From: Symbiodinium sp. CCMP2592 | Lineage: Eukaryota > Sar > Dinophyceae > Suessiales > Symbiodiniaceae | Assembly (NCBI GenBank): GCA_905221615.1 | Contig: CAJNDT010000513.1 | Location: forward strand, 806,001 to 870,000 | Reading direction: 5' to 3' | DNA: 64,000 bases | Shown: piece after piece, positions 1-64,000 of the stretch | Layout of the letters: each line of letters starts with the position of its first letter | Position numbering within the stretch: the first letter of the stretch is position 1 | Notes under the pieces: generated by a model | The model's input: the letters and a program-made list of their open reading frames with translations, nothing else | The model's database searches: none | Told to the model about the DNA's origin: nothing | Position numbers and translations under genes: made by a program

Positions 1-740
1 AAAGGACCCCTGCCCGAAGTAGGTGTGGAAAGAGGACATAATCGATGCAGACCCCTTGGCCAATGGGGCTGACCCAGGTCACAACCTCTTTGCCTTCTTT
101 ATCAAAACAGTCCGAATGGGAGAGCTCATGCCGGTTAAGGAAGCTGCGCAACATATCAGCATTGTCCGAGACACTCCCGGGTGGGCTGGCTAGGCACGCG
201 TTGGCATCAAGTAGGACAATCGGCGTACAGTTGCATGGAATCATGGAGAAGGCCTGATGCAGACTGGCCCACCAATCTTTGCGCTCACTTGCAGGTGCCC
301 GGGAAGTCGGCGCGTGAGCATTCAAGATGGCAAGTCGGTGGCAGCCTATTTTTGCGAAAACCAGCAGAAGCCTGGGTCGCCGCAGGACTACACTGAACCC
401 GGACGGGTCCCAGTACAGCTTTTCACCTTGAAGCTGGCCGACTGCAACCTTTTTAGAGAACCAGATTTGGCAGCCTAATTGACCCTGGCAAGAATCGCTG
501 CCTAAAACGTGGAAATCAGCAGAATGTTGTCGAGCTGCACAACTGCACCTGGTCTCCTGCAGGCCCACAACACTCACACCGAGCTGTTGGAACTGCCTGC
601 TCAGTGATTCTTTCTGCGCATGAGATGCTAGAGACAGGCAGTTGTAGGTACACAACTTGAAGTTGAGCAAGCCATCTCCCGGTTGAGGAGGCTCGCCCAA
701 AACCTGTGCCAACGACGGCCCACTGGTAGAGGGGCCTCAT
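1..740 (-). CDS. EEP (AP-type) endonuclease domain of LINE ORF2, partial
   Basis: Translated in the frame that starts after a TGA near 741, the protein is open to position 1. It contains KLCTYNCLSLA near the start, GVSVVGLQETRCS (the E of the EEP active site), AILNAHAPTS, VLLDANA (the catalytic D-x-N) and VCIDYVLF near the left edge. These are the ordered motifs of the endonuclease/exonuclease/phosphatase fold that nicks target DNA in LINE retrotransposition. The domain follows the RNase H frame with a -1 shift between about 628 and 740. It is truncated only by the window edge. Confidence 0.75.
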
Positions 741-3081
741 CGACAAGGGTACCACTTGGGCTCAGAGCAGGAATGGAGTGGCTGGAACCAATTGCTACCC
801 AGAGCCATTTAAGGACACCTTCTCTGGCCGCTTCCGCCAAAACTCCAGGAATGTCACTGTGTAGCTGGCGGCACGCCGCCATTTTGGCAGTCTGGTCGGC
901 AAGCTCATTCAGAGGATGCTGTGTATGGGAGCGGATATGAAGAAACCGGGGTTTTCGCCCCAAGGCATCCAAAAGGTGAGCAAGGGACACAACGGCATCT
1001 GAGAGAGCGGTTTGTTGGCTAGCCACGGCTAAACCTTGGGCGAGATCGCCTGCTGAGGTGGAATCGTATCCGATAAGAACCGGAATGGGCAAAGCGATCG
1101 CAACTGCAAGCGCATGAGCAATGGCCGAAAGCTCAACCTCGAAGCAGGATGCCACTGCAGTGTCGAAGGTTGACTTCGAGCCTGCGACTGGAGCCTCGGT
1201 AGCGCAGGCTCCAATCCAGCACCATTCGCCATGTTGAAAGCCGATGGCAATGATGGCCCAACCGGCCGACGCCCCCGCACCTGTGTCCGGGTAATAGGAA
1301 CCATCAACAAAAAGCTGAAGTGCCTCATTGTCTGGGCAAGCCCTGGGAAGCCGCCTTATGAAATCAGCCGAACATTGTGGGATCCCGGGCACAGCACACC
1401 AGTCGAGCTGGAAGACTTCAGCGCCACAAGAGGCAAAGATATAGTCGAACATTTCGAGGGTGGCACCAAAGCGCAGGCTCGCACTCCTGCGTTCCTCACC
1501 GACCGATTCAGGGCCGGTACCGGCGGGAGGGATACAGTGGCTTAGGTTGAGAGGAGCGCGATCCGTAGGCATCGCTGTCGCGGTCATCCCTGCTGAAGAC
1601 CCACTCTTATCGACGCCACCGGCTGGCAAATGACGTCGTCCCATCGGTGTGGCAACCGAGACCTTGCGCAGCCTGACCTTCGTTTGCAGTAGACTCAAGC
1701 TACCTGAGAGTGATGCGGGTCGAGGTCTTGTGCGCGCCGCCTTGTCTGCTGAGGTGGCTGATGGTACAAGCAGAGAGTAAGCCACCCCTTGCGCAAGAGG
1801 CAGAGGTGCGTACGCCGCAGTGTATTGTGAACGTGGCAGCAACCGGAGTGGCGGAGGAAGGGTCTGTGAAATGGCCGCCGTGTGAAAGAACTCCGGCTGG
1901 AGTGGCGCAGGCATGAGTATGGTAAGGAAGGGGTCATCATCCCGAAAGCGGACAAAAGCAGTACCGGCAATACTGATCGCCCTCTCAGCTTCAGTGACCC
2001 TATCTGCTGCAGTAAAGATGCCCGCTGCACGGAAAACCTCCTGCGCCTCTTCGAGTGTCGGTCGATATGGCGACTCAATGGCAAATTGAAAAGGCGGATG
2101 CCGGGCGCTCAGTAGCCAAAGAGAGTTGGACCCCACTCCAAATCTGCCAAAAATCTCGAGCCGGCGTGTAGCAAGCTCTTCGAAGAAACGCATGAAGGCC
2201 CGATTGTTGCGTTCAGCAAGAGCTGTGCCCAGGGGGCCCCTCACATGCGTAAGTGGCGGAAAGGCAACAGGAAGCGACCACAGTCGAAGAGACTGTACAC
2301 AGTGCATGAGGTAGGTAGCCGGGGTGACTGTGGGCTGCCCTAACGCATTGATATGCACCAGCTGGAGATAATCTCCTGTTTCAATGGGCCGCCGCATGGC
2401 ATGCATCGGCAGTCCGTTGACAAGAAAGGTTAGCTCCTGTTCTTTCTGAGCCGGTGTGAGCAGCTGCTCTGGCCATGTCCCTGCCGGTGCTTCCATCGAG
2501 TACATTCCACGACCGTTAAGGGTCGTGTCGATGACGACAGAAATCATGTCCTCGAAACCGCAGGTGAGAACGAAGGGCACGAGAAACCTGCCTTCTTCAC
2601 GCAAGGGAAAGGCCTGCAACATCTGCACCGAACCGGCATCTGGAAGCCTGGTTTGTCTAGCGTAGGTGCCAACTAAGACAGCCAGCGCCAGTTCTGGCTT
2701 AGAGCTACGGACAACCAAGGGCGAGGTGCGCAACACTTTGGGTCCATGTACAAGGGCAAAGCTTAATGTCTCGTCTTCCCGCATACGCATCAAGGTTGTG
2801 GTACTTGTGGTGCTGGCCCCTAGTTGCGCCAGAAAGGGACTGCCTCCCCTGGGACGGATCACCAACCAATCAAGCTGATCTAAGTCCAAGGGAAGCTGAA
2901 GCACAACGGCACCGAACTGATCCTGCAGGAACGGCGCTGCCTGACCTTGAAGCCTGAGCTGCACAGCAACATCCGCGGTGGTAAAAGGGAGGAGGGAGTC
3001 CAAAACATCCTGCATGTGCATTTCCGGCTCAACGGGAATGGGGAACACCGGTCCCCCGAGGGGCCTGAGGTCGACTGGCAC
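628..3081 (-). CDS. LINE polyprotein segment with RNase H domain
   Basis: This 817-codon frame has no recognised domain in its first 550 or so residues. It then shows an RNase H fold: D593 in LFVDGSYYPD, E650 in FEVELSAIAH, D673 in GYDSTSAGD, and HIRSHTQHPLNELADQTA with D729. These four acidic residues match the metal-binding quartet of RNase H1. The role would be removal of the RNA strand of the retrotransposition hybrid. The C-terminal part after about residue 760 loses register with the downstream endonuclease, which continues in another frame. The first listed codon is only the first ATG; the frame is probably entered from upstream coding sequence. Confidence 0.7.
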   Translation of the reverse strand: MPVDLRPLGGPVFPIPVEPEMHMQDVLDSLLPFTTADVAVQLRLQGQAAPFLQDQFGAVVLQLPLDLDQLDWLVIRPRGGSPFLAQLGASTTSTTTLMRMREDETLSFALVHGPKVLRTSPLVVRSSKPELALAVLVGTYARQTRLPDAGSVQMLQAFPLREEGRFLVPFVLTCGFEDMISVVIDTTLNGRGMYSMEAPAGTWPEQLLTPAQKEQELTFLVNGLPMHAMRRPIETGDYLQLVHINALGQPTVTPATYLMHCVQSLRLWSLPVAFPPLTHVRGPLGTALAERNNRAFMRFFEELATRRLEIFGRFGVGSNSLWLLSARHPPFQFAIESPYRPTLEEAQEVFRAAGIFTAADRVTEAERAISIAGTAFVRFRDDDPFLTILMPAPLQPEFFHTAAISQTLPPPLRLLPRSQYTAAYAPLPLAQGVAYSLLVPSATSADKAARTRPRPASLSGSLSLLQTKVRLRKVSVATPMGRRHLPAGGVDKSGSSAGMTATAMPTDRAPLNLSHCIPPAGTGPESVGEERRSASLRFGATLEMFDYIFASCGAEVFQLDWCAVPGIPQCSADFIRRLPRACPDNEALQLFVDGSYYPDTGAGASAGWAIIAIGFQHGEWCWIGACATEAPVAGSKSTFDTAVASCFEVELSAIAHALAVAIALPIPVLIGYDSTSAGDLAQGLAVASQQTALSDAVVSLAHLLDALGRKPRFLHIRSHTQHPLNELADQTAKMAACRQLHSDIPGVLAEAAREGVLKWLWVAIGSSHSIPALSPSGTLVDEAPLPVGRRWHRFWASLLNREMACSTSSCVPTTACL

Positions 3082-3103
3082 GACCCTCCAGGGAGCAGTG
3101 ACG

Positions 3104-5507
3104 TTAACTGGCGTGAGGACAAGCTGCGGCGAGGCAAATCCGGTAAGCGGACACTGCAGACCATGAACCGCCCTTATGGTTTCGTCCCAAGCTGATGCTT
3201 GCGCAGCAAGCGAGCTGGTGCAGAGTCCAACTCATGCCTGCTGTAAGCCGTCTGGGAGCTTGATGCCAAGCGTGCACCGTAAACGGAAAACAAGGCGCTG
3301 CGTTCCTGCCAGTCATAGGCTCCAAGACAAATTGAAGCGACTCCGCAACTCCCTGCTCGTTTTCGAACATGGCTGCGGGAAGGCACTCACAAGTGGGTCT
3401 GGAACCTGGGTTGGCCATGCGCCGTGTGTGTGCCGTGGGCGGTGGGTCCCCAGGAAGGACAGCTTCCCGTCGCTGTTCCTGGGCCGTCTCAATGTGAGCA
3501 CTGCGCAGCGTGAGTCCAGTATCTCGCAGCCTTGCAGCCTCAGAGTCGCTACAAGCGATGGAGACTGGAAGATCTTGCTCCTGCATCACAAACTGAAGCA
3601 CAACCCATTCGTACTTGGCCAAAGGCGGAGAAATTGCAACGTGTCTGTGTCCCGCGGAATCGACAAGTGCAAGTGGTGGTCCCTGCCTGAAGCGGACAAG
3701 ACTCGGAATGGGAGCTCCCGCAGCAACATATGGCTCAAGTTCGTGCAGGGGTAGCACTGGTGGTATGCTCGCAGTGACAACGTCAAGCCCATGGCATCGA
3801 AAAACGAACACGAGGGCGAAATGGTTGACAGGAGCAGAGGCAGGAGAAAGGATGACTTGGGGTATGGGATAGCCCGCCAGCGGCCTGGTAATAAATTGTA
3901 TAGCCCTCACTGAGAAAGTAGCGGATCCGACAGGCTCTGACACGAGGCCGTGCACCCGGCTCAAGGACCGTGTAACGCCCTCGGCCTTGTGCATCGATTG
4001 CCGGTCGGAGCTCAACTATTATTCTCTCAAGTGGAAAATAAAGCGCAGAGCCGTCCAAGTCGGGTGGGTAGACCGTAGCGCGAGCAGCCCTGATAAACGC
4101 AATTTCGGTCGGTCGCAAGGGCTGTCTGGAAGGCCTGTCGGCAGAAGGGCCCGGCGGAACAAGCACTGGACCGTGGCCCTGTGTTCTCCTCGCAGCTGCG
4201 GGTTCCGGAGAGCCTCGCTTCCAGGGCCTTTTCTGCGCTCTGTGTGGCCGGTTTGATACACTTGACGAGAAGGATCCAGGCCCAAAGCTCGAGACACAAG
4301 AGAGCTGTACAAGAGCACTCGTATCGGTGGCAGCCTCAGCCGTGCTGACAGAAGTCAGGAAATCAAGCTCCAGATCAGCAGCAGTTGGAAAAGGTTCCCC
4401 CTCAGGCGTAAGCAATGTGAAGGGACCCTTGGGCAAGCGCTCCGGTGGACATCTGTCTTGGCAATGTGCGTACATACTCTGAGCATCCCATCCGACTGCA
4501 ACGGCAAGTGTGCACACTCTCCCTTGGAGGGGTCGGAAGTCAATCGGGACTGGATTGCTGTGTGGAAGGTCATCCCTTGTGGTGAGCACGAACTGAGCAG
4601 CGGGAAACCCAACTAGTCGCTTTTGCAAAAGCTTGACTGCCAGGGTCCCGGGGAATTCCTACTTAACGAGGTCGAAGATGATTTCGTCCAAGGATCCTGA
4701 ACCCGGGATTGGCCTGAGGGTGACATGGTCAGTCGTGCTGAAAGCAACATATCGGTTCTATTGTGAGCCTTGCTCATCGACCCCTGCAGCTCGAAATCCT
4801 CGATGCCACTGGAATGCCGTCAAAGGCTGGCATCGCACCTCGGGCTCATCAAGGTGGGCCGGCAAAACTCGAGTCTGCGTGACAACCAGCTGGATCGCAT
4901 CCAACTCTTCCTGTCCGGATACAGCCGAAGGCTCACTTCCACCAGGCAAAGTGGCTGGGCGAGTGGAATGGCCGGCCGAGGTTCGACAGAGAATGTCCTT
5001 GAAACCGGCTGCAGTGTGCATCCATTTAGGATCCTTTGTGTGATTCCGTGGAGAAGTGCCAAGGCTCGACAGGGTACCGACCTTGAAACACTGAAGTGGT
5101 TGCAGCCCGAATGGGAAGCTGGAACCGTCCTTGTAACACCGAGGAGTAACCTCCATCTGGCCACCGTCGGCCACGGAGGACGCAGGGTGGCTGGGTGCAC
5201 ATTTTCGGCTCCCAACATGGGGCCGGAGATGCTCGCAGAGTTGTGAAATGTGACGCACCCGAGCATTGTTGAGGGTTTGAGTGCCCTGCTCAAAACAGAC
5301 CCGGAGTGAGATCGGATGTGCATGGAGGTGCAGGCAACTCCTACGCGGTTCAGAAAATTGCTGTGCAGTCTGTACACGCAGCTGTACATCGGAATCACTG
5401 TCATCATTGGCAGTCTGCCCCGCCTCCTCCTCACCAGAGTTGGGAACAACTCGAGAAGCGCACACCTGCTGCACATCACTCTCAACCTCCTGCCGAACCA
5501 TGCGCAA
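3104..5507 (-). pseudogene. Frameshifted linker region of the LINE polyprotein
   Basis: Three overlapping minus frames read like one protein broken by indels: 4758-5507, 3783-4628 and 3104-4015. Readable parts include TQTLNNARVRHISQLCEHLR, PPDLDGSALYFPLERIIVEL, and LPLHELEPYVAAGAPIPS followed by VDSAGHRHVAISPPLAKYEW. None matches a domain I recognise. The switch from the second to the third frame lies near 3.9 kb. The region lies between the coiled-coil ORF1-like part and the RNase H segment, and is probably a lineage-specific portion of the element. Confidence 0.5.
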
Positions 5508-5842
5508 GGAGGGAAAGCGGAAGCAGAGGTCTGTGGTCTCAGAGTGCTCAACCTCCCCTGGTGTATCGGAGGCAGGGTTGAGACGAAGCGCTGTACGGTT
5601 GAGAAGGGCATCCAGCTGAATCTGGACAAAGTGAACGTCCTTGTCATACTGGGTATGAACTGGGTAGCTGCAGTCAGGAAGCCGTGGATCCTGCTAGACT
5701 GTGTGTCCCACACACAGCCCGCTTGAATCAATGCCCTGTAGTAGCTGATCCATCAAACCAAGCAGAGAACTAGCATGCTTTCCAACGAAGTCAAAGTGCT
5801 CCAGCATGCTGTGGCTGATCGGCTCGCACATAGCACCGAGGC

Positions 5843-6966
5843 CTATGAACGAGCCTCCTGAAAAGGCTCCTGTTGCACATTGAGCCCCAGGCTGAAGGGC
5901 GTGGCCGCCTTGCCCACACCTTTGCCAGGCTGTCCATGCTTGGGCAACTCGCCCCCACCAGTGTCCTCCTCCTTGCTTTCGGCAGTGCGGCGGGGTGTTC
6001 GGGAGCCCTCTCGTTCCTGGCTGCCCATGGCTGCCGCCGCCGCTGTACGAAGCTTGCCCAGAACACCCAGCACTTGGCTCGCCTCGTACTTCTTCGCCTC
6101 GGTTGCGGATCGTAGCCTTGTCTCCGTCTCCACCGCTACATCCACCATTTCCTCGCTCGCCGTGGCTTCGTTCTCGTCCTTGGCATCTCCTTGCTTCTCG
6201 TCCTCCATAAGGCGTGAGAGCTTTTGTTTGGCCTGGTTCTCTGCCACCGCCCACTGTATGTCTGCGGCGTCCAGGTCTTCGAGGATCTTCCCCTGCTCCT
6301 CGACTTGCTTTTCGACCAACTGGGTGAGTTGGTTCATGTACTCTGCCCAAGAACGTACGTAGGCGGCACGATGCTGTTGCACCCTCGTTAAGGCCTGTTT
6401 GGCCTTGTTGTGGTCCGCCACAGCCTTGTGGTGTGCTCTGGCAGACGTGTGCATGCTCGCCTGTTGTGCCTCGGAAACCAGCTGCTGAGCTGCTTCGGGT
6501 AGCTGTACCGAGGAAGTCGCGAGGATCTTGACAAGGGCGTCGAACTGCGACTTTTCCGCAACTGCTGTCGCAGGCGGCGCCTCTGACTTGGGCAGGGCTA
6601 TCGAAGGTCCTGCAGGAGCTGCCGGCATCGCTTCGGTAGAAGGGCTGCAGGAGGTGCTTCCGTTCCCCAGCCGGCTGACTTCTCCTTCCCCTTGCCCTGC
6701 TTGCCCTGCCCATCCTTGCCTTTGCCTTGACCCTTGCCACCTCCTCGCCGCGGGGACTTTTCCGAGCGGCGACGAGGAGATTTGGGTCGTTGTTCTTGCC
6801 ATGAGTCTTGCCACGAAGTCGAAGGTCGCGGCGTAGAATATGTCTCGTGGCTCCACGGGTGCGAAGGTTTCCAGCCTGCCCCGCAGGATGGACAAAAATT
6901 CGCCCCTCTCTTGATCATACGTCGGCAATACTCGCACCACCATCCCTGCCCGCTTTGCTGCGCCAT
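5843..6966 (-). pseudogene. LINE ORF1-like protein: zinc ribbon, basic GKGKG tract and coiled coil, frameshifted
   Basis: An ATG at 6966 starts MAQQSGQGWWCEYCRRM, followed by GANFCPSCGAGW. This is a C-X2-C-X10-C-X2-C zinc ribbon, then an Arg/Ser stretch and a Lys/Gly-rich tract. The frame is lost near 6.6 kb, and the next frame down to 5843 carries a long charged coiled coil (for example QLVEKQVEEQGKILEDLDAA) and a basic tail. Nucleic-acid binding and self-association would suit an ORF1 or nucleocapsid role. The frame also stays open upstream to 7228 in the third register, so the true start is uncertain. Confidence 0.55.
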
Positions 6967-7228
6967 GGTAGGGTCGAGTCGTTGTCTCACTGCTGTAGGT
7001 AAGACGCTCGCCGAATGGTGCGATTCCAGCACCCAACAGGCTCTGCGGAGTCTGGTAGTCGAGACTGAGCAGTGCCCTTTGAGCCACGACTTCAAAGTGA
7101 AGCGGGCTCGCGTCCTTTGGCGCCTCTGGCGCCGATGTTGGGCTGTCTCCTCCAGTTCCAAATCCAGCGAAGACCAAGAAGAGAACGTAGAGGGTGGTGC
7201 GTCCCATGCACCTAAATGAAAAACCCAA

Positions 7229-8320
7229 TCCAGAAGGCAGAGCTACCAGAGCGGCCGCCTAACAGATATGGAAATCCAGCCGCCTAAGCGGGGATATAAT
7301 GCCGGTCCTCCTCGCGAGGCGTACAGAGGCGGCAAAAGCCAAACCAGTTCTTTGGCAGAGTAAACTGCAGCAAATCCCAGGCAGGCGTAGCACTCGGTTC
7401 CACCGAGAATGCGTGGGCACGCTCCCTAGCGGCCACACTTGGGGTACTACGGCCGTCTACCCAAGTAGAACAGAGCCGAGACGCCTGGGTTTAGGGTTTA
7501 GGATTTGGGATTTAGGCGGGGTTCCTTTAAGTGGGGATCCCATAATTCCTTTAAGGAGGGCTGCGTCAAGTGGTTTTCAGGGTTTAGGGTTTTCCTTACA
7601 AGGGATCCATAAGGGTTCCTAGAAGGGTTCTACATGAGTTTTTTGGGGTGTTGGGGGAGTTAGGGTTTCTTTAAGTGGGGATCCTATGAATCCTTTAAAG
7701 GAGGGTTGAGGGCTTAAGGGGTTTAGGGTCTGGAATTGAGGGCTTTTTTTTTGGGGGGGGGGGGGGGGGGGGGGGTTGGGGAAGTGTGAAATACGGTCTG
7801 GTCTAAGGCTTAAAGTTGACATTTTGAGGTTTAGGGCTTTGGGCTTAGAAATTTAGGGGCTGGGGTGATGTAGTGTTTCGGGCTTTAAATTTAGGGATTG
7901 GGGTTTAGGGTTCAGGAGTTTAGGGCAAAGTTTAGGGTTTATGCACCTTGTAAAAGGAACAAAGGTTGTTGCTATACTCTTGTCATATGAGGACTACAAA
8001 GGAATATGGGAGTTTGGGGTGCTTATAATAAGTATCCTACTATTTAGGGTACCTTTTTGGGGTCCCCTATGTCCGGAAACCCTAAACCCTAAACCCCAAA
8101 GCCTATTGTTTCTACGTACTGCTTGCGGTGGCCTCGATCTCGGAATTCAGCGCCTCCGCCGTGGTCGGCTCCATGGCGTCTCTCGCTGCCCAGAGCGGGA
8201 AGGATGTGGGTAGTTGCCCAAAAACAGGGTTCCTCTAAGGCTCCGTGAAGGGTTCCTTAGGGATGGATTAAGGGCTCCTTAAAGGGTTACTTACAGGGTT
8301 CCTTGGCACGAGGTTATATG
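7229..8320. other. Non-coding stretch with telomere-like repeats, poly-G run and MITE fragments
   Basis: Most of this stretch is degenerate TTTAGGG-type sequence (about 7488-7940) with one uninterrupted G run of about 23 bases near 7753-7775. A truncated family-A hairpin lies at 8007-8082. A GC-rich island at 8111-8205 reads on the minus strand as DAMEPTTAEALNSEIEATAS, a possible exon. No other gene is supported. Confidence 0.6.
8111..8205 (-). CDS. Candidate exon of a downstream minus-strand gene
   Basis: GC-rich island between AT-rich repeats. One minus frame reads DAMEPTTAEALNSEIEATAS, which is charged and protein-like, and is followed by a GTAGAAAC donor-like sequence. It lies left of the inferred stop of the large split gene at 12515, so it would belong to another gene. 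The phase cannot be checked. Confidence 0.3.
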
Positions 8321-8389
8321 TGGGTAGTTGTCAAAATTAGGGTTCCTTTTTGGGTACCTTCCCGGAAGAAACTTCTTCCTTGCTTCCTT

Positions 8390-8560
8390 GGAGCCAAGAG
8401 TGGCCGGCGTCCTGGAAATTCCTGGACTCTTCCATGCAAGGAAAACTAGGCCACCCACCACCGCCGATCGCAGCAGAAGTCACAATAACCATACTCCCAA
8501 ACCACTCAACAAAGGAGTCTTCGAAGTCAGAATAAAGTTCTGGGTTGAGGTTTTGGGGGA
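8390..8560 (-). CDS. Candidate exon (unknown gene)
   Basis: A minus frame is open through this island and reads SFVEWFGSMVIVTSAAIGG, then PCMEESRNFQDAGHSW. The amino-acid mix is protein-like, but splice sites are not clear-cut. It could be part of a gene downstream of the large split gene, or an old repeat fragment. Confidence 0.3.
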
Positions 8561-9055
8561 TATGTGTCATAGGTTTAGGGAACACTGCAGCAAAAAATCC
8601 AAGGCTGCAACACGCTACCAGCAACACTGGGCCCCTGTAGCTGAAAACGAAGCTGAAGCCCCAGCACGTCATGCAGTTGAAGTCCAAACTTTAGTAACGA
8701 AGTACAGCTCTGAGAAGGAATTTCAGGCTTGGGGCACAAGCCGCAAGGTAGTTACATGCCTGCTCAGCTGCTGCGCGCATGGCTGGCCATAAGGAGCTTG
8801 GTTTTTTCCTGACTTGTGTTGTTCGGTCTTTGTACCACCAAAAACCCCTCAACCGCAAGGCACGGTACTATAACGTACGTGGTCAACCGCTCAAGATCAA
8901 GAGAACCTCGGAGACTACACGGCTGGCGGCCCTCACCGTGGTGAGGACGCCGTTACAAGCCACCCGGCTGTAGAGTCGGGCTCGCCACGGCGAAGGCTGC
9001 CAGCCATTTCCTCCCTGCCTAAACCCTGACATCCTAAACCCTAAACCCTAATGTG

Positions 9056-9160
9056 AACCTTAAGTCCTCTGCAATCCTTAAATCCTCCGTCAAGCTTAAG
9101 TCCTCCGTAAAGCTTAAGTCCTCCGTAAAGCTTAAGTCCTCTGTAAACCCTAAGTCCTCA
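9056..9160. repeat. 18-bp tandem minisatellite
   Basis: About five to six degenerate copies of a unit close to CTTAAGTCCTCCGTAAAG in direct tandem. It lies just after a CCCTAAA-type run and before further TTTAGGG-type sequence. No coding potential. Confidence 0.75.
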
Positions 9161-10250
9161 AGAGCTTGTCTGGTGTGTAGGGATGGCATGACTTGAAAGC
9201 TTCAGGGAGACCTGCCTTGAGCCGAGCTTAGCGATTCCAGGTTTGGGTTGTGAGTGGGGTTTAGGGTTTAGGGTTTAGGGGGTTGTAGGGTTTAGGGATT
9301 TTAGGGTTTAGGGTTTTGGGATTTAGGGTGTGGAGTCCAGAACCTCTGGGTTTCAGACAGTTTGGTTAGCCTGCAGGCCTTTGCCACTAGAGTCGCCTTA
9401 CTTCCAGCTCTCTATGAGGTCCCGCGAACGTTCGGGTCAATAGTGCCGAACACTTGGGACATTGGGGTTCCTTGTTTTCCGAAGCTCCCACACCACCAGT
9501 AGAACGAGAACTAAAATAAATAAACCCGGAAGCGCTAAAAACTCCCCCCCACAAAATATGTCAAAGCTAATTGCAACAGCCTTACAGAGGCTTTCAGTTT
9601 AAGGAAACCGTAACCCTGGGGTTTGGCGTTAGGGTTTCAGGAGTTCTACTTGAGACCTTTAGGTCCAGGCATCTCGTTCAGGATCGCACCGAATACGCCC
9701 AGGCCGGTGACGGCTTGTGGTCATTTGGGGTTCAGGGTTCATTGGTGGTAGGTTTTGAACTAATTTTGCTTTCGGCATAGTGTAGGTCTAAAACCCAAAG
9801 CCCAATCGGCTTGGGGGTTAGACAATGGAGCCTTTGCAGCAAGCAAGCCAAACCCTAAACCCTAAACGCCAAACTCAACCGACGCTCTCGCTCTCCTCGT
9901 TGCCGTCAGGTCAATAACATGAGTGATACTCCTCGAGCAAACTTCGATCAAACGACAAACATCCGGAACACATCGAACGCCGACGTCCTACATCCTGCAA
10001 TGCAGCCGGCAGGTGTGCTGTCGAGTGTTTAGATAGGCTTAGAGTTTTCTCAAGGTGCAGTAGCCTCTTTGTCCGCAGGTTTAGGGTTTAGGGTTCAATG
10101 TTAAGGGCTCTAAGGTTCACGATTTCGGGCCGATTGTACGTCAGACTAGTTCCGGGCTAGTTTGAGCCTGCAGAATCAGTGGTGGCTCCGGGACCTCACA
10201 GTGCAAGCAACACAACGAACTTCCTAGACTTAATTCAGGAGCATGCCTTA
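9160..10250. other. Non-coding stretch, telomere-like repeats only
   Basis: It contains a TTTAGGG-type tract at about 9250-9330, short CCCTAAA runs near 9850 and a TTTAGGG run near 10080. I see no open frame with protein-like composition and no hairpin element here. Confidence 0.5.
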
Positions 10251-10257
10251 CAATGCA

Positions 10258-10277
10258 AAGTGTGTGTGTGTGTGTGC

Positions 10278-10321
<44 letters not shown>

Positions 10322-10435
10322 GTGTGTATCCATCTATGTATGTGTATATATATATATATATATATGTGTATTCTGTATATACATATACATACATATATAA
10401 GTATTGATTGTAAGTGTGTGTGTGTGTGTGTGTGC
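10258..10435. repeat. Compound (TG)n-(TA)n microsatellite
   Basis: Alternating TG, TA and TGTA blocks with short interruptions, ending in a (GT)n block near 10413-10433. The long TA block can adopt a cruciform. ORFs reported across it are artefacts of the repeat. Confidence 0.9.
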
Positions 10436-10739
10436 GCACTCGGAGCTGTTGCGTTCTCTGGATTCTTCTATGCTCTGAGCCCGCCTGTCTGGCTGCATCA
10501 CAGCTAACTGTCAATGACAGTGTTGCCGGCGATGTTAAATCAGTTGAATGCGAACCAGCCTTCAAGCGGGATCATGACAAATTAGTTGAGAGTTGAAAAG
10601 CCTGCGAAGAACATTATCCAAAGGGTCCTAGGTCTAGGTACTGTTATCGGGGACACTTCCCCAACGCATAGTAGTAATCTGGACCACAACGGCATGCGCT
10701 TTCATGGCCAAGGTTTTGCGTCTTGAGGCTTAGAGCTTT

Positions 10740-11063
10740 CTAGCGTGAGGTCTTGTAGAATACAGGCTTCATGAAGCCTCCCTGACTGCCGCGGGGCACC
10801 ATAAGGGTGCTATAAAAGTTGCTACAAGGCAATTGTGCGGCTACCACAAACGCGTGAGTCAACAAACTCGTGCAAGTCCTTTCCGCCTGGACTGGCAGCA
10901 GTCGGAACCTGAGGCGTACCACGCCCCTTCTCCGATTAAATCGGCAGGTCTCCACCCACAGAGCCTTTCGGGGTTTCAAGCTTCGTGCTACGTCGAAACT
11001 CCCTGGGTCATGGTGTGGGAGCCGCCTGAACCCACACTCCTCAATCCAAAACGCTGTGGGCAC
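10740..11063 (-). CDS. Unrecognised open frame, possible exon
   Basis: A 107-codon minus frame (starts MPTAFWIEECGFRR, later PCSNFYSTLMVPRGSQGGF). Composition is Arg-rich but plausible. No domain is recognised. It lies left of the inferred terminal exon at 12515, so it would be a separate gene or a repeat-derived frame. Confidence 0.25.
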   Translation of the reverse strand: MPTAFWIEECGFRRLPHHDPGSFDVARSLKPRKALWVETCRFNRRRGVVRLRFRLLPVQAERTCTSLLTHAFVVAAQLPCSNFYSTLMVPRGSQGGFMKPVFYKTSR

Positions 11064-12075
11064 AGACCGCCGCTAACAAGCTGACAAACCCGGAAACACT
11101 GGGGCTTTAGAGCTTAGGGCTTAGGGCTTTTATTACAGTTTCTGGTTAGGTAGGTGAAAAAGGCGAGAAGGTCTTGCCGCAAAGGAAACCCCGAACACTG
11201 CATCTTAAACTATATAGTCCCCTTGCAGTACCCGAAGAATCCACAGCAGATCCCCACTCCGCTGAAGCACCAACACTTAATGCAGGGGCCTTCATAAACA
11301 TACGCCAAAACCCTCCTGTACCCAAAACCCTCCTATAAATTATTAAGGCCCCTATCTTAGGGGTTCATGGCCTTCCCCCCGGCTCTCACGATCGAGACTT
11401 CCGCCGCTGGCATGAAGAGCTGCCCAGGATTCAGGGCGCAAGGGAAGACGGGGCCGTGACGAATGGATCGACTGCGAGCCTGCAACTCCTCTGACGGTTT
11501 AGGGTTTAAGGTTTAGGATTTAGGGTTTAGGGTTTAGGGGGGGTGGAGAAGATTTCGTATTTTCGGATCTAGGGCTCCGGAGTGACGGAGACAGTTTGCA
11601 CCCTGACACCCTGCACACCTCTGCACTCGGTGCGCCCCTACACGCGACACCCGAAATATCAGGAAGGACCAAATCTCAACCAACCTGAGCGTCAAGAACC
11701 TACAGGGCGCAAAAGCCTAAACTCTAAACCCTGAACCCAAAGCCCCCAAAGGCTAGACACATCTCTCGGCCAGGCAGATGCCCAAACGTCCGGCCAGCAA
11801 ACGTGCGCGTCGCTCTTCGGGCACCCGGGGCTACCAAGTGGCCATAGAAATTCGATTAGGGCCCGTGTAGCCTAGTGAGAACATAAGTTAAGTGCAAATG
11901 AATGCACTATAAGGGGACATGAACGCTTGAATCAGCTGGAGGGTCTTGCAGCGTATCGTCTTATAGGGACAACATGGGAACACTAGTACTAGGACTTCAG
12001 ACCCCAAGAGCATGTGCCACCATCACTGCTGCATGAGCCAACGATACGGTTTAGGGCTTAGGGCGATTATACACC

Positions 12076-12178
12076 TGGGTAGTTGTCAAAGTTAGGGTCC
12101 CTTTTTGGGTACCCTAAATATTCGGTGCCGCACTTTACTAGGGACCCAAGAAGGGACCATAGTTTTGACAACCACCCA
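12076..12178. mobile_element. Family-B hairpin MITE
   Basis: An inverted repeat with ends TGGGTAGTTGTCAAA and TTTGACAACCACCCA and a centre close to GGGTACCCTAAATATTCGG. The same design recurs at 19880, 28755, 36890 and 52675. No reading frame. Confidence 0.8.
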
Positions 12179-12514
12179 GAAGTAGGTTATGGGCCGGGAT
12201 CAACCCTAAGTTCTCCTCCCCGGAACGTGCCGGTGGCCAAGCGACTTCCTACGTAAGCGTGGGGTGACGCGCGGCGCTCCTGAAACTGTACGGATCTTCG
12301 GCTTCGTGGCTGTAGAACCGAGGATCTACTGTAGCGATTAAGAACCAAGGATTACAGGGATTTAGGGTGTAGATCTGATCTAGAACTCAAGATTTCGGAA
12401 TCAGTACAGCTACCCGTTTTGGGCCCAGGGTCTTGCACTTAGGCGTCTTTAGGTGCTCTCTTCGTGCGAGCCCCGGCCACCCCATGCGAAGGCGTGCGCC
12501 TCGAATTCGCGAAT

Positions 12515-12583
12515 TCACTCGCCCTCGGAGTCGGAGTTGGTGCCCATCGGATTGCAAATCTCCCGGTGGAGCTCCAGGGCCTG
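12515..12583 (-). CDS. Candidate terminal exon with stop codon
   Basis: After the acceptor AAATTAG the frame reads QALELHREICNPMGTNSDSE, then GE and a TGA stop. It is 69 nt, phase 0, and matches the phase-0 end of the exon at 14103-14160. Confidence 0.6.
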   Translation of the reverse strand, partial: QALELHREICNPMGTNSDSEGE

Positions 12584-15500
12584 CTAATTTGCTCAGGCTT
12601 TAAGGTACGGGGCTAAAGGGTTAAGGGTTCAGGGTGAACCCCAATGACCCTAAGCCCTCAACTCAAAAGGCTAAAACCCTCAATCACCAAAAGCCTCAAC
12701 CCCCTATGACCGGAAACCCGCAACCCTCGCCCCCAAGCCTAGGCCCCTCAACCCTGAACCCGAAACCTTACAGGGACCATCGCTTTTGGATTCAGGTCCC
12801 AGGGGTTCAACTTGTTAGGGCTTCGTTTCTTGTTCAGGGCTTCCGGATCTTGAAGTGAACCCCGGAAAGTTGGAACATGGGCTTGGGATGATCGGTGCTA
12901 GGAGCCTTTGTGCTTGACCTCAAGGGCATCAGGATTATACTGTTCCAACTTTAAAGCTTCTGCTATGGGATTTTGGAGTTTCCGAAAATGGGGCGCCCCA
13001 ATATAGTACCCCAAAATAGTAGGATCCTTATTATAAGGACCCCAATAGAAGGTACCCCTAACCTTCCGAAACTCCCATTTTGGGGCTTAGGCAGGGAGGA
13101 TTTGTGAACCGGCTCCGAGCTGGAACATTCACGCCAAGCCTTGTCCAAAATTCGCTGGTGCTTCCTCGGCTGAAAGGTTGAGGGTTTAGGGTTTAGGGTT
13201 TAGAGTTCAGGATTTCATCCCAGAAACCCTATACCCTGAAGCCACAGTTGAACCCCTCTGCAGAACTTCGTCACTCAGCCGGAAACCCCGACAGGCTTAA
13301 ATCCCAACCCCCCCCCCCGAAGCGTAGCCCTAAACCCACGCCCCAAGCCGAGGCTCTTGAGCCTCTTGCATGCTCCGAGCCTTTTCTTCTCGATGCCCTC
13401 CAGCACCTGGGGTGGTGTCTAGGGCTTAGGTTTAGGGCTTAGGGGTGCGGGTGCAGGGAGGGGGGGGGAGGGGGCAGTGCGAGGCTCTCTTGAGTAATTA
13501 GGTCGTGCGTCAAATTATCTGGGCAGTTCTCCGAATTGGGTCCCTTTTGGGGTACTTTTTCTCAGGCTGCCGCCTTATACAGAACTCCCGATCTTACAGA
13601 ACTGCAGTTCTTGCGCCACCGCGCAAGAGAATATGACAGCCCAGAGACTCCAATATCCCTTAATTAAGGAATATTCCTTAAATCATATTAAGGATCCTAT
13701 TATAGTTTAGGGTATATTCCTTAATTAAGGGATATTGGAGTCTCTGGGAAGGCAACTTCAAGCTCTCAAATCGGGCTTAGGGTGCGAGGTTGTTGTTTAG
13801 GGTTGAGAGTTTAGAGTTCAAGGTTTCGGGTTTAGGGTTTAGAGTTCAGGGTTTCGGATTTTAGGGCTTAGAATTCAGGGTTTCTGATTTTTTTGGGCTT
13901 AGAATTTGGGGTTTCGGATTTTTGTGGGCTTAGAATTTGGGGTTTAGGATCCTGGGGTTCAGAGTTTAAGGTTTCGGGTTGCAGGGTTTAGGGTTTAGGG
14001 TTTAGGGTTTAGGGTTGCAGGGTTTAGGGTTTAGGGTTTCGGGTTGCAGGGTGCCCTGCGGCACCCCTCGCTTTTCGAAGTCCAAGGCGCATCGTGGCCG
14101 ACTCGCGTCGTCATTTCGTGAGCCAGGTGCTTGTCAACGGTCTCCTTCAACTTCCCCAACCTGAAATGGTATAGAGTTCAAAAATCTAGGATTTTAGGGT
14201 TTGGGGTTTAGGGCTCAGGGTTTAGGATTTTAGGGTTTTAGGGTTCAGAGTTTAGGGTTCGGGGTTTAGGGTTTAGAGTTCAGGATTTAGGATACTAGGG
14301 TTTAAGGCTTACGGTTCAGGGTTTAGGGTTTAGGGATGGGTTGTAGTTTGGGGCTCTGAAAAGTATTTATGAATAGGTACCTCTAAAGGAACCATAAGGG
14401 AAATTCAAAAGTTTCCCAAGCTGCCACCTCGTGATTCTGCACGGACAGTGCGAACACCGGTTCAAGGTCTAGTTTAGATTCCGGGCTTTCGGTGTAAGGG
14501 CTGCGTTTGAGGCTTAGGGTTAAAGTCGGGGTCTGTCGTTTCCGGTTTAGGGTTTAGGGCCGTAGGAAGCCTGCGCCCGAAATCCTGCAGCTCCAAGGCG
14601 CAACCCTTCTGAGCCCTTGTATAGTGAACCCCAGAAAGTTGGAACATGGATTTAGGATGATTGGTGCTAGGATTCCCTCTACTTTAAACCCTAAACCCTA
14701 AACCCTAAACCCTGGGGAGCATGAGGATCATAATGTTCCAACTCTCTGGCTTCTACAGTAGTCATGCTTGACGGAGCCCCGAAGGATTCTTTTCTGTGCT
14801 CCCTCTACATCATGGCTCCTACAAGGATGCCTTTAAAGGGACCCTGCAATAAAACCCAAAAGTACCCTTTTGAAGGGGCCCTGTCCTAGAACCCTCTACT
14901 ACCCGTTAAAGGACCCCTTGCAGAATCCTTTAAGGGCGGCCTTTAAAGGAACTGGGCGAATTGCGAATTCCCGAGGCCCCCCCCCCCCCCCCGCCCACCT
15001 TTTCTCCAGCAAGTCCCGGAAGAAGATCGCCTGCTCCATCAGCTCGTAGGAAGCGTCCTTCAACTCATGACAGTTATCCCTACTATAGGAACCTTACATT
15101 CTACTGTATAGATACTTTGGCGCCTTCGGTATTGGGATTCAAACGTTCGGAAGAAGAGTGATTTGGGTTTAAAGGGTTTGCGGGTTTGCCGGTGTCAGAG
15201 CTGTAAGATATGAGGTGAAATGCTGAGGGATTGAAATTTACAGTACTAGTAGGACTTTGGATTTTTGTAGGGTTGTGGTGCTTCCGGTGCAGGGTCATGG
15301 AGCTTAGGACTTTGGTTGAAGGTCCCGGCGCAACTCTCGATCCGACCCTTTTATAATTTTGGGCTGCTGGCTTCGACGACTACTACAGGGGCCTTCACAA
15401 TTAGAATAGGATTTTGAGTGATATTTTTGGTACGGCCCCCATACAGTGAGAGTCTGTGATAGGGCTACTATTAAGATCCTACTATATCTATACTATGAAC

Positions 15501-18500
15501 ATTATTCAACTATTACTGAGTGGGGGCCGTACCTAAGTGATATTATACTATACATATTTAGGCCCCTAAGGTACCGCATTTGCCCGCTCACCCTGCAAGA
15601 TCCTGAAAGCCCTCACCGAAGCGGCTCTGAGGGGGCTTGGATGCACAGCTCGAGTCTCGGTTTCGAGGGAATGATCTACACACCTATTTAGGGTTTGGGG
15701 TTTAGGGCCTATGCTATACACACATACATATCATAGGGTTCGTCTACTCGGATTGGGTTGCAAAGCTGACCTTACAAGGGCTTCGAACGGCCATGGTGGG
15801 AATTGCAATTGGGCTGCTGCTGGCGGAAATTGGTGCTTCTATAGAGGTTTAGGGTTTAGGGCTTAGGGTTTAGTGGTTGCTTGGTGTTTCTAATTATGGA
15901 GGGCCTGTGTATTGCGAGGGTTGCAACTCTATAAACGTAATCCTTGGTGTACTATATGCCCCCCCCCTTAGAACCACAACAAAAATGAGATGTTTCCTAT
16001 TCTCTTGGGTTTTATGTGAACAAAAATCAAAAATAACTCCTAGGGAGACTATAGTACTCACTACACGAAATTTGAACCCGATTCCACCCCCGGTCCGCAT
16101 GCAGCTTGCGAAAGCGCATGCCAGCCATGTCCGTCTTGGGCAAGGGTTTGAAATGACCTCAACAGGTACATTTTTTGATGCGTTGCGGTTTGGGCTTCAA
16201 AGTCACAGTCAGACTAAGCCAAAACTCCAAGCACGCACCGGAGAACAACCCTCCACAAACTAGAAGGCTAGCTAAAGAAGCCTAGATGGAGTGACAGTGG
16301 ATATGTTTGCATGATCACCTGAACATGAAAGTCACAAGCAGGGTGCCTGAAGGAAAATCCTGCTGACGATGCAGCCCCACCGGGTATTCACTCTGGGCTA
16401 CGTAGATATTACTTGCGAATCCGAAGTGTCAACTTTAGGAAGCTATTGCGAGGCCATCAGTTGATTCTTTTACTATCTGACTACAGAATCCTCTCTCCGT
16501 CATAAACCCCCTTTCTCCCTTTTTCCAGTCATGGGATACACCCTAAACCCTAAACAAGGTGTCGAGTTTAGGGTCAACCCGAAGGTCACACTCGTAAACT
16601 CAAAAATGCCAGGCGTCGAATTTTTTTTTTGCTCTCTAAACCTTCAACCCTTGCCGGACTTAGAGCGTAGTGCTTTGGGTTTAGGGTTTAGGGCTCCCAA
16701 GACCGAAATTGCTCCCAAAACCTCAAATCCTCAATACTACAGCGGCCTTAATAGCTAGCATAGCTAGTTTTTCGGGGACATCGTATTGTCGAACAAGAAC
16801 AAGAAACGGAATCCTAGGAATAGCCCTACAGTAAATTCAAGCAGAATATGTAAGGAACCCTCAGGAGTACTAGTAATCATTCAGGCTCCCCCCACAAACA
16901 AAAACAAAAAAACGTGACGAGTCGCCCTTCACGCTGGCTAGGAACTCCTGCGGTGGTGTGGCATTAGGCTTGCAAGCATATAGGAGTATAGGATTAAGCA
17001 AGGGTTTATGAAGGAGCTTGTTGGGCTATATGAGGCTGCAAGAAAAGGTTACGGATTGGCATTTCAGGGTGGCATTTCAGGGCTTGCGGTTTGAGGGGAT
17101 TTCATGAAACAAGTGACTCTTGAAACAGTCAAAGGACCCTTATTCCAAAAGCCCTTCCGAAAGAATCCGGGCTTGTCAGATCATATCAGGGAATCTGCGA
17201 AAGTCCCCTCAGCCCTCAACCTTTGCAACTAAACCGTAATCCTTAAACCCTCATCAAACGGCAACCCTTTCAGCCTAACATATCACGCCCTTCATGCGTG
17301 GCTTGCAACATGCGGGCGTCCTATACATGTCTAATTAAGCCCAAACCCCTGAATGCTAAACCCGAAAAGTCGCAAACCCGCGATCACGAAGCGTTCGGCT
17401 CCTTGGCGAACTGGATTTGTTCCTTCCCGCTGCCCGGCAGCCCTTTTCCTTCAGTGGTTACCTGTTCAAGCAGGTCTCTTTTGCGGGAACCAACAGTGCT
17501 GTAAGGGTTTTTCGGCCGTTGGGGCTGTCATGGACTTTAAGAGGACTATAGGGTCTAAGGTCTTAGGGGTATCGAAGCCTTGGATATGGGCGTTACCTGG
17601 TATGACCCGACTGTTGAGCGCGGGTCCTTTGCTTCTGAGGCGCTTATGTTCGGGCGCTTCTCGGGGTTTCGTTGCACTGCACACCGACGTACACAAATAT
17701 GGACACCTACATGTACATGTACCATACATGCACAATACGCGTAGAGATACGTGTACATGTACATACAATACACACATAATGAACACCCACACACCTATAC
17801 ACATGTACACGGAGACACATACACAAAGCGAAAGGCTCAAGCACTGGAGCTCGATAAAGCACAACATAACGAACCTAAGGTTACACAGTGCACGAAGAAA
17901 GCATGGCGCAGCGATGCACGTAAAAGTAAGGAAACCTAATGAAACAACATGACGCAGCACAGGACAAACTACAACAACCTGCATAATGGCGAAATATGCT
18001 GCACAATATTATTGCCTATCAACGCATTGCCAAGCACTGAACTATTGCTCAACTAGTATTGCGCTGTCAAAGATGAGTGCCCAACAAACCCTGGACCCTG
18101 TCCCAAGGCCCTTAACCCCAAACCCTAAACCCCAAACCTAATCCTAAATAAACCCTAAACCCTATACTTTGAACCCTGAACCCCAAACCCCCCAAACCCC
18201 CCCAAGGCCCTCAATCCCAGAACCGGTGCGCTGGGGCCTCCTCACCCGGCGCGGCCTCCTGCGATCGGGAGCCCTCATTTTCTCAACCTGCTACCTTTCG
18301 CAACATCCCCATCTAGCTTCCTCAGCACTCCTTGAATACTCAGGGTGGCCCGTCTTCCTACCATTCAGTTTCAATAAGGGGACTCTAAAACAGAAAGGGC
18401 AAAATAGTACTACTCAGGAAACTAGTATTATAATCATAGTATAATATACTCCCAAACCCTATTTCTAATTACTCGGGCCCCTAGATTCCGCAACATCCCC

Positions 18501-21500
18501 ATTAACAATGCAAAGTTTAAACCAAAACGAAGCCTAAACCCTAAATCCTGAACCCTAAAATCTAAACTCTAAACCCTAAACCCTAAATCCTAAACCCTAC
18601 ACCCTGAACAGTAAACCCCTAAGCCGCATGCCCTCCTCTTCCTTCGAGGCACACTCCGAGGAACTTGGAGGCGACGCTTCCTGGCGAGCTTTTGGATACG
18701 GCCTCTAGGGTTTAGGATTTAGGGTGTAGGGGGCGAGCTTTTTGGATGCGGTCTGTGGCGTTTAGGATTTGGGGTTTAGGGTTTAGGATTTGGGGCTTAG
18801 GGTTTAGGATTTGGGGTTTAGGGTTTGGGGTTTAGAGTGGGGGGTTTAGGGTTTAGGGTTTGGGGTTTAGAGTTGGGGGCTTAGGGTTTAGGATTTAGGG
18901 TTTAAGGTTTAGGGGGCGAGCTTGTTGGATGCGGCCTATAGGGTTTACCTAAGACCTAGACCCTAAAGAACCTGCCTTTCTTGGGGTTCCCTACTATGAT
19001 GGAACAGCGCAGGCGAACAAGAAGGCAAACTTAGCTTCAGGAGGACTCGTTACCAATCCAGAAAATCCTGACGGCATCCGAGGCAAATCTAAAGCATGGT
19101 GCCAAACCTTGAAAATGTCTGCGAGATTGAGCCGTACCTTTCCTGCGAGCAAATCTGACTTCCTGACATGGTAGTCAATTCCAGAAATGGATAGCACCAA
19201 GTCATCCGGTACATTGTCGCGCAGTCCTTCCACTTCAGCTTTCCTCTGCGCGAATGACGTTCCAATCTGTTGTACGACGTAAGTGTTGTCGGAATGAGGC
19301 CGTAAAGCCAGGTAAACGAGAAATCCATTGTTCTGCAAGCGCTCAAACCAAACATTGATTGCGTTGACGTAGCTTTGGTCCGTTGGGTATAGTGGCGCTC
19401 CGTCAGGCCCGTTCAAGTCGTGCCTGCACCACTCACGAAACAAATCGATGACAGGATAAATCCTGTGGTCAAGCGCTGTTCGCAAATCAATAAAGGTACG
19501 CGGCCTATAGGGTTTACTTGGAGGTTCATGGGTAGAGGGTTTGGGATTCAGGCTTTGGGGTTTGGGGTTTGGGGTTCAGGGTTTGGGGTTTGGGGTTCAG
19601 GGTTTAGGGCTTAGGGTTTAGGGTTTGGGATTCAGGGTTTGGGGTTTGGGGTTCAGGGTTTGGGATTCAGGGTTTGGGGTTTGGGGTTCAGGGTTTAGGG
19701 TTTAGGGTTTGGGAGTCAGGGTTTAGGGTTTTTCGGTTCAGGGTTTAGGGTTTAGAGTTTGGGGTTTAGAGTTCCTTTACAGGGGTCTATAAGGGTTACT
19801 ATGAGGGATCTCTAAGGGTACTAGAATAATGTCGGCACCTGATTACGAGAACTAGGGTCTTTATTAGTGCTCCTTATATTGGGTGGTTGTCAATATTTAT
19901 GGTCCCTTTTGGGGTACCCTAAATAAGAGGTGCCGTATGATAAATAAGGACCCAAAAAGGGACCCTAATTTTGACAACCACCCATATGAATCCCACTATT
20001 TTGGGAGGTGCAGGACCAGGCTTTCTTAATCAGGTTCCGACATTGGGGTTTGGGGTTTAGGTTGTGTAGGGGTTTGGGGTTGCGGGTGTAGGGTTTAAAG
20101 CCGTGAAGCTTACTGCTTGGACTCTAGCGTTTTGAATTGGATTTCATATGTATAGGATCAATATAGCAACGCACTACTAATTATTGCGTCGGGGATTGTT
20201 GATTTTCCAAAACACTGGATTACGAAGGAGTTTTGAGGTTTCAGGCTTTAGGAACGAGGCTTCACCTTTGACGGTGCAGAGATCGAGGTGTAGCCGTCAA
20301 CTTTAAGCAGTTTAGCCTCCAACCACTCATGACCGCGAACCCTAAACCCTCCAACCACTACAGTAGAAGCCAGAAAGTTGGAACACCGTTATCCTCATTC
20401 CCTTAAGGTAAAGTAGCTGGAATCCTAGCACTAATCATCCTAAATCCATGTTCCAACTTTCTGGGGTTCACTATAACCCCCTGAACCTTCAAACCATCAC
20501 CCAAAGGCCTCCGGTTCGTGCTCGAAACCTCCAAGCGAGTTTGCTGGCATAAGCATGGCTCATGGCTTCAAGGCTTGGGGTCTAAGGTTTCCAGGGTTTA
20601 GGGTTTACGGCTTAGGGCTTAGGGTTAAGGGTCTTCGGGTTCGGCATTTTGGGGCGTCGGGTTGTTTTGGGCATGGCTGTAGTTGGTCGTGACTTTTGAA
20701 ACTGTCAAACTTCACGGTGCAAAGTTGAGAAATAATGGGATGGAGACAACCGCAAGTCCTCAAACATGTCGTCAGGAGCCGCTTCATTACACGGGCGCTA
20801 CTAAATTGTCGATCACAGTTTCACAAGCCGCACCAGTTTCACAAGCCGCACGCTGGCTCATCGCCCACCGACTTGCTCCTCACGAAAACAACAACCGCCG
20901 CAAATGTTCCGGCAACTGCTAGACGTGCCCCAAAAACCCAGTTCTAGTTACTAAGGCCCCTACATTATTGAACCTGGTCAGCTCGGGGAATCCCACGGCT
21001 CGAATAAACTCAAACAAACACAGATCTCAAGACCTGCACGCGAAAGCTCTTCGTCCCAAACCTCAGAGTTCAGAGCTTAGGGCTTAGGGTTTCGGGTCAA
21101 AGAAGCTTCAACGGGCTTGCTGCCGCGTGGCCGACGGACAGCAACGAAAGCCTCACAGAATTCGGTCGTTTTGGATCAAAGGTTCCAAGCTTCAACCGCT
21201 CAGAGTTTAAAGTGAGGCCTACAGTAGCACTGCAGTATTGGGGAGTGTGGGGGGCTCAAGTTTTGATTCTGGGGTTTAGCCGCATTCAGCACTTCACTGA
21301 GTGGATTGGCTTCAAATGTCATTGCTAACGATGTAGACCCTGAACTCTAAACCCTAAACCCGAATCAGACCCCTGAGAAGCGGAATTAGGGTCAAAGTTC
21401 GTAGCACTTCCGCAACGTTCATGCTTTGGCTTAGAGGACTCGTCATCTTTCAAAGATCTCCCATTCAAGGAGTCTGTGTGTTCAGAGGTTCCGGTTTAGG

Positions 21501-24500
21501 GCCTACCTGTCGGGTTTAGGACTTTGAAGTGTGCGAATGCAAGGTGTAGATTTTAGGATTGTTGCTCTTTTGTGTTGCGTAGCCTTCGGCTGGGGTCTTG
21601 GGTTCTAGGCCTTCGGGATCATACCGTCATAATGCTATCAGGGCAGGCGGCTTATAGCCGGAGCAGGCCACGTTGACGTGCACGAGCTTGTTGCGATGCT
21701 CGACCAACTCGGCTGCCTGTTAATCTTCAGGTTTACGTCTTGTTGCAGAGGCTCCTGCAGAAACAGGTTGGGGCTCAGAGTTTAGTATTTGGGGGCTGAG
21801 CTTTGCAAAAACACCGCATTCAAATTAAAGCATCGCCACACCCTACATTGACACCATTTTTGAGACCCTTTAATGAAACCCTTTAAGAGCCCCGAAAAAA
21901 GTCCATAAAATTCGTCCGCGTCCTTACCGCCTAAGGGCCCCAGGCTTCCCCCGGGAGCCTCGAACTTCACCTTGCTCTCCTTCACCGGGTCGAAGCTGCT
22001 CGCCAGGAGGGTCCCATCCTCTGGGCCCCAACGCGCGGCTTCTCGGGCTTCTTTGCTTTAGGGGTACTATATTAGGGTCCCCTAATCAAGAAACTCCCAC
22101 TTAAGGCTTAAGGTCCGCAAGGAGCCTCAAGCCTTGAGCACTGACCACATCGCGGTCCTTGCACTGGTCGACCAAAGACACTGTCACAGATGGAGCCTCA
22201 CCGGAACTTCTGAGACTTGTTGGGTGTATGAAGGGTGGAGATGTTTACCATCGAAGCTCCGACCCCAAGACCGACCAGAGGAGGGACTGGCTGTTCAGGA
22301 TTCAGACTGCACCTCGACTACGGCTGTTGTCTCGGAGTTTTTCCATGTTGCTGTGTGGGTTAAGGGCTTCATCAGGGAAGCACCCAAATAACAGGGTTTT
22401 GCGGCCCGAAGGCCCTTCTTCTGCAAAGCTCTCTTCGAGGCTAGGCTGATTTTGGGTTTAGGGTTTAGGGTTCAGGGTTTAGGGTTTATAAATTTAGGAT
22501 TTAGGGTTTAGGGTTTAGGCTTTGGCGACTGCAAGGTTTACTAGGTTTATTATAGACACAAAGCTTCGAGGCTTTGCGGGGGTCATGCAACTGGGGGGCT
22601 CTGGCAACCGTTTACGGTTCAATGAGCTTAAACTCGGTTTAGGGTTTAGGGTCAATCATCCCCTGGAGTGATAGTAACATGATACGAATCCCCTGGAGTA
22701 TAGCACCAAGGAAAGAGAAACACTCCCTAAGATCTGAAACAGAACAAACTCTCTTGGAGTTATAGCATATTAAGCAGAGCAGAGAATTCCGAAGAACACT
22801 CTGGCGGCCGCAAAAGGTGGGATGCCGGTAGGTGGGATTAAGGATCCCTTATACAAGGACTCTTCTTTTGGGATCACCCCACCTACCTTCATCCCAGCCT
22901 CGGAGCCCTTTACCCCAAACCTCAGACCTTAAACCCTGAAACCCTAAACCCCAAACCCTAACCCCAAACCCCAAACCCCTAAACCCTAAACACTGAAACC
23001 CTAAACCCCAAACCCCAAACCCTAACCCCAAACCCCAAACCCAAATTCGAGGCCCCTGAAGACTGGAAGGACCATGCGTCCACGCGCCTGGACCTCCAGC
23101 GCCTCGCTGTCCCTGCGCAGGCAAGCGAGGATGTTGAAGAGTCGGAGTTTTAGGGTTTTAGGGTTTACGGTTTAGGGGTTTAGGGGTTTGGCTCTTTTCG
23201 GTTTATGTTGAGGGCCCTTTCAAATCTCGTTTGATGGCTCTTTTAAGTTTCTGTTGAAGGCCCTTTTCCTTGGCAGCTCCGTCTCACAGGGGTTCAGTCA
23301 ACTCTTTAGGTGTTGGTTTAGTACTCCACCTGGGCCTAGAAACTTCAACAGCGAACTTCTGTACCATAAACAAACGACTGCGACAAATCACTGGGCCCGA
23401 ATCTTCATATGGGAGTTTTGAAAATAGGGGACCCTTGTATAGTACCCTAAATAATAGGATCCTTATTATAAGGACCCCCAAAAAAGGTACCCCTCATTTT
23501 CGGAAACTCCCATATCAGCCAACAAGCGCTGCAGCGCTTGCGGCTCGTTTAGGGTTTAGGGTTTAGGGGATCTCCCACCACCCTCCCGTAAGTATTTTGG
23601 GTTCGACGCGAGTTCCGTGCTTCCGACATGGTTTTGTGTTGTGTCTAAACCCTAAACCCTGAACCCTAAATACCAGAGATTGCTGGGTGGCCCAAGGAGC
23701 ACCCACGGTGCAACACACCCCGAAGCCTAACTACTGCAAGCCCTGAGACAAAATCGCAAGCCGCCGAGCCCTCGTTCGGGATTTTGCGTGTAAGACTACC
23801 CTATCACTTCGGAACAGTGTAGTAGTGGCCACTTAGTAGGCAATGGCATGGGCACAGGTCTGCTGATTGTTGAAGCTGAGGATACTTCAGGCCGTACCCC
23901 AACTCCTCTAACCCCAAACCCTAACCCCATAAACCCTATAAACCCTATAAACCCTATAAACCCTACAAACCCTATAAAGCCTATAAACCCTATAAACTCT
24001 GTAAACCCTAGATTTAAACCCAAACCCTAAACCCCAACTCTTCCAAGAGCCGCCGAAGGGGTCCAAAGCGCCAGGAGCAGGCCTGATGCTCAGGGCTCTC
24101 CTGTCCTTGTATCCCCACCATCCGGGCTGGCATCCTGGCATGCTACGCGGTTTAGGGTTTAGGTTTGTTAAGGAGTTTAATTTAAGTTAGCATAGCAACA
24201 TAGCAGGGATCCATAGTAAAAAAAAATGTGGTTTCCTTATTATGGTAACTTCAGCTAGATCCCTTACCCGGTTTATGGGCCTGCCTTGAGACTTGAGGTC
24301 TGGCGTTTGAGCTTCAGTTTTGGTACAGCCTGGTATGCCATAGGCCATAGGCTTTGGTAAGGATTCATACCAAAAAGGTGTTCTAAACAGCCGATGGCCT
24401 CTTTAGTCTTTTACGGGCTTTACAAGGGTCCGTCGCGGAAGATTCCTGATTTCAAGGAGGCCGCCTTCTTGTGGAAGAGAGCAGGAACTACTCCTCTGCT

Positions 24501-27500
24501 GCAAGTCTTTTGCATGGCTCTGCCCGTCACCAACCCTAAACCCTGAACCCCAAACTCTAAACCCTAAACACTAACACCCTAAACCCTAAACCCTGAACCT
24601 TAAACCCTAAACCCGAAACCCTAAACCCAGCACTGCCCGTCATGCGTCGTGCACAGAAACCGAGTCTATGTGTCCACACGCCCTGCTGTAAGGGGGTTGG
24701 AATCATTAGAATAAAGTTATTTTGGGGTATATTATGCCATAATTATAATAAGGAATTATACTTATCATCATAATGGTGATAATAACGATAACAAGAAAAA
24801 TAATGACAATAATATTAAAAATAGTAATAATGGGGACTCCCCAAAATAGAAAAAGGCAGCTAGTAAGGCCGCTTTATTGCATGGAAAGGGTTGCCTTCTT
24901 TGTTCACCTCCAACTTCTGGGACTTCTCCTTCACCACTTCGCCCTTGACGTCCAGCCCGCAACGGAACCTGCAAAGGGCTTCATACGGAGCCTAAATGGG
25001 AGTTTCCGAAGATTAGGGGTACCTTATTTTGGGGCCCTTATGATTTAGGGTATATACTACATTAAAAGGGTCCCCTTTTTTCGGCAACTCCCAAATACTA
25101 ATATCCTATTCTGGGCCCCAAAACCCTATTCTAACTGTTCAGGCCCCTATATTGGTGCGCAGAGGTGCTGTGCTTTCGCTGTCGGGTCTTCCCTGCACGA
25201 TCTAACTCCTTTGGGTTTAGGGTTTAGGGTTTAGGGGTTTAGGGTTTAAGGGTTTAGGGTTTAGGGCTGCTTCGTTCTGATAATACTTTTCGCGAAGGGT
25301 GTGGTTAGCGCCTCGTGGTCTGACCCCAGACATCCTAGACTGTGAACCGAACCCTGGTCCTGGGGCAGGAACCCTGAGCCCTAAACCTTAGACGCAAGAG
25401 CAAACAGAAACGCAAACCAGCCCGCAAGGCCCTAAACTCCAAAAAAAGCTACAACCCTGGATACCCTACACCCTCAACCCTACCAAAGCCCACTAACAAC
25501 CCTACATCCTATCTCAACTGTTCTAAAGCGCATTTAAGCCCTGTATGAAAACAACCAAAAACTAAGAGCAAGGAGTCCCGAGCCGAGGGGCTCCAAGACG
25601 ATGGCATGTCCTCCACGCTTTAGGGTTCAAGGCGGGTGACGATGAAACTCTAACGTGTTCGGGTTTAGGGCTTGAGGGTTTTATAAGCTCTACAAGAGCC
25701 ATACACTCCTTGAGCCCTAAACCCCAAACCCTAAAGGTTTTTTCGAGGGTTTGGGGTTTAGGGCCGAGCATGCACGCAGGGTTGTAGTCGGGCTTCAGGC
25801 TTCAGGGGTTATGCCTACGTCGGCCTTGACTGAGGAAGCATAGGCGCCTTTTGTAAGGGTTTAGGATTTAGGGCTCAGGGACTGTATGGCTCTTGTAGAG
25901 CTCATAAAACCCTTAAGCCCTAAACCCGAACACGTGAGAGCTTAACCGTAACCTTAAAATCCAAACCCGCACCACAAGCCCAACCACTCAGTAAACCCTG
26001 ACTGACGCATCCCCATACCCCACCCTGCCAGTCCCAAGCCCCGAAACGCACTTTGTAAGGCCTGAACACTTTGGACAAGGGTTTGGGGGCATAATATATT
26101 GCACTATAACCTTAAGACGGACAACGAGGGAACTCTCATCATTCCGACGGCCCCTTTTTGCTATGGGCCAGTCCTTTCCGCAGCCGCAGGGGGAGCGATC
26201 GAATCTCCTGCGTTCGATTCAGGGATGCATGTTCATAAGGTTTTGCATGGGTGTTGCGAGGTTTCATATGAGCTGTGCTTGTTTCTTCTGTTTCATAAGG
26301 GTGTCACACGGTAGCTTCGGGTCTCCAAATGTGTTTCTGAGGCGTGTCATGGGGTTTTGTGGGGCGGGCCGAAACAGATTTGGCTACGGGTTTTGGGAGG
26401 CTTGAGCTTATGATGATTGTATTAAACCCGAAACCCTAAACACCTAAACCCTAAAAACCCTGATGAGCCTCCAGAACCCTGAAACCCTAAGAGGCCAAGT
26501 CCGAAAAGCGCAAAACCCCAAAGCCCTAAGCCCCCAAATTTCGCGATCCTAAACCCGCAAAAAAGTGCAGCCACCAAAAAAAACAACGTAGTTCCCCAAA
26601 GACGCGCGTCCCGCTCGCCGCCCTCGGCCGCATCCAGCTCCACGCAGCCATCGCTGAGCTCGGGCTCTTCCGGAAACCTGGGGCCAGAAGTTTGGTTTCA
26701 AGTGTGGTGTGATGTTTTGTTTGGAGTTTGTCTACTCCAGAGTTCTTGGCTCAGGGTTCCTTTAATGGCTCCTGTTCCGGAGCTTATCGCTTGTCTGGGG
26801 TCTTATGAAGCCTTCAATCGCAAAATGAGCTACTATAATTGACAATCATGACACCATATACTATGTGCATCACGCTGACCCCTTCTCGCGATGCAGCGTT
26901 CTGCATGACATGGGTTTGTTTCTGGGTCCTTGTGGACCACTTTCAGAGCACGGCGGGACCAGTGGCGCCTCCGTAACATCCAACATCACCAGAACACTTG
27001 GGGAGTGTAAATCACGGCAGCAGCCTCGAAATCTCGATCTCGTCGACCCGAACGCTCGAAATCCCCCAATTTTCCGAACCCTAAACTCCCCAGGCACGGC
27101 ACGGAACCGTGAAAAAGACCGTCAGACCTCAACGCCTAGGCACACGCGGGCCGCTGCAATCTTAATCTTGTCGGATGAATCCACAGGCAGCAAGGAGGAC
27201 AGGAGCACATGGTAGAAGCCTGAGGGCTGCAGGCTTTATTTAGGGTTCCTGTTAATGGATTTAACTTAAGTTACCATGACAAGGATCTATAGTAATAATA
27301 GGATTTCTTTACTATGGTAACTTAGATGAAGGCTCTAAAGCCAACAGTAACAATGGGATTTCTATATTATGGTCATTTAGATTAGGGCTTTAAAGACAAG
27401 ATTCCGGTTAGGGTTTGGGGGAGGGCTCAACTGGCCGCCGTGCTGAGCTTGTGAAGGCAAACCTTGAGAGCTCTGACGCTGAGCCCTGAAACCCTTTAAA

Positions 27501-30500
27501 GAGACGGGTCCAGGGGTTTAGGAGTTTAGGGCTTAGGGTTTAGGAGTGTAGACGTTTAGGGTTTAGGAGTTTAGGGTTTAGGAGTTTAGGGTTTAGGGTT
27601 TAGGGTTTAGGAGTTTAGACGTGTAGGGTTTAGGAGTTAGGGTTTAGGCTTTAGGCTTTAGGAGTTTAGGGGCTCCAGAAGAGTTTCCGAAAATGGGAAA
27701 TAGAAGCATCCTCATTGTAAGGGCTCCTGAAGTGAAGTGCCCTATTTAAGAGAACCCCCTGGATGGATTTTCAACAAGGAACCCGAAGACCCTAAATTTG
27801 AAAAACGCTAAACCCCGAAGACCCTAATTAGACCCTAAGACCCTCAACCCCTCCACCCCTAAACCTTCAGACCCTAAATCCTCACACCCCGAATCCTAAA
27901 CTCATAACCCTACACAGCAGCAAGCCGAAAGTGTCTGCCGCGGAGCGCCGAGCTTGCTGGCACTTGTACCCGGCCTCCGCGAAAGGATGGAGTGACACTG
28001 AGGTCTAAACTACTGTCTGGTTCTTAGTAGGGACTGGTGAATGGATTATGGAGACTACTATTGGGGATTATATAGTAGGAACTACTATAAGGATCCATTC
28101 CCCCATTCCCGACTAAGCACCAGGGAGACTAAGACGCCGTGGGGTTGCAGACTTCAGGAACTTTGGCTTTCTGGCTTTGGCTTTGAGGTTTAGGACTCTA
28201 GTCGGGACTTTGGTGTTTTGGGTTTGAGGTAACCCTGAACCCTAAACCGTTCAGGGCGCTTCGATTGAGCCTGCTATATCAGGATTTTAGATTCTTGGGT
28301 GGTGCGTGGAGATCCCATTTGCGCAACCCTACAACCCCCTACCAGAACCTGCCTGAACTCTGTGTGCCTGGAAGACGCAAACGCGCTGTCCAGAGAGCCC
28401 TATGCCGTGTATTCAAGTGATTTAGGATATGTCCCTCACAAGTTCAGCCGCCTACGAACCCTTTCCCAAAACGCCCTTGGAAACGCCTCTGTAAATCCTA
28501 GAAAGCCTCATAAGGAACCCTGTCGACGCCTTGTACAAACCCAATTGCACTCTTGGGTCATATAGGAGCCGGAATCATCGCTCATCAGTTTCCGTTATTG
28601 TTCCTTTTGCAGTATATAATACTATAATACTATAGTATCCCCCAAAAGCCTAGTCTATTCACTAAGGAGCCCGTGTTGAAACCCTCATTGGCAGCCTTTA
28701 AGAAGCGCTTACAGAACCTTTTAAGGAACGCTATCCTAGGTGTCAAAACCCCAAATGGGTAGTTGACAAAATTGAGATCCCTTTCTGGGTACCCTAAATA
28801 CTAGGTGCCGTATTGTAATAGGGACCCAAAAAAGGACCATAATTTTGACAACTCCGTTTAGGGTCTAGTGTTTAGAGCTTGTATAATAGGGACCCAAAAA
28901 GGGACCATAATTTTGACAACCGCTCAAATTATGCACAATCAAAAAACCATGCCTGTGTCAGAGTCTGGATGCCCATCTTCAGGAACCTGCTGGGGGAGCT
29001 TCTTGGGTCAGAGAGGGGTTCCTTAACGGTTTAGGGTTTCGGGTTTCGGGTTTAGGGTTTAGGGTGTTGGGTTTAGTTTAGGGTCTAGGGTTTCGGGTTT
29101 AGGGTATAGGGTTCAGGGTTTCTTCTCTTACCTTCGGTTTGTAGGGAATGGAGGAATTGGGTACAATAACCACTATTTCTACCATTCTGCCATTCCCTAC
29201 TAACCAAAAATAAGTTCTTGGGTCAGAGAAGGGTTCCTTATCGGGCTTCTAGTTAGTATAGCAGCTCAAGCATACGGGCCTACCGTCTGCAAGCTACTTG
29301 GGATCCGTCGGCATTCCAGGGGTGGCATGGGGGGCCTACCGTAGTGGCATCTTCAAAAGACTCGTAAACCCAACACCCTCCGAGCTCCGCGCCTGCTGCA
29401 GAACTCGTCCTCCTCGGCCGCACAGTAGCCGCCTTCGGCCTGCTTCAACAAAACAGCCCATGGTCTAGCGTTAGGAGTTAGGATTTAGGGTTTAGGATTT
29501 AGGAGTTAAGGTTTAGGGTTTTTTTAGAACACCTTTTTTCCGATCTGCCGAGACGTCTCAGAAATCCCATAGGGAAGGTGACTGGTTTGGGGTTTCGGGC
29601 CTAGGATTCAGGGTCGAGGGTTTCAGGTCTTAATTTTTAGGGTTTAGGGTGTGCTCGGCAGATCGCGCGCTGGTTAGCGCAGCAGTGTATAGATATGCCC
29701 ACCCCCAGACCACCCCTACACTACTCGCAGCGAAGTGAAGAAGGTTTGGAATGAATGAAGCCAGCCAACCGAACCAAAACCATTCAAGCGAGTTCCACCG
29801 CTGTCCGGCACAACAGACATGCTTCTGTTTCCTATGAAGGGAACAGAAGGTGATGCATGATTCCGCCTCGGCCAAGTTTATGGGTTTTGGGCTGTGGGAC
29901 GTCGTCCGCCGAAGAGCTTTCTCAATCAATGTTGTACTTGAACCCCTAAGCCCCTGACCCCGAAAACCTAAAACCCAAAACCCTGACATACGACCAATAA
30001 GTAGAATAGGGTTTTGTGGTATAATATGTAATAAATATACTAAGGAACCCCCATATAGTATTGGTAATTATTCAGGCCCCTATAGTACACTTCCCCCTGC
30101 CTCGTCAGGCCCCAGGGCTGCAACGCCGGCGAAGTTGAAGGCGAGGGGTGCACTGCGGGGCCCGGTCCCTCGGCTCTTGCGGCGTTGCGGCCTAAGGTTT
30201 TGGATTTGCTCTTTTTTTTGTTAGCGCCTTTGTCCCAGAGTGTCTTCTGCTGCGAATTTTGGGGTTTAGGGTTGAGGGTTGTTGTTTTAGGGTTTTCGGT
30301 TGTTGGTTGAAGGGCTGAAGGGCCTCAGGGTGTTTTGGGGCTTATGGGCTGAAGAACTGTGGAAGCATGTAAGGCGCAAAGACGAGTGAGGAAACCCTAC
30401 ACCGCCTAAAGCCATAGACTCTAAGTGGTAGCCTCGTGAAAGGACTTAGAGCTTCAAGGTTCGGACTGGTAAATCCTACTGCTTCGAAATATCGGAAGCA

Positions 30501-33500
30501 CTACTTTCATGATCTTTAATGCTGGCATTCGCATGAGTTCTACTAGTTTCTGTCTTTGTCACAACGGCTGCTGTTGATGGCCGAGTACTTACAGGCATCG
30601 CTTGGAGGCTCTCGTGGCATCGTTACAGTCCTTGGGCCTCCGAGACGCAAGGGCTTTCGACAATAATGGACTCGGGCCCTACAATAACTTACTTTTATAC
30701 GGTTTTAGCGTCTAGGTTTGAGGGTTATAGGAATTGTTGTCAGCAAACACTACAAGTAACATTTGGGGTTCATGTATACCCTGAAACAATCTAGCGCGAG
30801 GACCGAGGCACGGCAACGGCCCTGGGGTCGAAAGCGCTGCGCCTGACAGATTCATCTGATTGAGTCCTAAACTCACTGTTTAGGGTTTAGAGTTTAGGCT
30901 GAAGGGACAAAGGAAAAATTGCAGTCTGGGTCCGCATCCATAAAACCTGAAATACCCAACCCCAAACAAAAGCCGCTGCAATGTGAATCCGCCAAGCTGA
31001 ACTTTCTTTCCGAGACGAAACCAGTGCACATAATCCGATCTGTCGAGTGGCTCAACACCGAAGACGTGAAAAACCTAAACTCGGGCATGGATCCTTGACA
31101 TGAGGCTGATACAGGGGCCCAATTAATTACTAGTGGTTAGGGTTCCCTTGTTATAGTTCTACTGTAAAGGCGCCCCAAACCCTTTTCTCAGCATTCAGGC
31201 CCCTACGTTGCCCCGCAATCATCCGAGTGCTGGAGTTGGATGCCTTGCCTCCAACTGGTCGTGGAGGGCCTCCGGGGCTTCCGGTTTAGGGTATAGGGTT
31301 TAGGGTTTAGGGTTTAAGGTTTAGGGTTTTAGGGTTTAGGGTTTAGGGGATTAGGGGTTTAAAATTGTAGGGCTCTGGGTGTACCCTAAACCCTGCAGAA
31401 AACTTGTTCGGGTGGGGACTCTCTGGTCATGGAATCCTTGGTAGCACAGACGTCATCGCCGTCTGAGTGGAAATGCTAGCATAACCAGATCACACGGGAA
31501 AAACACAAAGTCTTGCAGCACATTCAGAAAAAGCAGAAACCGAAGCACCTGAAACCCGCAAGCCAGGGAACGCGTGAGCACACCACACTGAACTAAACCT
31601 GAAATTCTGAGCGTCTCGCTTTCTCAGATTGCCACGATCATCAGTACCCGGTGCCAACAGTATATCCCAGACCCTTCACCTCTTGATGGTACAAACAGAT
31701 ATACACTGCAATCACTACAACACTAATCACTATGAACTAGATGCCCAGATGCACATGGCTTCTACCAGAACCTGCGAAGATCCACCCCTAAACCCTTAAA
31801 CCCCAAACCCTAAACCCCAGCCGGCGGTCCTTGTTCAGATCCCGAACCAAGTCCTTGGCATAGGCCTCCAGGATGGATGCTCGCGGAGCTGCAGGACTAG
31901 TGTTAAGGGTTCAGGCTTTAGGGTTTAGGGTTTAGGGTTCAGGCTTTAGGGTTTAGGGTTTAGGGTTTAGGGTTTAGGGTTTAGGATTTAGGGATGTTTA
32001 GGGTTCAGGGTTCAGGATTAATATGAAGTTCCTGTGAAGCTGTGCAGAAATCAGTACATCAACTCCAAGCCCCACTCCGAGCCTAAATTGTACTAAGCTT
32101 ACTTGGAGGTTCATGGGTCGTTATAAGTAGAGTAACCATAATTATAACTCGTATTAAGGGACTTAATAACCCCACTTATAACTACCTATGAACCTCCAAG
32201 TAAGTTCATGCGACTTGTGTTCAAGATTCGAGCTTCACGCTTGCATCAGAACCCGCGCTTTCTCCCCATACGCTGCGGGTTTAGGGTTTCGGTTTAATGT
32301 TTAAGCTTTAGGTTTGGGGTTTAGGGCTTCGGGTTTAACGCCTATGGGCCTTGGTAGGCTTTCTGGTTGCTGCTTTCCGAACAATGCACCTGCTTCAAGC
32401 ACAGCCGGGCCGAGGCGGACGACGCGAAACGTTTAAAATTAAGCTAGTACCTTGAGCCGTTCTAAGGATACCTCTATAAGCTACATTCCATAATTTTGCA
32501 ATCTCTGGGTTCTACATAGCTGCATACCTTTTCTGACAGGCTGCGATAGGGCCGGGCTGGGCCGCTGGGGGTTTGGAGATGCAGAGGTGTAGTAGACAAG
32601 GGGGGGTTAAACCCCGAAGCTCTACAATTCGAGCCCGAAAAAGCCCCTCTGAGTTTCTTGCACCTTAAGCCTCCGAACCGAAATCCTAAACGCTGAAACC
32701 CTGAACCCAAAACCTGACATCCCAACCCCTAACCCCAAGACCCTAATCCCAACCCCTGAAGCCCTGTAGAACCAAACCCAGCACCTGAAATCCCAACTCC
32801 GTGGCTCCAAAAACCACAAAGGTTTAGGGTTTAGGGTTTAGGGTTTAGGGCCTTCGCAGCTTTGTCGTAGGACTCATGGATCTTCAACTCCTGCAGGCTC
32901 GCAGCTGCAACTTCGCTTGAAGCTTGGGGCCGTGGGGCTTTGAGCTTCGGGATACCGCCAGGGTCAAATGCTGATAATCATAGTGGCGATGCGGGTAGTT
33001 AGAGGGTGTTTGGGGTCCCAGTTTAGGGTCTAAGGGCTGGGAATTGACAGGGTCAAAGCGATGTTGATGTTCATGATGACTGTGCTGATGATGATGATGA
33101 TGATGCTGCTGATGATGATGATAACGACGAGATGATGAGCTGATGAGAAGATGATAACGACGAGATGATGAGCTGATGAGAAGATGATAACGACGAGCTG
33201 ATGAGCTGATGAGAAGATGACAATGACGAGATGATGAGACGATGATGATGATGATGATGCCGACAACGACGATGATGATGCTGTAGTAGCATCCGTAGCC
33301 GAGATCTGTAGCCGAGATCAGCTTGAAGGTTTGGGACGTTTGGGAATGTGAGCTTCCGGTTTTGGGTTAAGCATAAAGCGCTTGGGGATCTATGGCGTCC
33401 TAAGCCCTAAACCCTAAACCCTATCTATGGGGGTTGTTTTTGTTGAGGGTGCCGTGGGACTTTCGCTCAGCTTCTGCCCTGCCCCTATTCGGGGTTAGGG

Positions 33501-36500
33501 TGTAGGGTTTAATGCAGGGCTTGGGGTTTAGAGTTGAAGGATTGAGGGTGTCAGGGCCGCAAGTTCTGGGTTTTAGGGTCTGGAGATAAGTTTAAGGGCT
33601 TTTTTTGTTGAAAGTGCAATGACTCTAAAAAAAAAGTCATTGCACGGTTGAAAAAATTTTAAGGGTTTTGGGGGCCTGGGCTTTCAGTTTTCGGCCTCCA
33701 GCCATCTCAAGGGCCCAAGAGCAGACGTGCCCCGGCAGTCCTTCAGCTGCGCCGCCTCGTTGTTCCACTCCTGGCTGTTGTTTAGGGTTTAAGGCTCAGG
33801 GTTTTAGGATTTAGGGTTTAGGGTTTTAGGGTTTAGGGTTAAGCCCAACCACACCCTGCTGAAACCCTTATAGAACCCTCCTAGTCTCCTTGAATATGTT
33901 GCTTACATGCACGAGCCTCGAAGCCGAAGCCAATGCCGATGCAGGATTAGGGTTTAGGGTATAGGGCTTAGGGTTTATGGGAATTTGCCACAGGCCAAAG
34001 AAGGTGTGTAGTGGGCATTCGGGAGGCTGCCTAAACCCGAAGCTCCTAAACTCTAAACCCTCAACCCGAAGCTCCTAATATAGGGGCCTCCATACTTAGA
34101 ATAGGGTCTTGGGGCCCATTATACTATAGCTATAGTAAGGAACGCCCCCCAAAAATAGCATAGGTAATTATTTAAGCCCCTATATTAAACCCCGAAACTC
34201 CTTGCAGGAGCGCGTGAAGCAGGTCTCCAAGTGCTTCCACACCAGCAAGCACGTGACCTCGGCAGTACAATCTACTCCAAACACACCGAGTCTAATGTAG
34301 GGGTCTGAACAATTGGACTTACTTGCGCTCGTGACTATAAGGGGGTACTGTTACTCATGACTCCGCGCTCTAGGATACTGAAACCTCAGGGGTGGAATGT
34401 TCGAAGCTAGCCTCGAAGGCCTTAGCCCAATAGCCTTTCATTAGGGAATATATCCCAGGGTTTAGGGTTTAAGGTACACCCTAGATCTTGAAAGCCTCAA
34501 ACCCAACAACCACGGCACATGCTCGCAAGGGTTCTCTCGACGTCCTACAGCCCGGACCTGAATGCGCCAATGCCCCAGTAGAGCCCTGGGTTACATTCCT
34601 TACTGGAGGGGCATACACTGGACTCAGAGTTTTACGTTTGGTTCAGCTCGCTTCGTCAGGACACATGGCCCCAAGCTGAGACGTAAGGTGATGGCTTAGT
34701 GTTCAGCGCCAGGATTTAGGGCTTAGGATTTAGGGTTTACGGTTTAGTACCGGGTTTAGGGTTTGGTTTACGGTTTTGTGTTTAGCGCATCTTGTTTCGG
34801 GTCATGCATCTAACCGATTCGCATCTAGGTTTTTGACATAACTCTAAGTTCAGGATTTGCGACATGAGGCTTATGTTTAAGCCTTCCGAATTAGTCGTTC
34901 TTCCAGGTTCTGTGGGGTTGGGATTCAAAGGTACAGAGTCTTGGGGTTTTGTCTGCGTTTAGGGTTGAATCGGGGTTCGCCTGCCAGCTTGTTCCGGCTG
35001 AGGGCTTGAAACGTGTGCGGCCGCGGCGCATCGACCAGAGGATGAAGGGAGTTCGCCAGGAACTTCTCCACGGACCGCATGATCACCTGTCACTCGAGCT
35101 CGGCGGACCCTGAATTCTAGGCCTATGAAGGTGCTCTACAGAAGGACTTCGCGCATAAACAAGGCTTTGCACCCTGCTGCGCACATCTCATGCGTACCCC
35201 GAGCACTGGGACAAGGCTAAGAAGACATCGTAAGTTCTAAACCTCTGGGCTGCACTTCTCGAAGTGACCCTTACTTCGCGCCTGCCTTGTTCCCCGTGTC
35301 ATCTTCAGGTGCTGAATAGATGTTGCGGATGAAAGAAGTGGTGAACTCCTTCACACGACTGCGCATGGTTCACTGAGGCAGTGACACTCGCCAATCCGAG
35401 TGATTCCACGGATCAAGTAAGGCATGTCAACGAAGAAAAGAAAAAGAAAAGGCAATAGAGCTTGTACCATGTCCGAAGTTGCAATGACAATAGCAACGGC
35501 AGTAAAGTCTTCATACTAGTTGAAGCAGTACCAGCAGGAGGAGGAGGAGGAGGAGGAGGAGGAGGAAGATGCGCAGGAGGAAGAGGAGGAACAGTAGCAG
35601 CAGCGGCAGCAACAGCAGCATTGGGGAGGGCAACTTTCGACTCAATGAGGTGAGTATGGGCCTCCTCCCCGGAAATAGGGGACCCTGATATAGTGCCCTA
35701 AATAGTAGGATCCTTTTTATAAGGACCCCGAACCCTAATTTTCGGAAACTCCCATCTAGTTCTGAGGCGACACCGCAGCTCCAACTACACCAGGACCTGT
35801 CGCGTTTGGGATCGACGGCTCCGGGTTTCATAAGTCAAGTGCTCTTTATGAGAAGTCTATATTGAGAAGCATATGTTTGTGTAGATATAGATATAGGTAT
35901 TGATACAGATATAGATATCGATACATATACATATAGATGTAGATATAGATCTAGATAGGGTTTAGGGTCTAGGGCCTAACACATACAGAGGGATCTAGGC
36001 TTATGGACTTACGGTTCTTAGGATCCTACACCATACTATAAGCCGGATACCAGTCAGATCCAAGATAAAAGAAGACTGTGGCTAAGAACTTCTTCAGTTT
36101 TCTATACACTTCCTAAGGGGATCCCAGTTGGGTGCATAGAAGTAGGGTTTAGGGTTTTTTGGTTTAGGGTTTAGGGGTCTCTAAACCCTAAACATAACTC
36201 CTCAAGAGATCCCATTTTGGGGGAGTAGGAGAATCGGGCTCCATCTGCGTGTGTTGGAACAGCCGCGCCAGCGCCGCGGCCAGGGAAACGTCGAGGATCC
36301 TTGTCTTGTTAGGATTTAGGGTTTAGGGGTCAAGCCCCAAGCCCTAAACCAAGACGTTCAAACTCAAACCTAAAGCGTAATTATCTATCCCTTAAACACC
36401 AACAATCCTCTAACCAAGGCCAGAAGCCCCTAAACCCAAACGAAAGATAACAGAGTCCAGGGATTCAAACAAAGGATCGAAACCAAAAAGGTCCCCCCCC

Positions 36501-39500
36501 CCACCCCCTCAACCCTAAACCCCAAACCCTAAACCCCAAACCCTCAACACTAAACCCGAAAACCCCCCCCGGCGACCCCAGTTTCCGCCATGGCTCCTCT
36601 CGAGCGCAGCTTTCCCCATGAGCGGCTCGTACCTCGACGTTAAGGCAAAGGGCTCAAGGAACTCCTGAGCCCTAAAACCCTACATTAAAAAACAAAAAAG
36701 CTTTTCGAAGTACAATAATGATGGTAATGGAAAAAAGCGAAAGATCCACAGAAATTAAGAAAGCAATACTTATACCAGTAAGTTTAACAGTAACACCCCC
36801 TACACCCCCAACGCTAAGCCCTGGACTCTCGACCGTCAACCCTAAACCATGCACCATAACCGGATATGCTTGTAATATCCAGCTCAATGTGGGTGGTTGT
36901 CAATATTAGGGTCCCTCTTTGGGTCCTTATTATAGTACGGCGCCTGGTATTTAGGGTGCCAAAAAAGGGGCCATAACTTTGACAACCACCCAGGTGGGGA
37001 AAGCTCGGAGACGGCAAGGGTTCAGGCTGATTCAAGGTGGGTGGGGCTTGGGGCTTGGGCGGTTTTTTGGGGTTTAGGTTTAGAAGGGGCCCCCACCCTG
37101 TAATAGTGGTATAATAGGAATATAATAGGGCCCTAGTATAATCCTTATAGTCACTATTACAGGGCGGGGGGCCCTTCTAAGGTTTAGGGTTGAGAGCGAC
37201 AAGGACGCGGTCCTGTGGCAACCCCTACAAGTCCAGAAGCTGGAAAAAACTGTCAAAGTCGAAAGAATTAAAGGTGGACGGATGCGAGTACATGGAACTT
37301 CAAAGGTAAGCCAGAAACCTGAAACCTGTATTTGCACAACACTCTAAACCCTAAACCCTAAACCCTAAACCCTAAACCCTAAACCCTAAACCCTGCAATG
37401 GGGAGTTCGGTGATCCTGCACCCGAAGATCCCTATACAGATGCTATAACGAGCCGAAAAAAAGGGTTTAGGGTGTAGGGTTTAGGGTACCACATATAAAG
37501 GCCCGATGAAGACTCTGCTATAAAACCTAAAAACTCGTAAAGCGGCAGTCAGGGTGTACTTGTTTCTTGGGCCCCTACACGGTCTCTACCGAGTGCGCGA
37601 TGAGATCGATCCAACTCCGGGCATCGCCCTGAGAGAGCGGCTCACCTGAAGTACTATTCTTCTTAGTAATACTTTTGTGATATTTTTCTGATTCTTATTC
37701 TGCTGCCTTTTTCTTATTGGTATTGCTATTGTTGGGTTTCGCACATTGGCTTCTCGTCTAGGGCTCGTTTTGCGTTTCATCGTGCAATTACAATGGTTTT
37801 GTAGGGTTCCGGAACGTATACGAAGCAGGGTTGATAGTAGGATTTTGGTCAGGGTGCGTCGTGCTGCTTAAGAGCATCGGTGAGCCTGTATGTGCGCTTC
37901 GTTTTCGAGGGTACCGGAGGGGGGTTTTGGGGGCTTTTGTGGCAAACTACACTAATATGGGGGCCCCAAACCCCCCCCCCCCCCCCAAAGGTCCGGAAAC
38001 CCACCCCGGCATAAGAGCCGTACTTCACCTCACAGTGGGAGCTTTAAAGGTGTTAGATCTATTTGGGAGTTTCCGAAAATAGGGGACCCTAATACACCAC
38101 CTTAAATTGTAGGATCCTTATTATGAGGACCCCATATGGGAGTTTCCGAAAATTAGGGGTACCTTATTCTGGGGTCCTTATAATAAGAATCCTACTATTT
38201 GGGGTACTATATTGGGGTCCCCTATTTTCGGAAACCCCCATATAAGGTACCCCTCATGTTCGGAAACTACCTTTTAGGAGCTCGGGCTTCGTGGCTCTTG
38301 AGGTTCAAGTCTGGGTCGACAGGCAGGAACCCAGGGTCCACGGTTTATAGAAATTGTTAAGGGTTTGGGTCCCAAAAACGTTTTGAACGAAACGTTTTGA
38401 CCGACAGTTTTGATCGAAAGTTCTTTTTTGCGAACCATGTTTTCAAATTCGCTGGGGGGCTGGGGCTCTTGGGTGCTAAAAACGTTTTGAGCGAAAAGTT
38501 TTGAACGAAACGTTTTGAACGAAACTTTTCAACGAAACGTTTTGACCGAAAGCGAAAGTTCTTGGGCTGGGTGCTGGTTGTTGCCGAAAGTTTTGACCGA
38601 AAGTTTTGAGCGAAAGTTTTGGTTTTAGGAACCATTTTTGGCAAATGGTCTGGGGGGGGGGGGTGGGGCGGGCTGGGCTGGGCTTTGCTGGGCTGGCTGT
38701 TGCGGGCTGGGCTGGGGCTGAGGCTGAAAGGCCCCAGGCTAAAGCCGAGGCGGGGCCGAAACTGGGAGGTGGGCTGGGTTGGCTGGGTTGAAGGTTGTAG
38801 AGAAATTGGTTTATCAAGAAACTCGTCCTTGTTTGAGCTCCAGTTCGGGCTGTAGCGGCGGTTACAAGTTTGTAGGGAAATTGGTTTATCAATAAGCTTG
38901 TTCAGTGTTTAACCGGTATGTTGGGCTGTAGCGGTGATTACAAACAAGGACAAGCAATTTCTATTTATCACTTTCTTGAGGGTTTAGGGTTTGGGGTTTG
39001 GGGTTTAGGGTTTGGGGTTTGGGGTTTGGGGTTTAGGGTTTAGGGTTTAGGGTTTGGGGTTTGGGGTTTAGGGTTGAGGCTTACGTGACCAGATCCCAAA
39101 GATAACAGGCAGATAGCTGCATGCGAAGGTCATCCCACGTGAAGGTTCTATTTAATGCCTGTGTTGTTGCAGCAGCTATATGCACCGTGGACTCAAAATA
39201 TGTACATGATGTCGAATGACCCTATGGGCTTATACTAGCATGGATATATTATCCTATGAGTGTCCTAAGTTGTTGAGATACAACAGATATGACTATGTGA
39301 AGGCTATACAATGGGCATAAGCCATCAGGTTTTATGGCTTCGGTGTAGAAGTCGCCAATTCGGGCTCTCATGGCTTACTGTGCCTAAGGTTTGCCAATCT
39401 CGAGACCTAGCGTTCCCAGCCAACTCCAGCTCTGTGGATTTGGGAGTTTCCGAAAATCGGGGACCCTAATACCCCAAATATTAGGATCCTCATTTTTAAG

Positions 39501-42500
39501 GACCTCAAAATGAGGTACCCCCTAATTTTAGGGAACTCTCATTTCAGGCTCAGGCACCACCCTCGCTGGCCAGCAAAGGGATCCGGAAGAGGTCCTGCTT
39601 CAGCAGCTCTGCCGTCTTCTCACGGTGGCGGTCGTGGCTGTCCAGCTCACTGAACTGTCTCCTGCTGGCCCTAAACCCTAAACCCTAAACCCAGAACCCT
39701 AAGCCCCTAAACCCTAAACCCCTAAACTTCCTGAACCCTAAACCCTAAATCCCTAAACCCTAAACCCTAAACCCTAAATCCCTAAACCCTAAACCCTAAA
39801 CCCTAAACCCCTAAACCCCTTTTGAAGCAGGAACTGGATTAGTGAGTGTCCAACCACACAAACGAGCACACTTTTGGTCTGAGCCCAAGACGTCTGTCGA
39901 ACAGGGTGCGTTCAGAACTAACACAAAAACTACGCTCGCATGAGGACATGTCAACACGGCGCTTCAAGACAGGGAAATTTCACACCCGTCTTATCTGTAG
40001 TGTGACGTCCGAATCATGCTCGAATTTTGGCCGCTTTGGGCCAAGCCTACTTCACCGGATTATACCGGGAGCTTGCGCAGTCAACCGAGCCGAGTGCGGC
40101 GACTCAAGGCTCTAGGCTGAGTTCTTCAATCGCGAAGCGGAGTGCTTTCGGTACCCTCGGTATTCTGTGCGGCTTGCGCGGGCACATCGAGTACCTGTAC
40201 GAGGTTGCGATCAATGCTGTGATTGATCAAAAGCGGTTTCATACTCTTAGTGAGACAATCCGCAAGTTGTAAATGCGTCGGTATCCATCTCAACTCATCG
40301 CCACAGGGATGGTACAGGACGTGCGTTAGCTCGTCCTCTTCCCAAAGTCCTTGGCGAAGTCCGGACATCTCTATGGCAAGGCGTTTATCCTCGCAGGACT
40401 TTGGAATCGACGCTGTCAAGTGATCCGAAAGGGACCTGCAGTCCGTATACTGCAGGTGGAACATCGATCTCTTGGCGACTTCTTCCCAGTTCTGTGACCG
40501 GGGCAGTTTGCCGAGTACTTCGAGTACTGCTGCTCGAATGCGGTCTCCATGCTCTATGGCATGTTGCAACGAGTAAGCCTCACACTGCAGTGTGGCGCGA
40601 CAAACCCGTTTCATGGTGGACGAGGAGAACGAAATGAGGTGCATCTCATGCGTTGGCGCGTTCTTGTCCACCGCCGACTGTGCGGAAGTGAGATAGTGGA
40701 AACGGCCTCTCTGCGACTTATGGTTCGCCTCTCCTGCAAAGGAGGCGTCGCAAAACGTGACGACCGCCAGCTCCCCTGTATTCCAGGGTAACTTAGCGCT
40801 GTACGTGATCGGCCTATCCGCATCTCCTAACGCCAGTGCTACTACGCGGTTTGCTTCACGGAGCGTATCCACCGTGGCTGTCGTAACACGCTGCTGCAGG
40901 GCATTCACCCTATAGGCAAGATCAGGTCTCGTGGCGCGGGCCACCCAAGCCAGCGATCCTATGACGGATCTCAGCGCTGTGCGCTGGCCATTCGAGACTG
41001 GAGTCGTGCCCTTTTCAGATTTATGTATATCGATCGGGCGAATTGCACGCGTGTTGTCCCTACAGTTTATACTGATGGTCCCATCGGCGCTTTGCACATA
41101 CTCGCGTCCGCAGAAACGGAACTTCTCAGTCTCTATGCGACCGATCTTAAACTTATCCAGCAGATTCTGGATAGCCGGCTCGCCTTCGGCGGTAGCAGCC
41201 CACAGGAAATCATCCACGTGGGTGCACAAGCAAGCGCACAAACGACCACCTTCTCCTGTAATATAGTACAGGGCTGACAGAATTTGCGAGGCATTTAAGC
41301 CAAATTCTCGGCAACTCTCCTTTATACGGAGGTAAAGGTTCCGACCCGCGTCGGTGGTGCCGTACACGGGTACTCGGGCAATCATATACCCGGCTCGCTG
41401 AATCTCTGCATCGGGCACACCCTTAGGGTGTTTGGGAACCCGAAGAATGAGGAGGCGCTCAAGGGGTTTCCCTTGGAAGTATGCGTTCGTTATATCGGCT
41501 GCTTTGAGCCGCAGGGCCAACGAAACCGCCCATGAACACAGAAGGGCTATACCTTCCGGCTCGGCCGTGGGGCTGTCTGCCCTGATATCCTCCTCATTCG
41601 AGATATGCTCGAAGTTTCCACATGCGACCAAGCGTGCTTTCCACTTGGGAGTGTATGCTGCTGTCCCCTTTAGGTGTTCATTCTTATCGGTAAGAACCCA
41701 TTTGGTGGGGATACACACGTGGCCAGCCTTTGTAAGCTCCTTAAACTCCTTGTCTGTGCAAGGGACCACTGCGTTGAATTCAGTGTACTTCTGCCATTCA
41801 GTCTTCATGGCAGCATCCAGCCCCAGCTGTACCTCTACAGGGGCCTTATGGTAATCCAGGAGCGAGGCCATGTAGCCAACATCGACATTAGAGCCGAAGG
41901 CGTCTTCCCCATCAGGGGTGAGAGCAAAGGCCTTGGGTTCCGCCTCTCGACTATCCGAGGGCTCAACTGCTGGCACTGTCGTGCCAATCGCAGCTGTGTG
42001 CGATGCTGCTGCCAGTCCGTCGTCTTCCTCAGGAATGTAGTGACACGGATGGGCTTCTGGCAGTCCGTTACGTATGTGCTCCGCAAGTTTCGAATGCTCG
42101 AGCCATATGTGCTGGGCGATATTTCGCCGATGGCATCGCCGCCAACTGGCCTCCGAACACAACAGAAGTATTCGGTGAAAGTCATCGTGAGCCTCGCTAA
42201 CTATTCTAGCGATCGTACAGAGCCCTTGGTCTGTTTGCAGGTTGGCTTCAATCCCGCCCCGATTCCTGTTGCCTAACTCGGGGGCGTGACTGTACACAAC
42301 CCCTTTTGCAAAGCATGTGGCAGAAAGCTCATCACAATTGTATTGTGGATGCCGAACGCTGTACGGGTGGCTTCTGCAATCTACGATTTCCTTAATCCCG
42401 TACTCGTGGATGCGCTCTAGGAACGTCTCGATGGGAAGATCAGAGTGACCCATGGTGTATATCCCATCGCCTTTCCTGCCAAAGGTGTTGGGCGCATCCC

Positions 42501-45500
42501 TATATATGGGGTAGCCTAGATCCGACAAAAGCTGTATGTCATCTTTAGACAACTTACCGAGATCACTCACCGTGTATGCGGAGAGACTGTATCTTTCTCC
42601 TACAAACGGTGCGACCATGTGCACGTCCTTCGGGCGAAACTTAAGAACCTTGTTCTTAGTATCATGGACGGTGCCATACATTGTCGTGTTTTGAACACGC
42701 ACGGGAGTTGTACCCGTGGCTTCTTCCACCCATAGGCCGCCTCCACGATACTCGCCCACACCTATAGTGTAGTTATACGAGCCAGGAGTGTTCGCTAGGT
42801 CTCTATGGGCCTCTGCGCCTCTGTTGGTAAGCTGAACGCTACTCCACTGTGGAAGATGGTGACCGGCTTGCATACTGTGATGCAAGAGGTAGTGGTTGAG
42901 GTACATGGCGAACGACGGTCTCTCGCGCGTTGGTCCAGAGACACCAACAAGACCACCGTGCCGATATACTCCCACCGCGAGGGCTATGCTCCCGGGATCT
43001 CCGTCATCTAGGAGCGGGCGCGTGTACGCCTCGCGTCGGTCGCGGTCATAAGCGCGAAGGAGGGCCAGACACTCATCTGGAGAAAAACCCTGAGCATCTA
43101 TCAGGCCTTTTGCCATGATCTCTACTTGATCAAGCTCTTCTGCAACTAGTGCGTCATCACGGCCTCCTACTGGCGATCGCGACCGGGCGGTTTCGCCCGT
43201 CTTATCTTTGGCGCGAAACCTTGCAGGGGTAGGTGGCGCTGGCATCGGTGTGCCGGGCATCATCGCTGGCGTCGATGGTGCTGGCATAGGCACATCGTGC
43301 GCGACTGCCGGTGTAAGCGGGGCAGCTGCAGCCACTGGACGTGGCGTCGCTGGTGCTGTGACCGGATCCGCTACGCGCTCATCCTGGAACCTTTGTTCCG
43401 GCCCATGTACGATGGCTTCCGGAAGCACTGGTTCACCTGCCAAAACGCGGTGCGCTGCAACTTCGATTTCATCAGCTGGGCGCATCTTCCTAGCGTTCAC
43501 AAGTACAGGGATATTCTCGTGTAATACCCAGTACGCATTCTCTGCCTCACGTCCTATGACGCGGCTAACCGTGGACCATACGACTCCTGGGCTGCCAGGG
43601 ACGTTGTCCCGACGGTAGATAACTAAATCACCAACCTTATAATCAGTGTCTAGAGGAGCTGCATTACGCTGTAACGCTTTGGCCACCTTGCGGGAAGTCT
43701 CTAAATGAACAAAGGCCTTTTTGGCTTCCTGCCGTGCTCTGTGCCGAATGTAGTATACACTCGTCTCATCATACTTGGTGAACAATGTACCAAGACTTTC
43801 GGATTCATCTAGCACGGAACCCGGTGTTCGAGGCTGCTTTCCCAACACGTGTTGTGCTGGGCTAAACCCTTGGTGCCTACTAAGCTCGTTCTTAGTAGTA
43901 ACGCTCTCGGTGACGACCGCCTCCATCTCCTCGATATTCGAGGGCTGAGTCTCCTGCGCGACTTTTCTAATGATGGCCTTAGCAAGTCCACCATGGCGTT
44001 CGACCTTTCCAATAGTCTGCGGACTCTCGAGAGGGGCGTTCTTATGGATTATACCATGCTGTGCAAAATACTCTGAAAATTCTCCCCTGAAGTGCGTCCC
44101 TCTGTCAGTGGTTATGACTTTGGGATGTCCAGCCCAGCTGATCCACCTGTCAATCAGGCATTTCACACACTGGCGGGCACTTGGGTTACCACCCCCAGAT
44201 TTCACGAGCACAACTTGCTGGAAACTGGTTCCCATGTCAACTATATTGACAGCAGTATAGCGATTTCCGAAGAAGTCCTTGACCTCTAGCGCATCCATTC
44301 CTATCGTATGGTTGAATTCCTTTGGAAACACGCTATCACCTGCGACAGGATGGTGCCTGGGCACTGGAGCTGTGTCCAGGCAGACCTTACACTTGTAAAG
44401 TCCGGCAGCGGCGATGAAATCTTTGCTCGCCCGGGCCTGCTTCAGAACCTGTATCAGGACTGCGTTTGGCAGATGGCCAAACGATCGGTGCAGGCGCCTT
44501 ATAGCTACCCGGACTCGTTGCGGTAACGATCTCCACGCCGCTCGGCGCTCTGCCTCTGTGTTCGGAGTTCCGGGAAACGGGAATTGTTCCAAAATGAGGC
44601 GTTCTCTCTCCTCGGGCGTCAGTGCGCCACCGGCATCGTCCATCCCATCAGGGACACCTCGCTGAGGCATCTCAGCGTCGGGCACCAGCTCTGCTTCGCT
44701 GATGTCCTCAGGATCTGTGTCCTGGGCGTCGCCGACAAAGCAAGTTCGGCTAAATGCGTTGATATAGTACTCCTCAGAAATGGTACGACAAAGGTTCCAA
44801 AAGTCAGTACTATCCGTATCAACATAGCTACGGGGTATATACCCGTAAGACTCTGACCATGCTTGGAAGAGGTCCAAAGCCTTTCCAATCTCTGGGCCTA
44901 TGCCTGAGATATGCATGTCTCCCCTCAAGGTAACAGTGTCCTCAAGCATTGGATAGCCGTTCGGGGTAACCAATATGATCGGAATGTTGAGGGTATCGGC
45001 TACACACTCAAGCTCCAAACACAACTCCTCTGTGGAAGTCTCAAACCTGGCAACCACGAGGCCCGGTGGCCCGTTCTGCCTCTCGTTGATCACGCTCGCG
45101 AGGACCTGTGCCGAGGGTTCATGCAATCTAATCAGGTGATCAGCTTCTCGCATGGCAGCGTTGTACACGATTGCCTTTAAGACTTCGTCTCCCGCTACCA
45201 TTTCGGTAAGGCTTGAGGTGAGGTACTTGGACTGGGCCTTGCTAAGCTTCTTTAAGCTAGCGGCTGAGGGCCCATAGGCTGCGCTGCTACTGTGGGGCAG
45301 GTCTTCGGGAGGATCAGGGCTTGGAAAAGAAATCTGGCTGGCTTGTCCTACCCACTCCCCACTGCAGACGGCCATGTATGCTGCATCGCGCTCTGCTCCG
45401 TCCTCCTCCATGGGTGAAACGTCACCCTCCGGGACTGTGCCCGGGCTGGCAGAGGTGGCAATGCGCGACGCCCGCGGGTCTGTGCCCGGGATATACACTG

Positions 45501-48500
45501 CACTCAAGGCATCTGTGTCCTCGATCTGATGCGGCATCGTGGCCGCGTCGAACGCCAAGGGAAAGACCCAAAGCGCGACGTATGCGCCGTCTTCTGTCGG
45601 CTCCTGCGTCGGGCAGGCCTGCTCAGCTCCACCGGTTTCGGTGGGCAACTTCTCGGAGTCTGACCCCGGCGGAAAGCATGCGCCTTCATACGTCCAACTG
45701 GTGCCGTCGGAGGGGTCCATATGGGAAAACAAATATCCTATGGGATCTATGTCCCGTAGCTTGCCCGTCGGCTTATACGAACGGCCTGTGTGGCGGGTGA
45801 CCACAGTGCACTTTATGTTGTGCCGTTCGCTGAGCTCAGGGTGATTTTTGTCACCAGCCCAGAAGCGCCTCGGTGCATATGGACCGATCCAGCACGCTGG
45901 CGCCTGCTTCTCGCACATCACCTCGTATAGGGCGGTCAGCACACCATCAGGAAAGTCCTGGAACACGATGCGCCTGTTCCACCCGAAACCTGTGTCGGGG
46001 CTGAGTCCAATGGCACCAACGTCGATGGCCAGGATCCTCTCGTCGATTTCGACGAGCTTGCCTTGCCCTGGGGGCTTCGGGAACTGACGACGGAATTCTG
46101 CCCATTCCGCGTCATTCCACTCGGCCGACGGCCTATCGCCGTGGAAGTACCACCATGACTCGTTTGCTGTCATGGGGCGGTGCGGATTCTCGCGCTCTGG
46201 GAACCTATGGTAACCAGCACTGCCTCGGAAGCGCGGTGGCTCCGGCGGTTCAGGCGGGCGCCTGCTGCCTCCAAGGCTGCTCCTGGGTCCCGGTGGATCC
46301 CAGTCACCTGCACCTGTGCCGTCGTCGTACTCGACCTCGTCGTACACACTGTGGGGTGCAGCCTTGCCTTTGCCCTTGCCTTTGTCGGGCTCATACTCCA
46401 CCTCCGGCCGTGCAGAGGGGCGAGGATTCGTGCGCTCACGCTCGGGAGCTGTGTCCCGGCCTGCACGAATGCGCTCGCGCTCGGGAGCTGTGTCCCGATC
46501 CGCACGGTCGTCGCCTGGGTCGGCGCGGACGCGACCCCAACGGGAGGTGCGTTGGCGTGTCGGAGCCTCGGACCTATCCCGAGGTCTGGATTCCATTCGC
46601 CGCCTTTCTCGGGTGCGGTCACGGCGATGGCCCCTGCTCGAGGAGGAACTATCCCTCCGCCTGCGACGCGATCTGGAGCGGCGTGTGAGCCTCTGAAGCT
46701 CCACCTCGGCCCTATCGGCCCGGCGTTCCGCGTCTTCTGCCCTCTCGCGCATGTCCTGCAGCCGATCATACGCATTATCGCGCTGCCGCTTCACATTGCT
46801 GAGGGCCTCTCTCAAGTCACTTATAGTGCTTTCTTGGCAGCGATTCGCATCGGTGAGGTCGTGGACCTCGGCCTCGAGCCTGCGAATCCGAGCCGACGAC
46901 CCTGTCGGCGTCGCTGCGCGGTCCTGTGCCCCACCGGACTTTGCCGGCGGCGGTGTCGGTGTGTCCTTCGGTCCCACTATGGGGGCCGCTCCGCCCTTGG
47001 CTGACGCACCTACGCTAGAACTAGCAGGGTTAGGACCCGAGCTAAAGGTAACCGAAGGCAAGCGTCCTCCAGGGGCTGTGCCCTGTGCGCGATTCATCGC
47101 CGCAGTGAGCGAGTTGGGGTCGAACTTGGCCACATACGATGTATGTGTCTTGCCGACCAGCCCCATGCGGGTTGCAGCCTGGTACGCGGTTTCGCCTGCC
47201 AGGGGAGGCCTATCAAGGGGACCTACCCCCGTCACCGGTGCCTGTATGCGGCCCTCTGCAAGCAGGCGTTCATGAAACCGCTCAGCATATGTAGGCTGAT
47301 CATCAGGGCGTGCACACTGCGGCTCCACGACAAGGATGCACTCATTGTCCTCCGGTCCGTCTATGCGGACGGCGTCGACGAAGGACTTCGTAAGCTCCTC
47401 AACCTCCTGGGCTATGCCAGGGGCGCGGTGCAAACACTTGGGGCACTGCCCTTTGCACGCTTTGCTGCCCATGAACGGCCAACTGTTCGCTGCACTCATG
47501 TGAGTGAGGCTGACGGAGCAATCCGGCACAAGCTCCAAAAGCGTCGCATGGGTAAGGATACCCGCCGCAACAGATCTATGTCTGTTGGCCTTGCAAACAA
47601 CATGCACGGCTATGGACCGAATCCCAGCATCCTTGGCGTCGAGGATGTTCGCCAAGATGTGCCTGACGTGGGCAATCAAATTGGGATGGTCTGCGTGCTC
47701 CCGAATTATATCGGGGTTTGACCCAACATGCTTTGTGCGGTCGCGCTGTTCATCGTTGCGCTGCTGGGCTTCTGCAGGCGTCAGATCGTCTTTGCGATCG
47801 TCCTTTAGCCACACCATGTCCAACATCACCAGCATATAGCTGGTGGCAGACGCATACGTCGTGGTTGCATGCGTTTCCATCTCTTCGTGCTGTGCGAAGA
47901 GCTCGGCTGCTGTCCACTTCCCTCTGACGCGTTGCAGCCAGGCATGGTGCTCATAGCCCCAGGTAAAAACATCAATAATGATGTCCGGGTTCGCTATGTC
48001 CCCCGCATAATACGGCTGCAAGGCCAAATCCGGATTATACACGGATGCTGGGAGAGGCGTGTCGAGCTCCGGACCGTGGGGTCCTCCACCTGCCATTATA
48101 ACCAGGTTCCTGCCATGCGGGTCCTTCTTCACAACCGCATCAAACTCGGCCAGCTCGCGGTGCCCTCTTGCAATCTCCTTCGGGTGCACTGTGGCACGAG
48201 CTGCTGGCGGAATTCCTGGGCTATCCCCAGGCTTGGCCTTCTCCGTGGGAGGCGCCTTCTTGGGCAGTCCACTCCAGGCGGCGCCTTAGGCGCAGGCGCG
48301 GAGAAAGTGCCTCCTGCCGGTGCGGCACTGTGGCCGACCGCTGGTGACTTCGCCATGGCACTGTGGCCAGGCTCCGGCGCTGCAAGAACCTTCGGTGCAG
48401 CCTTTGCCGTTGGGGGCGCCTTCTTAGGCAGCTGCCCCTCTGCTGCGGCCATCGCGGTGGGCTCCGTGTCTCCTACGGACGTGCCTACCATGCAATGGTT

Positions 48501-51500
48501 CGGAAACGCTACGCTTATGCGTCGCTTGGTGTTGTTGCGATTCTCAGCTGTCGTTGTAAGCTGTGACCGTGGCCTACGCCTACAGTGCTATGACCATGGC
48601 CTGCATCTACAGTACTGTGACTGCGACTTGTTGCCACTGCGTCATCTGCCGCTGTTGCATCTCGGGGTGATCCGCTCACGGACTCTGAGTGAGCTAAGGC
48701 GGCGGCGGCGGCAGACCTAAATATAGGAACTGGCGGCGAGGGAATTTGGAAGCTCTTTATGAGACGGGGTTGTTTCACCTGGGTCAAGCCTTCTGTTATG
48801 TTTATGCATAACAGCCCTGAGTCATGTGTCCGACACAGCTTGATCCTAATGATGCTATCCTCTGAAGGAAGTCTAACACCACACTCACCAAACCGAAGAT
48901 CTTTGGTTATACCAAGCTGGGCCTGCGCGTAAAGGGACAAAAGGAGAGGGGCTGTACCCTTAATCTCATGCGAATCAAGGACGCCCGGAACTCTCAAGTC
49001 CTGCTCCAATCCCATTATAGAGAAAGGTATGGTCCTGCTACCCAAGGTCTCGGTAGCGCCGCTAAGACCCTTGAAGGTACGATTGCCCTCAGGTTTAAAC
49101 CTCGTGCTGTAACCGAAGTTCGCAAGTTTCCCCGCCGCGTTTGCTATCCAATCGCTACCGTGAACAGTCGAGTTACAGCCCTCATCCAACACGGCGTATA
49201 CGTGCTTATCCTCGTAGATATTTACTACGGGCAAATCAACCAAAGCCGGATGGATATCTGTGACCCCCTCAGTGAAAGCCACGAAGGCGTGCCTCGTCGC
49301 GGAGGCCCTCGAGGAGCGCGATCTCGCCGACGCCACTTCCCAACTGTTGTTGGTCGATGGCGCAGAGTGATCGTCTAAGGCCTCTTGCAGGTATGCGAGA
49401 AGGTCACCGCGGGATATCACGGGCTCGGTTACGAAGTGACCCTCTATGGTCTCTTGAAACTGGGCAATAGCCGGAACTACTACCTCTACGGGGAGGCTAT
49501 CCCCCGTGCTGCCGACTATGCTGCGCAGAAGATCGAAGTCCAGGGTGTTGGACTCCCGCAGCACTGTGGCTGCGTCATCCCTAGCCTTTCGCTCGGTCTG
49601 CGGCTGCTCATCTAGAAGCATCCCACAAAGCTTGCACTTAATGCGGGAGGTCTTCCTACTGCTACCCGACCTCTCGGTGGAGGTGTGGGGGCATGTGGCC
49701 TGATCTATGACAGGCTTCTCTTTCTTCGTCTTGGTGACGGTGCCGCATTTCTTACAGGTCCGCATGTCTATGTATGCGTTACTCCCCGACTTGTTGAACT
49801 CCTTGCAACCTCCCCGGCATTTCCGGGGGCCTTCGCTGGACGAAGCAGCTGACGCGGCGAGGCGAACCTCGGGCTGGAAGGGTTCAGGCGGGGGTTCCTG
49901 GCTGAGAGGGATATCCCTTCTCGTAATGCTAATGGGGTTATCATCACGCACATCAAAGTACTCCGTGACCCAATCCAAGAAGTCGGCCAAATTTATGGAT
50001 GGGCACTTCTGCGTGCGTCCCCAAAGAACATACCCAGGATACGTATACAAGACACGCTCATAAGTCAGACCCTTATGCTGACCAAAGGAGAAAACGCGAT
50101 CGGAACCCTCAGGCGGGCTGTCACGCATGATCCTAGCGGCGGCTGTGCGCCGAAGCTGTGGTGAGAAGAGGGTTTCATTGCCGCGGCCTTTGCCGGTATT
50201 GGTCTTTGAGGGAGTCAGCTCAAGGTTGGCTGGGTAACCCTCGAGCCTACCAGCGCTCGCATTCGACAGATGGACACACTCTGTGTCATCCTCCTCCACT
50301 GCGGCGAAATACGCCTGAGGCTTCGGCGCCGCCGACTTTGCGGCTGCATTGGCAGTTCCCCCAGACTGTGCTGGGGTTGCGGTGCCCTTGGAGCCATTGC
50401 CCTTACCGCTAAACTTGCAGGCAGCATCTCCGGCCCAATGGCCGATCACACCGCACTTCAGGCACCTACTCTTTGCCTTAAGCTCTGCTAACTTGGCCTT
50501 ACGGTCAGCAATGGTCAAATTGCTACGCACGACCTTCCCTCCGGATTTTCCGGGGGACTTGCCCTTGTTCTTCCCCTTTCCTTTTCCTTTCGCCTGGGCA
50601 AAGGCGGTCTGTGCCGCGTACGCAAGCTGAACTGACTCGGCATAGGAATCATCCAAATCGTCAATCTCAGCTTCATATGCCACTGCCGTATAGGCGTTGA
50701 GTTGCAATGCTAGATCCTCATCATCAATCCATTCATCCGCATCATCTCCCCCAGACGCTGTGGCCTGGTATGCTTCTTCGCCGTAGCCGTCACCGTAGCC
50801 TTCCGCGGATTCCTGTTGTTCCTGGTAACCATACTCTGCGGCACTACCATCATACCCCATATAGCCGAACTTAGGGTATTGGGGCTTAGCGTCGAAACGT
50901 CTCCAGGCCTTACCTGGGCCACTAGGGTCCTTCTGGGTAAGAAGACGTTCCTTCATGTGCACCACTGAGTGATGCTGAACAAGGACGCGTGCGTACTCAT
51001 CCACGCTGTGTACGCGGGCGGCGGTCTTGACCATTAGCTGCTCGGACCTTTCCAACCCTGAAAGCTCAACAAGGAGATTAGCCCTCATTGCTTCAGAAAG
51101 GCGGATATCAGGATCCAGCTCACGCAAGGTCGACCACCACCGCTTTCGGCGGGCTATGTAAGACAACATAGGCTCGCCAGGTTGCTTTGCAAGTGGGCCC
51201 GTCAGGAGCTGTCCCTGACGGAAAAGTTCGGACGCCTCTTCGGATTGAAGAGGGAAGGCTTGCCTCCTGATTTCTTCTATCAGGTAGTCGACGCCGTCAT
51301 GGCGAAGCAGACGTTCCAGGCCGACGTCGCGAGCGATGCAAAAGGCATCTCCTCGGAGACCCTCTAGGATCTTGCTAACGCATTCGCTCATGTCGAGCGA
51401 CTCGTCCTTGACGTCTCGCAAGGTGTACACCGCCGGATCTGTGTCCGGCTCTTGCTCATCGTCGCCCGCCACTTGGCTGGGGTGCGACGGTAGCGACTCC

Positions 51501-54500
51501 GCATCCTCATCTTCTGCCTCGGACGCGGGCTTAGTCCGTTTTGCGCTGGACGGACTGGCGGGTATACCGCTGCTCGCATCGCCCTCTGTGGGGGATGCAC
51601 TGGTCCCTTGACTGGCCCTGCCACGCCACTTCCTTGGTGACTCGCTCTTTGACCTTGCTGACTCGGCAAAACGCAGGTCCTTCAGAGCTTCTCGCCGCTG
51701 CTTCTCCTTATGCTGCAGCACACGGATCTGTGTCCGGAAGCACCAATCGTGGAAGCCAGCAGCCGACCCGTCGTATATGTACGAGCCGCTTTTGGTTTCT
51801 GCAGGGCTCAGGTTCTGTGACCAGAGATTGGGCTGGTAACGCAAACCTGCCACGCTCATGGCTTCGAGGATAGAAGGGGCCTTTGCGCCGCGACTATCAC
51901 TACTCTACCCAACGGACCCCGGACCACAGGCTCAACGGGGGTGAAACACTAGTGGTTGTCCTCACAGCTCCGCTACCAGTTTGAAGCAGGAACTGGATTA
52001 GTGAGTGTCCAACCACACAAACGAGCACACTTTTGGTCTGAGCCCAAGACGTCTGTCGAGCAGGGTGCGTTCAGAACTAACACAAAAACTACGCTCGCAT
52101 GAGGACATGTCAACACGGCGCTTCAAGACAGGGAAATTTCACACCCCTAAACCCTAGACCCTAAACCCCTAAACCTAAACCCGAAACCCCTAAAATGGCT
52201 TGCAGCCCCGGCATCCTCCCTGAACACTTCCCGGTTTTTCACCTCTTCGTCCCCCAGCGGAACTTAAGGATCCGGCCGCAGGTGCCAACGAACGCCTAGG
52301 GCCGCTGCAACCCTGAGAAAGCCACGACCAAGCTCATGCCAATAGTCCCTTACTTGGAGGATCATGGGACTTAGTAAGTATGGCTATAAGTACCTTCATT
52401 GGGGTTATAAGTAGTTACAAGTATAGTTACCTTGATAGTAACCCTAGTGACTAAGTCCCATGATCCTCCAAGTACCCAGAAGGGATCAGGGCTTCTGTTC
52501 TGGGTTGGGGGTGCAGAGGTCGGAGCCTGCCGAGGGGCTAAGGGTTTACCCATAGGCTCCATAGTAGTTCCTTTTTGGGACTACCTTCTGGGGTTCTAAA
52601 CATGAACACCACAGAGGAACTAGGTGCGTGCGCAAGATTTGGAGTTCAGGGTCAAGCAAGAAGCCCAGGAATATGTCGGTCCCTTTTTGGGTCCTTATTA
52701 TAATACGGCACCTAATATTTAGGGTACCCAAAAAGGGGCCAGAATTTGGACAACTATCCATGCCTAGAAGGAAGCGCCCTACAAAAAGTCTCGCTCCTTC
52801 CGTCGTCAAAAAGCCAGGACAGATCCTCTTCCGCCGTGCTGCAGTGGTCCTGGATTGGCGGCTCAAGATGGAAATTCTGGACGATGACGGCAGCACGGCA
52901 TGCTGACAGTGGAAGAGAAGGTAGAAGAAGAAGTACTAGTAGTTGTCGTCGCCGTAGTAGTAATAATAATAGAAGTAGTAAGCGTTGTTGTTGTTGTAGC
53001 GTAGTAGGAGGAGAAGAGGCAGTAGTAAAGGTGCTACAATGGCGACCACCAGAACCACGGCCACTACCGCTGCTGCTGCTGCCTCTACTGTTACCAGTAC
53101 TACTTGCTGTATACTATCACCAGCAACACAACTGCCATGTGCAAAGCCCGCCCGCATTCTCACATCCCGAAGTCATGTCCTACCCAAGGCAGTCACGCGA
53201 TCGGATCATGATGAGCTCTTATACCAAGCTCCCCCGAACCCGTGGCTGGTGGGGTCTAGGGCTCGAGATGTTATGCATCGGGTCTGTTCAATGCTATAGC
53301 TTCATGGCTAACTTCAATCGATGATCGTTGTTGATGCCTGTAAGTTCCCGGCAGAAGCACCCAGAGTGGAGTGGACTGCGCAAGGCCATCAAAATCCGGC
53401 TGGGTTTGAAGACATCTCTTTCTGAAGCCTTTCTCACAGAAACGCCCCTTGAAGTCCAAGAGTCCCCAAAGCATCCAAATCCAATCACCCCCCTTCTCCC
53501 GAAACCCTAAACCCTAAACCCGAAACCCTAAACCCTAAACCCTAAACCCTAAACCCGAAACCCTAAACCCTAAACCCCTAAACCCTAAACCCTGAACCCT
53601 AAACCCTGAACCCTAAACCCTGAACCCCGAAACCCGGTCCGTGTAGTCCGATTCATCAAACTCGCCTTTGAGAATTTTGTTCACTTCGTAAGACCTGTCC
53701 GGAGGATCCTTAAAGGGCTCCTTTTAAAGGGATCTATAGGGGTGCTATAAGGGGGTTTAGGGGTACTTAAAGGATCATGGGACTTAGTAACTAGGGTTAT
53801 AATTAGGGTAACTATACTTATAACCCCAATTAAGGTACTTATAACATTAGCCTCTACTTGGAGGATCATGGGACTTAGTAACTAGGGTTACTATCAAGGT
53901 AGCTATACTTATCAACTATATCCCCAATGAAGGTACTTAAAACCAGACTTACGAAGCCCCATGATCCTCGAAGAGGGGGGTCCGGGTCCGGCTTTGTGTC
54001 CCTGCAAGAGCCTTGAAACTGCCAGGGTTTAGGGTTTAGAGTTTAGGGTTTAAGGCCTAGAGTTGAGGGTTTAAGGTGTAGGGTTTAGGGGTTTTGGGGT
54101 TTTGGGTTTAGGGTTTTTTGGTTGCGTTTCGACCTTCAACCCTGTAGTCCGAAAAACCCTAAACTCTAAACCCTGAGCTCTGAACCCCCCAAGCGAAACC
54201 CCCCTGTAGAAAGGCGCAGCTTCGGTTTCAGGGTCTACCTGGGCCTCACCGGCTTGGGGTCGTTAGCCCATTTCCGCGTTTCGATAGGCCGTCTACTGGA
54301 GAACGTAGGTTCGGCGGAGGTTTTCGGAGTTGAGGGATTCGGGATTTAGGGGTATAAGGATGCAGGGCTTTTTTCGGATTCAGGGTGCAGGGTGTAGGGG
54401 TTCAAGGTTTCGGGTGATGTCTGGAGTCTTGCAGACTTCAATTTTGAGCCCGCGACTCGAAGAACGAACCAAAGTGCGCCAAGCTGCCAGGTACTGAACC

Positions 54501-56205
54501 GCTCCGACAGCTCCTTGTAGCCTTTGATGGTCGGGATGCTTCGGGGGCATCTCCCTGGCTCCTAAACCGTAAAAACGAAGCCTTCCTAAGTGCACATGAA
54601 AGGTTGAGCGGTTGGTCTGAGTCTTGGGAGGTTTCGGGCGCAGAGCTTGGGGATTAGGGATGACAGGCTGGAGTTTGACAACTCCGTGGCTTTAGTCTCT
54701 AAGCTTGAGGAGAGACTCCCAAGGACCCCTAAACCCTGAACCCCTAAGCCCTAAGCCCTAAACCCGACGCCCACATTGGACCCAGGAACCGCCTTTGGCA
54801 TTTTCCATGTCTTGCAGCTGCTTCGAGATCACCTCAAGCTCGGCCTGCACCTCCTTGTTGCTCCTCTGAAGATGGGTTTAGGGTTTCATGGGCTTCAGGG
54901 TTCAGGGTTTAGGGTTCAAGGTTTCGGGTTTAGCAGGGTTTCAATTTTTTTTGGGGGGGCCTCCTTTTTCCGACTGCAGACAGGTCCCAGTAAGAAGGGT
55001 TCAGGGTTTCGCGTTTAGGGTTTCGGGGCCTCCTTGAGGGTTTACTGGGAGGGGGACCTGTTTCCCCAAAAAACCCCTTGCATCGACAACCTTTCCTTCA
55101 CTTACCTTTGGTTAGTAGGGAATGGAAGAATGGTAGTAATAGTAGATATGGGTTTAGGGTTTAGGGCTTAGGGGAAGAATGGTAGTAATAGTAGTTATGG
55201 TTGTACCCCATTCCTCCATTCCCTACTAACCCAAGGTAAGTTCAGAGCCGGGCTGGGGGCTTGATGGGAGGCCAAAAGGGGGGTTTAAGATTTTTGGGGT
55301 AGGGAATCCTTAATATGACCCCTATTATGGGAACCCTAATCCCTACTAAACCCCCATAGACTAAAACCCCTTTTGGCCTCCTATGAGGGTTCTCTTGGGC
55401 TCTGAGCGATTTTTGTCTAAGCCCAACATCCCCGAGGGTCCTCTCCGCGCTCGTGTCGGTCCGAGTTTAGGTCTTCTCGGCTCTGGGGCAGAGGATTTCG
55501 AGTTTAAGGGCTTTGGGAGTTTAGAGTCTTTAGGCTTAGGGCCGGGCCACGAAAGATACGGAAGCCCGAGAACCTCCATCAAACCACGAAGCCCTGTTTA
55601 AGGTTTCGGGTTTGGGGTTTAGGACCGGCATGCAAGCCTCTACCTCTAAGAGCGTGGACAAGCAGGCCGGCTTCTAAAGAACGTTTTGCGCTCTTTTTCT
55701 CTTTGGCCTTAGGGGCTTGGGGAGAAGATTTGAGGATGGCAGAAAAAATGACAGGAGACAAGCATGAAATCAAAGGCTAACGATGTGGGAGTTTCCGAAA
55801 ATAGGGGACCCTAATATAGCACCCTAAATAATATGGTCCTTCTTATAAGAACCCTAAAATAAGGTACCCCTAGTTTCGGAAACTCCCATGTGTTAAAAGG
55901 CCCCAAGGCCCCTTCCTCAGATCTTCGAATCACACCCCCCAGTCACGGACCCAAGGAGCTTCCGAAGCTTAGGATTTAGCGCCTAAGGGGGGGCCTTTGG
56001 GTTCGGGGTTGCAGGGCCCATTATACTGCAAGTATAATAAGGAAACCCCCCAAAATAGTAGAAGTAGTTATTATAAGGCCCCTCTATTGGGGTTTAGGAC
56101 GGTCTAGGAGGTCGGGTTGAGGCCTGAGCTTCTGAAGACCAAACTTACCTTGGGTTAGTAGGGAATGGAGGAATGGGGTACAACTATAACTACTACTACT
56201 ACTAT

Positions 56206-56292
<87 letters not shown>

Positions 56293-59200
56293 CACTCTTC
56301 CATTCCCTACTAACCAAAAGCTCCTCGCGTGCATCTCGTGCAGACGGTCAGACTGGTCCCGATGCAGCTGGTGCTGAAACTTCTCCTCGGGGAAGTGCTT
56401 TGCTGGACTTTGAAGTAACCAGGGAGAAAAAAGTATAGACTTTTATTTCATAATGGTTCCTTTAAGGAACAGGTACCCAAAAAAAATGTTCAAGTATGGT
56501 ACTCCAAACCCAGGTTTGAGGGCTCTTCAGGGCAAAGCTCAAAACTTGAAACCCCCGAAAGCGTAAACCCTGAGACCCTGAGCCCCAAACTACAAAACTC
56601 TTCAACCCCAAACCCCAGAACATAAACCCTCCACCCTCAACCCCAAACGCAGTTCGGGCTTGAATTTCAAGCCCTCAGCCCGAAACCTGCTTTGCTGATG
56701 GCTCGGCCGATCTCTGAACGGGACAACGGGAAATCGGAAACTTACGGGGTTTGAGACAGTTGTGCTTTGGGATTTAGGGTTTAGGGTTTAGGGTTTAGGG
56801 TTTAGGGGGGTTTCTGGTGTCGGGTATCATGGGGAACTAAAGGTTAACCTTTTTTGGTTCTGTAGGGATTATATATGGACTATATTACACAAAAAATGTT
56901 AAAGGTTACCTGCTCGACTACTAGGGTTGGGTTTTCTGGGTTTGCGGTTTAGGGCTCTGGGCTTAGGGTGCAATGCTTAGGAGGCAAGGCTCACAGTTTA
57001 GAAGTTTAGGGTTTACCTGTAGCCGAAAGGACCTACCTTTTTAAGGAACTATATATAGAAACCATAATAAGGAACCCTAGACAGGTGGTCTTTCCGGCTG
57101 CAGGGAGGTCTACATCAGGGGCTCAAGAGCTTTAGGGTCTATAAGTCGAGGCAGTTTTGGGTGCAGCGTGTCTGGTGTCTTCACCAAAGCCGACAGCCTC
57201 AGTTCGGGCCCTAAGCCGGGCCGTGGCTTCGAGGCACTCAAGCCTCTTGCAGGGCATTTAGGGTTTAGGGTCTTGAGTTCTTACTACCCCAATAAGCCAC
57301 CGAAATAAAAGCTTAAACTTTCCGATTCCTACCAAACTATAATGACCCAAGAACTTTAAAGGTTAGATATTGGGGATCTAAGAGTCTTGCCCCAAACCCG
57401 AAAACGCCACACCCTTGTGGAAGGAATGATTGCCTATATCACCTCTTAGATCTTCGAGCTCAGATCAAATTCCCTCTCAGGGTTCCTCAGCATAACCACA
57501 CTGCCATACACCCCAAACCCCAACTCCAGTCAGTAAGACGCCTATATTTGGGCGCCTTCGTTCGGGAACTATCCTAAAGGAACCCTTCAACGAACCCCTA
57601 AGAGGAACCCTTAAAGGAACCTCGAAAGGAGCCCTTCAGGGAACCCCGAGAAGAATCCTGAAAGGAAGCCTTGAAAGGAGCCCCTAAAGGCGAGCCCTTG
57701 AAGGAGCCCTTCAAAGGAACTCCTAAAGGAACCTCTAAAGGAACCCCCCCTAAGCTTGGCGGGGCTCCAGCCCAAGCATATCTGCAGTCTCCGTCCCCGC
57801 CTTCGACTGCACCTGCCTCGGTTCGTGGTGCCGGGTCTGGAGTTCAGGGTTCTGGGTTTAGGGTTTCAGGTTTAGGGTTTGGGGTTTAGGAATTAGGGTT
57901 TGGGTTTTTGGGCCTAGGGTTTGGGGTTTACCGGTTTGGTTCCTTGGATTCAGGGTTTAGGGTTTGGGTTTTTGGGCCTAGGGTTTGGGGTTTTCCGGTT
58001 TGGTTCCTTGGGTTCAGGGTTTAGGGTTTGGGTTTTTGGGCCTAGGGTTTGGGGTTTTCCGGTTTGGTTCCTTGGGTTCAGGGTGCAGGGTGTAGGGTGT
58101 AGGGTTTCTGGTCCAGGGTTTAAAGCCTGAGGTTCCAGGTGTAGGGTTTAGGCTAGAAGGGTGTAGCGTTTAGGCTAGAAGGGGCCCCCACCCTGTCATA
58201 GTGGTATAATAGGAATATAATAGGGCCCTAATATAATCCTTATAGTCACTATTACAGGTGGGGGGCAGCTTCTAAGGTTTAGGCTTTAGGGTTCAGGGTG
58301 AGGGGTTTAGGGTGTGGGCTTGCCCGTGTGACATTCAAGGCTTTCTTAGCGCTGAATCACGCACCCCGAAAGCGGTCAATATGAACTGGCTATGGAAATT
58401 GAAAGGACCCTTCCTTTAAAACTGTGGCAGGTTATGGCGAAGACCCAAGACTCAAAACCCCTGGAAGACCCCTGCTGTACGCCATGTTTAAACCCGGAAG
58501 CCCTTCCAAACCCCTTGGAAATTCTCAACTATGGACATTTGATGTAAGCCTTGAACACCCCAGGATAGCCCTCGAGGCCTTACACCCTTAAAGGCTTCAG
58601 GGCGGAAGGCTCAATACGAGGGCGCCCCTTCATCATGAAAGCTTTAGGGGATGAGGTTCAGACCTGAAAAACGGTGGGAGTTTCTCTGCTTAGCCCAAGA
58701 GGACCTGCATCCTTCGAAAGCCAAGTCTCCATCTTTCGATATGGCGTCGCTCATCTTCATAAGACCTTCCCAACTGCTCCTTCTGCTCCTTTCAGGACAT
58801 GCAGACGGCTCAGGGTCTAAGACTCACACGGCTTGGGGGTTTGATCATGATCGGCTTCAGACTTGATGTAGATCGGCTTCAGACTTAACCCAAGTCGACC
58901 CCAAAAGCCCTGTCTCGCGCCTTCACGTTCGTGGTGTTCCGGTTGCCACTGCAGGGCCAGCCCACGAAGAAGATCTGCTTGAAGCCCTGGGGTTCAAGTC
59001 TTCGTGCCCTGGCTCTACGGCTCAGGATGCTTCCAGCTCTGAGCCCTTAAGCCTCTACTTGGAGGATCTTGGGACTTAGTAACTAGGGATTACTATTAAG
59101 GTAACTATACTTATAGCTACTTTTTACCCCAATTAAGGAACTTATAAGCATACTTACTAAGTCCCCATGATCCTCCAAGTACCCTGCCCCCCAAAGCCGG

Positions 59201-62200
59201 GGAGGGACTGACTAGTCGACAAGCTCAGGAGCTAGTCGAAGAGGGCGCGTCTCATAGATTCTTTCTTGATCGGCTCTGTTCCCGCAGCTCAGGGTTCGGG
59301 GTTTAGGGTTCAGGGTTTAGGGTTTAGGGTTTAGGGGTTTAGGGGTTTAGGGGTTTAGGGTTTGGGGTGTAGGGTCAGAACTCACAAGGTCCCGGGTTTG
59401 CGGTTTTTGGGGGGTTTAGTGCTTTGCAGTATGGGACGTGGGGAAAGTTGATGTTTCCGCTGTGTTGAAAAACCATGTAAAGACACCAAAACCCCAAACC
59501 GTGAACCCTAAACCCTAAAATTAACACCCTGAGCCCCAAAACCCTAAACCCTGAACCCCTAAACCCTAAAACCCTAAACCCTACAACCCCTAAATCCTAC
59601 AACCCTTAACCCTAAAGCCCTAAACCCTGAACCCCTAAACCCTACAACCCTGAACCCAAACCCTGAACCCCAAACGCTAAAACCCAAAACCCCTAAACCC
59701 AAACCCTGAACCCCAAACGCTAAAACCCAAAACCCCTAAACCCAAACCCTGAACCCCAAACGCTAAAACCCAAAACCCCTAAACCCAAACCCTGAACCCC
59801 AAACGCTAAAACCCAAAACCCCTAAACCCCTAAACCCACAACCGGCAGGTCCCCAGCCTTCCTCTGCGAACACTCCCAGAAATCCGCCCAGGCGGGGCCC
59901 GCGGACCACTCACCCGTCTCCTGAGCTCGAAGGGTTTAGGGTTTAGGGACAGAAGCCCACGTAGGCCAAGCAATTTTACCTCAAATTTGGCAGGGATCCT
60001 TAACATCCCGAATTAAGCATATTAACATATTAACATATTAAGCCATACACTGCCATACACCTTCAGCTACAGGGGGATCTGAAAGGGATTTCCGGTGCTG
60101 CCTGATTAAGGTCTTTTGACGTCTCCTCAACTCCCAAAGCTGGGCAGGGATTGCAAGAAACCACGTTCCGAAACATGAGGCGCCTACACATACAAGCGAA
60201 CAGAAGTCTGCATCTGCATCTACCGAAAACCGTATGGAAGGCTAAACGGAACCCTTAAACCCTGATCAACCCTAAAACCGCAAACCTCAAAACCCTGAAC
60301 CTAAACGGCTCGTTATGGTTTGCCGGTTGGGCTTTGGGGCTGGAGTTTAGGAACTCGGAGGACGATGCAAAGCCTAGGAATTACGGCAAGTGAGGTCTAA
60401 AGCGGTCTTAGCAAGGAAGATGACAACTCAAGGTTTGTACTGGAAGCTGTGGATGCTTCCATTTAGACACCCCAGACATTCAGCCCCTAAACCTCGAACC
60501 CCCAACCCGAAACCCTAGTCGGCGGATGTCCGACATCTTCTCGTCGCACTTGTTGACCACGACGATGATGTCCTTGTACTTCCCTCGGAAGCCGCGGTTC
60601 AGGGCTTAGGGCTCAGGGCTTCTTGGGTTTAGAATTTCGGGCTAATCAAGACACCGCACTCTCCAGAAACGCTCTCTTGCTCGGGCTTCAGGTGTCGCAG
60701 CCAGTGGCTCGACGCGAGTAATCCCACAAAGATCCCCTGTATCGGTTCAGGCTCTGGCATTTAGGGCGCTGGGGTTCGGAGTTTGGGCCGAAAGCCATGA
60801 AAACTTCAAGAACTGGCCAAGATTGAAATCTGGGCGGATGGGTTGGGCAAGAGCACCGGGGTGCAGACCACGAGACATTCTCGGAGGAGGGCACAAACCG
60901 CAAGCCGTGGGCCCCGAGCTTAAAGCTAGAGCACCGAAACCCTCATCGTTATATAAGGGTTCTGACGAGATAGTGATAGGATGCCTTTCCCGAATAGAAC
61001 TCTGGCATAGAGCCGTTCAAAACTCTATCCTAATTACTCATGACTCATGCCCCTGCAACGCCCACCAGACAGACCGGTTTGGGGGCACACCAGGAATCCA
61101 GCCGGGACGCTGCCTGCTTTCTGCAGCAAGCTAAACGCATAGTGCTTGGAGTCAAAATCTTTCGGCTCGAGGATGACGACTGGAATGACATTCTCCTGAG
61201 ATCCCAAACTTTGTACTGAAAGGGCTTCATGAAGTCTTACAGGATGGTAAGGTCTTTATAAACTCCTACATGGGTGTTATGGGTAAACCTCTGATGCAAA
61301 ACTCCTTTACTTTTTCACTATGCTATGGTGTGAAGATTGAATGCCATCGCGCAGGGTTAGACTTGAAACTTTCGGAACAAGACCCTATGAAACCGTATAA
61401 ACACCTAAAGACCGTCTGAAGGCGTCACAACATTCCGTTTACCGAAGCAACTACACCCTCCACACACAGAAAGAGCCTCCCACTGACGTTCAAACCAAGC
61501 CAAAGGCGGAGGAGGGGCATGCTTCAAGCGCTCCAGGATCATCCGTTCTGGCTCCTTCGTGCGGTTGCTTTAGGATTTGGGGCGACAAGGTTCTGCAAGG
61601 GTTCTAGGAAACAACTAACGATTGTACAATATAGGGTTTTGGCGTTTGCGGAGTAATTTTCGTGGCTGTGTCACAGACAACATCTCTCTGTCTCTCTAGC
61701 AGGGTTCAGGGTTCCATAGGATCCACTACAAGTAGCACATTCTCAGGGGTTCTACAAAGGGTTCATGAAGAATTCGGCACGGGCTTGGGGCAATTGGAAC
61801 AAGGCTCGTCGTCTCCATCTTTCATTCCCGGCATGTCAGCAATGATCATCGAAGACTTGATGTTCTTCCAGAGAATCTTCACTGACACGGCCTGCAGACC
61901 AGGAAATATGGCTGTTCGAAACGATGGCTTCCTTATCAGGCAGCTGCACGATAAGATCTCTACTATTTGGGGACGTCTGGGGTTCCAAACATGGGTCCAC
62001 GCAACTCGACTGGCATATGCGGCGAGGTTCTCGGAGGAACATAGGCTAAGATGGATGCTTGGCGGCTTGGCATCTCAGCTGGCTAGCTACTGGAAGCCAG
62101 AAAACTCCGAAACATCTAGAAGCAAAGCGCTAAAAGGGAAAGGCCTTCACCTGCAGCCAAAAACTCCAACCCGCCCTCGGCGCAAGTTGGCCTCGTGCTT

Positions 62201-62248: not shown

Positions 62249-62369
62249 CTCGGTTCACACCCGGAACCCTCGGCTTGACCCTGAAACCCCTTTCTCCTTA
62301 ATACAGGAAAAGACGACCCTAAAAAGAATGAGACTGACAAGATTGAAGACGATCGCAGTGGCAGGGGCA

Positions 62370-62372
62370 GTG

Positions 62373-62403
<31 letters not shown>

Positions 62404-62710
62404 TGGTAGTGGTAGTGATAGTAGTAGTAGTAGTAGTAGTAGTAGTAGCAGTAGTAGTAGTAGCAGTCGTGATATGAGCAGCAGCAGTAGCAGCAGCAGC
62501 ACAGCAGCACAGCATCACAGCAGCACAGCAGCACAGCAGCACAGCAGCACAGCAGCACAGCAGCACAGCAGCACAGCGGCACAGCGGCACAGCGGCACAG
62601 CAGCACAGCAGCACAGCAGCAGCAGGAGTAGTAGTAGGAGTAGGAGTAGGAGTAGGAGTGCGAGTGGGAGTAAGAGTGGGAGTAGAAGTAGGAGTGGAAG
62701 TAGTAGGTAT
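62370..62710. repeat. Compound microsatellite: (AGT)n, (CAGCA)n, (GGAGTA)n
   Basis: GTAGTAGTAGTA runs at 62375-62490, ACAGCAGCACAGCAGC-type runs at 62498-62625, and AGGAGTAGGAGT runs to 62710. ORFs across it in all frames are artefacts. Confidence 0.95.
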
Positions 62711-63072
62711 CAGAAAACAGGCGCAACACACCTTTTCGGCAGGCGGTTGCCCAGACTCAAGGGCCCTACACGTTTCGGGCCAAAAGGGCAGCAGAAGTGC
62801 TGCACACTGTACAAAGTGCTTACGCAAAACGGTCCCGTTTGACACTCCCAACTTTTTGTTGGTCTGAAAGCGTGTCGGGACACTAGAGGAAAGGGTCAGC
62901 TGTTTATCGCTTCCCCTGTGAGCTGAGCTGGGAGCTCAAGGCTCTCTCAGTAGAGAGGCAGCCGGTTGAACCGTAGCTGTTGTGGTGCAAAACGTGTCCA
63001 GGTGCACAGACTTCGGAGGTTGGTAGAGAGGACCGGCCTTACTGGGGCGCGCAGAGCACCACGCAGTAGTCT

Positions 63073-64000
63073 TTAGGCGTCGGACCTCAGCTGAACCGTC
63101 GGCTGTCGGAGCCAGTTGCGGAAGGTCTCGCGCAGACTGTCAGAGACTTTAGTCAGACCATCTGCCCACATGGCGGTCGTAGGAACCCAGCGCATGTCTT
63201 GAGGGGCAATGGTTTCCTGAACAGCCCTGATCGTCAGGCCAACGCGCTTTTCTTCAGTGTTGAAGTTAGCAGCGATGGCGGCGTCGTACAGAGACTTACA
63301 ATCAGTGGCGTGGCAGTGACGCAGTGTCTTGAGATTGGTGACGGGGTTAGCTTCACACCCGAAAATGATCTCAGAGAACATCTGGTTTGCCAGGACGCCC
63401 CTATCGATCGAGTCATCTGCGGCGTATGCCTCACCAGCCAGAGTGGAGCGCACCACACGTGGAGTGCGGGTGCTCTTCCAGTCAAGAAGCACGGCGGGGG
63501 CATTGCCTGTCAGCGCGTCCGGTGTCGTGAGACACACAAGGAGGCCTTCTTGGCTTTTGTACTCCTGGGCATTCGCCCATGAGCAGTCACCGTAGCTCAC
63601 GATGATGCTGTGCTCGTTGATGGGGATCCCGTGGAAGACCAGCCCATCGCTATGTGTACGAGCGAAGTACTCCGACAGGGCGTACAGCTGCTTGAGCTCA
63701 CTGAGGGTGGAGTCGTTGCCGCGGTTCATCAAAGAAACCGTAGCAGCACCGTCAGGACGCGTCTGTCCCACGAGCCATTGGAGTGCTCCACAGACGGAGC
63801 GGAACTCCGAAAGCTCAGCTTCAGTCAGCTTCAGGTCTTCACGGCCTCGTTGGCGAGTCACCTTCCCGGGGGCAAGGGTACGGATGTATATACTCCGATT
63901 GCGTCACCCGGAGGACGAAAACACCATTCTCCTTGACCGTCCGGAGCTGCTTCCCTTTGAAGGTTATAACGTCGGTGTCGAAGGAGGTTTTGCCCCACTT
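63073..64000 (-). pseudogene. 3' end of a second copia Pol (RNase H), frameshifted
   Basis: The frame 63073-63861 carries SIIVSYGDCSWANAQEYKSQ, LLDWKSTRTPRVVRSTLAGE (with the catalytic E), HATDCKSLYDAAIAANFN and WVPTTAMWADGLTK. These are the ordered Ty1/copia RNase H motifs. Upstream, KTSFDTDVITFKGKQLRTVK and RVTQSEYIHP read to the right edge in a different frame, so there is a one-base shift near 63890. The sequence differs clearly from the 40-52 kb element, so it is another family. The LTR below 63073 could not be delimited. Confidence 0.85.

Follow-up and report, generated by a model that had tools for sequence, protein, structure and literature searches.

A probable multi-exon gene scattered across about 50 kb of repeat-filled, dinoflagellate-type DNA and interrupted by a copia-type element

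Introduction

The window analyzed here (a stretch of 64,000 nucleotides corresponding to C513:806001-870000) contains a region of about 50 kb that is rich in telomere-like TTTAGGG repeats and is dotted with short islands resembling coding DNA. Are these islands parts of a gene and, if so, of one gene or of several? A sequence-only reading had proposed a single split gene of roughly 50 kb hidden in the repeats. According to the analyses reported below, these islands very probably represent genuine gene fragments, scattered through some 50 kb of repeats and separated at one point by a mobile element. They probably belong to one multi-exon nuclear gene on the minus strand of a dinoflagellate-type genome, located inside a block of co-oriented genes, the transcript and its joins being predicted from the DNA.

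Coding signal on the minus strand

Each segment of the form AG|G...G[T/C/A] was scored against its own base composition with a model that combined the amino-acid frequencies of average proteins with a preference for codons ending in G or C, and composition-matched counts were taken after removal of low-complexity peptides. The weight of the G/C-ending preference was chosen by us (0.5, 0.65, 0.75, and 0.85 were tried), and the main counts were obtained at 0.75. At LLR ≥3, the minus strand yielded 30 segments versus 16 for the plus strand, 10 for the reversed sequence, and 10 for the complement. The corresponding numbers were 20, 4, 2, and 1 at LLR ≥5 and 9, 0, 1, and 0 at LLR ≥8. Sixty local first-order shuffles of the minus strand gave a mean of 1.2 segments (maximum, 4) at LLR ≥5 and of 0.12 (maximum, 1) at LLR ≥8. 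Many short coding-like islands thus lie on a single strand, as had been proposed, but the proposed number of at least 25 is reached only with calls weaker than the 20 obtained at LLR ≥5. Three of these 20 were considered doubtful (61776-61891, 17386-17442, and 13342-13406), leaving 17 confident exons with a mean length of 75 bp. We therefore put the number of exons at about 17 confident ones of about 75 bp each, perhaps up to about 28.

The first exon chain obtained for the minus strand ran from 62248 to 12517, matching the interval 12515..62248 assigned to the split gene at the outset, for which no strand had been given; the proposal must thus refer to the minus strand. The features, in the order of that chain, are as follows.

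62182..62248, minus strand, candidate exon, first called, EDLLKVMTEKNGSQGFKHEANL (LLR 8.2; acceptor accgag|G; own-genome match here only)
61776..61891, minus strand, possible exon, contains SSMIIADMPGMKDGDDE (LLR 7.5 on the minus strand; doubtful, as an overlapping open plus-strand frame, 61760-61893, scores 5.3)
61087..61195, minus strand, candidate exon, ENVIPVVILEPKDFDSKHYAFSLLQKAGSVPAGFLV (LLR 8.7; overlying plus-strand frame, 4.2)
60521..60583, minus strand, candidate exon, KYKDIIVVVNKCDEKMSDIR (LLR 12.4; best PDB match of this part, GTPase Der, E 0.25)
58890..58986, minus strand, candidate exon, GFKQIFFVGWPCSGNRNTTNVKARDRAFGVDL (LLR 8.4)
56324..56385, minus strand, candidate exon, EKFQHQLHRDQSDRLHEMHA (LLR 5.2)
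54806..54863, minus strand, candidate exon, SNKEVQAELEVISKQLQDM (LLR 8.6)
53619..53720, minus strand, candidate exon, contains SYEVNKILKGEFDESDYTDR (LLR 6.0)
39821..52143, minus strand, copia-type LTR element between two called exons (frames, RVT_2, integrase-like stretch, LTR pair)
39821..39984, minus strand, LTR copy, pairs with 51980-52143 (one mismatch, at 39901; edges read by eye)
39561..39661, minus strand, candidate exon, RQFSELDSHDRHREKTAELLKQDLFRIPLLASE (LLR 9.6)
36236..36299, minus strand, candidate exon, ILDVSLAAALARLFQHTQMEP (LLR 5.6)
34985..35086, minus strand, candidate exon, VIMRSVEKFLANSLHPLVDAPRPHTFQALSRNKL (LLR 7.3; the only match of the peptide in the 1.098-Gb assembly at E ≤0.001)
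31816..31865, minus strand, candidate exon, AYAKDLVRDLNKDRRL (LLR 5.5)
24881..24968, minus strand, candidate exon, FRCGLDVKGEVVKEKSQKLEVNKEGNPFH (LLR 9.5)
21959..22018, minus strand, candidate exon, DGTLLASSFDPVKESKVKFE (LLR 8.5)
21649..21716, minus strand, candidate exon, AAELVEHRNKLVHVNVACSGYK (LLR 6.7)
17386..17442, minus strand, weak candidate exon, outside the 17-exon set (LLR 5.0)
14999..15079, minus strand, candidate exon, DNCHELKDASYELMEQAIFFRDLLEK (LLR 11.3)
14105..14160, minus strand, candidate exon, LGKLKETVDKHLAHEMTT (LLR 6.0)
13342..13406, minus strand, weak candidate exon, outside the 17-exon set (LLR 5.1)
12517..12580, minus strand, candidate last exon, ALELHREICNPMGTNSDSEGE followed by an in-frame TGA (LLR 6.2)

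The G+C content of the 17 exons (419 codons) was.60,.31, and.82 at codon positions 1, 2, and 3, respectively, with AAG:AAA and GAG:GAA ratios of 33:5 and 33:6. Fourteen exons of a neighboring chaperonin gene (see below) had similar values (.62,.35, and.75; 25:1 and 23:3), both exon sets being partly selected by the model. The mean G+C content was.583 in the 17 exons versus.490 in the remainder outside the element. Lowering the weight of the G/C-ending preference to 0.5 reduced the strand contrast to 8 minus-strand versus 5 plus-strand segments at LLR ≥5, indicating that the coding signal is largely a third-position bias.

A cruder codon score trained on retroelement frames detected 65 plus-strand and 67 minus-strand segments at ≥5, i.e., no strand difference. 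Exon chains built with it gave a mild contrast in the left part of the region (155.6 for the minus strand versus 139.0 for the plus strand) and scores of 59.6 versus 47.5 in the right part, with 57.3 for the complement control. This model was discarded as too weak to separate the strands. A strand-free test of codon position classified 22 of 81 islands as strongly periodic versus 9.3 ± 2.8 in within-island shuffles; 15 of the 22 favored the minus strand and 7 the plus strand, a result that is supportive but blunt. The missing strand bias of the crude score and the small contrast left without the third-position preference would suit compositional accidents, but the composition-matched controls and the shuffles speak against such an origin.

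A gene on the plus strand was rejected on the basis of the composition-matched score. The exon chain computed without the element agreed (95.7 and 28 exons for the minus strand versus 15.2 and 13 exons for the plus strand), its acceptor weights being derived from minus-strand and neighbor calls, which biases the contrast towards the minus strand and leaves the weaker of the 28 members individually untrustworthy. No tRNA genes were found.

Exon borders and reading phase

An AG|G acceptor and a GT, GC, or GA donor were requirements of the search, and the borders are for this reason not independent evidence, although, under this requirement, the plus strand and the shuffles yielded many fewer calls. 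As cut, the 17 exons ended at GC (6 exons), GT (6 exons), or GA (3 exons) donors, and two ends were not at a donor. Each of the 30 minus-strand candidates at LLR ≥3 offered 4 to 17 possible donors, so exon ends are ambiguous, and 25 of the 30 offered donors in all three phases. Agreement in phase between neighboring islands had been put forward as an argument for the split gene. It carries no weight here, since 28 of the 29 adjacent pairs formed by these candidates can be made compatible if GT, GC, and GA donors are allowed, versus 28.7 when the order is randomized. If each exon is given only its best borders, 12 of the 29 pairs agree versus 8.2 ± 2.3 expected (P 0.075).

The starts of the confident exons were 302 to 6,897 bp apart, apart from a single 14,059-bp gap holding the element; the largest gaps were 14.1 kb (with the element), 6.9 kb, and 6.6 kb. 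True introns would be shorter than this spacing if exons were missed. In the last exon, the presumed protein end reads ...NSDSEGE and is followed by a stop codon, beyond which there were no further minus-strand calls at LLR ≥3.5 down to position 7300. A first exon, a start codon, and a spliced-leader site were not identified for the gene.

The copia-type element

The widest gap, between exons 53619-53720 and 39561-39661, is occupied by an LTR element that is about 12.3 kb long, is oriented like the exons, and accounts for about a quarter of the span of the region. It contains stop-to-stop frames of 2,719 aa (40126-48285, minus strand) and, upstream, of 1,129 aa (48515-51904, minus strand), and the idea that the longest open frame of the region is about 160 codons was consequently abandoned. 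The 2,719-aa frame comprises an RVT_2 domain (residues 2188-2428; E 6.9e-12) and, N-terminal to it, an integrase-like stretch (residues 1368-1490) with a weak match to a PDB integrase (E 0.022). The element also encodes a DUF488 domain (E 1.6e-11). The paired LTRs of about 164 bp lie inside a telomere-like array and differ by one mismatch, and this near identity suggests that the element was inserted recently. Inspection of the letters flanking the element suggested a 5-bp duplication, CCCCT, but this word also occurs in the telomere-like array around it, and the computed edges gave no duplication.

With its RVT_2 domain and its paired LTRs, and with a possible integrase stretch N-terminal to that domain, the element resembles Ty1/copia LTR retrotransposons, from which it differs by the DUF488 domain and by the presence of two frames in this copy. 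A search of the assembly for DUF488 returned at least 150 matches (150 of 165 candidates were scored), each above the cut-off. Among the matches listed, many were in open frames of about 3,930 aa, whereas the element of the window is split into 1,129 and 2,719 aa. Our literature search found no paper pairing DUF488 with a retrotransposon. Two other pieces of retroelement were observed on the minus strand of the window, one at 628-3231 with a weak RNase H match (E 9.5e-5, below the cut-off) and one at 63073-63903 that appeared copia-like by eye and had no Pfam match.

An element inserted in the gene, a 5' end that escaped detection, and the lack of a homologue are features that a decayed or never-translated relic could display. 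We nevertheless regard a relic as very improbable, since the element falls between exons and since the coding signal per codon of the 17 exons (0.300) is as strong as that of the chaperonin exons (0.277), exons having been pre-selected as open.

Copy number in the assembly

The joined peptide was searched against the assembly (1.098 Gb, 5,383 contigs). All 27 matches, from 29 scored candidates and down to an E value of 10, were located at C513:818518-868248 on the minus strand, and no paralogue or intronless copy of the gene was found by this peptide in the 1.098-Gb assembly, although remote paralogues may have escaped the search. At the DNA level, none of the 17 exons had a second copy in 264 kb of the contig, versus 45 of 170 random 75-bp non-exon pieces. 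Thus, as far as the contig and assembly searches reach, the islands do not appear to be dispersed repeats. Telomere-like heptamers make up 15.9% of the non-exon sequence, which would suit an origin of the islands from repeats, and 1.6% of the exons. Taking these searches together with the composition-matched controls, we consider it extremely improbable that the islands derive from repeats or from chance composition.

An open frame of 193 aa with a protein-like look was also observed at 18997-19575 on the minus strand. It had no Pfam or PDB match, and 15 further pieces of DNA in the 264 kb matched it, perhaps just via its telomere-like end.

Neighboring genes and the one-gene reading

As positive controls, minus-strand exons were chosen by eye from the lists of the same caller in DNA beside the window and joined. 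Sixteen joined exons gave matches to chaperonins of the GroEL type (best E 1.4e-22), in which the stretches reaching significance followed a collinear order. This chaperonin-60 gene runs from about 136.6 to 105.1 kb (window coordinates, outside the window) on the minus strand, spans about 32 kb, and has a gap of about 21.7 kb between called exons. It is similar to the candidate gene in strand, exon size, codon bias, border types, and wide spread, but it encodes a recognizable protein, unlike the candidate gene. Downstream of the window, at about -4.9 to -8.0 kb (window coordinates), the joined minus-strand exons of a second gene matched the BTB domain (PF00651, E 2.5e-10). The exon preceding this domain appeared MATH-like by eye, and GTGCAGGATGA was observed at both ends of one intron of the BTB gene, as in introner-style duplication. 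An exon-like stretch at 92779-93037 (window coordinates, minus strand) resembled part of the histone H3 fold, with a match to PF00125 (E 0.014) that did not reach the cut-off. Over the 264 kb, there were 101 minus-strand versus 22 plus-strand calls at LLR ≥5; calls in frames of at least 180 codons and low-complexity peptides were dropped from this count, and transposon pieces in short frames were kept. The candidate gene lies in a co-oriented gene block, and the named neighbors are on the minus strand.

The proposal of a split gene of about 50 kb stands in part. One or more split genes on one strand are well supported by the strand-specific codon bias, the dinoflagellate-type borders, the absence of the islands elsewhere in the assembly, and the neighboring genes of the same anatomy, whereas a single gene is the likeliest reading without being proven. 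The joins stay predictions, as the searches yielded no homologue and neither a paralogue nor an intronless copy that could confirm them. It is possible, if rather unlikely, that the exons are real and are divided among several minus-strand genes (at least two), whether side by side or nested. Phase is uninformative and no homologue spans the exons, so that nothing found ties them together. Nested genes are on record, with 4,898 (8.4%) in one Polarella glacialis genome according to PMC7245778. On the contig itself, exons resembling WD40 repeats (110.3-112.1 kb; match to WDR55 at E 1.4e-5, short of the family cut-off) seem to sit between the two parts of the chaperonin-60 gene, in its gap of about 21.7 kb, and a gene nested within the chaperonin-60 gene is therefore possible. 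Against a division, inspection of the region brought no internal terminal exon to light, and even the widest spacing of confident exon starts is smaller than the gap between called chaperonin exons. In the absence of any such terminal exon among those inspected, and with exons spaced much as in the chaperonin control, the simplest reading is that all exons likely belong to one gene, with predicted joins.

For such a single gene, a pre-mRNA of at least 50 kb would be transcribed from the minus strand, and the spliceosome would join its exons using GT, GC, or GA donors and AG|G acceptors, the exact joins being those predicted. The repeats and the LTR element would be spliced away, and translation would give a protein with the C-terminal end described above.

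Protein identity

The joined peptides had no match in Pfam, and the joined peptide gave nothing significant in PDB (E 1.1 and 1.6 at best) or in NCBIfam (E 0.18). Six short peptide patterns revealed no homologues in IMG/VR, and a Pfam scan of two minus-strand frames of 52100-62500, with stops as X, detected no family. In the exon encoding KYKDIIVVVNKCDEKMSDIR (60521..60583), the sequence NKCD resembles the G4 motif of GTPases, a weak lead. DMPG followed by NKCD presumably reproduces the order of motifs G3 and G4, the DMPG stretch being in a doubtful exon. This order weakly suggests a P-loop GTPase, an assignment that we consider unlikely. No P-loop (G1) was seen by eye in the candidate peptides, and the GTPase-like part had PDB matches with E values of 0.25 to 0.66, GTPase Der being the best. 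A dynamin- or EHD-like GTPase, considered because of DMPG and NKCD, was rejected as unsupported, with no Pfam match and this same best E value in PDB. The product of the candidate gene would be a dinoflagellate-type protein that these searches matched to no known family.

Telomere-like repeats at exon flanks

Exons of the 264 kb tend to be preceded by CCCTAAA-type words and followed by TTTAGGG-type words, i.e., by repeats pointing inwards. For exons with LLR ≥6, informative flanks had this inverted orientation in 32 of 44 cases when 60 bp were considered (P 0.004) and in 40 of 62 cases when 100 bp were considered (P 0.03); for exons with LLR ≥8, the fractions were 12/18 (P 0.24) and 15/24 (P 0.31), all P values being uncorrected. 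The 17 exons of the candidate gene considered alone displayed little bias within 150 bp (8 versus 6 before the exon and 7 versus 6 after it). Inverted telomere-like repeats at intron ends are accordingly a lead that is suggestive only. On the sense strand, TTTAGGG provides a donor (G|GT) as well as an acceptor (TTTAG|G), and any array that lands in an exon could thus be removed by splicing from the outset. That many introns spread as introner-like elements with inverted telomere-like repeat ends is improbable; if true, it would tie intron gain to telomere-like DNA.

Comparison with published dinoflagellate genes

In six dinoflagellates besides Amoebophrya, average exons of 99 to 240 bp, introns of 0.5 to 4.7 kb, and genes of 9 to 26 kb are listed in Table 2 of PMC10666404. 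The same paper reports GT and GC donors for these six species, GA donors in quantity in five of the six, and AGG acceptors in proportions of 80 to 97%. Co-oriented genes, GC and GA donors, introners, and a 26-kb intron are described for dinoflagellate genomes in section 12 of PMC11453091. The candidate gene shares short exons, G/C-rich coding sequence, and co-orientation with the intron-rich nuclear genes of Polarella, Symbiodiniaceae, Prorocentrum, and Amphidinium described in PMC11453091 and PMC10666404; its introns and its predicted borders (AG|G acceptors with GT, GC, and GA donors, as required by the search) would resemble theirs too. Its exons are short, rich in G/C at the third codon position, and on one strand, as in dinoflagellates, the score itself favoring G/C-ending codons. 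It would be longer than the published averages of 9 to 26 kb (PMC10666404, Table 2), partly through its 12.3-kb element. Since exon size, borders, intron richness, and co-orientation have all been published, the predicted anatomy is ordinary. It is from these traits, together with the telomere-like repeats, that the DNA is assigned to a dinoflagellate. By this comparison, it is the published norm for dinoflagellate genomes and leaves the general view of these genomes unchanged.

The candidate gene would add one more dinoflagellate-type protein to which the searches assigned no function. Gene calling by frame length alone would miss its exons here, and reading of the raw sequence can pick out very probably real micro-exons in a repeat-choked protist genome.
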